A stretch of 64,000 nucleotides of DNA from Misgurnus anguillicaudatus (Eukaryota > Chordata > Actinopteri > Cypriniformes > Cobitidae), in contig NC_073346.2 of the NCBI RefSeq assembly GCF_027580225.2, positions 2,995,001 through 3,059,000 on the forward strand, given 5' to 3'. A program made the translations under genes and the position numbers. Below, piece by piece: positions 1-64,000 of the stretch. Below the pieces are notes generated by a model. That model had not been told where the DNA came from, made no database searches, and was given only the letters and a program-made list of their open reading frames with translations. Each line of letters opens with the position of its first letter. Within the stretch, counting starts at the first letter, position 1.

Positions 1-167
1 CAATGGCAGATACTAAAATAAACTAAAGCTTTAATAAAAACTTGTCAATCAAAAATTATGACCATATAGAGCTATTACAACTAAATAAGATATTTACACC
101 AAATGTGTTTTTATTTAGGGTTTATTAAGGAATTATTAATGGAATTATCATATTGCTTATAAAACTA

Positions 168-440
168 TAATGTACATACGCCAAATTTTGGGTGCATATG
201 ATACGCTAGTCCTTCCTGTTCACTTCGCATCTTTTTGTGTCGTTTTATTTATTGATTTTTCTTTTTTTTTCTGTTTGTAAGCAATTGTCGCTTGGGTTGT
301 TGTTAGATTTGGGATTTGCTTTAGGATGACATTTAATATATAAGTTTTTACATGTTTTGTCTATTTTTAAACCATGGACGCTTGGAGTCGGGGTTATATA
401 AGTGAACAGGAAGGATTAGCATATATATTTGATACGCATT
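168..440. mobile_element. foldback element, family L copy 1 (partial)
   Basis: An imperfect inverted repeat: the left arm has ACGCCAAATTTTGGGTGCAT, then the motif for a TATGATACGCTAGTCCTTCC run. The right arm near 400-440 is its approximate reverse complement (GAACAGGAAGGATTAGCATA). The same arms occur in better-preserved form at 61096-61616, so this is a second copy of one foldback DNA element family. No transposase is encoded. The superfamily is not clear because no target-site duplication was found. Confidence 0.7.
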
Positions 441-1495
441 TCACGAGAATGGTCTGTGTATCACAGCTACGTTCGGCCGTTTTCCCTCAGGTTAGTTGTG
501 TTGGGGTCAAAACAGGCTGCTGATATCCCGTGCAAACAGAGAGCATACTTCAGCAAGCACATACACAAAGTCATATACTGTACTCTTGAACAACATAAAC
601 CACACAAAGTCATAAAACAGCTGCCGTATAAACCATTTCCTAGAGCCTTGTCCCGGTGCACAGAGGCAGCCTTGTGTTTCTCTGTGTACGGTCACAAGGG
701 AGCTCTGTACCGCGCTTCAAGAGACCTGCATTTACAAACAGACCGGTGGGGCCACGGTATGTTAGCATTTATGCATGCATGGACATTTAATACCACAGCA
801 AAAAAATACTGGCCTGTTGTATGGGACATTAGATTTAATGGACACTCCTGCAGGGCTGAAGATATTTGAAGGAGTGGGTTTGTTTCTTAAAGAACATGGC
901 AGAATAGTCCATATATTAAAAGGGTGGTTGTACAGAGTCGGCCGTGCAATAAATCCGAAATCAGCACAACTAAAAAATTTAATATTATTGTATGTTGCAT
1001 ACAATGTTGCATGCTAAGGTTGATTAATTTGATATACTGTTGGTCAGTTTAATCTACATCAATGTGTCATATTATCTAAAATAAAGTTTTTCTGCTTCCG
1101 TATTTATTTTCTTTTCGCGGTTCTGATAAGATGTGTTGACTTTACCCGGGCTGCGAAGACCCATTGATAGATTCAACTGCGTGCATGGTGACATTAAACG
1201 ATTGATGCGTCATGCAATTGAGGGGTTAAAACCCGATCGCGCATTCCGTATTTTTGTCACGAGTGCCCGCACATGCGCGAGTACTTTAAAAAACATGTTG
1301 GTCGCAGTCTGGAGCACTTGGTGCCCCCCTATTGCCACGATAAACATATTAGTACCGTGCAGAAACACAATGGATTTTAGAGTCAAAGCATCAAGATTTT
1401 TTCCCGCACCATATAACCAAATATGCGAAATAGTTCTTGAGAAGTTTAAAGTAGAAGGCGATGTTTTTTGGCTAAACTTAAAGATTTTGTATTAG
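429..1495 (+). pseudogene. coding-like remnant, origin unknown
   Basis: Three overlapping open stretches on the plus strand (429-869, 775-1017, 1133-1495) read as moderately complex protein rather than simple repeat translation. A further frame across about 1255-1378 shows paired Cys and His residues (a CxxC-like start followed by His-rich sequence), and the frame appears to shift. This looks like decayed coding sequence of a mobile element or captured gene. I do not recognise the protein. It lies in tgfb2 intron 1 on the opposite strand to the gene, directly beside a foldback element. A chance open frame is the alternative. Confidence 0.3.
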
Positions 1496-2282
1496 ACTCC
1501 TCACATAACACATCATATTTTCTATTTCATTTTGGAGTTATCCTCAACATTTTAAAGCGAACATGATCAGACTATTGTGGCTTAAAATAAAAATGTTTAA
1601 TGCAAACAAACTGCTGATAGCTTCACAATGATTTTCACTTTTCTTTATTTCTGGTCCTTTTAAGAGTATATGAGATTATAAGGAGGGAGGTCAGGGTGCG
1701 TTTGGGGGGAGAGGGGAAACCTCTCCAGTGACTCCAGCACTCCACTCCCCAGCAACAGTGGGTCTCAGGATGGAATTTTCCATGAAGCATGTGGCACGGT
1801 GTGTAGTATACGCACACGGCTCTCTAGCTTAAATTGTGCTATGTGGGCTCTGCCAGCGCTCTGTCTCTGTGTGAGTCTTACTCCACATATCTCTTGATTT
1901 TTCTAGTGCATTTTTGTATGGCTTCCAATGCCATTGTGCCCCGCAGTGCTGCTTGCGAGCACTTCCTGGCGCCCGACCAAATAAGTCTGATAGTCTGAGA
2001 GTGTGTGTGTGTGTGTGTTAACACGTTGTTCTGGCATGGGACATCCCATTCAAAGTTCACTTCTAGCAAAATTACAACTACGTCTTGTTGAATGGAGATA
2101 TTAGACTTCTTTTCATTCTGTTTTAGTACCTGCACTGCTTTGCTGTATACTGCTGCCTATATACTGTATGTAGGGTACCTGCCTTTAACGACATATCTGA
2201 TGGGATATTTAGTGATTTGTTATGAGCCAATGCTATGGCTGTTCCCTTATAAGGGAAAAAAATACATAGCACACAAACATTG

Positions 2283-2427
2283 GGCAAACAGTCGATCTCC
2301 TGTAGAGATTTGCTTTAGCGGTGCAAAAGGTCATGGGTTCGAACTTGAAACCTAGACATACCAAATGAAAAATGTATACCTTAATGTAGCTTTGGATAAA
2401 AGCATCTGCCAAATGCATGAATGTATG
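2283..2427 (+). mobile_element. tRNA-derived SINE with L2-type tail
   Basis: The head ends in a Pol III B-box-like GGTTCGAAC at 2336-2344. The tail from about 2389 reads GCTTTGGATAAAAGCATCTG and ends in an AAATGCATGAATG type sequence. That tail is shared by many teleost SINEs and by the 3' end of their partner L2 LINEs, and a reverse copy occurs at about 6205-6250. The element lies within tgfb2 intron 1, antisense to the gene. The A box is weak. Confidence 0.7.
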
Positions 2428-4082
2428 TTTGCCCTAAATTTAAATAAGATATATCTTAGCATGCAGCATATAGTCTACAATTCAGTACTGCCTTAACATT
2501 GGAAGCACCCTTAAAATGCTGCCTACGTAGACAGCTCACAAGATTTGGAAGAAAGCCACTGGGTTTAAGATAGAATCCAATGTGCCAAGGCTGAAGTCTA
2601 AAATAATCCGAGACGTTTCTCTGAACGTTGACACAGAATTATTTATATTCCATAAATGCCTCGCTGACTGAGGCTGGCACCGTGCCATCTCTATTCATAT
2701 TTGGAGTATTTATATAACGGGCAGAGCCAAGAATAACATTTAACACAAAATTTACCTCAGGGCATAAAACATCTGCTAATTTATTTTTCTTGCACGCTGT
2801 ATACCTCCATTTGATCTGGGAACAGAAAATGATTACATAATTAATGGCACAATGAAGACGTTTAAAAGCATCGATTTGCTTATACAGGCCTGACTCGAAG
2901 GCACAGTGGGGCAATATGGAGGTGTATTATTTAACTCATAGCGTGTGTGACTCATAGAGAGCTGGGTGGAATAAGCATCACATTCCTAAATCAGGCTTTC
3001 CAGTGATCTTCTGGAAAAAAAACTGGAGTAGTAATGTAATTCAACACAGCCTTTAAAAATATGCAGACAATTTTATTTGAGCACTTCTGGTCCCTAAAAG
3101 AGCATGTGTGAAATATACTTTCAATTTAGTGCTCGACCAAATGATGGTGCGAGACGAAAGACAGCTGCAAATATATTTATTATGAGAGATCACCGGGAGT
3201 GACGTTTGAGCTTTCATCACGGTGTCCTTGATAAAAGCCTAACCTCGGTTTGTACTTGTAATATTTATACACACTGGTTAAATGCATCAAGCTAAATGAC
3301 AAAACAGCAACGTCTTATTTAGTCATTTAGAATCTACGTCAAGAAACTGGCAATAACGTCTTGGTACTTGGATTGGAAAGTCAAACAGTCCCACCTCACA
3401 TCTCGCATGAGGTTCATATTAGGCAGCAATCAGATAACTGCGCGTTCCAGGCGCAGGCAACAACACTGGGCAGCATTTTTGAGAAAATGAGGCAGATAAA
3501 AGAAAGAAATTCACGTAGGACAATTTACAACAAATATTTCATAAAGAAAACAAAATCTAAAACAAAAACAGTCATCTGTGGGAATAACTGGCACGCTATT
3601 TGTTTTCTGTATCTGGGATTGTTTAGTTAGTTAGCTGGATCTTTTATCCAAAGTGACACAAACGGTGGCGTCACTGCCGGCAGTGTGGGTGGGGCCGCCG
3701 CAAAGGGACCTGTGGACCTGGGGGGCCTCTGCTGACCGGGGCCTCCCACAATATATTTTCACACACAAAACGCACGAGTAAATGACTACAATTACTGGCA
3801 AAAGAATCGATACCAACTGATATAATAATCACATATATATGGCACTAATTATGGTGCCTTGAGGGGACCAGCTTGGTTCAGACACATAGATATTACATAG
3901 ATATTGAGCAAAAGCAATAAATAAATAAACTGGTGGGGTTAGAGGACCCACTAAACTTATTACTGGTTAAAGCCTCTGCCTAGAATCACCTTGGCCAACG
4001 CTCAACAGTAATAATAGCACCTACAAACTTTACATGAATAGCTCAGTTTTTCAACATCTGAAATAGGGAACAAAACACTCAC

Positions 4083-4428
4083 TTTCGGCAGGATAGATGG
4101 GCTGCATGTCTATCTTGTGCACTTCTTTGGCGTAATACTCCTCCTCACTGCGCTGTCTCTCACAGGTGGCCGCGCGCTCGTTGGCTTTCTCCAGCAGCAG
4201 GTCCCGTGTGCTGTTATAGATGGCGATGATGTCCTTGGACACCTCCTCAGGCTCGGGATAACTCTCGGGAGGACTGCTTAACTTCAGTTTACTGAGAATC
4301 TGACCACGGATGGCCTCGATTCGCTTCTTTTTAAACTGATCCATGTCCAGAGTGCTGCATGTGGATAAACTGACGGCCACCGTGGCTAAATCCAAAGTCA
4401 GCAGAAGACTCAAGACGTACAAGTTCAT
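4083..4428 (-). CDS. tgfb2: TGF-beta 2 precursor, exon 1
   Basis: First coding exon of transforming growth factor beta-2, a secreted cytokine made as a latent dimer. The 115 codons begin with a hydrophobic signal peptide (about residues 1-20). The start of the latency-associated propeptide follows with the family signature [12 protein letters not shown], including the Cys that can bond to LTBP (residue 24). An N-glycosylation site NST lies at 72-74 and the motif [11 protein letters not shown] near 99-109. The [12 protein letters not shown] form and spacing fit TGFB2 better than TGFB1 or TGFB3. The ATG is preceded on the minus strand by a GC-rich leader. The exon ends in codon 116 after one base, at a GTGAGT donor (4082 downward). 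The mature growth factor lies outside the window to the left. Neighbouring rrp15 on the same strand upstream supports the call. Confidence 0.96.
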
Positions 4429-5195
4429 CTTGTGCTTTTGTTTTTGAACTTCTAAAACAATGATATTTAGTGAATTAAGTTAAGTAGGCACCCAATCATT
4501 TCAATAAAATATATTTAGATAAAAGCTAACAGCTTTTACGCGCTATTATCAAGCATACAAACGTCTCCTTTTATTGACAATCCATCTATGGTGACAGCAT
4601 GAAATGATCTGTCAAATTCGTTTTGTGCGTGAGAAAAAAGCGAGATCTTCATTCCAGATCACTTCACTGTAAATGCACATTCATCTTCACACAGCGCAAA
4701 ATCACTGGACACTGAAGCAGCCATTGATGTGGCCATCTAATGCCCTAGCAAAAGTTTCTGACTCTCAAAGCACTGCAGACTGTTTGCGGATGCCCTGACT
4801 GATTGCAGACGCGTCGCCTGCGGAGTTTTTGCGCGCACCGTCGCCACATCAGAGCGCCGCAAAATCTCTCCAAACTGTCGCACGATCTCGCCTTTCACTC
4901 CTGCTCACCGTATACGAGAAGATGCGAAACTCAAACCTCCGCTCACTCCGCACAGCGCATCGTCGCTCCTCTGACGCACAGGCTCGCGCGCTTGGCACCA
5001 ATAAACGCCGCAGTACAAAACTTTACCTAGCGTCCTAACGCATACAAGTATCTGAGGTTGAGAAACGGCAAGAGGCTCGAATGATGTGACACACGGCTGT
5101 AAGAGAAGGCAAAACTTATCCCCCCTTTAGATTACGCGCTCCTTCATTCCTCCTGGTGGAAACAATGGTCCCTATGCCAATGCGCGCACACGCGT
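4429..5195 (-). other. tgfb2: tgfb2 5' untranslated leader (inferred)
   Basis: CpG-rich stretch between the start codon and the predicted transcription start about 25-30 bp downstream of the TATA box. A long GC-rich leader is typical of TGFB2. Short open frames on the plus strand here (4803-5038) are chance frames in CpG-rich DNA. The exact start site is inferred only from the TATA position. Confidence 0.55.
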
Positions 5196-5222
5196 CTGAA
5201 GGCAGCCGGTTGGAAAGAGAGA

Positions 5223-5275
5223 TTTATATAGGTCTGACTTCACCACGTGGTTGCGGTCATCACGGTGAGAACACG
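5223..5275 (-). promoter_or_regulatory. tgfb2: tgfb2 core promoter: TATA, E-box, CRE-like site
   Basis: Read on the minus strand, a CRE/ATF-like GTGATGACC (about 5255-5264) is followed by a perfect E-box CACGTG (5244-5249) and then CCTATATAAA (5223-5232). The same trio in the same order, CRE/ATF then E-box then TATA, is known for the mammalian TGFB2 promoter, where ATF and USF proteins bind. The spacing of about 15-20 bp between elements is compact, as in mammals. The CRE is only a partial match. Confidence 0.75.
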
Positions 5276-5529
5276 AGATTCGTCAGCGCGCGCGTTTACC
5301 GAGTGTAAATATCTCAGCGCGTCATTGCGCTTCAGCACTGCGGCCAGGTCCTAACGCCCACTGTGTACTGACAGCGTAATTTGGGGTCTTAATGTAGGTT
5401 AAAGGTCAGATTTAAGGCCGAGCAGGTCCGAGTCCAGGTTTACGCACGGAGTACACACATTCGGGAGCATACGGAGGAGGCAACCATGGTAACCAGGACC
5501 GTGCAAAATACGTGCTGACATTAAACTAT

Positions 5530-6200
5530 AAAAAGGAGAAGTGTGTCACAAAAATCTTTGTCACTCTCAAACTGTTTTAGGCAGACAGTCCTTTGGGCAT
5601 TTATTTTACTGTACTTAGGGACCAATAGACAATTAAATGATCGGCCACTGACAATTAGAGATAAAACTTTATTAAAGTGGTATGGAAACCACATCAGCTC
5701 TACTTCTGACCATCCTCATATTGACTTATGCGCATATGGGATTGTTAGGCAGCAACATTATTGTTCCAGAGGTAAAAGTGTTTATCTAAAGAATACAACA
5801 TTTTCTTTCTGGATTCTATGGAAAGTAGAACATGGAGTGACAGACGTTTCTTCTTCATCTGCCTCAACACACCTGCTTAATTTTAATTTACTCTTCCTTC
5901 CTTTGAGCTTCTCTATTAAAAATCATAATTCGCCAAAGCCTCTTGTACCCAGCCCACACTTCAGTAATACATGAGGAGTTATGGCTCTCAGAACCCTTGA
6001 CAGCCCTCTGCCCACAGCTCATAACCAGATGTTATCACTAAAACGGTACCAACAGATGGAAGACTGTGTGAAAGACATTCAATGAACTGGGAATTTGTGT
6101 CCAGGTGCATTTGATGAAGTGCACCCAAAACTCAAGTGTTTAGCAAGCTTAAATACATATAAAAATGAAAAACACATATAAAATTCACATAATACATAAA
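5530..6200. other. intergenic, no feature seen
   Basis: Sequence upstream of the tgfb2 promoter and before the L2 fragment. One plus-strand open frame (5543-5974) has no recognisable motif and is treated as chance. Confidence 0.5.
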
Positions 6201-6204
6201 TCAT

Positions 6205-6905
6205 ATTTTTACATTTAGTCATTTAGCAGACATTTCTATCCAATGTGACTTCCAAATGAGGAAGAGCAACACAAGAACAGCAATACATAAGTGCACAAGA
6301 ACTAGTCTCATCAAGTTTATGGGTTTTAGTTTTTTATGACAGAAGATAAAGATAGAAAAATAAAAAAGACAAGTGAGGTGTTGGCGGAAAAGATGGATTT
6401 TTAGCCGATTCTTAAAGACGGCTAGTCAGCAGATCGTGTTGTGACCGGCAGATCGTGCACAGATAAGGAACAGAACCAGAGAAGGTACACAATAATGTTT
6501 TTTCCCCTTTTTTAGGTGGCACCACAAGCCATCACTAGGGGGTACATAAATCTGTATAAGCGTTTGAAGTAAGGTGGTCCTGACTCAGTGGTGGTTTCAA
6601 AGGCCAGGAGCAAAGATTTGAATTTGATGCGAGCTGCTATAGGAAGCCAGTGTAACCTGACAAAGAGAGAAGTGATGTATGCCCTCTTCAGCTCAATAAA
6701 GACCACTCTTCCAGCAGCATTCTGGATCATCTGTGGGGGTTTGTTTGTGCGGGCTGGGAATCCAGCCAATAACGCATTGCAATAGTCCAGTCTGGACAGG
6801 ACAAGAGTCTGGACTTGTATAGCATGCTCAGATAGGAAAGGTCTAATTTTCCTAATGTTTTAAAGGATGGTGCTGGCAACATGCTCAGTGAAACTAAGCT
6901 GATCA
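6205..6905 (-). mobile_element. L2-type LINE, reverse transcriptase C-terminus and 3' tail
   Basis: Minus-strand translation of about 6830-6512 gives VLSRLDYCNALLAGFPAR, then a QNAAGRVV motif and HWLPIAARIKFKSLLLAFET. These are hallmark motifs of the end of the L2/CR1-group reverse transcriptase. Frames are broken, so this is a dead fragment. The low-coordinate end (about 6205-6260) is the conserved 3' tail shared with fish SINEs, seen on the plus strand as ACATTTAGTCATTTAGCAGA. It lies between tgfb2 and rrp15. Confidence 0.85.
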
Positions 6906-7850
6906 TCAATTTTTACATGTCTGAACAGCCTTTGACATGCAACAATGTTAACAGATTTTCTGAATTCACACCATAATAACATGACATTGGGATTAAAATA
7001 GAATGCCCTATCTGTATCCACAAATTTCCATGAAATACTGCCACACTATTGTTTACCTAAATACAGAGTCAACCGTTTATTCAAATCCCACAATGTAAAG
7101 GAAGTCTGAAACTATACTCTTAGCGCCTGTGAAAAGACGCTGAGAAAGTAAGAGAGATCTTGACCCCTTCTAGAGCCGCGTGTCAACAAGTCCTGGAGAG
7201 GTCTGGGATTCCTGAGTGGCAGTTTGTGGTGTCGATGTGACGAATGAGCGTTTTACGTCGGATAAAATGAAGTGCTGTACTTCAGAGGCTGATAGTGGAC
7301 TCTCTCAGACGCTGGGTAAATATATCTCTGGGTGTGTACACATGCAGCTCGATTGAGAGAAAGTCTAGAACCAGCACAGCCGGTCATCCCTGCAGGGTCG
7401 TACCCTAAAAGGTCAAGGATCAGCTGTGACACGACTCCTGGGAACTCTTCACTACACCTCTGCTGAAGAGGCCAAATATATGACAACCCACAGTCTTTAT
7501 GAAACTAAGAGCATTAAGAGCAACATATGTCAACAAACCATGGGATGATGGAAAGCATAAATTCAGTTGGGGTTCAGTTTTAATTCACAGATCTGACTTC
7601 TTTCTGGAGGCAAGGATCACAACTGTGACCTGCGGTCATTGTATTACTTTGACGTTAGCACCATCATGTGGTCACCTTATAATAAAACACACAAACCTAG
7701 AAAATATTAAAAATCTGTGAATGTCTTTGTATTAGATAAATGCATGCTGCATTCACATGTTTTATGGTTCTCATAATTTCAAATTTAAAAACTAAAATAT
7801 TGGATACTGTCTATAAAAATAATCTGACAATGAAATGGTGACATACATTT
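6906..7850. other. intergenic, no feature seen
   Basis: Unique-looking sequence between the L2 fragment and the predicted 3' end of rrp15. Short open frames on both strands show no recognisable motif. Confidence 0.5.
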
Positions 7851-7852
7851 GA

Positions 7853-7858
7853 TTTATT
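7853..7858 (-). terminator. rrp15: rrp15 polyadenylation signal
   Basis: AATAAA on the minus strand, about 280 bp after the rrp15 stop codon. It is the first canonical signal I see downstream, giving a 3' UTR of about 300 nt. Cleavage site not resolved. Confidence 0.6.
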
Positions 7859-8139
7859 TTTTGGAAATAACAATGATATAAATGACTATATACAGAAACC
7901 GAGCATAGAGTTGTTGCAAAATCTGCAACATTATTATTCATTAATGAGACCCTGTTGACCAAAACACATGAGCAGTCTTGGTCACAAGATCCAGAGCAAC
8001 ATCGTCTCTCCTCTATTCCACTGTCAGGAATTTGAGCCCCCCGCACAGATCTCTGGGTAATGTAGAGTCTCAACACAGGTGCAGACCCTTTCTCTGTCAA
8101 CACACTTGTGTGTTTATCCACTGTTTTGGGAAGCAGGGA

Positions 8140-11664
<3,525 letters not shown>

Positions 11665-11691
11665 GTTCGCTGATATTTACGTGTAACCTTA

Positions 11692-11771
11692 AAACTGTCC
11701 GTGTGACAGAAGAAGCGCACTGTCTGTAAAAGAAAGGTTCCGCTTTACTTTTCATCCGTAGCACATTGAAG
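11692..11771. repeat. rrp15 5' flank, left copy of a ~104-bp direct repeat (first part)
   Basis: This segment starts about 28 bp upstream of the rrp15 ATG and includes ACTGTCCGTGTGACAGAAGA. It recurs at 40784-40866 with only a few differences. The left copy continues at 12261-12284 beyond the inserted hAT element. It probably contains the rrp15 transcription start or core promoter. No TATA box is visible. Confidence 0.85.
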
Positions 11772-12252
11772 CATAGATATGTATATAAAGGCTAGATGGC
11801 TCAAGGCGGAGTCCCTAACGGCATCACCTGGCGGCCATCTTACGACAGGGCGCTCGCTCACTCGTAGCATTGAGTTTAATGGTGCAGGTACTTTTAAATG
11901 ACCATAACTTGCTCAATTTTCTACCGATTTTCAAACGGTTTGGGTTTTTACAAACGTTATTAACGTGGCTATAATTCTGGATGCTTTAACATGTTTCATG
12001 AATTTATTTTTTATTTTTAGTATAGGTATGCAGTGTCATAGGTACATCTTTGACGTTTATAACAAACCAAACCGTTTGAAAATCGGTAAAAAATTAAGCA
12101 AGTTATGGTCATTTAAAAGTACCTGCATCATTAAAACTCAATGCTACGAGTGAGCGAGCGCCCTGTCGTAAGATGGCAGCCAAAATGCGGACGTTGCACT
12201 CAATTGGCCAGCAGCGCGGACGAGCCATCTAGCCTTTATATACATATCTATG
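11772..12252. mobile_element. 481-bp foldback hAT-like MITE
   Basis: Perfect 31-bp terminal inverted repeats (CATAGATATGTATATAAAGG inward) and long imperfect inner arms make almost the whole element a hairpin. It is flanked by the 8-bp direct repeat CATTGAAG (11764-11771 and 12253-12260). An uninterrupted version of the site exists at about 40858-40865, confirming both the boundaries and the duplication. The 8-bp duplication is typical of hAT. No transposase. It sits about 108 bp upstream of the rrp15 start codon. Confidence 0.93.
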
Positions 12253-12260
12253 CATTGAAG

Positions 12261-12284
12261 CGCGTGAATTGGGTTTCTATGTTT
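12261..12284. repeat. rrp15 5' flank, left copy (second part)
   Basis: GTGAATTGGGTTTCTATGTT matches the end of the right copy at about 40866-40888 (GTGATTTGGCTTTCTATGTT). It directly abuts the A-rich 3' end of the LINE. Confidence 0.75.
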
Positions 12285-13865
12285 ATTTTTTATTCTAATT
12301 TCTTTACAAAAACAATTTACAAAATCTCTCGCCGGAGACGTAAGTGTAAAACAAAGTTGAACACAGTTATAATACAGAATAAAATAAACAGAAATAAAAT
12401 AATGTAAAATAAGCATTAAGGCATTTAGGCATTTCAGTCCATAAGGCATGTCAAAGTTATTCACATAAGTATACTGTTCTCAGTTTACAATTTTCCTTAA
12501 ATTAAAGTTACATGGAAGCTTATTAAATTATGACGACAAAAAAATTGAGACATCTTCACATAGAGAGTACATCTTATCACTGGAATTTATCAGAAGTTTC
12601 AAAGAAGCAAAGTATTCCCTCAATTCAATTTTAAACACCATTAGGGATGGATTTTTGTTTTGCCATTTACAATTGTGAATATGGTATTTACCCATAATTG
12701 TTATAATATTATAAATTCTAAAAAATTCTTTGGTAAGATTTTCATTACCAAAAAGAATTTGCTTTAACTGTAATTGTGTAATTCTCTCCATTTTTGTTTC
12801 CAACCAGTTCATGACATCTTGCCAGAAATGTTTTATCACTAAACAAGAGAAAAACAAATGTTCAATAGTTTCGTCTTCCTGGGAACAGAACACACGTGGC
12901 TCCACTTCAAAACCAAATCTCTTTTTAAGCATTTCTGCTGCTGGGTAATATCCATTTATAATTTTAAATTGCATTTCTTTAATTTTAGGAGGTAGAGGCC
13001 ATTTCATGAATTTGATGTTTTTGACATTTTGTCATCATAATACCTTATTTTTAAATTTTGATCAAAATAGTTTACCTTTGAATATTTTGCTAATATAATT
13101 ATTGTTACATTTTTTAATATTTAAGAGAATTTGATTTAATTGCAATTTAGGATTTTTGACTTTTTGAAAAATGTAGATAGTTTTGTATCATATTTAATAG
13201 AGCTATTGGTATTGCTTTACATACCTTATTATAGTCTCTTTTTGAACTTTGTATATTAAATTTCATTCCAAAATCCGTAAACCTAAGAATGTTACCTTGT
13301 TCATCTAATATATCTGTGATAAAAATGATTCCCTTTTCAAACCAATTTCTGAGAAAAAGTGTTTTCCTATTTACTGTTATCACTCTATTATTCCACAAGG
13401 TGGAGCCATGTGGTGTAAAATTATGAGTAAATACCATCTTCCAATAATGAAGAACTTGTTTATGAAACTCAGACAATTTAACAGGCAATTTGGAAACCTC
13501 GAAATCACACTTTAAAAGAGATTCTAAACCTCCCACTTTATCAAAGATACTTTTGGGAATATGACAGAATCAGGTTTATCTACAAAAGCTTTTCATCCAG
13601 TTAACTCTAAAAACTCCAACCAAAGATTCAAAGTCAATTGTTTTCAACCCCCTCTTTACTATAATCCTTTGCAAGTTGTGATTTTTTGATGTAATGAGTT
13701 TTATTACGCCAGATGAATTGATAAATTATAGTATTTGCTTTTCTTATATTATGTGAACTAATATAAAGAGAATAGCATGGGTAAATTAATTTAGAGATCC
13801 CTTCTGATTTTGACAACAGGTTACGTCCTAAAATAGTTAAATCTTTTGTTAACCACATGGATTAA
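12285..13865 (-). mobile_element. L1/Tx1-like LINE, 3' piece (piece 4)
   Basis: Minus-strand 3' portion of a LINE ORF2 with frameshifts. The translation runs WLTKDLTILGRNLLSKSEGI (13858 downward), through a middle block at 13536-13147, to the C-terminal block (13007-12528) with CSQEDETIEHLFFSC, the Cys/His knuckle typical of L1-clade ORF2. The 3' end is A-rich (AATAAAAAATAAAC on the minus strand) and abuts the rrp15 flank repeat. It continues upstream into the piece at 16612-17220. Confidence 0.88.
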
Positions 13866-13893
13866 AGTTTTCCATCGCTAAACGGATTTCCGT

Positions 13894-14730
13894 CAATAGG
13901 GCTTGGGCGCCGCGTTGCATTCTGGGACGTCGCGGCCATGTTGGTGGCCTCGCGAATGTAAACATACAGCAAGTTGAACGAGGAGAAGCGGCGGAGTTGG
14001 GAGAATAAAAACAAAGAAAAAAGATGTTAAAATCCGGAAAAGGATGTGGAATTTACTGGGATACGTTAAACAGGGAAGCAGGGACCGGTATGTGGACAAA
14101 ATCGGAACTATTAACGGTTAGGATCCATACGAAAAAAGAGTTAATAAAGAGCCTTTTAAGATAACAGCGTGGTTGTTGTGAGAGCACGATTTCACGCCAA
14201 TCTGTAAGCAAAGTCACGTATGACCTAGCTTCACAAGTAGCTTAGTTAATGCAGCAGTTTTTGTTGTCAGCAGAGGGATAGCAACAGAAAGATGAATGTT
14301 GAAATTTTCCCGTATTTTGGGCGAGTAAACCGGGACAGTTCCCTTATGTTCAATGTTGACTTAAGCTATATAAATTAATATTCAGATGTTATACTTCACT
14401 GCCGTATATATAAATGTCATTTATATGTCATGTATACACATTACTGAGGGGTTGAGGTTAATGTTTGGTTTCCGATATTGAATAAAACATAATGAAGTTT
14501 TCTGTAATCTGTCATTTTTAATGTAAATTACTTTTAATGTGTTACTTTATTATTAATACAGCAACGGTTTACCATGGTTGAAAAAATAACGACAAATTTA
14601 TTAAATTAAGACACACAATTGAGAGAAAGTATGTCTATAAACAGAGCGCAGCATGGAGCGCAGCAGTAAAGGAGGCAACCAACATGGCCGCCACGACAAG
14701 TAATGACGTCACGACGCCCAAGCCCTATTG
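13894..14730. mobile_element. 837-bp inverted-repeat element
   Basis: Termini CAATAGGGCTTGGGCG and CGCCCAAGCCCTATTG are exact inverse complements. The homology continues inward as GCGGCCATGTTGGT on the left and its inverse near 14680. CpG-rich arms, AT-rich middle, no transposase. No target-site duplication was found, so the superfamily is left open. Confidence 0.8.
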
Positions 14731-14747
14731 CCAAATAAAGACGACGT

Positions 14748-15411
14748 AGCTGTGTCTGAAACCGCTCCCTATCCACTATATAGTGCACTATATCGGGTGT
14801 CGGCCATTTTGTAGTGGTGTCCGAAACCTGAGTGAACAACTTCATTCCCTACATTCATTCACTACTTTTTACCCACAATGCACTCTGATTTTGAGGGTAC
14901 ATTCGATGTACACTCGTTCACTCATATGTCCCATGATGCAACGGGAGACGAACGCGTAACTTGAATCAGCTGAAGGATACTGACAGTAAACACCAAACAT
15001 TTTCTTGTTGTCAGTTATTCCTACGTTTTGAAAATAAACAAATGAAAAATAATTGCGTTATCTTTTATTTAAAATCTAATACACATTTTTATTAAACAAT
15101 AAACAAACAGCAGTAAATAAATATTATAAGCAGTTGTTTTGTTCTCTTTATTATCAACTAATACAATAAACATGACAAATGTGAAAAACAGTAAGAAAGT
15201 AAACTTTACCATTTCACAGCACAATCAATAAAGCCACACAGGTGTTTTTGATGAATCTCTGCGACAGCTCTCTGACGCATGATATTTGCGTCAGTGTCCG
15301 AAATCGCTCACTCATTTTCATTTGCTTCATCCCCATATAGTGGACTCAACTGTCATTCCCCATATAGGGAATAGTGAATGAGTGAACGAGGGAACGGTTT
15401 CAGACACAGCT
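14748..15411. mobile_element. 664-bp inverted-repeat element, 5-bp duplication
   Basis: Terminal inverted repeats AGCTGTGTCTGAAACCG / CGGTTTCAGACACAGCT flanked by direct repeats GACGT (14743-14747 and 15412-15416). Inner arms share CACTATAT/ATATAGTG motifs. Non-coding. Confidence 0.85.
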
Positions 15412-16155
15412 GACGTGTATTAATTGGGATGTGATCAAAGCCTGGAGTGGAGCCAAATCACGTTCCTCTCTCCAATGTTAGCGTTCTGTAATCACTACGC
15501 ACCAGATCCACTCCGGGTTTTCTGACTGTATCACGTTAAGCTGAGGTAAAACTTTTTTTCAGCTAGCATGGACAAACTGATAATGCAGGAAGGCTCCGAT
15601 GTTTTGGAGATCGATAAAGGTGTAAAAGATTGGCAAGCCTTTCACTTCGTGGGCTAAGAAAACCAAACAGCCAGGTAAAATTACGTGTCTTTGCACAGTA
15701 TGACTAGTGGACCTGTATTTTGGGGGTAAATGATTTCTCCCGTACGTGATCACCCGCGTCCCGTTTTTGACTGCTATGCTGATCTAACCAGTTGCTGATA
15801 CAACGGGTTTGTAAAACTCGTAGGTAAACTTCATGTGGCGCCACAAGAAGAGGCAGATGACATTCAAATCCTGTGAGAGCGATTCGAGGTGTAAAAGAGG
15901 AGACTGTTTCCGAAATGCTCTCGCGGCACCTTGATGTCATCCCCCTGTCGGTTCTTACAGTTGCATTTGCGTGTGGTCACAAAAGCATTTGAACATATAT
16001 TTAAGCACCGCAGTTTAAAAACAAGTGATTTTAAGCCATTCAAACACAAACAACAGTGCTAAAAGCTTGTGAGTATTTTTGCCACTTTATCTGCCTTAAA
16101 TACAAATATGCGTCAAAAATCCCATCTTTGCAAGTATCCTCATATAAACGCTCGA

Positions 16156-16432
16156 ACTGATTTTGCCAAGTGGTTGATGTCCTCCGGGCACATATTGTGT
16201 TGACCCAAGGACAACATTTTTCTAAATAAAACCTAAACCTACCCCAAACCCCAACCCTAACCATAACCAAACCCTAAAATCAGAGGGACATGATAAGTGA
16301 AAAACAATGGTCTAGAAACAGCTAATCCTGGTTGTAAGCTTAAACTTAAAACAAACTATAATCTTATTTCAGAAATCTGATTGGTTGATTGAAATGTTGT
16401 CCCAGGGTCAACATAATGAGGACATCAACCAC
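16156..16432. mobile_element. MITE with CCAAGTGGTTGATGTCCTC termini
   Basis: GCCAAGTGGTTGATGTCCTC near 16164 and its inverse complement near 16419-16438 define inverted ends. A second motif pair (GTTGACCCAAGG / CCAGGGTCAAC) lies just inside. The middle is low complexity (CCTAAACCTACCCC). Non-coding. Confidence 0.75.
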
Positions 16433-16611
16433 TTGGTAAAATCAGGAGAGGCTACCTATATATGCCACAGGAGACTTCAATATGGAATTAATGGCAAAAA
16501 AATCTCCCCTTAAAATGCTATTGTTCTCGCATACATAAAGTGTTAAAGGAATATAACTTGACCTAAAAAACATTTCAGTCAGAAGATTTTTTTTCACTTT
16601 AATTCATGTGA

Positions 16612-17220
16612 TTTAAATACCTTTTTATTTCTTCAAATTTCCCAATGATATTTTGGATTCTCTTATTGCCAATTTTTTAGATAAATGAATGCCCAAGTAT
16701 TTTACATCATTCTTAACTGGAATCATCTCCAAGTTTGTTTCAATACAATTATACAAAGGTAATATTTCAATTTTTTTTAAATTAAGGCAAAGGCCTGAAG
16801 CCCTGGAAAAAGCAGAAATCACATTTAAAGCCTTCTGTAGAATTGATCTGTCCTTTAGAAATATCACTGTATCGTCAGCAAATTGGCTTATTTTCAATTC
16901 GGTGTCACCAATTTTTATCCCTTCAAGGTCTTTATTATTTACTACAAAATATGCCAAAAGCTGCATTCAAATAATGAATAATTTTGGTGAAATTGGGCAT
17001 CCTTGCCTTATTCCACAAGAGGCATTTATTCTAGGAGTGATATCTGATTGTAATGAAATATAACTATATATTTGGTCATAAAACATTCTGATTACCTTAC
17101 AAAAATTATTACCAAACCCAAAAAGTTGGAGCGATTTCAGTAAAAAATCGTGTTCTAAGGAATCAAATGCCTTGAAAAAAACCAATAAACAATATTAGGC
17201 TTTCTGTGTTCATAAGGCTC
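16612..17220 (-). mobile_element. L1/Tx1-like LINE, RT core (piece 3)
   Basis: Minus-strand translation includes FKAFDSLEHDFLLKSLQLFG, then GIRQGCPISPKLF and QFADDTVIFLKDR. These are the palm motifs of a LINE reverse transcriptase, with the catalytic pair in FADD. Frame breaks (a poly-T slip near 17180) show it is dead. The upstream half of the domain is at 30514-30736, on the far side of the 13.3-kb insertion. Confidence 0.93.
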
Positions 17221-17374
17221 TGCCCAGATAGCACACGTACGTCGCGGAGATGTCTGCGCGATGTCTTGTTTTTCGTCTGGAAGACGTATTATTTAGGGCG
17301 TTTGCTCATCTGGAAGGCGTCGCCGAGACGTCCGACCCAGCTGTTTGCAAGACACCCAGCAGATCTTTACAAGA

Positions 17375-17645
17375 TGTATGTGATTTAGAACGATGGCGAG
17401 CCGCCGTTTCCCAGATCTTTACAAGATGTTAGAACGGCAAGCCGCTCTTTCACAGATCTTTAGAAGAGCTTTAAAAGATGCGGAGCCGCTCTTTCACAGA
17501 TCTTAAGAAGAGCTTTAAAAGATGCGGAGCCGCTCTTTCCCAGATCTTAAGAAGAGCTTTAAAAGATGCCGAGCCGCTCTTTCCCAGATCTTTAGAAGAG
17601 CTTAGAAAGACGGTAAGCCGCTCTTTCCCAGATGTTTGTAAGATT
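17375..17645. repeat. 44-bp subterminal tandem repeat
   Basis: Five to six copies of a 44-bp unit containing GAGCCGCTCTTTCCCAGATC and GAAGAGCTTTAAAAGATG, with early units more diverged. It lies just inside the left terminus of the 13.3-kb element. Comparable but non-tandem AGATCT/AGAAGATG motifs lie inside the right terminus (30340-30470). Open frames here reflect the repeat period. Confidence 0.85.
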
Positions 17646-18126
17646 ACAAGATCCCTCATTAACAAATTGAATTGCCCTAAACTACAGCAAATTATTTCTA
17701 CACACATCTACACATGCAAGCTGTGTCATCGATATTAAGTAATTAAAACAGCATTTTCAATTGATCTTAAAACAGGCAGTTGTTGATTTTATAAAACACA
17801 TTTATTCAAATTAAACAATGAAAACTTTCATTCATTTATCTTTAAATATATTTTTTACATGACAGTATGCGAAAACAACAACATATAAACATATTTAACA
17901 TAATCAAAACCTTTCCGCGTCTGCTTTATTAATCTCCATTCTAAAATAAAACATTTCAAAAACTTACCAGGAAATAATCGTGATAGGATGCTCTTTCTTT
18001 ATAGCTTTAATTAGGATCTAGAAGATAAAATTACCCGAAAGTGTTATCATTGTTAAATAAAATACGGATGTGCGTCTTTACGTCAAGGTCGTGATTCTAC
18101 ATAACAACATCCGCTTGACCTCGCAA

Positions 18127-19480
18127 TGCCAAGAAGAAGAAAGGCGTGGAACACATGCTTAAGGTATGTAGTAATAATGCATTTAAATAATAAACTGTTT
18201 GGTGTGGGATCATTTAAATAATACCTTGAAATTGGGTTGATAACAGTTATTCATGCTTTAATATTGATTTTTCGCCCACCTGTCTGACGTTAATTTATTT
18301 TGATCGTTCATGTAACTGAGTCTTGTGTAAGATTCTAGAAAGATATAGTGGCTTACTTTTTTTTAAAACGATCAGTATTATGGTTGATATTTGTATTGCA
18401 CTTGTTAAAAAAAATTTTGCCCCCATTTTTCATTTCATGAGCTGAACTTAAATATTTTCTATGTCCCCAAAAGGCCTATTTCTCTCAAATATTATTCACA
18501 AATCTGTCTAAATCTGCGTTAGTGTTGCGTTTATAATTGTGGTTAGTGTATGTGTAAGGCACTGCCTGTGAAAACCCAGCTAAAGTCTTTTTTGTGATGT
18601 ATTGTTTTCTACATAAAATCATCCTAAACAATGAAAAGAACATTTTGTAAAAATATCTTATCTTTAATATTGGCTGCGTAAGATTCTTTGTATAAACCCT
18701 CAGTCTGTTAATTTTGTCTCCAGCCTGTCAAGATCTTCAGATGATGTTTGAGAAAAAAGTCATCATCCTCTTCGTCACTCTTCATCCGTATTTGGGGTAA
18801 CAAACACCTGCTTCCCACAAGAGACTGGACCGCTGAAGTCAGGTGGTCAGTCTTTATTTGCATTCATCCTAGAACCGTCAAGACTGCCTTTTTGCAGCTG
18901 CAATAGCAAAGATAAATGAATTAGGAGTGTAGCTTTTAAAATGCTTTTACTATTAAATGCATTATTTTGATTTATTTAAACTTAAGAATCAAATAGGTGT
19001 GTAGTTTAGGTAAAATTCTTATAACTGCATTTGTCTGTTTTACAACAGATGTAACTAAGTATAAATTTACTGTTTTTTTTTATGTTGGATGGATCATCAG
19101 ACCTGCACCTTCCTTGAACATGTTGGTAAGGTAACACTTCATCTGAGTAAATGATGATGCTTTTTTATAAGAACTTTTTATAAATAAATATTATTATTGT
19201 TTTTTTTAGGTAACTTACTCTGTATTTGTTCACGGTGGTCACCCCAGGGTCTCAGGACTCAAAACGAGTGCTCTATGGATTGAACAGAAAATGTAGTATT
19301 AACAAGTGTTAAGTTATGTCTTTAAATGCCACTAATAATGTGTTTCTGTTTTCTTTCTCATTATGCTAACAAACGCTCTTTTATCCCTCATGTTAGGTGG
19401 ATCAACACTCCAACCATCTGCATTAGGGACTGAATAAAGGATGCCCTCTGTAGCTGGGAATGTTAGATCAGGTAATTTGC
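18127..19480 (+). other. exon-like segments in the 13.3-kb element
   Basis: An ATG at 18127 opens MPRRRKAWNTCLR and runs into a GTATGT donor at 18166. Candidate later segments begin after CTCCAG near 18723 and again near 19210, where the sequence contains GGTGGTCACCCCAGGGTCTC. Related blocks recur at about 21520-21610 and 22580-22780. No protein family was recognised, and no continuous frame could be assembled with confidence. This may be an old transposon gene or a captured transcript. Confidence 0.3.
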
Positions 19481-19924
19481 ATTTGATATATTTTTAAAGA
19501 CACACACTAATGCTGCTTGTACACCGCCAGCGACTAGCAACACAATCTCATTCATTCCAATGGAAGCTTTGCCCCATTCAGCAACATGAGCAACTGTGAT
19601 CATCGACAACAGGAAGTGGGCATGTCCAGCTATGCCACAACGTTGAGGAAAGTTCAACTTGATGAAGGACTTTTGGGAGCAACTACCAATGAGAGTGAAG
19701 CAGTGAAGTTCGTGTCATCACTCTTTTGTCATTTACTGAGAGGATTGGTACTCATTTGTTTGTAGTTTTTACTAGGACAACCAGAATTGGGAACGCCTTC
19801 TGATGAACTCATTAAAAGAAATGGCTGACACACAGTGACTAGGTTGTTGGCGGTGTAAATGCAGCATAAGGCCTTAAACTGTCTGTGGCAAATATTTTTA
19901 GCACCCAAAATAAATAGGGGTGCT

Positions 19925-20513
19925 GCTTTTAAAGGAAAACACCACAGTTTTTCAATATTTTACTATGTTCTTACCTCAACTTAGATAAATTAATACATCC
20001 CCATCTTTTATCAATGCATGCACTTAATATTTGTACAGCGCGTCGTGAATGTGCTAGCATTTAGCCTAGCCCCATTCATTCCTCAGAGCGCAGTAACACC
20101 ATCACTCCTGACTACTCCCCCTCTTTTGAGTTTGAGCGAGAGGTGGAGTAATCAGGAGTGATGATGTTACTGTGCGCCGAGGTCGAAGTGCTGCAAAGTG
20201 CTCTTTCGCCATACAATATAGTTCTTATTTTTATCCGCTTAAAAAATCAGCACGATTTATTTTGTGCCACCATACTTACTCATGTAAGTACTCATGTAAT
20301 AGTCTTTAAATAGGGAAAACATGAAAGGGTTGGGTGGCTTCTAAATTCATCCCTGTTTGGATCCTAAGGAATGAATGGGGCTAGGCTAAATGCTAACACA
20401 TTCACAACACGCTTTACAAAGATTAAGTGCACGCATTGAAAAAAGATGGGTATGTATTAATTCGTCTAAGGTAAAACATAGTAACATTTTGGAAAGCGGT
20501 GGTGTTTTCCATT
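19925..20513. mobile_element. foldback MITE within the 13.3-kb element
   Basis: Left arm with AAAGGAAAACACCAC and TAGCATTTAGCCTAGCCCCA; right arm with the inverse (GGGGCTAGGCTAAATGCTAA, then GTGGTGTTTTCC). Almost the whole 590 bp can fold back. Non-coding. Confidence 0.85.
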
Positions 20514-21290
20514 TAAAGGGATAGTTCACTCAAAAATGAAAATAATGTAATTAATGACTCACCCTCATGTTGTTCCAAACTTGTAAGACCTCCGTTCATC
20601 TTCGGAACACAGTGTAAGATGTTTTAGATTTAGTCCGAGAGCTTTCTGACCCTCCAAAAAATGTATGTGCTGTATACTGTCTAATTTCCAGAAAGTTTAT
20701 TAAAACATCATCAAAGTAGTTCATGTGACATCAGTGGGTCAGTTAGAATTTGTTGAAGCATCATTAATACATTTTGGTCCAAAAATAACTATTTATTCAG
20801 CATTGTCTTCTCTTCCGGGTCTGTTGCGAATGCGCGTGCACAATGGCGCTGCTGACGTGTTATCCTCAGAAATGTTTGCGAAGATTTTGTTTGCGAAGAT
20901 TGTTTGCGAAGATTTTCTTTACAGCGTCTCCGTCAGACTGTAAACGAAAAAAAAAGCTTGGGTGCACCAGATAACACGCCAGCAGCGTCGTACGGCAGCA
21001 GTGTCATGCACACGGTTCACAACAGACCCGAAAGAGAAGACAATGCCGAATTAAGTCATTATTTTTGGACCTAAATGTATTTTTGATGCTTCAACAAATT
21101 CTAACTGACCCACTGATGTCACATGAACTACTTTGATGATGTTTTTATTACCTAACTGGACATGAACAGTATATCGTACATACATTTTTAATGGAGGGTC
21201 AGCAAACTCTCGGACCACATCCAAAACATCCCAAACAGCGCTTCCGAAGATGAACGAAGGACTTTAGGGTATTATTTAAATCAACTAAAA
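20514..21290. mobile_element. foldback MITE, GGGATAGTTCAC family
   Basis: Begins TTTAAAGGGATAGTTCACTC, the same terminus type as the rrp15 intron 3 element. Inverted blocks pair across it: AACTGACCCACTGATGTCAC with GTGACATCAGTGGGTCAGTT, and a GATGAACG motif near both ends. The far end is diverged, so the right boundary is approximate. Confidence 0.7.
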
Positions 21291-22830
21291 GAAAAACAAT
21301 CCTTAAATGGTTACTAAAATTGAGGTCAGATTTTTGAAAACGTACTGTCTTGATGGTCATCCAAAGTTCTCGGTACAGAAAATCTGTTTTGTATGGATCA
21401 GAGTTAGACATTGTCATGTAATATATAACAATGTAATAGCAAGTGTTATGTTGTTTTTGAAAATGCTGTGAAAATGAAAAAAAGCTATTTGTTTATCCAC
21501 TATGCTATCAAATGCTCTTTTACCTTGCATGTTAGGCGGATCAACATTCCATCCATCTGCATTAGGATCTACCTTAGAGACACTCACTGGAGCTGTAAAG
21601 GGAAGCAGGTAAGTTGCACAACCCATCAAGCCTTTGTGGGGAACAAGGTTTCTTGTAGAATTCTTAGACTAGCAATTTTTGTGTGAGAACTTTAACATGA
21701 TAGAAATTGTTAAACTACAAATATGGTAATATGGAGTCTATATTGTCTGAGAGAAATTCTTACTCAAGAATCTGCATATGGACTCTATGCACGCTTAACT
21801 TCCGCGTTTGACTCAAGGCTGCTATTCAGTTTCCGGTACGGGATATTTAAAACAGATTGACGGCAGGATCGCTCAAATGTACTCGGTTGTTTGCTGAATT
21901 TACCCAAATTTACAACCTGTAATTTGTGAAGAATTGTCCAGATGTGCAAACTCAAGAAAGGTTACAAGTTTTATGTGTCGTCTCTGTATAATCATTAAGA
22001 TATGTTCAGCTAGCCTGTACTAGCAGAGCTTACATTGTGCTATTTTTACGATTCGAACAGCAGGCTAATCACGCTGGTAATATATTACGTCTTTGTAATG
22101 TTAAAGTATGTTAAAGTAATCTTAAAGTGTCAGGTTAAATAAGAGATTCATGTACACATCGATTGTCAAAACATTTTTACTTGGTATTGGTAATGCAGAT
22201 ACAGGGTAGCAGTGTAGAAGTTGGCATGCTTTCCAGTGAGTCGCTGTAAACGCTATGACACAGCAGTGGTGGCTAGAAGTTCAGTCCTAAAAAATATACT
22301 TTCATACGTTTAAATGTCATTATGGTATTAAGTGTGGAGTATAAGTTATTTCTATGTAAAGTAAACAAGCATCAACAAAATTTGCTGTGTTATTTTGGCT
22401 GTTTGTGCAACCAAACAGCCAAAATAACATAGCGCTCTATGACTGGCGGAAGTAGTCCAGCATCCTGAGATATCACCGGAAACACGTCAAGCGCTGCCGT
22501 GCATAGAGTCCATTGCTATAGATATGCAGAGTACTTATCTTGAAACAGTCGTAAAATATTAATGTTTTTTCAGTTTTGTAGGTCACTTACTTTTCATTCG
22601 TCCCTGGTGGTCACCCCAGGGTCTCTAGAGTGAAAATTACTCAATCTATGGATTAAACAGAAAATGTAGTTTTATGAAGTGGTATGTTGTCTTTAAATGC
22701 CATTAAAAATGTGTTTCTGTTTTCTGTCTCATATAAAAAATGGTCTTTAACCTGCCCACTGGAGCTGGGATTGGTTAGCTGCATTTTTTACATTTACAAA
22801 TAAACACACTAAATCCTAGGCTTGGACCTG
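21291..22830. other. 13.3-kb element interior, duplicated blocks
   Basis: Contains second copies of blocks from 19.2-19.5 kb: GGCGGATCAACATTCCATCC near 21536 and TGGTGGTCACCCCAGGGTCT near 22605. An inverted pair (GGCTGTTTGTGCAACCAAACAGCC) is at about 22399-22423. No coding frame recognised. Confidence 0.5.
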
Positions 22831-22865
22831 CCTTAGGTTTTAGCATCCAAATTAACTAGGGGTGC

Positions 22866-23275
22866 TGATTTTTAAAGGAGCACGCCCGCATTTTGGGAGT
22901 TTGGCTTGTTCGCGGTATCCCCCAGAGTTGGATGGGTCTATGCATGCCATTCTCGTGTCCGTGCGTGCTGTGGCTCTGTCTGGCGCGGCCCCCGCTAGCT
23001 TGGCTTGGATCAAAAGACTGGTAGTGAATTTGACTATACAAATCACAACACATAATAGGAAAATGTTTGCGTTATTTTGTCATGTTTGGAAGCCGTATGC
23101 TAGATGGAGCCATTCACTTCCAGTCTTTGTGCCAAGCTAAGCCAGCGGGGGCTGCATCAGACAGAGCCACATTACGCACAGGGATGAGAAAGGTATGCAT
23201 GGACCCATCCAACTCTGGGGGATACGGTGAATAAGCTAAATTCCCAAAATGTGGGCGTGTTCTTTAAGGATTTAG
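22866..23275. mobile_element. foldback MITE, AAAGGAGCACGCCC type
   Basis: Left arm CCCCCAGAGTTGGATGGGTC and GTGGCTCTGTCTG; right arm carries the inverse (GACCCATCCAACTCTGGGGG near 23204). About 400 bp, non-coding. It lies after GGGGTGCTG, as does the different element at 19925, so the two sit at equivalent positions of a duplicated block. Confidence 0.8.
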
Positions 23276-24154
23276 GGGTATTTCTGAAGTTAAATGAAGC
23301 CATTTTACCTTCTAAATTGTCTCTTTTATAAGGACTTACTGAATTTCTTTTTTCAGCAATTTGGGACATTCTTCCAGTTGTCGGCAACTTTGTGAAAAAG
23401 CCTGGAAACTAAAATGCAGGTACTGTTTCATTCTTTTGTTTTTACAGCTATGAAAAATAATGTGTTATTAATTGTACTGTCTATTAATTAATGATTTTAT
23501 ACAGTGTAACTGATTCTGCTTACCTGACTCATGCAGAATTCTGGCCTGGTGTTTGGTCCGTGCTGTCTTTGGCTCTTGCATCTCCATCATCCTGACCCTC
23601 TTTAGCAGCCTGTCCATGTATTTATTTGGAGGCCACCATGAGCACCCATCTGCATAATATGACTTTGTTACTCAGTTGTCCATGCTCCTACAAATTCTAC
23701 ATTTTTTGTAAAGCTGCAACAAGTTGAAACCCTATAATTATTAACATTTGATTTTGAATTATGTAATTCAAATACATGAATAAGTAACAAAAGCAGAAAT
23801 ATATTAAGACATTACCTTTTTGTTGATTGTTTACTGATCTATAAATCCTTTTGCATTCTCATAATTGATCATCATAACTTGGTATACAGTGGATGTGTGG
23901 CTGTAGATAACTTTCTGAAGTCAATTTAAAAAGGAAAAAGTTAATAAATGCTAAATTGGTCAAATATACATTGTTGTATTTTCACCATTTTGATCTTATT
24001 TAGGCATTTCATAACTTGAGGGAAATTTACGTATACTGATGTTTCAAATCAAATATTAATTTATTAATGACAGCTAATCATTTATAAAGATTTTTTATAA
24101 CAATATGTATTTATATAATATCAATTTAATACATTTATTTCGTTACACCTACAT

Positions 24155-24375
24155 CACTGAGCGCAAGGGAGTGCAGCCAACAAATACATTCAGGTGTGTT
24201 TGACTTAACACCGAGATGCGCAGACAGCACGTGGTATGACATCAAGTACCGCGAGAGTTTGGGAAAGCCCCGGAAAAGGTTTGAACTCGCGGTACTTGAT
24301 GTCACGATCGGTTTGCGCGTAGATCAGCATGAAGTCAAACACATCTGAGAGATGTGTGGGCTGCCTGCACTCAAC
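24155..24375. repeat. foldback repeat around a 20-bp-plus perfect palindrome arm
   Basis: GACATCAAGTACCGCGAGAG (about 24238) pairs with ACTCGCGGTACTTGATGTC (about 24284). Outer blocks GTGTTTGACTT and AAGTCAAACACA also pair. It is probably another small foldback element. No duplication identified. Confidence 0.7.
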
Positions 24376-27300
24376 GTTGCGATCATTCAATAGAGTGTAA
24401 CCTCAATCGGTTTTTGCAGCTTCTGGGTCTCGTGTAGAACGATTTTTTGTTCTTTTCCAACTCGATTTTTAACTCCCTAAACTAGTAGGATGTTCCAACG
24501 GGTGAAGCAACAGTGCTGACGGCAGTTTCAGTGTCAAGGTAAGTTAATATGTAATGCATGCATGTAAGTTAGTCGATCTACAGAATCATCGTCTTATATT
24601 AATGTTCTTTACGCGATTAAAAGCTTATTAACGTTTATCAATGCAATGCTATTCAGGTCGCTGCAAAGTCCCGAAGCCACGTTGTAACGTTAACTTTACA
24701 TGTTACGCACTGGTGTGGATAAACCAGCCAGTTTAATAGAGTTATTAAATGCCTCAAACCTTTCCCGCCCTGTAACGTTACGTTAAAATGGCCCCTATAC
24801 GGATTACGTTAATTTCAGTCAGACATTTTCCTAAAAACCACTCAAAACCGTTAACGTTGTTCTATTGGAGTGGTTCGATAATTGTATTTATTAATTGTTT
24901 CAGTTATATTAGTTATATCTGTTCTTTAATTCGTATTTCTAACAATTAAAACCAGGAATGACAAGCTATAAGTTACTTACCAAGATTTTGACGATCAAAC
25001 TGACAGAAAAACTAACTTAAAGCCGACTATTAAACCAAAAACATACTATTACAACGTGAAGAGGAACGCAATGTGTACAAATTTTATTATTTACAGGTTA
25101 TTAATAATGTTATTTGCGACAAAAAAGTTGAGGGAACTCGAGCAAATAATGGTCTTCTGGTAAATATTATGGTCACGTGATGGCCTCGCGACATATAAGT
25201 CGTTTCCGGTCGTTTCTCAAACGCACAGCTGCGTTCTTTTAAAAATATTTTTAATATATTTTTTTAAATAATAAGAAATACAAGTTCAGTCAGGGGGTAC
25301 ATTATACATATATAAAATAAAAATAAATAAGGCTGCGTCCATTTTTTTTATTTTTTTTTTTAATAAGGCTGCGTCCTAGAATGCTGCATGTCTCGGCTGC
25401 CACGTCATCAAGCATCGTCGAAGGACATCTCAATCTGCTTGTTTTCTCTTTTGTTGTTTGAATTAAATTAAAAAAGGTTGAACTGGCCATGTTGTACAGA
25501 CCGTTGATACATGACTTTTATTCACTGTACTACAGTATTGGATTTTTTTTTGGTGATGGATTGCTAATTTTCAACTTCTCTCTTTAAAGTTTTCATGCCA
25601 TGACCACTGGGACGGAAACCATTATGACATTGCCTTGGACATCAAACTAAACCATCTCATTCTGGCTTTTGAGGTGGATTCTAACCTCGAAATCTCAGAA
25701 GGACAGGTCTAAGATGGATGCAGCCTCCATAGGATGCAACCTTGCATTTGAGAAACACCCATAGAACGGTCAACTTACCCCATACTCTAACCTGAATGCA
25801 GGGATCATAAAACTTTATCTTTTACCTTAATTGTTAGATGGGTGTTGATACCAAACTTTTTTTCTCGTCTACCCAGGAGAAAGTCATGGGTTCTGCTGCT
25901 AAGGTTGTCATAATGTATGCTTTTTTCCATTTGTTGCATTTGGCAATAATATCAAAAGACATAAAATTCTGAAAGAAATAAGATAATTTTCAAAGCATTA
26001 ACATGAATATAAAAGCATTAAGTCATTAATGACCATCTTTTATTATTGTTTATTTAAAGCGTCTTTTATTCTGCTTACCTGACTCATGCAGAATTCTGGC
26101 TTGATGTTTGGTCCACCTGTTAGCTGGCTCTGGTGCTTGGTAGTCTTCTCAAACCTCTGAATCAAGACCACCATGAGAGGCCTTCTGAAGACCATCATTA
26201 CGCTTCAGATCCAGTTGTCTTTACTATGAGGTAAATCTTTTTTAACTGCAGCATTGAGCGTTATGTGCGTCGTTAATGGCACTGAACGCCTTGCATTTTT
26301 GCCCCCTACTGCAACATGCGTTTTTGAAGGAGCGCTAAGAGCAGAAAAGCACCCGATGTCATTTGTGTCTTTCCATTGTCCAATTGAATATGGGGAGAGG
26401 CAGGCCTTCCGTTGTAGGACCGATGTTTACAGTTATTTGAAACAAACATACTTCAGTTACTTACTGTCTCCTGTGTGTTTATGCACCTCTCACCTTCGAT
26501 CAAAGTCAGTGCAAGCGTCCTCTTTTTAAAGTTTCTGCTTATATGACAGTTAAGAGCAAAAGAGCGCTCACGCTTCAATATTTGATTGACAGGACAGCTG
26601 CCTCGGTGGTTGCCTAGCAATATAAAAAGCTGCGCTGCACTGCTTTTTATAAAGTGACCAAATCAAGGTGCATCTTGTGTTTCCACGTCTTTAAAATGCA
26701 TTTGGTGTGATTGGACCCCAACAAGGGTTTTTTCTGCTGCTTTTTATTTTTTCAGCTTTTGCCTTGATATTGTATTTTACATTGGTAAATGCCTATGGAC
26801 ATTGGCTACTAGCGTTCTGCATGTGTAAATGCACATTGATGCGAACAACGACGTAAACGTGTAAATGAAAAGTGGCGGATAGCCTACTGTATAGAGGCAT
26901 TGGGGTAGGTCTGACAAAATCAGCCTTAATGACAACTGCATCAGTCTTCAATGTTGGTTTGACTTTTACACAGATAAACACTCTTTTTGTCTATCCAGAC
27001 CTCAAGGTTAGAGTTCGAACAGATTCAGATAGTTGGTTTTGTTTTTTTTCTAAGTGTTTTGTTGATATTTTAGTCCTAATTGATTATGACAGATTTGTTA
27101 CAGCCTTATCTGTCAAAATGAAGTTTAATTCAACCTCTGGTTGTAAAGCAGATTTTGAACCAGTCTTCTTCAATTGTGTCACTAGCCTACCATAATCCCT
27201 GTGCACCAGCTATGGAGACCAAACTTCTACCTCCACCTGTGAGTTTCTTCTCACATGTAGTAAAGTAATGAATGCGGTCTCACAAATGAAAGGTTTTTTA

Positions 27301-29053
27301 GGGTACATTATTTTAATTACCAAATGATTTCTCGGATGAATTGGATAAAAAGACAATATTTTATTTTTCATTTATGAAAACTGGTTGTTGCTGCATGAAC
27401 TCAAGCACATTTATTTCAAACACATCAACGCAACGTCATTGCTATAAATCAATGCAGCTATTTTGGATAAAAGATAATGCACATCAGGTCACACAAATCA
27501 AACACGAAGAGTTGTCATTGAAAGGGGAATTCTGTTAAAGAAAATACATCACCTGGCTCGCAGTGAACTTTGAGCTTTATCATTTACAGGTATTATTTAT
27601 GCTATTACAGCAACATTACACACTAACTAAAGTTTGAAATATGGGATCAGGAAAAACGTGACCTTTTATGTTTAAGTATTGAGAAAGGAATGAATTCTTA
27701 CTGTGGTGGAGATATTGAAAACTCTTAAAAAGATGGGCATTTTGGGTGTTTTATTTAAAGACCATGTCCCCTTTAAGCCTGACTACGTCAGACTTCGTAC
27801 TTCCGCTCAAGCAAAGTAGCAGAGAATGGTATTACTAGGCTGGTCCCCTTTGGGTTTAAATGAAGATTTTGATCTTTAATGTTTTTAATATTTTGGTTTT
27901 TCTTTGGGTGCAATTTTTATAAACGAAATACTTTGTCTGATGTGATGATGTTCTCATTGTGTTCTGTTGTTACAGATAGAACTGAACTGGAGTCTGTGAA
28001 CTAATGCTGTGTTCGAGACAACTTGGATGTTGGATATTATTGACCTCAAACCCGTAAGAAGTCTGGAACAGCAAACAAAGTTGAGTATCAGACGTTGAAC
28101 TATTTTTACAGCACATATTTATGAACATGAATGTTAAATTATCCAGTAACCATTTTCTGCCATAATTGGCACAAGAGCACAAACTTCTCCTGGCGTCTCA
28201 TTATGTGGTAAACACGCAAATGTGATACGTGATTGACTGGAATGCATTGAGGTCGGAGGTAGGATATTTAATGACATAACATCAGAAATCCGAGTTGTCT
28301 GTAACACTGCACAATATTTCACAGAATTGTCACCACCTGATTATCCTCCCATGTTTTTAACACAACCATTGATTGGTCACAAAAAAAGAAATCTATATTT
28401 AATGTTAAAAAACACTTACTGTGTTAGATAACTCTGCTCTTGGAAGTCAGCTTAAGTGAACAAATGGTAATGTTAATGAAAAGTTCATTTTTGTCACAGT
28501 TGCAAACTAACAACCACACAAAATATGAAGAATAGCCAGAACTGTGGTAATAAGCTAGCCCTAAAATGTTGTGAGAATCTTGATGTATTGGACACAGGTG
28601 TGTAGTATCTGTTATATATTGACGGTTGACAGGTTTGTTTGCATGTAATTGCATTATTATTAATTTGGGGTTGATAGTCCAATGTCGATTTTTTTTCTTT
28701 TTCTTTTTAGATCATTTCTCTTTTTAATGCAGAACTTAAGGATGAACCACCCTGATCTACTAAGATGCACAGATTCAACTCTGGCCCAGCATCATCCCCA
28801 CACCTCATCTGCCATCAGTTTAATTTAATGTCTGTCAATTGCAAATGCTATTTATTTCAGTTATATTACAACTTAATTTTAATTGTGTAAAGCTGGGGTT
28901 TCCAAACTTTTCATTTCAAAACCTATTAGACAAGTGTAATCTATTCTAGACCCACTAAAATATTTTTAAATATACATTTTTTTAATGGGGTAAAACAAAT
29001 TTGTTCTCTTTCAGTGGAGTCATTTTATTTTCATAATATTTCATAATGTAAAG
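24376..29053. other. 13.3-kb element interior, no gene recognised
   Basis: Mostly AT-rich non-coding sequence. The block CTGCTTACCTGACTCATGCA occurs at about 23518 and 26076, a further internal duplication. Plus-strand open frames at 26254-26529 and 26872-27195 have no recognised motif. I see no transposase motifs in either strand. Confidence 0.5.
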
Positions 29054-29247
29054 CAGTGGTTCTTGGCGTTGTTCCTCGAGGCCCATTGCTCTGCACATTT
29101 TGTATGACTCTTTTATCTGACAGACTCAGTTCAGTTCATTGAGATCTCTTCTAATGAGCTGATGATTTGAATCAGGTGTGTTAAGTGGGGGAGACATACA
29201 GAATGTGCAGGGCGGTCTGCCTCGGGGAATAACGTTGAGAGCCACTG
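29054..29247. mobile_element. 194-bp hAT MITE
   Basis: Starts CAGTGGTTCTTGGC and ends GAGAGCCACTG, flanked by the 8-bp direct repeat ATGTAAAG (29046-29053 and 29248-29255). The termini and the GGCCCATTGCTCTGCACATT block are typical of small hAT derivatives. Confidence 0.92.
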
Positions 29248-30513
29248 ATGTAAAGTAAATATAAGTTTATTTGCAAAACCAAATATTTTATGGTATATTC
29301 TTTCAAAACCATTGTCATTGTTAATTATTAATGTGGCCAAACTGTTGTTGCATCATTAAGGTGTGCAACACACCTTAACCTACTGTGTGACGGACAAGTG
29401 GGTCCTACTGACACACAATTTAAAATCCCCTGGTGTACCGAATATTGTATTGTAATTAAAGTTGCATCTAAGTCTTGTGTAACAGTCTCCATTATTTGTG
29501 ATTATATTCATAGTGTCACATGGTACTTTCAGCACTTACTACATCACAGTGTTTTTAATGCTTTCATTTTTAGGTTTATTATAAATTCATTCATTTTTAA
29601 AGAATTCCTTCTTTATGTAGAACATGCAAAGTCTAAAATGTAAAGTGTCATGATCAGCTCTGGGTCTTGTGCAGTGATTAAATGAACAGGTGGTAAATGT
29701 CATAGCTTTGCAGTATATTGGGTAGGCTCTTGATGTAAAGAACATTCAGCACATAGGTTTCATAAATTTAATTTGGTAACAAACTTGTCAGAACAATTCA
29801 TGTTGTGATGCTGGATAATACCTGGTCAAATGAATACATCATGTGTTTCGACATTGTATAAGGTTTCTTCATCTATACAGACATCTGTTAGAGAACGGTG
29901 CAGAGACTGCTGTCCATTATTGGTTACAGTATATTTGTTAAAATGTTGCCAGTAAGATTATTTCCGTGTACAAGGTACTTTCTTTGAGTACCTTTATGGG
30001 TTTTATTCTGCACTTAAAGCATAAACGCAATTTAAATGCAGGAGTCCCCTCGTCCTTACTGCCAAATATGCAAGTGAAACTGGACTAAACGCATACAGTA
30101 TACATACGGGTATGATTTCATGTTTCTATATTACACGTGATACGAGGTAGGGTATATAAAAATAATATTTTATGAATGCTAAATAAATGCCAAACGCTTA
30201 AAAAACTGGCAAATTATATGCAGCTGAGTTTTTTTTAATCTTTTGTTTGTGTTCAATACAATTAAACAAGAAATAAGTGTAAACAATGAAATGAGTTGAG
30301 CTTTGAGGTCAGCTGATTCGTCTGTGTTTGCTCGGATTCAAGATCTCCAGAAGATGCATGCAGCTTGTAAAAATTTCGAATGTTTCAAGACATCACCAAG
30401 ACGTCTTGCAGAGATATTGCAGACGTCTTACTTTTCAATGTTCGCAGCCGATCTACAGAAGATGAAGCGATATTTAGCAGACGTCTCCGCGACGTACGTG
30501 TGCTATCTGGGTG

Positions 30514-30736
30514 GTAATCTATCATGTCCATAATTAGTCTCACATTGTTATGAATTTGTCTACCTTTGATAAACGCTGAGTGAAAATCATCTATTAATTT
30601 ATTCAAGACATTTTTTACTCTATTAGCATATACCAAAGCTAGTAGTTTATAATCATTACAAAGTAAATGTATAGGTCTCCAATTATCTAGTAGTAATAAG
30701 TCTTTATTAGGTTTGGGCAACAAAGTTATAACATCA
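30514..30736 (-). mobile_element. L1/Tx1-like LINE, RT N-terminal part (piece 2)
   Basis: Minus strand reads VITLLPKPNKDLLLLDNWRP, then LLCNDYKLLALVYANRVK and FIKGRQIHNNVRLIMDMIDY, the start of the L1-type RT domain. Bounded on one side by the 13.3-kb TIR element and on the other by the DIRS element, whose removal rejoins it to the piece starting at 39053. Confidence 0.94.
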
Positions 30737-30768
30737 GTTCCCTTTCAATACGGTTCACTTCGCATTGC

Positions 30769-30924
30769 GTCAGTTAGCTGACGCTATGGGGGAAACTCCT
30801 GTTTACTCCGTGACTGAAGCCTATTGGTTAACGTCTGTACAAAGTACAGACCAATGACTTTGAACCCGCGCGCGGGAAGTACACGTCCTTATATAAGCGC
30901 GGTTCAAGCGTCAGGAGCTCATTA
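30769..30924 (+). repeat. DIRS left inverted terminal repeat with promoter
   Basis: Matches the inverse complement of 38852-39008 almost exactly. It includes GTACAAAGTACAGACCAATG and a TATA-type CTTATATAAGCGCGG near 30891, a probable Pol II promoter. Followed by a leader with a duplicated block of about 60 bp (near 31000-31110). Confidence 0.93.
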
Positions 30925-31959
30925 ATTTCTCCTTCAGCGCGAACCTCTCGCTGCTCCGAAGAAGAAGAAGCCTTACCTCGCCGTCGACAAAAGCCCTGCA
31001 GCGGAGTCCAGGCCTAGCGTCTTCCCTGCCCTTTCCGGCTGAGAACCGAAGACAGCAGAATCCAGGTCTAGCGTCTTCCCCTGCCGCTTTCCGGCCGAGA
31101 ACCGAAGATAGCCTTCGCTTGCCGTGGTACGAGCCCTGTGCAGCGGACCCATGCCTGACGAGGTCTCCCCTGCGGCCGCCCGGTAAGATCAATATTTTTA
31201 ATATAAAGCTGTAAGCTAAAAGAGCAGGCGCTGTTGTAATAGCGTCCAGCACAGCGGCTTGAGTGAGCCTCCCTGCTATGAATTTCCCCGAGCGCGTCAC
31301 CGGTCTGGCACCTCCCACGCCGGGACCGCGCTTATATGCTTCGGTTGTCTTATCTAGGCCTGGCAAACTCGACTCCTTTTAAGGATCCGGGTTATTGTGA
31401 GTCACTCACTAAAATGATCCGGGTTGTGTGAGTCACTTGAATCACTTGAGTCAGTATTGCTAAATCACCAAGGAAACTCAGTACAGACCCACTTGTAACC
31501 GGCTGATCCACGCGACTCGAGATTCTCCGAGCCGGAAACATTGCAGACTCGCAGACCATGGGACTCGCTCTACAGATCCACTAACCGGCTGATTTGCGTG
31601 GATCAGCCGGAGCCGGTTAGTGGATCTATAGAGCGACTGAAGTCTCCTCAAAAGCAAATCCACAACAAAAGCCTTTCACTTCTGAGATAACATGCTTATA
31701 GGTTTTAGGTTTGGTGTGTATGGTCGACCATTTAAAAAAATTGGCCAAATAATAATAGCATAATAATATAAAAAAAAACTGTGTCCTGCTTATACAGCCC
31801 CCAGAGGCGGAGAGACAAATCGCGCTGATCAGCCGGTTACGGATCAGCCGGTTACGAGTAGGCCTGGCAAACTCGACTCCTTTTAAGGATCCGGGTTATT
31901 GTGAGTCACTCACTAAAGTGATCCGGGTTGTGTGAGTCACTTGAATCACTTGAGTCACT

Positions 31960-32354
31960 AGCCGTTTCTCAATGTCAAGGAAGGATCCTCGGAAGCCAGA
32001 ATTTCGAGGATGCTACGTCATCGACGTCCGTCGAAGGACTGTTCCAATGTCGAGGATCCTCGAAATTTCAGCCAAGGACTGAGTCCTTCATTCGAGAAAT
32101 ATCCCATATACAGGAAAGGATGCGTATGTGTATCCTTCGCGCTCTTCACATGCTGAAATCACCCACAATCCTATGCGCGCAGCACCGAAAGCACACCTTT
32201 CAATCACGCAATGACGTAATGACGTGCACTTGCTAGCCTGTTCCATTTAACGTGTTCTCCGAATGCTTAAAAGGAGCCTCGCCTAACCTCTGAAGGAAGT
32301 GACTTGTAAGGACTAGTCCTGCCAAGGAAGTATCCTTGACATTGAGAAACGGCT
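31960..32354. mobile_element. 395-bp TIR element C inside B
   Basis: AGCCGTTTCTCAATGTCAAG and its inverse form the termini, flanked by ACT on both sides (31957-31959, 32355-32357). The equivalent uninterrupted site in element A (near 31456) reads GAGTCAGTATTGC, supporting a 3-bp duplication. The inner arms fold back. The superfamily is uncertain; a 3-bp duplication is seen in PIF/Harbinger and CACTA types. Confidence 0.88.
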
Positions 32355-32763
32355 ACTATTGCTAAATCGCCAAGGAAACTCAGTACAGACCCACTTGTAA
32401 CCGGCTGATCCACGCGACTCGAGATTCTCAGAGCCGGAAACATTGCAGACTCGCAGACCATGGGACTCGCTCTACAGATCCACACTAACCGGCTGATTCG
32501 CGTGGATCAGCCGGAGCCGGTTAGTGGATCTATAGAGCGACTGAAGTCTCCTCAAAAGCAAATCCACAACAAAAACCTTTCAATTCTGAGATAACATGCT
32601 TATAGGTTTTAGGTTTGGTGTGTGTATGGTCGACCATTTAAAAAAAATAGGCCTAATAATAGCATAATAATATAGAAAAAACTGTGTCCTGCTTATGCAT
32701 CCCCCAGAGGCGGAGAAACAGTTCGCGCTGATCAGCCGGTTACGGATCAGCCGGTTACGAGTT

Positions 32764-33066
32764 AAAAAAGGTTCTCGAGTCAGAGCAGATCTCTTGAGTT
32801 TGCAATGTTTCCGGCTCTGAGTGAGAATCTCGGGTCAATTCGCGGCTCGCGCGGATCCGTGGGTCTCTTGAGTTTGCAATGTTTCCGGCTCTGAGTGAGA
32901 ATCTCGGGTCAATTCGCGGCTCGCGCGGATCCGTGGGTCTCTTGAGTTTGCAATGTTTCCGGCTCTGAGTGAGAATCTCGGGTCAATTCGCGGCTCGCGC
33001 GGATCCGTGGGTCTCTTGAGTTTGCAATGTTTCCGGCTCTCTCGGGTCAGTTCTCGCGCAGATCAG
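32764..33066. repeat. 74-bp minisatellite, array 1
   Basis: About four copies of a 74-bp unit with GAGTTTGCAATGTTTCCGGC and GGATCCGTGGGTCTC. The phase is exact, with markers at 32859, 32933 and 33007. Inside element B. Confidence 0.95.
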
Positions 33067-33283
33067 CCGGTTACGAGTGGATCCGTAGTGCGAGCGAAGT
33101 CTCATCAATAATGTTGAAGGAGGTTTGTGTGTGTGGTGGCGCTGTTTATGGTTTTACATTGAATTGTAGTAGGACTCAACTGATCCGGGTAAATGACACT
33201 AGAGACTCGCGACTCATGAGTTAATTTAAAGATCCGGGTTAAAGATCCGAGTGAGTCGCGACTCAAACAGGTCTAGTTACGAG

Positions 33284-33786
33284 TTGAAAGATTCTCGAGT
33301 CAGAGCAGATCCGCGGGTCTCTTGAGTTTGCAATGTTTCCGGCTCTGAGTGAGAATCTCGGGTCAGTTCGCGGCTCGCACGGATCCGCAGGTCTCTCGAG
33401 TTTGCAATGTTTCCGGCTCTGAGTGAGAATCTCGGGTCAATTCGCGGCTCGCGCGGATCCGCGGGTCTCTCGAGTTTGCAATGTTTCCGGCTCTGAGTGA
33501 GAATCTCGGGTCAGTTCGCGGCTCGCACGGATCCGCAGGTCTCTCGAGTTTGCAATGTTTCCGGCTCTGAGTGAGAATCTCGGGTCAATTCGCGGCTCGC
33601 GCGGATCCGCGGGTCTCTCGAGTTTGCAATGTTTCCGGCTCTGAGTGAGAAACACGGGTCAGTTCGCGGCTCGCACGGATCCGCAAGTCTCTCGAGTTTG
33701 CAATGATTCCGGCTCTGAGTGAGAATCACGGGACAATTCTCGGCTCGCGCCGATCCGCAGGTCTCTCGAGTTTGCAGTGTTTCCGG
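33284..33786. repeat. 74-bp minisatellite, array 2 with alternating units
   Basis: Six to seven copies of the same 74-bp unit (GGATCC markers at 33381, 33455, 33529, 33603, 33677). Units mostly alternate between CAGTTCGCGGCTCGCACGG and CAATTCGCGGCTCGCGCGG, giving a 148-bp higher-order period. The array is in element A and is interrupted by element D. Minus-strand open frames here are products of the period. Confidence 0.95.
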
Positions 33787-34276
33787 TGTTGTGTCGAAGT
33801 CTGTTCCCCCTGTGTTCCCCCTATTTTTACCTTCAGTGTAGTGTTTTTATGGCGATTTATCACGTTATAGGTTTTATTACTTATATATTTAAAGTTTTAA
33901 TGGCTACTGAGATGTATATGTGTGCATTTCTGTAATGTATCTCTATTGTTCTTAATGGTAAGTCAATTATTTTTACAGTATGAATCATATTATATGTATA
34001 ATATTTATTTAATTATGTATGCAAACATTACATTTTTAAAACAACCAGTAAAGGGAAAAAAAAGAAAAATACAGGTTATATTTTAAAAGAAATACCCTAA
34101 TAGAAAACTGTCAAATGTATGAAATTTTTAATAAATTGTATTATAAAATACATGATATTATGCCTTTTTAGTATAACCAATTCAAATCTTTAATCTTTCT
34201 AAATGTAACGTGATGAAAACGCTATAAAAGCACTACACTAAAGGGAAACATAGGGGGAACTGAGTTCGACACAACA
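33787..34276. mobile_element. 490-bp TIR element D inside A
   Basis: Inverted termini TGTTGTGTCGAA / TTCGACACAACA plus inner pairing (CAGTGTAGTG with CACTACACT). Flanked by CCGG (33783-33786, 34277-34280). Uninterrupted neighbours read TTTCCGGCTCTGAG, so CCGG fits a 4-bp duplication. The interior is AT-rich, unlike its CpG-rich host. Confidence 0.87.
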
Positions 34277-34537
34277 CCGGCTCTGAGTGAGAATCTCGGG
34301 TCAGTTCTCGCGCAGATCAGCCGGTTACGAGTGGATCTGTAGTGCGAGCGAAGTCTCATCAATTATGTTGAAAGAGGTTTGTGTGTGTGCTGGCGGTGTT
34401 TATGGTTTTTCATTGAATTGTAGTAGGACTCAACTGATCCGGGTAAATGACACTAGAGACTCGCGACTCATGAGTTAATTTAAAGATCCGGGTTAAAGAT
34501 CCGAGTGAGTCGCGACTCAAACAGGTCTAGTCTTATC

Positions 34538-36520
34538 CATGTTTCGTGCTCCCCCTGCTGTTCCTCTCTCCCCGGGATGAACACACGGCGAGCCATGAGA
34601 CTAGATGGATGCATAGACCTGCACACACGGACTAACCCCCCCTGTGTTCTGTCACATCGCAACCGTTCATGCTTACAGAGTCCCTTCGCTCCTCTCACAT
34701 TCAGTGGCGAGATCTCTGACACATATGAATCCCCCGAGTGCATCGGGTGATACCGTTTATATGACGCACGGCTGTTCTGTCTGTGTTGCTGCTCCCCTCT
34801 GTCGTTCCTCTCTTGTTGAGATGAACAAGCGGGGGAACCGTAAAACTACAAAGATGCATACGACAAGCAAACACGGGCGGATCTGCCCCTGTTTCCTGTC
34901 ATAGCACAGCCACTCGTGCTCCACGCTCGCGGAGTCCCTCGCTCCTTTCCCCGCAGTGGTGAGATCTCTTAACGGCGTAGTTAGCACGCAGTCTTACGGC
35001 TCGCTGCCTCTAAATGCAGCTGTCTAGTGTTCAACGATTACAGAGCTTCATGCCCCTCCCCTCCTGGAGCGGCGCGATCTCATTCGTCTGCTCGATAGGG
35101 CGGATTCGCCGCTATTGGAGCATCAAGAACACTCATTATAAGAGCTAACCGGCTCACTATTCGTCTATACAGAGCTTCATGCCCCTCCCCCCTGGAGCGG
35201 CGCGATCTCATTCGTCTGCTCGATAAGGCGGACACGCCTCTATCTGAGCGCTAAAACACTTATTATAGAGCTTAACCGGCCTGAGTCTATCTCACTTCGG
35301 AAAGCTCACTACTAGTCTGCCCGGTCATTTCTCTCTGGTTTAGACGGAATCAGAGGCAGAACGAATTTGTTTAACATACTAAGGCCCGAATACCTCCCTT
35401 TATTCAGTCCCGTCCTATATCAGTGCGCTGAATATTGGTACATTCTTATATAGCCTACCCGGTTTTTCTGCCCTTTTTAATAAACGGCAAAACCGCGGGC
35501 CTCACGGCAGACTTCCTCTCTGCGATGGGTTCAGTCTGACATTAAACCACCTAGACATACTGCTCTGCTCCGTGAGCCGTTCGGGTCACCGTCACTACTG
35601 AGGCTCGTGCAGCTGAACGGTCGAGCTCTGGTCTTCGCAGCACAGCTGCGTCGACATAGAACTGTCTGAAGAGGGGTTAAGTCGCGCCTCGGCTGGACTG
35701 CCCTGAAATGTTTTCTGTGTGCTGTTTATCCAAAACATACTGTGTAATACTGTTGGTTATGCGACCTCACTATAGTGGCGAACGGTATTGAATTCCTCTA
35801 AAAAGAGTAATTTCCGTGCTTACTATACTGTGTATTGACACCCCACGGTTGTACGGTGTCTCTAAACACTTTCTCGCCTTACTGACAAGCAATCAGTAAT
35901 ACGCACACACGGCCCGTTGTCCATAATTCTATCGACGCTTGCCGAAAAAACCCCGGTTTGGCCATATACTGTATATTGACACCCCACGGCTGTACGGTGT
36001 CTCTAACACTTTTCTGCCAAATTCGCTCGCAGCCCACCTCAGTTTCTCCGCTACGATGCTGACGGCGCAAACGAGCACGGTCTTACGGCTGTCATTCTCT
36101 CTTCCTAGAGAGACGCAGCCTCAGACCTCTCCATGGCTCCAAGCATTTGAATCGCGCCGTCTACGGACGGCTACTCAAAGGCTTACAGCCAAGCGGTTTA
36201 TGACGTTTTTCGGCCATACAGCTGATTTATATCAGCGGATCCGAAGACGCTCACACCTCCGCTCTGCTCCAATACTCGGAGATATTAAGGGTAATATCAA
36301 CCTGAAGTGAGCTTGCTACCCGCCACAATAAGTTTCAAAGCGCGCGCACAGTCAGACGCGCGGCATCTCGTTTAAGACGGGCTCACGTACCCCTCTAACG
36401 AGCCTCAGTAAACTGAATATCGTGGCATTCTGTTCATAAGTCCACTTCAGTTTGACTAAGCTAAGGTCCCGCCCCGAGCTGACGGCCGGGAAGCTCATGC
36501 TTAAGTTACACACAGCTGCA
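34538..36520 (+). pseudogene. DIRS interior, gag-side region with paired duplications
   Basis: No intact frame. Successive blocks are each present twice in tandem: about 34540-34740 and 34750-34980; 35037-35160 and 35161-35285 (both with AGAGCTTCATGCCCCTCCCC); about 35826-35880 and 35966-36020 (both with TTGACACCCCACGG). In a DIRS element this part would hold the gag-like frame and the start of pol, but no motif is legible. Confidence 0.5.
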
Positions 36521-36524
36521 TGAA

Positions 36525-36800
36525 GTGCTACCATTACGAGATCGCCAGCATCTGCTGTGGGTTGAACACGCTTTACGACGGCAATCAGCCTTCGGCGCGT
36601 GGAACGCCCGTTTGTCTCATATCAATCACCTTGTACTGTACATACGGTCCATTAAGGGGATGATTTTAGCACTGCAGCACTCTCGACCATGTTATTGTGA
36701 TAATGCGGTCGGGCAAACTACGGTGGTTTCATTATTTACCGAACCAGACTGAGATCTCGCCCCCTGTACAAGCTGGCGAGTCATCTCCTTTATAAACTCA
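36525..36800 (+). pseudogene. DIRS RNase H remnant
   Basis: In shifting plus-strand frames the translation shows SHINHLVLYIRSIKGMILAL, then DNAVGQTTVVSLF. A second frame gives LRSRPLYKLASHLL. This is the order and spacing of the DIRS RNase H region, where a catalytic-type D before N and a conserved RSRPLYKLA-like segment are usual. Stops and frameshifts make it a pseudogene. Confidence 0.7.
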
Positions 36801-37255
36801 TTGCATCGCTTTATAAGCTATGTTCAATCAGAGTGATACGCATCTCGTGCTTAACTACCAAGATGCAGACATATTAACCCGTTACGATGGGCGTGCAGAG
36901 ATTGCATCCGTGGGACACGACCTACATTACGTGCCTTATAACACGTTGACACGAGCTGCTAGGACCCCTTTCGCGAGGCGTCCTTATGCAAAGTCTGATC
37001 TATTCTGTCTAGTGACAGCGAGAGTCTTCCCCCCGCGAATTGTAGGTGGAACAGCTTTATCCTCACTACAGAGGCTCGTGAACGGCGGCTTTCTCCCCCT
37101 GCGTATATATATTTGTGGCGGTGATAACAGCGAACCACGCTTTTATGACCGACCATCCACTTTATTCATAAGTCTGTCATTTCTCAGATGCGGACGGTGC
37201 CCGAGGCGCAGCGCTCTGGAACTGTCCAAGGTCCTGTATGACAGATACGTCTGAC

Positions 37256-37500
37256 GTACATCAGACGATCAGCTGTTCATCGGCGTCACAGATCACTCAC
37301 TAGCGCACCTGTCAATACAGGTTATTTATGGATCGTTGACGTTATCACCTCCCGTGACAATGAAGTCTACTCCATGTATGGAGTAGATCCTTGGGCATGG
37401 TCTTAGAAGTTTCTCATTTGACATTTGTGACACGGCCGGCTGGTCCCCGCCGTCCACGTTGTCACTTTACAGCTTCGACATCCCTGCTTCGCGCACTAGT
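37256..37500 (+). pseudogene. DIRS tyrosine recombinase C-terminus, copy 1
   Basis: Plus-strand fragments read DQLFIGVTDHS, then WIVDVI and, after a frame change, DICDTAGWSPPSTLSLYSFD. This is the conserved end of the DIRS recombinase, near its catalytic Tyr. A second copy lies about 0.86 kb further on. Confidence 0.7.
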
Positions 37501-38100
37501 GAGGTTTGTTGCATTAAAGGTGCGCCGCGTAAGCTCACCTGTATGCACGATATGGGGTTTAATTATATGCGTCCACCGTGCGCTTAGAGAAGCTCACATA
37601 TGCACGCTACAACATTTCGGTATACACTAAAGATGCGCTCGGAAAAGCTCATCTGTATACACGGCTGTGACACATACATACATTGTTGTTCATCTGTGTA
37701 CGTTCACGGTGCGTTGAGTGCCCACCGTACGTTCATCAATCATATCTGTACACATTCACGGCGCGTTCTGTGCATTGATTTATCTATACGCATTCACGGT
37801 GCACTGAAGGGTTCACCCGTGTGCGCACAACTTATTATCAGAACACATGACGGCGCGCTTGAGAATCTTGCCGGCCTGTGCATTATAACACTCTGATTCA
37901 TCTATATGCATTCACGATGTATTCAAGTGTTCACCTGTGCCCGTGCAATTTATAGTCAATACACATTTACGGCGCGCTTGGACAGCTCACCGATCTGTGC
38001 ACTATAATACTACCTATATGCATCCCGATGCGCTCGAGGGCGCACCTGGCTTCACACTATTATGGTATCTGTATAATCCCACGCTACGAACCGTTCTGCC
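37500..38100. repeat. degenerate repeat around TTCACGGCGCGCT
   Basis: About eight loosely spaced repeats with a core like CATTCACGGTGCGCT followed by AGCTCACCTGTG, at variable 50-100-bp spacing. It continues the coding tail of copy 1 and is echoed at 38400-38550, so it probably arose by slippage of the recombinase 3' end or its 3' flank. Confidence 0.65.
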
Positions 38101-38114
38101 GCATATCATAGTCA

Positions 38115-38400
38115 GATCTTCGCAGATCACTCACTATGTATGTCTGTTGCTTACAGTGGTTATTTAGATGGATCGTTGAAACCATCGCACTGGCTCACGC
38201 CCCTCTATGAGCTATGTCCTATATAGAGCCCACTCTGTGAGAGTTTGGCTTTTTCATGGACTTGGTCTACAGGGGTATCTATTTGATATCTGCTACACGG
38301 CCGGCTGGTCTTCGCCGTCTACGTTGTCAGATTGTACAGCTTAGACGTCCCTGCCCTACGAGCGCAGGTTCTCTCGGCTCAATCATGCACGCTCATGCGT
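38115..38400 (+). pseudogene. DIRS tyrosine recombinase C-terminus, copy 2
   Basis: Repeats the order of copy 1: GATCACTCACTA, then RWIVETIALAH near 38167, DICYTAGWSSPSTL near 38288, and in another frame LYSLDVPALRAQVLSAQ at about 38329-38379. Stops interrupt every frame. This copy keeps the LYSLDV segment better than copy 1. Confidence 0.75.
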
Positions 38401-38674
38401 TTTATGTGTACACCACGGTGCGCTCAGCGAGCTCACCAACGTGACTCTGAATTTACTTATCTCGCACACCCGCGGCGCGCTCGGTATCTCGCCGTCTTGT
38501 GCTATGTTATGTGCCCCCGGTGCGTTTAAAACCCCACCGTGTGCGCGTCAACATTTTATATGGTGCTTACACATTGCTTAAAGCTGTGAATATGCCGGGT
38601 ATAGGGCCACACGCAGTGTCTCTCCGGTAAGGCACTTCTGTACGTTGTGTATGCACGGCGTGATGGGATTACGT

Positions 38675-38770
38675 TCCCCCATAGCGTCAGCTAACTGACG
38701 CAATGCGAAGTGAACCGTATTGAAAGGGAACGCTTAGGTTACTCACGTAACCCCGGTTCCCTGAAATAAC
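38675..38770. repeat. DIRS internal complementary region
   Basis: The first part is the inverse complement of the left terminus (30737 onward, beyond the inverted repeat). From AAC at 38729 it is the inverse complement of the right terminus (39010-39052). It thus carries both outer ends joined through a single AAC/GTT, which is how DIRS elements store the terminal sequence used to complete the circular replication intermediate. Confidence 0.92.
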
Positions 38771-38851
38771 GGGAACGAAGCATTGCGTCACTTGCCGTGC
38801 TACAAACGTCTACGCAGCGAGTGTATTCGGCTGCGCGCTTCAGTCGAATAA

Positions 38852-39008
38852 TAATGAGCTCCTGACGCTTGAACCGCGCTTATATAAGGACGTGTACTTC
38901 CCGCGCGCGGGTTCAAACGTCATTGGTCTGTACTTTGTACAGACGTTAACCAATAGGCTTCAGTCACGGAGTAAACAGGAGTTTCCCCCATAGCGTCAGC
39001 TAACTGAC
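38852..39008. repeat. DIRS right inverted terminal repeat
   Basis: Inverse complement of the left terminal repeat with very few differences. Followed by the right-end extension CTGTTATTTCAGGGAACCGG up to 39052. Confidence 0.92.
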
Positions 39009-39052
39009 CTGTTATTTCAGGGAACCGGGGTTACGTGAGTAACCTAAGCGTT

Positions 39053-40115
39053 TTTATCGTTGGGGATAACTGACCACTTTTTATGCAGTCGAGATACGCA
39101 TTAAATAATAAATGTTTAATATCAGTCCAAAAGGTCTTAAAAAATTCTATAGATAGAGCATCGATGCCCGTTGATTTACCGTTTCTCATCTGTTTCAAAG
39201 CTGTTTCAATTTCTGTTAAAGTTATATCTTTTTCTAGTAACAATTTATCCTCATCTGTTAGTTTAGTTACACTTTCGTTAACATTTTTCATAAAGGCATC
39301 ACAATCGTTGCTTTGGAATTTTTTCTTCTATAAATTACAATAAAATTGACATACTTCTTCTGTTATTTTTTCTTTGTCTTGAATGATATTTCCATTAATA
39401 TTTAATGTTGTTATAAATTTTTTAGTCCGTCTCCGTTTTTCAAGGCTATAAAATATGCTGAATCCCCCCCCCCCCCCCGCTCAATTCATTTGGCATCTTA
39501 CAAAGGCGCCTTTTGCTTTCTCCATGTATATAACATCCAGTTGGTTTTGTAGTGTGTGTAACTCTTGTGTCTCATCTACAGTTATGTTAGGTTTTCCACA
39601 TAATAAACTTATATTATCAACTATTTCCTTTTGTTTACGTTTACAAAATTTAAACCACTCCCATTTACTTACATCTGACAAATCCATTTCATAAATTTAT
39701 AGACATAATATTCTAATTTGGCTACAGGATTCATCATTTAGCAACAAGGTATTGTTAAATTTCCAAATATTGTTTGATTTATTTTTTTGTTTGATGATGA
39801 ATGACAAACCAATAAGACAATGGTCCATGAGAGGAGATGAATGAATATCACATTTTGGTGTAAGAATAGTAATATTTGGTGACACAAGCCAATAATCTAA
39901 TCTTGAGCATAAGTTAATATCTGCTGGGCTAATCCATGTAAATTGCTTTGTGTTAGGGTGTGTCACTCTCCAATAATCTACCAAGTTATTGGATAAACAA
40001 AAATTGTTTAACATGTCATCATAATCTGGTTGTAATCCTTTAGGAGGTTTTCTGTCAAGCCAGGAATTAGGTACTATATTAAAATCACCTCCTACCTTAA
40101 ATAATAGGGTAGGAG
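39053..40115 (-). mobile_element. L1/Tx1-like LINE, endonuclease end to linker (piece 1)
   Basis: Minus-strand translation from about 40090 gives VGGDFNIVPNSWLDRKPP, then FTWISPADINLCSRLDYWLV and MDHCLIGLSF. These are the C-terminal half of the APE-type endonuclease (GDFN, SRLDYW and the DH pair). The linker follows (ITLTEIETALKQMRNGKSTG, IEFFKTFWTDIKHLLF). The N-terminal half of the endonuclease and all of ORF1 are missing, so the copy was 5' truncated. A C homopolymer of about 17 bp at 39463-39479 lies inside. Confidence 0.93.
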
Positions 40116-40783
40116 GGGGGGGGGGTTCACCTGCATCCGAAAGGTATATTTTTTAACCTAGTTTTTTGTAATCCCTAAAGTGTAATCCCTTATGCAAAGA
40201 TGAAGAGAAAATGGGGTGGATTGTGTCTGTAGGATGTATTGGTCAGATTTTATGTAGATTTAAAGTTTTAATTTTTCACAACCTAATACCAAGCACGGCC
40301 ACAAAAATGGTACAAAAAAAAATCACATATGGGACAATAATTTGTGTGGGGAACATCAAAATTCCTTTTCTAGACACCTTAAGGATTAACTAGGTTAAAA
40401 AAAATATACCTTTCGGGTGCAGGTGAACCCCCTGTTGGATTGGAAATTAAACTGACTTAAGGACTGTCAGATAGGTACACTTTATCCTGGTGAACCGATT
40501 AGAGTCCAAGAATTGAGTCAAGCACCATTCAGATATTGATTAAACTTTACTGGAGAAAGGAGGGTTTGTATATGTGTGGTTTTCTTTGATGTACGCACAC
40601 ACTTGAACTTGAAACGGCTCGTAGCGCTTCCTCACAGCTCCCTTCACATTCACCTGAGTCTCTTCACGACGGGCATGGGCTTAAAGGGGACACGCACGGG
40701 CTTATAGAGGACACGCACGGGCTTAAAGGGGCCGCGCACGCAAGCCGTTTATACACCCCCCCCCCCCCCTTCCTACCAGACTA
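40116..40783. mobile_element. G/C-homopolymer-ended insert with inner MITE
   Basis: Bounded by GGTAGGA plus a G run (about 40108-40124) and a C run plus TTCCTACC (40758-40782), which are mutual inverses. Inside at about 40124-40434 is a MITE with long inverted ends (GGTTCACCTGCATCCGAAAG). After it comes a threefold 25-26-bp repeat with GACACGCACGGGCTT (about 40676-40740). Between 40435 and 40670 nothing is recognised. This is the 5' edge of the LINE block. Confidence 0.6.
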
Positions 40784-40888
40784 AAAACTGTCCGTCTGAC
40801 AGAAGAAGCGCACTGTCTGTAAAAGAAAGGTTCTGCCTTACTTTTCGTCCGTAGCACATTGAAGCACGTGATTTGGCTTTCTATGTTT
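40784..40888. repeat. rrp15 5' flank, right copy of the ~104-bp direct repeat
   Basis: Near-identical to 11692-11771 joined to 12261-12284. It includes the uninterrupted version of the hAT insertion site and a CACGTG near 40866. Its right side continues into sequence absent at the left copy. It reads as the second half of a long target-site duplication, or as a small segmental duplication, bracketing the LINE block. Confidence 0.85.
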
Positions 40889-41100
40889 CTAATAACATTC
40901 AAAAACAAATTTCCATAGTGCTTTCACAGTTTTGCATTGTTGCAAAGCAGCTTCTTAGAAAATACATTTTAGCACAAACAGCAGAGACACAGATAATGTA
41001 AAAAATTAATAATCATAGGCCTCCATCCACATAAAGTACACATGAAATTTTCAGAATGTATATAGGCTAACAATCATAGCACTTGTCGCTTGGTGTAAGT
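40889..41100. other. possible ancestral rrp15 upstream sequence
   Basis: AT-rich, unassigned. If the 104-bp repeats are a target-site duplication, this is the DNA that originally lay just beyond them. Confidence 0.4.
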
Positions 41101-41211
41101 CAGGGCTATTCAATTAGTTTGTAGTGGGGGCCAGTTCATGAAAAGCATCTCAAATGAGGGGCCGGAAATATAACAGTGATGATGTCTACATTTTCCTACA
41201 TTTAAACATAC

Positions 41212-41711
41212 CAGTGCTTCTCAAATAGTGGGGCGGGACCCCCAGGGGGGGCTCGAAGTGACACCAGGGGGGGTGCACGAGCCCCCGGGGAAAATACTTT
41301 TTCAGGAAGTGATTTTTTTGCACCGTCACTTAAAGACATTACACCCCAATCACGCTGATAAGCCGCTTGATTTTTTTATTATTATTTATTGATTATATTT
41401 AATTTAATTTTTCAGTATCAAATGGTCAAAAAATATTATACTTTATATAAGGATTGATTTTTTTATTTCAGGCAAGTTGATGCATTTTAAGTCTTTTCTG
41501 TTACAGACTAAAAACAATGTTAATAAAGTTATTCTTTGTTGTAAGTTGATCGATATTTCCTATTTTGTTTTCTTTTTGTTTTCAATGTTTTGCAGATGTG
41601 TAATTTTATAGACAAATTATACTATTTACAGTCGCGGCGAAGAGTTGGGGGGGCGCGAAATGTTTACTTCTTCTTAGGGGGGGTGTGACGGAAAATAATT
41701 GAGAAGCACTG
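41212..41711. mobile_element. 500-bp hAT MITE
   Basis: CAGTGCTTCTCAAATAGTGG at the start and ATAATTGAGAAGCACTG at the end, with the 8-bp direct repeat AAACATAC (41204-41211, 41712-41719). AT-rich middle, no coding. Inserted near the 3' terminus of the older hAT. Confidence 0.95.
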
Positions 41712-41719
41712 AAACATAC

Positions 41720-42495
41720 TAATGTTATATTTTGAAACTGCATAAAAACAAAATCAGTGCATTGTACAATAGGCTTTTTCTACAAACATGTATTTTGAAA
41801 CTGCATTCAACAACATTAGTGCATTATTAGATGTCTAAGTAGGCTCTACATCCAGACATGTTCATATGTTGTATTTTAAAATTGCATAACAACATAAGTG
41901 CACTGTAAAATGCCCAAGTAAGCTTTATTCTACATTTAAATAGGTAAATAAGATCCATATCACACTCATTGAGAATTTAACTTATTTACTCACTTCAGTG
42001 CACATAACAAAAGAATTTATAATATGGAACATAACATTGTTTTATGCTGATTTTGTCAAAGCTAATTATTACAGTAGCCCTATTTAAACTACAACAGCCA
42101 TCTTAATAATTGGCAAACATTAGGCTACCTTCTAATAAGACAGAATATGTTTTTAGATTGCGCAAGAGTAGTAAAATCAGGTGTATGTTTGTCAGCGCGA
42201 TACGCATACAGTGGTGCCGGTGCTGGGCTGTGATACACAGCTGCTATCAGTTTGAATTTGTATGGGCAGCGAATATGTTTGTTTTATTTGTTTTGTTTTG
42301 TTTTTCCCTTTGTTATTCAACACATGTAAATAGAGTCACTTTCTGTGTTTGCATTATATAATAAAAAAGTGTTGTTTTTTATTATTGTATTTTTCTAATA
42401 TGTGAAGCTTGTAACCTATAGGCTCCTCACTGTGAATAAAGTTATTTTGGTCATGAAAAATGAATATTAATAAAAGAAATCAAGCCACAATTTCT
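41720..42495. other. hAT 3' region, no gene
   Basis: AT-rich, with several repeats of ACATTAGTGCATT-like sequence (about 41730-41910). It lies between the terminus and the transposase tail, so probably 3' untranslated or filler sequence of the hAT. Confidence 0.4.
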
Positions 42496-42499
42496 TTTT

Positions 42500-42712
42500 T
42501 TAGAGATTTTTATTCAAAAATATTAATTTCTCTGCTTTGGAAGGACTTAGCCTACTTCTTTTTTTACAGATAATTTCTCCAGCCTTTGAAAAAGTACTCT
42601 CACAAGGGACACTTGTTGCTGGCATACAAATATATTTTAGCAGGACATACAAATGTGGAAAGATTACTGCTCTCTCTTTCAAGTAAGTTAGTGGATCATG
42701 AGTTCTGGGCAA
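42500..42712 (-). pseudogene. hAT transposase dimerisation domain (hATC)
   Basis: The 70-residue frame reads DPLTYLKERAVIFPHLYVLL, then PATSVPCESTFSKAGEI and RLSPSKAEKLIFLNKN. This is the C-terminal hAT dimerisation domain, with the usual S.P.E..FS.AG core. The Trp pair normal after DPL is replaced by Tyr-Leu. The catalytic part normally found before it is absent. Confidence 0.9.
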
Positions 42713-42823
42713 ATACGCATCGTTGGTGTATTTTATTCACTTCCACTGTTGCATCAGCTGTAGCATTGTGTATCATCTGGGTTTGACTGTCCTGTCTTTC
42801 TACTGGTGTTGATGTTGATGATG

Positions 42824-42958
42824 AAGCTTGTTCACAAATGCCCTGAATCCCTTATCCTCCACGATGGGGAAGGGCTGCAGATCCTTCACCACCATGTTTA
42901 GAAGAGCCTCATTTAAAGACGGAGTCCATGATGTTGGAAAGACAATGTTGATATTTGA
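42824..42958 (-). pseudogene. hAT transposase DNA-binding domain fragment
   Basis: Minus strand reads NEALLNMVVKDLQPFPIVED, then GFRAFVNKL, the Hermes-type DNA-binding domain segment of ZBED-like hAT transposases. Only about 110 bp separate it from the dimerisation domain, so the RNase-H-like catalytic core has been deleted. Confidence 0.85.
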
Positions 42959-43554
42959 AATCACCTAAACAAACATGCCCCTACCCCAATAGAATCTGGA
43001 CCTTCTGTTGATAGATCCGCCCCACACATACGCAACCCGGCAAGTATGTCGGTTAGTAGACACGCTCCTTACTACTGATTGGCTATTAGTGTGTTTTGGT
43101 AGTTGGCCCGTCTCCTTTTCCAAAGCGTTTTTCAAACATCATGGATTCCGCCTTTAATTCCCTCTGTCTGACTTTTAAAAGAGAAGATAAAACATACTTT
43201 TAGACAAATTAATTGGAAACATACAGCTTTAATTAGTGCACATCTATTAAAAGTATAGCCTACTGGTTCATTATTTGGAAACCTTTCTAAACAAAGTTAT
43301 GTTATAAATGTTTATGCTCAGTGTGCAGAGAAAAATGTAATGGAATGTAGAACTATAACAAATAGGACAACCAAAATGATGTCGTCACTGGCAGTATATT
43401 GGGTACTCATATGTATACCTATAAAATGTATATTCAGGCAATATTATATTTAAGCAATATCGCACGAGTAGGAATGTGATATAGCTCTATATCATCACGG
43501 CTGTGATTAGGCCAGAGGCACGAGTGCCGGAGGCAATCACAGCCGTGATGATAT

Positions 43555-44795
43555 AGAGCTATATCACACGACTCCGAGAGCGATATTGCTTTTATACAAC
43601 AGTTCGACGGCACACGTTTGAAAAACGAAAACTAGAAAACAACAACGGAGTTATTTTAAAAGCCTCTTTGTTTGAGAACTACTTCTTCCGCCACGGATTT
43701 GAGGGCGGCCAGAATGACAGGTAAAACTTTCGGCTGCTTTGAATCTCATAATAACTCAATGGACGGAAAAGCTGTTACTTTATATTACCGTTTCTTGGTC
43801 ACAAAGTGTAGTTTTAAGATTAGTTCAGTCGAGAATGTATATGTATTATATTTAAATCTGCAGTCGATTAGTAAAGATAGCGCCTGTTTGAACGTTTGCT
43901 TAGTGAGATTCGGTACGAATGAGAACCAAAGCATGAGCGGACGTCAGTGTTCACTCGCCCCGCTGACCACCGCCCTCTCTGGGCTACATCTCTGACAGGG
44001 ATTCCCTGGCTCTGATATTCGCCTTGTTTGTTTATGATCGTCAAAATGAGATCAAATCTGCAGTATTTGGTGTCATGATCAAACTATTACTTGTTTTTTT
44101 TATTCATATTTAGTGTCTTTTGTGTTGTTATTGTTTTGGCGCGAGGTAAAAGTTAATAAAACTATACTTGTATAACGTTACTATTGCTTTCTCATTTATT
44201 CTTAACGCGATACGAGCACTCGATTAATATTATTAAACTTTGTTCTTGTCAGTACTATACAAAACGTTTTTTTATAAGTGTCAGAGAGATGTTTTTGCAT
44301 GCTGCTTATAAATATACCAGTGGCGATATCTCATAACATGTTTTAATAGTCACGTCACGATAAAGTAAATGATCAATGTCCACATTTAAAAGCTGCGGTG
44401 CTTACCTGCAGTTCCACGGTGTTTTCGCGTTCTGATAAGTGATATAGCTGTTTATATTCCTCTTTCCAAGTGTTAATAGTCCACACGATGTGACAAGACA
44501 TTTATTCCATTAAGTTTAACGTAACATCCAAGAGCGCTGATCTTTGACAGAATAATAACTTCCGATTGGGGATTCACAGACTGATTTATGAGCTAGTAAA
44601 CTAATGAGACACACGGAGAGTGATTCAAAACAGGGCGTCTGTGTTTTTCCATTCAGAGATGAGCCTGTTTAGGAACTCCATTCACTAGGTGGCGGAATAA
44701 TACGAAAGGTGAAGCGGTTACAGTGCCGTTATCAGCACAATATCGCATAGCTCTTAGCCAATCAGATTCGAGAACCAGAAAGAACTGTTGTATAA
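43555..44795. mobile_element. 1.24-kb repeat element, tandem copy 1
   Basis: Starts at AGAGCTATATCACACGACTC and contains ACAACAGTTCGACGGCACAC near its left and AACTGTTGTATA at its right, which pair as inverted ends. The same sequence follows directly as copy 2. Just before it, 43480-43566 holds a perfect 33-bp inverted repeat (GTGATATAGCTCTATATCAT and its inverse). No coding frame recognised. Confidence 0.8.
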
Positions 44796-44987
44796 AGAGC
44801 TATATCACACGACTCCGAGAGCGATATTGCTTTTATTCAACAGTTCGACGGCACACGTTTGAAAAAAGAAAACTAGAAAACAACAACGGAGTTATTGTAA
44901 AAGCCTCTTTGTTTGGGAACTACTTTCTTCCGCCACGGATTTGAGGGCGGCCAGAATGACAGGTAACACTTTCGGCTGCTTTGAATC

Positions 44988-46703
44988 CAGGGACGTCGTT
45001 AGGCCTATTTTAGGGGGGCTGAAGCTACCCCAAAATGTTCCTAAGCCCCCCTAAATGATTATAAGAACAACAGTAAAATTTGATTTATCAAAAACCGAAT
45101 CCTCATTAATATTTAGACTCAACAAATGTTATATATCCAGCTACAAAAAAAACAGGACAAAATACGCTAGATGTCGAACGTCAAGTGACCAAACCGGAAA
45201 ACGGCGATCGCTTCCAGTTGCCTGTATTAGTGATGGGTCGTTCGCGAACGAGCGGCTCTAGAGCTGATTCTTTGTAGCGAACGAGCAGAGCCGAATCTTC
45301 AGACGCAGGCAGGGGAGCCGGCTCTTCTAAGGGAGCCGAGCCAGAAGAGCCGAATCTATGAAAAGAGCCGGACTGCCATCACTAAAATGTAGAGCCAGAG
45401 CTTGAGCCGAAAGACCCGAATCAATGGAAAGAGCCGGACTGCCCATCACTAATACACACGCTAGTACGCACGCTAATGGTGAAATAAAGATTGGTAAGTG
45501 TCGTGATACGGAGGAGTGAAATTGTAAGTTGTTTTTAATTACCTGCTGGTTGCTTACCTTTAGCTACGTTTTCTTGAGGCAAAGGAATGGGAATATTTTG
45601 GTTTGCTATGTCATGAAAAACTTGATGAGCAGATGAGATGGATATTAGAAAATATTTTAGGAGAGAGAAAGAGAAGCAGCTGCAGGAGATTGGCAGGCCA
45701 GTTGATTCTGAGGGAGCCAGACCCGGTGTGATTGAGGTCAGTAATGGTCTATAGGTCTAAGGATAGTTTTTCTTTTCTTTTCTTGAATTTCTTATAACAA
45801 TAAGCATTTGTTGGCAGGTCTAGGCACTATGCATAGCATACACTACATTTTTTTTCATTGTATTTAATATGCTAGCTATATTCTAACTAGGCCTGAGACT
45901 ATTTTAATCATATAATGTGATAAATTAAATATTAAATACGTAGATGTTACCTAAAAGTAGGCTAAAGATGAGTAAATGCCCACACTCTCCACAGATACAC
46001 ATGTGAAACAAAAATGAAAGCAGTCATACAGTACATATTATACAGTAATCATTACTCCAAATCTTTTATTCCTTCCGCCATCAGGTTATTGATTTTATAA
46101 AGTAGCCACTTTAAAAAGGATCCATATCAATAGCTTACCTGGTAAAATACTGCCTTTTTGTTGTTGATTTATATTATACATTGTATTCATTTGGCAGAAT
46201 AAATCCTCTTTAATTGAGAAATGCTCAAACCTGTGTGTTGTCAAATATCACTATGACTTTAAAACTCTAGTTCTTGGGTTAAACTGTATGCAAGTCAAAC
46301 AAAATTGCACTCTGATTGAACCTATCCACCATAGCATTCTGTGTGAGGACAACTTAATATAGAAATTAGATATAGTATGCTATTACTTTATCATACAGTT
46401 ACAAAAGCATACAGATAGCATTTAAGTCATTGCTTATAGAATAACTAATCAGGAGCAAAGTCTGGCCTAAATTCCCCCATGCAGCTTTGATGTGTCTAAA
46501 AGCTAACATTACAGTAACTTTTATTTAACAGAGTAGAAATGGAAGAGGAGGATATGTCTGTCATGTTTTACTTGTTAACATCTTGGTTTCTTGACTGGTT
46601 GTATTGTAGCTCAGATGTGAGTGCAAAAATTTTGCAAACATAAGTTACAAATACTCTGTGGGCTGAGCCCCCCCCCTGTCTTCCAATCCTAGTGACGTCC
46701 CTG
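44988..46703. mobile_element. 1.7-kb hAT-like element
   Basis: CAGGGACGTCGTTAGG at the left and CCTAGTGACGTCCCTG at the right, with direct repeat TTTGAATC (44980-44987, 46704-46711). Copy 1 of the host repeat carries the uninterrupted site near 43738. It encodes no recognisable transposase. A smaller element lies inside at about 45230-45452, with TAGTGATGGGTCGTTCGCGA and CCCATCACTA ends. Confidence 0.94.
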
Positions 46704-46952
46704 TTTGAATCTCATAATAACTCAATGGACGGATAGACGTTTCTTTATATTAACGTTTTGGTCACAAAGTGTAGTTTTAAGATTAGTTCAGTCGAGAATA
46801 TATATGTATTATATTTAAATCTGCAGTTGATTAGTAAAGATAGCGCCTGTTTGAACGTTTGCTTAGTAAGATGCGTATGAGAACCAGAGCATGAGCGGAC
46901 GTCAGTGTTCACTCGCCCCGCTGACCACCGCCCTCTCTGGGCTACATCTCTG

Positions 46953-48127
46953 CAGTGTTGTATAAAGTACTAGAAAGCAATACTTGAGTAAAAGTACAAG
47001 TATTGTACTAGAAAAAGACTTTGGTAGAAGTGAAAGTTGTCTTTTAAAATATTACTCAAGTAAAAGTCTTAAAGTATCTGATATATACTGTACTTAAGAA
47101 TCAAAAGTAATTTTCTGATATTTAATGTACTTAAGTATTTGAAGTAGAAGTAAAAAGTTTTTTTTTTTTAAAGCAAGCGGTTAGAACTTTGATTGTGAAA
47201 TTTATTGTGGCTTACTTATAGTAAAGCATATTCAGGGTTCCCATTATCTTCTTAATCTCATTGGCTGTCCACATGAAGACGCGTATCACTGTATACGTAT
47301 AAATTTGTTATTGGCGTTTCATCCACACGGATCCGGCGTTTTGGGAGACTGAATCCGCTATTTTTTGAAACCGGGTCCTAAAGTGGAAAAATCTGAAACC
47401 GACACCCTTGCGGTTTCGTCTGTACAGCCAATCCGTATATTTTGTGAAGCGAAAACGTCATCACATGACGTGTCGGAAGCGTCACACATAACAGCAACAA
47501 CAAAAACGGCGGACTACGTGATTGTGTTCGTGCTACAGAAGCTACTAAAGCCTACTAGCTTTATTACAGCAAAATCTATTGCTTCTATGAAATTGTGGTG
47601 ACCAACAAGCGATAATGGACAACACCATACGTTGGTTATGCGCATGCTCAAAGTCTTCTTCTCCGTGTATAGTGTATATCTGTGGCAGAATTACAGCGCC
47701 CCATACTGGTCCGGCATATATACTACACCGCTTTCAGTCGGTTTCAGTAGTTTCGTTTTTACGGATTATTTTTTAAGAGCAAGGAAAAAATATGATCGGA
47801 TAGGGAATGCACCGGCTTCGTGTGGACAAAATAGAGTGTGCATGAAATAGAGTGTGTGGAGCGTAATGCAATCTAGAAGCACTGATTCGCCAAAACCTCC
47901 CTTATTGAGTTCGCACACATTTCTTCTGATTTTATTTTGAAGTAACGAGTAACGAATATGCTTAGTGGAAATATATCGGAGTAAAAGTATACATTTTATC
48001 TAGAAAATGTAGTGGAGTAAAAGTGAAAGTTGACATAAATTTAAATAGCGAAGTAAAGTACAAATACGTGAAATTTCTACTTAAGTACAGTAACAAAGTA
48101 TTTTTACTTCGTTACATTACAACACTG
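46953..48127. mobile_element. 1.2-kb hAT-like element
   Basis: CAGTGTTGTATAAAGTACTA to GTTACATTACAACACTG, with direct repeat CATCTCTG (46945-46952, 48128-48135). Copy 1 has the empty site near 43985. Arms are rich in AGTAAAAGTA repeats. A second element with TGTCCACATGAAG / CTTCGTGTGGACA ends (about 47266-47829) lies in its middle. Confidence 0.94.
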
Positions 48128-49169
48128 CATCTCTGACTGGCTCTGATGTTGGCCCTGTCTGTATGATGGTCAAAAATGAGATCAAATCAGCAGTATTTGG
48201 TGTCATGGTGAAACTATTACTTGGTTTCTTATTCATATTTAGTGTCTTTTGTGTTGTTACTGTTTTGGCGCGAGGTAAAAGTTAATAAAACTATACTTAT
48301 ATAATGTTACTATTGCTTTCCCATTTAATCTTAACGATATAATACGAGCACTCGATTATTATTAGACTTTGTTCCTGTCAGTACTATATAAAACTGTTTT
48401 TTATAAGTGTCAGAGATATGTTTTTTTGCATGCTGCTTATAAATATACCAGTGGCGATATCTCATAACGTGTTTTAATAGTCACGTCACGATAAAATAAA
48501 TGATCAATGTCCACATTTAACAGCTGTGGTGCTTACCTGCGGTTCCACGGTGTTTTCGCGTTCTGATGAGAGAGATCACTCCAGAAAAAAATATTGTTTA
48601 CATTCCTCTTTCCAAATGTTAATTGTCCACACGATGTGACAAGACATTACTCCTATTAAGTTTATTGTAACATCCAAGAGCGCTGATCTTTGATGGAATA
48701 GACGCTTCCGATTGGGATTCACAAACTGATTCACGAGCCAGTGAACTAATGAGACACACCAAGAGTGTTTAAAGACAGCGCGCCGTCTGTGTGTGTGCAT
48801 GCAGTTTTACCAGTCAGAGACGAGCCTGTATCACTAATACTAAAATGACCAGCAGGTGGCGGAATGATACAAAATGTTGAAGCGGTTACTGTGCCGTTAT
48901 CAGTAGAATATTGCACGCCTTTTAGCCAATCAGATTCGAGAACCAGAAAGAACTGTTGTATAATATATTATATTCACATTGAAGCTATTTTTAACATGAT
49001 TGGCAATGGTGATTGGGGCATTAGGTTGTAGGGCATAGGGCTATGGACTTTATAAACAGTGTCCCAAAAGGTTGTAATTATATTTCAATTATAATTATAT
49101 TTCAAACAATGCATACCTTGCTTAGATGGCCTAGCAGTGTCAATAGCAGGCCTAGGTACAGTGGGAATG

Positions 49170-49350
49170 TCATCCCCTGCACCCTGCAAATATCAGGATG
49201 AGTGCTCCTCAAATGGGGCATCATGGATGACGTATTGTTGCAGTAGGCTAGATACCGATCACAATACACACATCTCACTTTATTTGGGGTTTCTAAATGG
49301 AAATGCTCCCACACCACAGATGTACGGCATCTCTTCTGGGGAGCCTCCAT
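49170..49350 (-). pseudogene. BED zinc finger of hAT transposase
   Basis: Minus strand begins MEAPQKRCRTSVVWEHFHLE and continues with RCVYCDRYLAYCNNTSSMMP, HLRSTHPD. This has the BED-finger order: aromatic VWEHF, a CxxC pair, then the HxxxxH pair. It is the expected N-terminus for the DNA-binding and dimerisation domains found at 42.5-43.0 kb on the same strand. It could have come from a ZBED-type host gene, but the neighbourhood favours the transposon. Confidence 0.85.
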
Positions 49351-49351
49351 T

Positions 49352-49525
49352 TTATCTATCTATGCAAATCTATCTTTCTATCTATATGAATTTATCTATG
49401 TATCTATAATCTATGTATTTATATGTTTCTATAATCTATCTATATATGCATCTATCTATTAATCTAGCTGTCTATGTATATTTATATCTATGTATCTATT
49501 AATGTGTCACTATATGTATACTCTC
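49352..49525. repeat. degenerate (TCTA)n microsatellite
   Basis: Irregular TCTATCTA/TCTATGTA runs with many interruptions. Length variation likely. Confidence 0.9.
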
Positions 49526-49679
49526 TCTGTCTCTTGCCTATCAGTCAATGTTTTGTGTAAATTTAAATGTAAGCCTAAATTGCCTGTAACTAATCAAATC
49601 ACACTGTGTCACTATATCACCAAAAATCCGCTATCGCAAAATCAAACTCCTCTCACAAAAACCCACGAGATCAATATCA

Positions 49680-50955
49680 TAGTTGCCAAGTCCACTTATA
49701 ATACGCGACTTTGGGCTTCTTATTTTAGCAAGTTGCGTTAAAAAAAACCACAGGTTGCGGGCTTATTTAAAGGGGCCATGGCAGGAAAATCTGACTTTTT
49801 CCATAATTAAGTGCTATGATTGGGTCCCTAGTGCTGTTATCAACCTAGAAAATTTGAAAAAGATCAACCCAGTAACTTAGTTTTGGTAAACCATTCTCTA
49901 CAAGCACATGAAAAAATAGGTCGTTGAAATTTGGCTCTCCTTATGATGTCATAAGGAGCTCTTATTATAATAATACCACCCCTTAATCCAACCACAGCAC
50001 TGCCATTTAGTGCAAAGAAAAAAATAATTCACAAAACAATTGAGTTTCAATTTCAACAAACCACCATCATTGTGATCAGCGTTTGAATTTCATCAGCTCA
50101 TGTGCATTTTAAAGGACACACCAAAAACGACACATTTTTGCACACACCTACAAAGTGGCCATTTTAACATGCTATAATAAATTATTTATATGGTATTTTG
50201 AGCTAAAACTTCACATATGTGCTTTGGGGACACCAAAGATTTATTTGACATCTTAAAAAATTCCTGTGACATGGCCCCTTTAAAGAAATAAGGTTGCTTG
50301 TTATGAAAATCTGTCTTCTTTACATTTATGGTTGGCGTTTTCTAAATATCCAATACATTGATTGACACTGTCTGCTCACAGCTAATATACAGTAAGTGCT
50401 GTGGAGTAATTCGTAAAAATATCCCACCGAATTCGCCCCTTCTCCCACTCATTGGAGAAAAGTCACCTTCACTGCGCAGGCAGCGCGCTCGCGAGAGCTA
50501 ATAACTCTTCAAAACTGTAATTAAACTAACGTTAGCCTGTTATTATAGTCAGAAGGAGACAGCTGAGGAGATGATGGACAGTGTAATGGATGGACACCTT
50601 TTGTAAGGTAAATATGTAATTTTTACCATGTTTTGTAATGTATGAATGCATATGTAATATATAAAACAAGTAGTCTACTAATACTAAAAGAAGATACATA
50701 TGGTTAAAATGTATTTTATTAAGCTAAATATGTTACAGCTCCAATTGATGCTCTTATCTTTATCTCCTGTGTAGAAGATTTTGCTAAATAACTTGTTTAT
50801 CCTTTTGGAGAGGTTTTAGTTAACATGTTGCAGGCTCATTTATTGGTAATAAATAATAAATTATAATGCTGAAACTAAATAATCTTATAATATTGGGCTT
50901 GTTTTGGGCTTGTTTTTGAAGCTGCAGTTGCGTATTTGTCTCGGGAGACTTGGCA
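49680..50955. mobile_element. possible element with AGTTGCCAAGTC ends
   Basis: AGTTGCCAAGTCC near 49682 and its inverse GACTTGGCAACT near 50947 are candidate termini, each followed inward by an inverted CGCGACTTTGGGC-like and GCCCAAAAC/TTGCG motif. It contains the foldback MITE at 49766-50285 and a CpG-rich patch at 50430-50520. Boundaries and unity are tentative. Confidence 0.4.
49766..50285. mobile_element. foldback MITE, family K copy 1
   Basis: TTTAAAGGGGCCATGGCAGG and the inverse (TGACATGGCCCCTTTAAAG) are the ends. The same family, inverted and interrupted, occurs at 59290-60995. Non-coding, about 520 bp. Confidence 0.88.
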
Positions 50956-51067
50956 ACTGTGATCAATATGCGTTTATTTCACTTTTATATAGATGTGCGA
51001 TTGTGTGCTCTGTTCCCGACCGTGCCAATCAAACGCTGATTCGGCAGACCACACCTGATGAAACACA

Positions 51068-51308
51068 TTGGGCGGTTTACCGGACAGGGATTAGCTTAAG
51101 CCAGGACTAGACCTGGTTTTAATTGGGAAATATAACTACTTTTAACAAACATACCTTACTAAAAACATTACTTATGTGCATTTTGAGGCAAAACAAAGGA
51201 CACGGGTGTATTTTAGGGTACGTCAGTGCAAGTTGTTTTGAGTTTGGACAGCTCTTACATTTATTTTAGTCTAGGACTAGTCTAATCCCTGTCCGGGAAA
51301 CCGCCCCT
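51068..51308. mobile_element. 240-bp MITE
   Basis: GGCGGTTTACCGGACAGGGA at the left and TCCCTGTCCGGGAAACCGCC at the right, with a further inverted pair of CTAGACC/CTAGGACTAG motifs just inside. The flanks GAAACACATT and GAAACACATC are similar on both sides. Non-coding. Confidence 0.85.
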
Positions 51309-52020
51309 TAGTGAAACACATCGAGGCTTCGTTTGGTCATAGTCACGTGACATGGGTGTTTTGAATCACGCTTCGAATCAGTGTTTCGACACATCTGCGC
51401 TTCGGGATCTCGCAAGGCTTCGGAACGACTGTTTTGCATCAGCCATCCCTACTTCTAGCCTGCAAATTCTCATTTGCCTTCCCAAAGCCAGTAGGTTGAT
51501 CCTTTAATCTCTGTTGACTCCTATGACTACTGATGCAATCTTATCAAAGCAGAGGTGTAAAAAGCTGTTCTTGGTGCTCTTTGGCACCACGTGTAGGTGT
51601 ATTTGTTACCTGTATTTAAAGATTAAGCCATGTGAAATAAAGGCTTTTTAACTACTTCTTCATTATTTGAGTGCCTTGGAGATTTCTTATATACTGAAGC
51701 AGTCTTCTTAGCTGATCTGGGCTTAAGGTTTCTGCTGGACATTTGTGATAAAAATTTAAGATAGAGTACTGGACATAACATTTAGTGCTTTCAAGCAAAA
51801 TATATTCATGTGAGTTTCAATTTAAGAAAGAGTCCTGGACATACAATTAGCAAATAATACAGCAGATGCCAAACAGTGTCTTTGGGGTTTGAAAGAAGCA
51901 AACAAATCTTCTTTAGATCTGATAGTTTTCATGTATTTGTGGGTTTTACTCTGACTGTACCAGCCAGCCAACAGTTTGAGCATAGGCAGCAATACAGATT
52001 TTGTCAGCCCAGCAAGTCAT

Positions 52021-52090
52021 CCGCCGTAGTCTAGTAGTTAGTGCACTGATTCTCCCATTCGGGGGACCCAGGTTCAAATCCCACAAAGAT
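52021..52090 (+). repeat. tRNA-like Pol III module 1
   Basis: A-box-like TAGTCTAGTAG (52027-52037) and B-box-like GGTTCAAATCC (52071-52081). It does not close a convincing acceptor stem, so it is tRNA-derived rather than a tRNA gene. Confidence 0.75.
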
Positions 52091-52560
52091 TAATTGGAGT
52101 TCTCTACTGAGAAGTAGTTACTTCTTTAGCACCGATAGAGTTTGTGGGCACCTTATAGCCTGCATATTCTATTTGCCTTCCCAAATGCCGTAGGTTGTTC
52201 ATTTTATTACTGTTCCTATGTCTCCTGGAACAGTCTTCATAGCTGATGTGGGCTTAAGATTTCTGCTGGACATTTGAGATCAAATTTAAGATAGAGTTCT
52301 GGACATAACATTCAGTGCTTTCAAGCAAAATGTATTCCTGTAAGTTTCAATTTAAGACAGATTCCTGGACATAAAATTAGCAAATAATACAGCAGATGCC
52401 AACAGTGTCTTTGGGTTTTGAAAGAAGCAAACAAATCTTCTTTAGATCTGATAGTTTTCATGTATTTTTGGTTTTGACTCTGACTGTACCAGCCAGCCAA
52501 CAGTCTGAGCATAAGCAGCAATACACAGGACCAGATTCTGTCAGCCTAGCTTCAACTCAT

Positions 52561-52632
52561 CCTCTGTAGTCTAGTGGTTAGTGCACTGATTCTCCCATAT
52601 GGGAGGGAGACCCACGTTCAAGTCCCACAAGG
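52561..52632 (+). repeat. tRNA-like Pol III module 2
   Basis: TAGTCTAGTGG (A box) and CGTTCAAGTCC (B box, one change). Carries a short insertion before the B box relative to the other modules. Confidence 0.75.
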
Positions 52633-53100
52633 TTTAAGTGGAGTTCTCTTCTGACAAGTAGTCACTTTCTTAGCTCTGATAGAGTTGTGGGCAGCTTATA
52701 GCCTGCATATTCTATTTTGCCTTCCAAAATCCAGTAGGTTTTTCATTTTATTACTGTTACTATGTCTCCTGAAGCAGTCTTCATAGCTGATGTGGGCTTA
52801 AGATTTCTGCTGGACATTTGAGATCAAATTTAAGATAGAGTTCAGGACATAACATTCAGTGCTTTCAAGCGAAATGTGTTCTGTAAGTTTCAATTTAAGA
52901 AAGATTCCTGGACATAAAATTAGCAAATAATACAGCAAATGCCAACAGTGTTTTTGGGTTTTGAAAGAAGCAAACAAATCTTTTTTAGATCTGATTGTTT
53001 AGGTTTCATGTATTTTTAGTTTTGACTCTGACTGTACCAGCCAGCCAAAAGTCTGAGCATAGGCAGCAATACAGATTTTGTCAGCCCAGGTTCAACTCAT

Positions 53101-53170
53101 TCTCTGTAGTCTAGTGGTTAGAGCATTGATTCTCCAATATGGGAGACCCAGGTTCAAGTCCCACAAGGTT
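53101..53170 (+). repeat. tRNA-like Pol III module 3
   Basis: TAGTCTAGTGG and GGTTCAAGTCC, both close to Pol III consensus, about 34 bp apart. Confidence 0.8.
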
Positions 53171-53386
53171 TAAAGTGTAGTTCTCTACTGACAAGTGGTC
53201 ACTTCTTTAGCTCTGATAGAGTTTGTGGGCAGCTTATAGCCTGCATATTCTATTTTGCCTTCCAAAATCCAGTAGGTTGTTCATTTTATTACTGTTCCTA
53301 TGTCTCCTGAAGCAGTCTTCATAGCTGATGTGGGCTTAAGATTTCTGCTTGACATTTGAGATCAAATTTAAGATAGAGTTCTGGAC

Positions 53387-55231
53387 CAGGGGCGCCGTAA
53401 AGGGGGGAAAAGTTAGGACGATTCCAAGGGCCCATGAACTTTTGAGGGCCCCAGCCAAGGACTGTGACGCACACGCAACCCCCTTAAGCTGAGCCCTCTT
53501 AGCTCCGCCACGTCTTTACTCTGTGTTTTAGTGCCAACTTCAATCCACGGTCTCACAGTGCAGAGTGAACTTCCAAGAGAGCAAGGTGTGTGTATTTACT
53601 GCTATTTGCTATGATATCTGCATATGTGCACTTCCTTACTATAAATGCAGTTTACACAATGTGACGCTGGAGCAATACAATGTTTTCTTTCCACTGTAAA
53701 GTCTTCGCTCAGTTCACCCCGGTTTAAAAAAAACACAAGACGATTTACATTCCCTGTTTTATGTTATGATTCTAACGCAAAGTCAGCCCTTATAAGCTGT
53801 TTTAATTAACGTAGCCCGTATAAGCTAATTAACATAAACTAGAAATGCGATCGGTTACACACTAGTGATTGTGATAAAACTGAAATGCAACTAAGGCTAA
53901 ACTAGTCCAGTTATGTATATTAAAGCTTCTCAACTTGCAACATGTTTAAGAAATCAATGGAAATCTATGTCGTAATCTGCTATAGTTGTCATTCATTTCA
54001 TTTTAGAGCCCTGTTGATTAAAAAACAGTCTGAAGAATCATTTAATAACAGTATATAGCTGTTTCTTGAAGAGTAAACCCTAAACCAACTTTTTTTAGTT
54101 AATGATCTGTAAGAATGGGGTTTTATTATTGCTGTTCATTGATTTTAGTAAGTTTTTTGACATTTGGATATAAAGTGTTTCAATACTTCAATATATGGTG
54201 TAAAACATCTGCCCTCTTCAGGTTGAACGGTAGCTACTGCAGTTGAATTTTCGTATTGGATGTTGGGTCCAAAAAATGCCTCGCGATGTAAGCAGGTTTA
54301 AGCTTACCACGCCCTTGTTACGATCTCACCACACACTTAGTTCGTCCCATCTATCTTCGTTGAGATCAGCCCACTTTTCTTGCATTTTTCAAATATTGCC
54401 AGTGGGTGGAGTCAGGCTCTGACCAGGGGTTTAGTTAAGCTTTAAGTTCACGGTTTCAATCATCTGTCATTATTTTTGCTTTACTGAAGCTGCTGGTGTG
54501 TGAAACTTGTTCTTTACCTTATAAATAATGCTAATAATTATAATACAAGCTTTGGTCAAGCATTGTTGACCCAGTGTTATTTGAGGCAGAATGTACATAG
54601 AAAAGATGCATTGTTGTTGTTCGCCATTTTTAAATGTTACAATGTCATTGGTGTGTGTAACAGCTCAAGTATACAGTATGTCACTGAGACTGCCTGTGAA
54701 AATCAGAAAAGTCTTAAATCTTATTGTGAGATAAAAATCATCACAATTTAATTTCAAGCACTAATTTTACTATGATTTCAATCGCTGACATGACATTACT
54801 CAGTCAACATTAAAGATATCAAGTTTATATTTTTACAAAATGTTCTTTACATTATATAGGATGATTTAATGTGGAAAACAGTAAATCACAAATAAATACT
54901 TCAGCTGGGTTTTCACAGGTTTGGTCATATTTATCTTTAATCTTTAAGAATGTTGCATTTTCTCTGAATATTTGATTTAATGTACTGTATTTTTCAATTA
55001 AAATTACCTTGCACAATAAATTATCTTAGCTGCAGACATTTTAGGTATCTATAAATACTGATAACTGTGGTCAAAACAATAGCAAAATAAATAGGGCTGT
55101 ATTATTAAATTACAAACAAAGATTTTGAATAGCTACAGTAGGTTGGATTGTATGTTTGGTGCGAAATGGGTATGGTGGGGGCCCGACCCACTATTTTTTC
55201 ATAGGGCCCAAAATTGCTAGTGGCGCCCCTG
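53387..55231. mobile_element. 1.8-kb hAT-like element in the tandem array
   Basis: CAGGGGCGCCGTAAAGG to CTAGTGGCGCCCCTG, with direct repeat TTCTGGAC (53379-53386, 55232-55239). The uninterrupted site is visible in neighbouring monomers (GAGTTCTGGACATAAC near 52290). No transposase recognised. Confidence 0.95.
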
Positions 55232-55492
55232 TTCTGGACATAACATTCAGTGCTTTCAAGCGAAATGTGTTCCTGTAAGTTTCAATTTAAGAAAGATTCC
55301 TGGACATAAAATTAGCAAATAATACAGCAGATGCCAACAGTGTTTTTGGGTTTTGAAAGAAGCAAACAAATCTTTTTTAGATCTGATTGTTTAGGTTTCA
55401 TGTATTTTTAGTTTAGACTCTGACTGTACCAGCCAGCCAACAGTCTGAGCATAGGCAGCAATACAGATTTTGTCAGCCCAGCTTCAACTCAT

Positions 55493-55562
55493 CCTCCGTA
55501 GTCTAGTGGTTAGAGCATTGATTCTCCCATATGGGAGACCCTGGTTCAAGTCCCACAAGGTT
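55493..55562 (+). repeat. tRNA-like Pol III module 4
   Basis: TAGTCTAGTGG and GGTTCAAGTCC. A perfect CTCCCATATGGGAG palindrome occupies the anticodon-arm position. Confidence 0.8.
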
Positions 55563-56032
55563 TAAGTGTAGTTCTCTACTGACAAGTGGTCACTTCTTTA
55601 GCTCTGATAGAGTTTGTGGGCAGCTTATAGCCTGCATATTCTATTTTGCCTTCCAAAATCCAGTAGGTTGTTCATTTTATTACTGTTCCTATGTCTCCTG
55701 AAGCAGTCTTCATAGCTGATGTGGGCTTAAGATTTCTGCTGGACATTTGAGATCAAATTTAAGATAGAGTTCAGGACATGACATTCAGTGCTTTCAAGCA
55801 AAATGTATTCCTGTAAGTTTAAATTTAAGAAAGATTCCTGGACATAAAATTAGCAAATAATACAGCAGATGCCAACAGTGTCTTTGGGTCTTGAAAGAAG
55901 CACACAAATCTTCTTTAGATCTGATAGTTTTCATGTATTTTTGGTTTTGACTCTGACTGTACCAGCCAGCCAACAGTCTGAGCATAGGCAGCTATACACA
56001 GGACCAGATTCTGTCAGCCCAGCTTCAACTCA

Positions 56033-56102
56033 TCCTCTGTAGTCTAGTGGTTAGAGCATTGATTCTCCCATATGGGAGACCCAGGTTCAAGTCCCACAAG
56101 GT
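56033..56102 (+). repeat. tRNA-like Pol III module 5
   Basis: Same A box, B box and CTCCCATATGGGAG palindrome as module 4. Confidence 0.8.
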
Positions 56103-56520
56103 TTAAGTGGAGTTCTCTACTGACAAGTAGTCACTTCTTTAGCTCCGATAGAGTTTGTGGGCAGCTTACAGCCTGCATGTTCTATTTTGCCTTCCCAAAT
56201 CCAGTAGGTTGTTTGTTTTATTACTGTTCCTATGTCTCCTGAAGCAATCTTCATAGCTGATGTGGGCTTAAGATTTCTGCTGGACATTTGAGATTAAATT
56301 TAAGATAGAGTTCAGGACATGACATTCATTCATAAAATTTGCAAATAATACAGCAGATGCCAACCGTGTCTTTGGGTCTTGAAAGAAGCAAACAAATCTT
56401 CTTTAGATCTGATAGTTTTCATGTATTTGTGAGTTTGACTCTGACTGTACCAGCCAGCCAACAGTCTGAGCATAGGCAGCAATACACAGCACCAGATTTT
56501 GTCAACCCAGCTTCAACTCA

Positions 56521-56590
56521 TCCTCTGCAGTCTAGTGGTTAGAGCACTGATTATCCCATATGGGAGACCCAGGTTAAAGTCCCACAAGGT
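56521..56590 (+). repeat. tRNA-like Pol III module 6
   Basis: A box CAGTCTAGTGG and B box GGTTAAAGTCC each carry one change from the other modules. Last module before the array ends. Confidence 0.75.
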
Positions 56591-56639
56591 TTAAGTGGGG
56601 TTCTCTACTGACATGCTTTTCCTGTGCGCTGAAGGGATG

Positions 56640-58257
56640 TTAACACTCTGGGGTCGACTGCGGCACGGGTTCCGCAAACTCTTTATTTTTCAATCACTCC
56701 GCAAAGAGACTTAGATAACTCTGCTGATTTTGGACATACAGATATGATTTATACATCATATAAAATGTTAAAGTGTCTAGTTTTTTTCTGTCCAATCCCA
56801 ATAAAAACAATGTTGTGATTTTCGCAAAATTAAGTAAATAAACATGATGCGCGTTTTGTTCTTTCTCCCTCAGTGAAGTCCTTTCAGAAACACGTCAGAA
56901 AAATTAACTGTAACTTAACGAATACTTGTCATAGAAACAAAAGATAAATGTCTACATAAAGCTTGGTATGTCTGCTTTGATGATGTAAGTGATGTAAGTG
57001 AAATCGAAAACAAATATTGTAATTCGTTGTTAACTGTATTAGAAGAGGGAGATGTACCGTCTTTCTCCTGTTCCTGCATTATCTATAATGGGCCACGCCC
57101 CGCTCCATTGAAGAGAAGAGCAGAGATCATCCATATTCATTAGTCAACTCCACAGACTCCGTCTCTGCAGCCATTCAGTGCTGTGTTGAGTTTTAATCCG
57201 AGTGCTGGAAACATGACATGTTTACTCGTGACTGTAACTAAAGTTATCTCCAGATGTGAGTGTGTGTGCTTCATCAAACAGACGCGATCGACGTCCAAAC
57301 ACACACACAAACACACGATGCCTCATATTTGACGTGCTTTGTGGTATCATTATAAAAGATGCGATTGCAAACATCACATCTACTTGTAAATAAAGTTATC
57401 TCGAGGCATACGCGAGTGTGTGTGCTTCGTCAGGGTGACGCGATTTCCAAACCCACACACAAACACACGATGCCTCATATTTGACGCGCTTTGTGGTATT
57501 CTTATAAAACATCACATCTACTTGTTTACTCTCCAGACACTAATGTTTTCTTTGTGCTTCCGTCAGACGCGATCGACAGCCAAACGCACATACAAACACA
57601 CAATGCCTCATATTTGACACACTTTGTATTAAAACGGGTCTAAACACATCTAAAACCTTGTTTATTTGCGTATATCTCTGCACAGTAAGTTTATTTAACA
57701 AAGGATCACGCATGGGAAGGCATTTCTTTTGTGTTGCTTTCACAAACAAACACGTAACAATAATGGCGTCGTCTTACTGCCTAAAGGCAAGTGTTTTGTT
57801 CTTCAGCTGTCAATCACAGATTATTCAAGAGCTTCCAGCCTCCTTGCATATTGCCTTCCTAACCAAAATGTGTCTTAGAAATTGTAAATCAATATATTGT
57901 TTTATGTGAATGAGTAAGCAGAATGATTTTCACATCATTTGAAAGAAAAAACTCTAGACTACTAGATCCTGTTTTGAAAAGTCTTGGGAAAACATGTTTA
58001 GTATGGGTTTTGTGGACTTATATCGGTCACTTAAAAATTTTGCTTTTTCAAAAACCACACATAAAAATTTTTCTCTCAAAAATATAAACATGTACATACA
58101 TGTTAATCATATAATATAGTAGCTCAGTTTGTGCTGAATGCAGTGTTATAAGACTTTTGCCATTATTATGTTTTTAAGCAACTGAAAAAAGCACAAATGT
58201 CAGTGCATGTCAAAAGTTCCCAGGGCCCTAAAAACCCCTTAGACCCCAGAGGGTTAA
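56640..58257. mobile_element. piggyBac-like TTAA element, 1.6 kb
   Basis: TTAACACTCTGGGGTC at the left and GACCCCAGAGGGTTAA at the right. The TTAA on both sides and the CCCTCTGGGG-type termini fit piggyBac. The interior has three diverged repeats spaced about 130-155 bp apart (near 57263, 57418, 57550), each with GTGTGTGCTTC, GACGCGATCGAC and CACACGATGCCTCATATTTG. No transposase. It truncates the last monomer of the tandem array. Confidence 0.85.
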
Positions 58258-58542
58258 TTGTGAATGTGCATAGAACTGGTAGACACTGAGGTTATACATC
58301 TTTTATGGTATTTTGAAATATGCTTATTGTTCTTCTCCTCTTGAATGTGTACATTTTGTTATATCCATTAAAAAAGGATTGTGTAGCCTACGACTTTCTT
58401 TATTGTTTGTTCAGTAGGCTACCGAATGACACGCTGACAAAAAAAAACTGTTGGTCTTGGTGAAGTAGCCTACAGCATATTATCTCACTAAGCTAATAAA
58501 CTTGTACTACTTTTAAAAGACTATGTGTCTTGTTTTCGTTAG
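58258..58542. other. intergenic or intronic, no feature seen
   Basis: AT-rich sequence before the exon-like segment. It ends in a pyrimidine-rich stretch and AG at 58541-58542. Confidence 0.4.
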
Positions 58543-58744
58543 ATTTGTATGATAAAGATGGGCTCGATGGGAGGGGTGGAGAAATAAGAGAGATTGTTGC
58601 AGGTGCACACATGGCAAGAGAGGTGCTGTCTCAGCCCTGCAGGTGCATTGAAGGAAAGATAACACCTGATGAGCTCTTCTTCACGTTCAAGAGGAACAAC
58701 GTTACCTGTGTTTGTCGAGGTCACCATGGTGTCATCACAGCAGA
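58543..58744 (+). CDS. exon-like segment of an unknown gene
   Basis: A 202-bp open segment bounded by a TTGTTTTCGTTAG acceptor and a GTAAGA donor. It encodes about 66 residues including LYDKDGLDGRGGEIREIVAG, AREVLSQPCRCIEGKI and ITPDELFFTFKRNNVTCVCR. The composition is protein-like and non-repetitive, with four Cys in its second half. I do not recognise the family. The phase (begins after one base, ends after two) does not match the first acceptor before the membrane-protein frame at 63446, so either an exon is missing, another donor is used, or the two belong to different genes. Confidence 0.55.
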
Positions 58745-59289
58745 GTAAGACAACCTGTTTATTCATTAAACAATTTCATTAAACTAAAACAGAGATTAAT
58801 AACAGTACATGTACTTTATGTGTTATAGTATGTGTAGCACTGTTTGTTTACCATGTTAAAAAATACAGGAAACCAGTTTTTTTTATTCAGAACAACTTAG
58901 GATGCACTTGGATAGTCTTGTTGATGCTTCCGTGTTTATGAAAGACCATATAATACTTAAAATAAAAAGAAATCAACCTGAAGGAAATGAAAACGTATGT
59001 CATATTCCTCATTTTACTACTGCCTGCATGTGTACACATTATGCACACCACCATGCCGCATAGCATCTGGATAGACTGGCTAGACATGTTTTCAAACCAT
59101 TCACAGCCATCTGGGAAATATAAAACAGAATTATATTTCACTACTTATTTGTTCCCTAGTAGGCTAATGCAGTATATCTATTGCAAGAACAGTCCCACTG
59201 ACTACGATCACATGGGTGACAGTACAATGGCTATCTTTTCCTTGAAGGATCAGAACCTACAGCCCTGGGGACAAATTTATAAAGCAGCA
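58745..59289. other. probable intron, no feature seen
   Basis: Plus-strand open frame 58987-59328 begins MKTYVIFLILLLPACVHIMH, which resembles a signal peptide, but it ends inside a foldback element and has no further recognised motif. Treated as chance. Confidence 0.35.
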
Positions 59290-60995
59290 ATGTTCATATT
59301 TAAAGGGCACACTTACAAGAATTTTTAAAATGTAAAATAAATCTTTGGTGTCCCCAGAGTACAAACAGAGTGAAATTTTAGCTCAAAATAACATGTAGAT
59401 AATTTATTATGGCATGTTATTAACTGGCACCGTATCGTAAGCGAGACACCTGACTTTACTTCAATATTTTGCATGTAATTTTTTATCTATCATGACAAAC
59501 TATGTATCATTGGAAAGGTCTAATAGTGTTTTATAAGATAAATTATGTAGGGAGAGTAATTGATTCATTTATGAAAAACAAAACATTTATATAGTGCCAA
59601 ATGTCACTGTCCTGCCAGCGGGGCGCTTATGTAACTTCAGTGTTTTGCATTTAAATTCTTAAAACAATCATGACAAACTATATATTGTTTGAAAGCTTCA
59701 AGAGTGTAGTTTTTATTTATCATGACCAATTTGGTAAAGGAATGACCCAGTGAGAGCCATTTTCTAAAATGTCACAGGTCAACAGGTGGGCCCACTTTGT
59801 TATTATAATTTGTAACATTAATCTTGAACAAACTATATATCCTTGAAAAGCTCAAAGAGTGTAGTTTCAATATTTCATCACCATTTGAGGACAATTGTGA
59901 CATAGTGAGAGTCAGTTTATAAAAGGCCTACTCTAAACCTAAAAAAAACCAGAAAGATCTCAGAAGGTAGTTTTTTATTTCAAGGTCATCATCTGATGAT
60001 AGAAATTACGTAGTGACAGTTTTTTGTTACATAACCCCTCCAAAGGAATGCATATTAATTATTATTTATTCATAACACTATATCCTATTATAAGTCTTTA
60101 AACATGTTGACAAACTATGTATTATTGGAAAGCTCTAAGAATGTAGTTTTTAAAAACCTTTTAGCATTAATAATAATGCAGTGGCAGTCATTTATTAATT
60201 TGTGACAAGATTATGCTGCAAACTGTTGACACCTAGTGGCCATTGTTGGTAAAACCACTACAAGTGTGAAACAAACAAAAAAATTTGTGATTTTTACCTT
60301 GAAATTTGAACTACTTGAGACTTATGGCTTCATGTTTGCATTATTACTTTTGTAAAATATTTTAATTTTTGTAATTTTATTGATAAATTAATATGTTATT
60401 GAATTATTTTTATTTCTTAAAATAAATTTAAACTGCTATAAAAATATGTAATATTTTCACCTCCTTGTCTGCTTTAAAAACAAGACCAAGATTAAGTTTC
60501 TAGACAAAAAAAATGCCAGAGTTGTATTAATTTGAAGGTGTACATCACAGTTTCAACCCCCACTCAAAAGGGATTGTTCCAGTTAAGGGGTTAAGATTGC
60601 CACTTTGTAGGTGTGATCAAAAAGGTGCCGTTTTGGGTGTGTCCTTAAAATGCAAATGAGCTGATGAAATGCAAACACTGATTGCTATAATGGTGGTTTG
60701 TTGAAATTGAAACTCAATTGTGCTGTCTCTTTGTCTCCCTGCACTAAATGTCACTGCCGTGGTTGGAAAGTGTAGATTAAGGGGCACTATTATTATAATA
60801 AGATCCCCTTCTAACATCACAAGGGGAACCAAATTTCAATGACCTATCTTTTCACATGCTTGCAGAGATTTTTTTACCAAAACTAAGTTACTAGTTTTTT
60901 TTTTTTACATTTTTAATAAGTTGATAGAAGCACGGAGGACCCAATTATAGCACTTGAAAAGTCAGATTTTCATGATATGTCCCCTTTGTATTGTC
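59290..60995. mobile_element. foldback MITE, family K copy 2 (inverted, interrupted)
   Basis: Reverse-orientation match to 49766-50285. The low end (59299-59420) matches the right part of copy 1 and the high part (about 60590-60990) matches the remainder, ending GATATGTCCCCTTTG. Between them about 1.17 kb has been inserted (59425-60590). That insert carries several repeats with ACAAACTATATATC and GGAAAGCTC/GAAAAGCTC motifs at roughly 150-180-bp spacing. Confidence 0.75.
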
Positions 60996-61095
60996 TTTGG
61001 TATGGAAAAGTGCTAAGTGCCATACTTATGTCATTATGTTAATGACATAAATCTGTCATTGTTTAAAGGGGGATATTTATCACTGTTCAGCCTAC

Positions 61096-61616
61096 CCATT
61101 CTCACTAAAAAGTGTACAAATGACGCAGTGTGATTATCGTGCAATAGATACGCCAAATTCCCCTTTTGCGTGCATATGATACGCCAGTCCTTCCCATTCA
61201 CTTATATGGCGAATTGTTTCATGTTGTTTTATTTATTGGTTTTTCATTTGTTTTCTGTTTTTTTACCATTGTCGCTTGGGTTTTGGGTTAGAGCAACTTT
61301 TTGTAACATAAAATGACATCCAAACCCCGATTCTAACCCCAACTCCAAGCGATCAATGATTTAAAATAGACAAAACATGGTGAAACCTATATATTAAATT
61401 ACATCCTAAAGCAAAACCTAAATTTAACCCTAAACCCAAGCGAAGATGGTTTAAAAAACAAATGAGAAACCAATAAATAAAACGACATGAAACGATTCGC
61501 CATATAAGTAAATAGGAAGGACTGGCGTATCTTATGCATGCAAAAGCGGAATTTGGCGTATCTATTGCATTGATAATCACACTGCGTGTCATTTGTACGC
61601 ATCTTGGTGAGAATGG
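61096..61616. mobile_element. foldback element, family L copy 2
   Basis: CCATTCTCACTAAAAAGTGT at the left pairs with the inverse at 61588-61616. Pairing continues through ATAGATACGCCAAATTCC and ATACGCCAGTCCTTCC to an AAGCGA(C/T) loop region. Nearly the whole 521 bp folds back. It is the better copy of the family also present at 168-440. Confidence 0.9.
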
Positions 61617-62118
61617 CTGCACACAGTTTCAAGATCATTTGCGATTTATAAATTTCCCATCTGAAAGTGAGGCATACGCATTTTCTGTGTTTATGTTTGT
61701 TCAATTATACATACATACACGCTTTTGATAAATGATTGTAAGATCAAATTTTTAACGGTTTCTACACAGCATTTTATGAATGAGGCCGCAGTTCTCAAAA
61801 CTGATAATGCTACATTTCCCTAAGACCTTAATCAATCATTTTAAACAATCTTATTTTGCAATCCAAGAAGAAGTCCTTCACACAGAGATTATGAAAAAAA
61901 CATGAAAATGCGTCATATTTTCACACAGATACCGTAAAGATCCTGTAAAGACATGTGATGTATTTAGTCCTGCACTTGGTAGATTTTTACCGCAGGGTCG
62001 GTGGTTTGCTTATAATCCGTGATTTCTCTCGTGCGAAACCACATGCGTGCATCTTTGTTTATAATAAGATCAAAGAGATGAGCCATAACTTCTTGTTGCG
62101 ATGACACAGGCGTCCTCA
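61617..62118. other. intron or intergenic, no feature seen
   Basis: No recognisable element or coding frame. Mixed composition. Confidence 0.4.
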
Positions 62119-63054
62119 CTACACTGAAAAAAACAACTAGTAAAATTTACTTAAAAAAATCCTCGTAACAATTTGCACGAACTTTTTTAAGTAAAATTTA
62201 CTGCTTTTTTATAAGTAAAACTTACCTACTAAAATCAAATAAAATTTACTTAAAATTGCATGATAAAACATATGTTAAATAATTAATGAAATGTTACTTA
62301 ATTATTTTATTTAGAAGTTAGATTTATTTTAATCGTTTAGGTAAAGTCTATTAGGTTTTTTTTTTTTCAATTGAAGCATTGCTGTCCTAATAATATTAAA
62401 TAAATCGTATTTTCTGTTTGTTATTTTCTTTAACATATTAATATGGACATAGTTCTTTTAAGTGTTATAAATAGCATTATAACACACAATTCATGACTGA
62501 CAACAAGTCAGTCATTGAATAAACTTGATTCGGAACAGAAACGCACACAAACTGTGTTTCTGACATGCTTTATCAGCACTGTGAAGAGAAATACAATACA
62601 CTGTTCTGAACAGGGTTCATGTAAAGAAACACTGATCACCTGAACGGTGACTTCACAAAATTATTATTTACAACAAAACAACATCAATAATATAAGAGCT
62701 TAAACCTTTATGACATTTTGCTAACAAATATTTAAGTAGTTAAAGTTCTTATCAGTTCTTATTATGTGATAAAGCTTAAAAAATAAAAATATTCAGGCGC
62801 AAAGAATTGTGGGTATTCCTTACAACATGTGCAAATAAATGTAAGTAAATTTTACTTAAATAATACAAGAAAATATCTAATAAGACTTACTATTCCCGCA
62901 CAGTTCATTTTTTACATGAATTAATTGTATATTTATCATCATTTTACTTAGGAAAATCTAGTTCTCAATAAATGTTAATATTATAATGTAGAAATTATGA
63001 GAGTTAATCTAATAAATATTACTACACCAAAAAGTTCGTTTTTTCAGTGTACGG
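62119..63054. mobile_element. 0.9-kb TIR element with CACTG ends
   Basis: TACACTGAAAAAAACAAC at the left and GTTCGTTTTTTCAGTGTA at the right, with TA flanking both. AT-rich, with AAATTTACTTAAA motifs repeated in both arms. CACTG ends suggest a CACTA-group derivative, but the TA flank would also suit other groups. Non-coding. Confidence 0.75.
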
Positions 63055-63428
63055 CATGCCCCTTGCGGCATTGTTTCATTGTTTTCATTTTGTCTTGTTC
63101 ACACAGAATGCTTTCCGTGAATGTTACGGCAGAGTTACTAGCTCTTCTTTATGGAAGCAATTCCAGAACATTTACGGGGCGTGTCTGTGTTCACACAGAA
63201 GCCTCTCTGCTGATTTTACAGAAATTTTCGGTGACCAAAGTGCTGTGTGAATGAGGTTAAAGTGGCGCAGGTTAAAAACAACATGAGAGCAAATCATTTT
63301 GAGGGGATTTTGATTAATTGAACAATAACCTGTGCTTTCCAGCATGACCATTTCTTATTGAATTTAATATTGATTTTACTGTTGTCTGTTCAGACACCCT
63401 TTGATAAATGGTTCTTTCCTTTAACCAG
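63055..63428. other. probable intron ending at an AG acceptor
   Basis: It ends in CTTTCCTTTAACCAG, a good 3' splice site at 63427-63428. A short stretch at 63105-63253 with an acceptor-like TTCACACAG and open frame resembles repetitive sequence more than an exon. Confidence 0.4.
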
Positions 63429-63445
63429 AGACCAAGAGCCCAGTG

Positions 63446-64000
63446 ATGGAGTCTGCTGTTTGCTTTGTGCTTGGAGCGGTGGCTGGAGGTACGCTGGGAG
63501 CCACAGAAGTACCATTGAATCAAGTCATGACTGAAATCATTTCAGGAGCCCTAATGAAACCCATCACAGATGGTGTTAAGACTGTCGGGACTCTTGGACT
63601 GGGAACTCTTCTGGGAGCCACTGCACTCACCACATCAATGACATCGGTCGTAATGGGGGTCATCGCAGCTGCTTCAGTGGGATTGTTGCTGTTAAGAGTA
63701 ATGAAGAGTGAAGGATGGGCAGTAGCTGGGCTGGTCGCCGCCCTGGTTACAACATTATGCGGTGCGGCAATGGGGGCTGTCATTGAACAACTTGTGAGCT
63801 ATGGATTAATCAACCTGCTCTGGGCACTGGGGATTTTTACCGTGTTTAAACTATCCATGTATGCTGTCGTGCAGTTTACATGCAGGGAATGGGATTGCTG
63901 CAGAATTTTGGATACAAATAATGATGCTTGTGAGACAGAACAGGTGAGACCGGATCCTTTGAACATCAAGCAAAGACAGCGATTCGCAATGGCGATTGAA
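63446..64000 (+). CDS. unknown multi-pass membrane protein (partial)
   Basis: Open from an ATG at 63446 to the window edge (185 codons), preceded by a splice acceptor at 63428; an in-frame stop lies just upstream in the acceptor region. The protein is small-residue-rich and hydrophobic, with probable membrane segments at residues about 46-63, 66-84, 91-112 and 118-143. A Cys-rich stretch (CREWDCCRILDTNNDACE) follows. A strong CAG/GTGAGA donor at 63943-63944 could end the exon after 166 codons. The ATG may be the true start or an internal Met if an upstream exon (for example 58543-58744) is spliced on. I do not recognise the family, and function is not assigned. Confidence 0.65.
   Translation, partial: MESAVCFVLGAVAGGTLGATEVPLNQVMTEIISGALMKPITDGVKTVGTLGLGTLLGATALTTSMTSVVMGVIAAASVGLLLLRVMKSEGWAVAGLVAALVTTLCGAAMGAVIEQLVSYGLINLLWALGIFTVFKLSMYAVVQFTCREWDCCRILDTNNDACETEQVRPDPLNIKQRQRFAMAIE

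What the first reader, a model, noticed from the sequence alone, without database searches (positions are those of the whole stretch)
11692..40888. About 104 bp of rrp15 5' flank brackets a 28.5-kb LINE-based nest
The same roughly 104-bp sequence occurs at 11692-11771 plus 12261-12284 and again at 40784-40888. The LINE's A-rich 3' end abuts the left copy and its truncated 5' side lies toward the right copy, so this reads as an unusually long target-site duplication from one LINE insertion, later inflated from about 3-4 kb to 28.5 kb. The rrp15 proximal promoter would then have been duplicated and the rest of its upstream region moved away.
Basis: partly seen in the sequence, partly recalled or inferred. 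Interest (0 to 1): 0.8.

Follow-up and report, generated by a model that had tools for sequence, protein, structure and literature searches.

The report
LINE insertion with 105-bp target duplication
A jumping gene that landed just upstream of the fish gene rrp15 seems to have copied about 105 bases of the landing site instead of the usual few to twenty, and later jumping genes then piled into it; this is an unusual but already known outcome of such insertions.

Summary
A 105-bp direct repeat with 7 mismatches lies at 11691-11771 + 12261-12284 and at 40784-40888, 28.5 kb apart. The left copy is split by a 489-bp insert with 32/32 inverted ends and an 8-bp duplication, and begins 26 bp upstream of the inferred rrp15 start codon. 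Between the copies lies one minus-strand L1-superfamily LINE of about 3.5 kb. Its A-rich 3' end touches the left copy; it is truncated within its endonuclease domain towards the right copy. Three inserts break it, and a fourth (an inverted-repeat element holding an LTR-like insert) sits at the 5' junction. The repeat edges resemble LINE cleavage sites: GTTT/C where the tail was primed, TTTT/AA at the other. One LINE insertion with a long target-site duplication (TSD) is the best reading (0.85). TSDs above 100 bp are documented for LINEs, so the kind is known. No fish genome could be searched, so the empty site in relatives, the genome copy number of the 105 bp and the TSD habit of this LINE family are untested. 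That a promoter was duplicated is plausible from position only.

The parts
11616..11664 (-). rrp15 first coding exon (inferred): ATG at 11664, MATRVEKPHVVVVNEN..., followed by GTGAGA
   Evidence: (translation); Rrp15p domain in later exons. The splice site is read by eye.
11691..11771 (.). left copy of the 105-bp repeat, gene-proximal 81 bp
11772..12260 (.). 489-bp insert in the left copy: near-palindromic MITE (hAT-like by its 8-bp duplication ATTGAAGC, one copy included here; register ambiguous by 2 bp), 32/32 terminal inverted bases
   Evidence: the right copy is the uninterrupted site
12261..12284 (.). left copy of the 105-bp repeat, remaining 24 bp
12285..13866 (-). LINE piece 4: ORF2 C-terminus with zf-RVT, 3' UTR, A-rich 3' end at 12285
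   Evidence: (PF13966, E 8e-9); inner limit approximate
13867..16599 (.). insert of about 2.7 kb in the LINE (limits approximate)
   Evidence: inferred by eye from loss and resumption of LINE-like reading frame
16600..17222 (-). LINE piece 3: reverse transcriptase palm (FADD), 16625-16966 matches L1 ORF2p 673-776
   Evidence: (PF00078, E 1.6e-10)
17223..30511 (.). 13.3-kb insert with 35-bp terminal inverted repeats (34/35)
30512..30736 (-). LINE piece 2: reverse transcriptase N-terminal part, matches L1 ORF2p 514-583
   Evidence: (PF00078, E 1.1e-7)
30737..39052 (.). about 8.3-kb insert with long inverted ends (156 of the first 157 aligned columns identical; 96.0% over 175)
   Evidence: exact limits approximate
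39053..40107 (-). LINE piece 1: endonuclease C-terminal part onward; begins at the position of L1 ORF2p residue 142 (5' truncation), with up to 12 unassigned bases 40096-40107
   Evidence: (PF03372, E 3.8e-8)
40108..40777 (.). small inverted-repeat element (ends GGTAGGA...TCCTACC) at the LINE 5' junction; it holds a 323-bp LTR-like insert at 40433-40755 (TG...CA, GGGGG on both sides, one of them within a longer G run)
40784..40888 (.). right copy of the 105-bp repeat, uninterrupted

Best explanation
One L1-superfamily LINE inserted by target-primed reverse transcription about 130 bp upstream of the rrp15 start codon. The plus strand was nicked at CTATGTTT/C and its 3' T's primed cDNA synthesis on the A-rich tail. 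The other strand was cut 105 nt away, at CAGTTTT/AA, and cDNA synthesis stopped inside the endonuclease domain. Filling in of the 105-nt stagger left one copy of the target on each side. Later a MITE split the gene-proximal copy, a small inverted-repeat element landed at the 5' junction and itself took an LTR-like insert, and inserts of about 13.3, 8.3 and 2.7 kb broke the LINE, stretching 3.5 kb to 28.5 kb. Shown: repeat, LINE pieces and their order, truncation, inverted ends. Inferred: the order of events, the nicks, a single founding event, any effect on rrp15.
For: Repeat of 105 bp with 7 mismatches. LINE pieces lie in one orientation and in order, matching L1 ORF2p residues 142-259, 514-583 and 673-776, then zf-RVT. 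The A-rich tail GAATAAAAAAT directly adjoins the left copy, followed by three A's that could belong to either. The gene-side edge of the repeat, as kept at the left copy (11691/11690), reads TTTT/AA on the LINE-sense strand; that hexamer occurs 11 times, this one included, in 9000-12284 (3285 bp) on that strand, about 0.3% per position. LINE decay is 10 stops and 4 frame switches in 1073 codons, against 6.1 stops expected for half the repeat's Jukes-Cantor distance of 0.070. The 8.3-kb insert's ends differ less (156 of 157 columns) than the repeat copies, as a later insert should. Long TSDs are documented: 1 of 25 ZfL2-2 insertions in wild-type DT40 cells had a TSD above 20 bp, of 1228 bp (PMC2666801, passages); TSDs over 100 bp never exceeded 10% of HeLa L1 events but were 4 of 7, 21 of 23 and 22 of 28 in XPA-, XPC- and XPD-deficient cells (PMC5223499, passages).
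Against: The 5' junction is not directly visible: an inverted-repeat element and an LTR-like insert separate LINE and right copy, with 6 unassigned bases on the right-copy side and up to 12 on the LINE side. At the right copy itself the base after TTTT is T, not A. If the 8-nt word TTTAAGGT at the LINE edge is really the end of the duplicated target, the duplication is about 113 bp and TTTT/AA is not its edge. The first nick GTTT/C is only a loose match to the L1 consensus (recalled as TTTT/AA). No second copy of this LINE was available to fix its 3' end or its usual TSD length. No empty site from another fish was seen. 105 bp is several times the usual TSD (15 bp for L1 and 5 bp for ZfL2-1 in DT40, PMC4245944, abstract). 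The stop count (10) lies above the 6.1 expected; no test was run.
Confidence: 0.85

Rival explanations
1. Pseudo-TSD: two tandem or segmental copies of the rrp15 upstream region existed, and recombination between LINE copies lying in or beside them, or a deletion, left a LINE bracketed by the two copies.
For: A model of this kind is stated for long TSDs of HERV-K by the authors of PMC5488345 (passages). The 7% divergence leaves time for rearrangement.
Against: The homology stops at both LINE ends: at 12284/12285 exactly, and at 40784 with only the junction element and a few unassigned bases between. Window self-BLAST at E up to 1e-8 finds no longer flanking duplication. Two rearrangement endpoints would both have to fall on LINE ends.
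Confidence: 0.08
2. The 105 bp is itself a dispersed repeat, or a short tandem duplication older than the LINE, and the LINE happened to insert between two copies.
For: The window is rich in repeats, and genome copy number of the 105 bp could not be measured.
Against: Only two copies in 64 kb at E up to 1e-3; position directly before the inferred rrp15 coding start; coincidence of both edges with both LINE ends; TTTT/AA at the edge.
Confidence: 0.04
3. Assembly artefact: two haplotypes or homeologous copies of the locus (one with, one without the LINE) were joined in series, so the promoter piece appears twice.
For: No call supports it directly. False duplications at haplotype switches occur in assemblies (recalled), and 7% divergence could fit homeologs in a polyploid fish.
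Against: The duplicate is bounded by the LINE ends, not by arbitrary points; one copy has a clean MITE insertion with its own 8-bp duplication; no other duplicated DNA flanks it.
Confidence: 0.03

Closest known systems
[quoted passage not shown]
   Same: Endonuclease, reverse transcriptase and zf-RVT domains in order; 5' truncation; A-rich 3' end; direct repeats at both ends
   Different: Repeat of 105 bp instead of the usual few to about 20; interrupted by four inserts plus one inside a repeat copy
Long-TSD (L-TSD) LINE insertions in cell culture (ZfL2-2 in DT40, PMC2666801, passages; human L1 in NER-deficient cells, PMC5223499, passages)
   Same: LINE insertion with a TSD far above 20 bp
   Different: Here a natural, aged insertion in a genome, seen only in one assembly
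R9 of bdelloid rotifers (title of Gladyshev and Arkhipova 2009, seen in the reference list of PMC2861651; a length of 126 bp is recalled)
   Same: Exceptionally long TSD on insertion of a non-LTR retrotransposon
   Different: R9 is rDNA-specific (title); here one insertion beside a protein gene, habit of the family unknown
HERV-K insertions with 111- and 250-bp TSDs (PMC5488345, abstract and passages)
   Same: Long direct repeats around a natural insertion, with the same TSD versus pseudo-TSD question
   Different: LTR retrovirus and integrase, not a LINE

Membership tests
L1-superfamily LINE | Apurinic-type endonuclease domain followed by reverse transcriptase, closest to L1 ORF2p | tested here: met
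   All three pieces match LINE-1 ORF2 chains; the top chain, 8c8j, is named only 'RNA-directed DNA polymerase' (LINE-1 ORF2p by recall). Solved structures only, so nearer unsolved clades were not compared.
L1-superfamily LINE | C-terminal zinc-binding zf-RVT region | tested here: met
   PF13966 E 8e-9
L1-superfamily LINE | ORF1 and full 5' end | tested here: not met
   Not seen, because the element is 5'-truncated at the position of ORF2p residue 142; truncation is itself typical of LINE copies. L1 versus Tx1 clade was not resolved.
TPRT insertion with target-site duplication | Direct repeats directly at both element ends | tested here: met
   3' end directly; 5' end only after setting aside the junction element, and to within about 18 bases
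TPRT insertion with target-site duplication | A-rich tail at the 3' junction, priming strand ending in T | tested here: met
   GTTT/ edge against GAATAAAAAAT
TPRT insertion with target-site duplication | Single-copy empty site in a genome without the insertion | not tested
   No fish genome could be reached: 12 genome-search runs unanswered
LINE with habitually long TSD (R9-like) | Other copies of the same family also have about 100-bp TSDs | not tested
   No other copy of this LINE was available (one LINE piece each, found no relative in viral or prokaryote contigs)

The most novel reading that the evidence does not exclude
This LINE family habitually cuts its two strands about 100 bp apart, as the title of the R9 paper reports for rotifer rDNA, so that its insertions routinely copy promoter-sized DNA; here it would have left a complete core promoter on each side of the insertion, one serving rrp15 and one left facing the old upstream region.
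Probability: 0.06. Interest if true: 0.65.

Novelty: new member of a known kind. Interest (0 to 1): 0.3.

Why it matters
It looks like a natural, old case of a long LINE target-site duplication, a product that the LINE papers seen here describe from cell culture, at a gene's immediate 5' flank. It shows how one insertion can duplicate a piece the size of a core promoter and move the rest of the upstream DNA tens of kilobases away as later elements nest in it.

Tried and rejected
The chance-match idea was rejected (E = 4.8e-33 for the larger piece). A longer segmental duplication was rejected: window self-BLAST at E up to 1e-8 shows the two flanks match only over the repeat. That the LINE's 5' UTR lies at 40435-40780 was considered, since that stretch is next to the right copy; it was rejected because the stretch divides into an LTR-like insert and the end of an inverted-repeat element. 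A 'rescue' reading, in which the long duplication saved the rrp15 promoter, was dropped: the gene-proximal 130 bp would have stayed in place with a short duplication too. Loss of a CACGTG E-box in the left copy (CACGCG there, minus strand) was considered and left open, because the change could equally be CpG decay creating the E-box in the right copy. An 8-nt word TTTAAGGT is shared by the LINE's first 20 bases and the target around the TTTT/AA edge; 210 of 50000 random pairs, and 215 of 50000 with the target fixed, reach 8. A first version of that test used the wrong stretch (longest shared word 5, reached by 3209 of 20000) and is void. The word may be 5' junction microhomology, or the last bases of a slightly longer (about 113 bp) duplication that the junction element split; this was not resolved.

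Searches of viral and prokaryote contigs with one LINE piece each found no relative. Rfam at gathering thresholds found nothing in the window. A paper search for promoter duplication with LINE target-site duplication found 0 papers. Other paper searches gave the papers cited or listings not used; PMC10249811 was looked at (one passage) and did not help. No paper was read whole.
Full report
What is there. The window carries rrp15 on the minus strand (Rrp15p domain, E 6.8e-15 for 9830-10168; a weaker match, E 3.4e-5 and below the family's cut-off, for 10712-11089) with a TGF-beta propeptide exon further left (4051-4479, E 4.4e-12), which fits the rrp15-tgfb2 neighbourhood (recalled). The inferred rrp15 start codon begins at 11664. 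Directly upstream lies the left copy of the repeat: 11691-11771 and 12261-12284, separated by a 489-bp insert. The right copy, 40784-40888, is uninterrupted. The two agree at 98 of 105 positions. The insert in the left copy has 32 of 32 identical terminal inverted bases and leaves the 8-bp word ATTGAAGC on both sides, so it is a hAT-like MITE by structure (no transposase match was sought); the right copy shows the site without it.

What lies between. Reading the minus strand from the right copy to the left: 6 unassigned bases; an inverted-repeat element of about 345 bp, spread over 40108-40777 because a 323-bp TG...CA insert flanked by GGGGG lies near one of its ends; up to 12 unassigned bases; LINE piece 1 (endonuclease from the position of L1 ORF2p residue 142, matching to 259, and on into the linker); an insert of about 8.3 kb with long inverted ends (156 of the first 157 aligned columns; 96.0% over 175); LINE piece 2 (ORF2p 514-583); a 13.3-kb insert with 34/35 inverted ends; LINE piece 3 (ORF2p 673-776); an insert of about 2.7 kb whose limits are approximate; LINE piece 4 with zf-RVT (E 8e-9) and the A-rich 3' end at 12285. 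The LINE pieces sum to about 3.5 kb (3478 by the limits used), close to what an L1-type ORF2 of 1275 residues would need from residue 142 on, plus a short 3' UTR. So this reads as one LINE, 5'-truncated, and the inserts explain the distance of 28.5 kb. Two C-terminal pieces sent to the solved-structure search gave no LINE match, and one of them (13147-13569) also had no LINE domain in Pfam; it is assigned by position and orientation only.

How it arose. The repeat ends exactly where the LINE's A-rich 3' end begins (12284/12285). On the other side it ends at 40784, after which come 6 unassigned bases and the inverted-repeat element, and beyond that the LINE's first bases. On the LINE-sense strand the gene-side edge, as kept at the left copy, reads CAGTTTT/AAGG; TTTTAA occurs 11 times in 3285 bp on that strand there, so an edge falling on it by chance is about 0.3%. 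The other edge reads, on the opposite strand, CTATGTTT/C, where the three T's can pair with the A-rich tail. Loose sites such as GTTT/g, TTTT/c and TTTC/a are listed for L1 in PMC5223499 (table passage). The simplest account is two nicks 105 nt apart on opposite strands, priming at the first, early stop of cDNA synthesis and fill-in of the stagger. Divergence between the copies gives a Jukes-Cantor distance of 0.070. Ten stops and four frame switches in 1073 LINE codons compare with 6.1 stops expected at half that distance, or 12.4 at the whole of it (nonsense fraction 0.055 taken from the 16625-16966 piece), so LINE and repeat are of compatible age. The frame path was chosen to minimise stops and switches, which biases the count down, and some stops may belong to unrecognised insert edges, which biases it up. 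No rate was calibrated, so no date is given.

Against this reading. The 5' junction is hidden by the element that landed there, and an 8-nt word shared by LINE edge and target leaves open whether the duplication is 105 or about 113 bp; in the latter case TTTT/AA is not its edge. No empty site was seen, the genome copy number of the 105 bp is unknown, and no other copy of this LINE was at hand: the own-genome search was asked 12 times and not answered, and the collections that did answer hold viral and prokaryote DNA. A pseudo-TSD from recombination between duplicated regions, as discussed for HERV-K (PMC5488345, passages), remains possible but would need both breakpoints to fall on the LINE's ends.

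What is known. LINE target-site duplications are usually short: 15 bp for human L1 and 5 bp for zebrafish ZfL2-1 in DT40 cells (PMC4245944, abstract). Long ones exist: 1 of 25 ZfL2-2 insertions in wild-type DT40 cells had 1228 bp (PMC2666801, passages); in PMC5223499 (passages) TSDs over 100 bp never exceeded 10% in HeLa but were 4 of 7, 21 of 23 and 22 of 28 in XPA-, XPC- and XPD-deficient cells, and 3 of 9 in complemented XPD cells. PMC2912911 (passages) says that in a HeLa study extremely long TSDs were among the alterations coupled to 5'-truncated L1 insertions, which is the form seen here. Rotifer R9 is titled as making an exceptionally long TSD (reference seen). The present case is therefore a natural member of a known kind.

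The gene. The repeat ends 26 bp before the start codon, so it probably holds the core promoter or 5' UTR, but no transcript data bear on this. The LINE tail now lies about 620 bp upstream of the start codon, and the MITE splits what remains. The three rrp15 exon stretches looked at are open in frame, the rest of the gene was not reconstructed; this suggests that the gene still works with about 107 bp of its old flank.

Noticed in passing
window 51694-56613: Repeats of about 540 bp in two blocks (51694-53386 and 55231-56613), about 76-98% alike, possibly a satellite-like array; the tandem-repeat finder, limited to periods up to 500, did not list it.
   Followed up: no
window 32785-33864: 74-bp minisatellite inside the 8.3-kb insert, with neighbouring direct duplications about 900 and 1250 bp apart.
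   Followed up: no
window 42503-42736: hAT transposase dimerisation domain (PF05699, E 5.3e-14) on the minus strand, beyond the right copy, so the old upstream region is also hit by elements.
   Followed up: partly
window 44006-44795 and 48137-48963: Direct duplication of about 800 bp at 84% identity, nature unknown.
   Followed up: no
window 17398-17637: 44-bp tandem repeat (5.5 copies) just inside the left end of the 13.3-kb insert.
   Followed up: no
window 12254-12284 and 40857-40888: The right copy reads CACGTG where the left copy reads CACGCG (minus strand); whether an E-box was lost on the gene side or gained on the far side cannot be told without an outgroup.
   Followed up: partly
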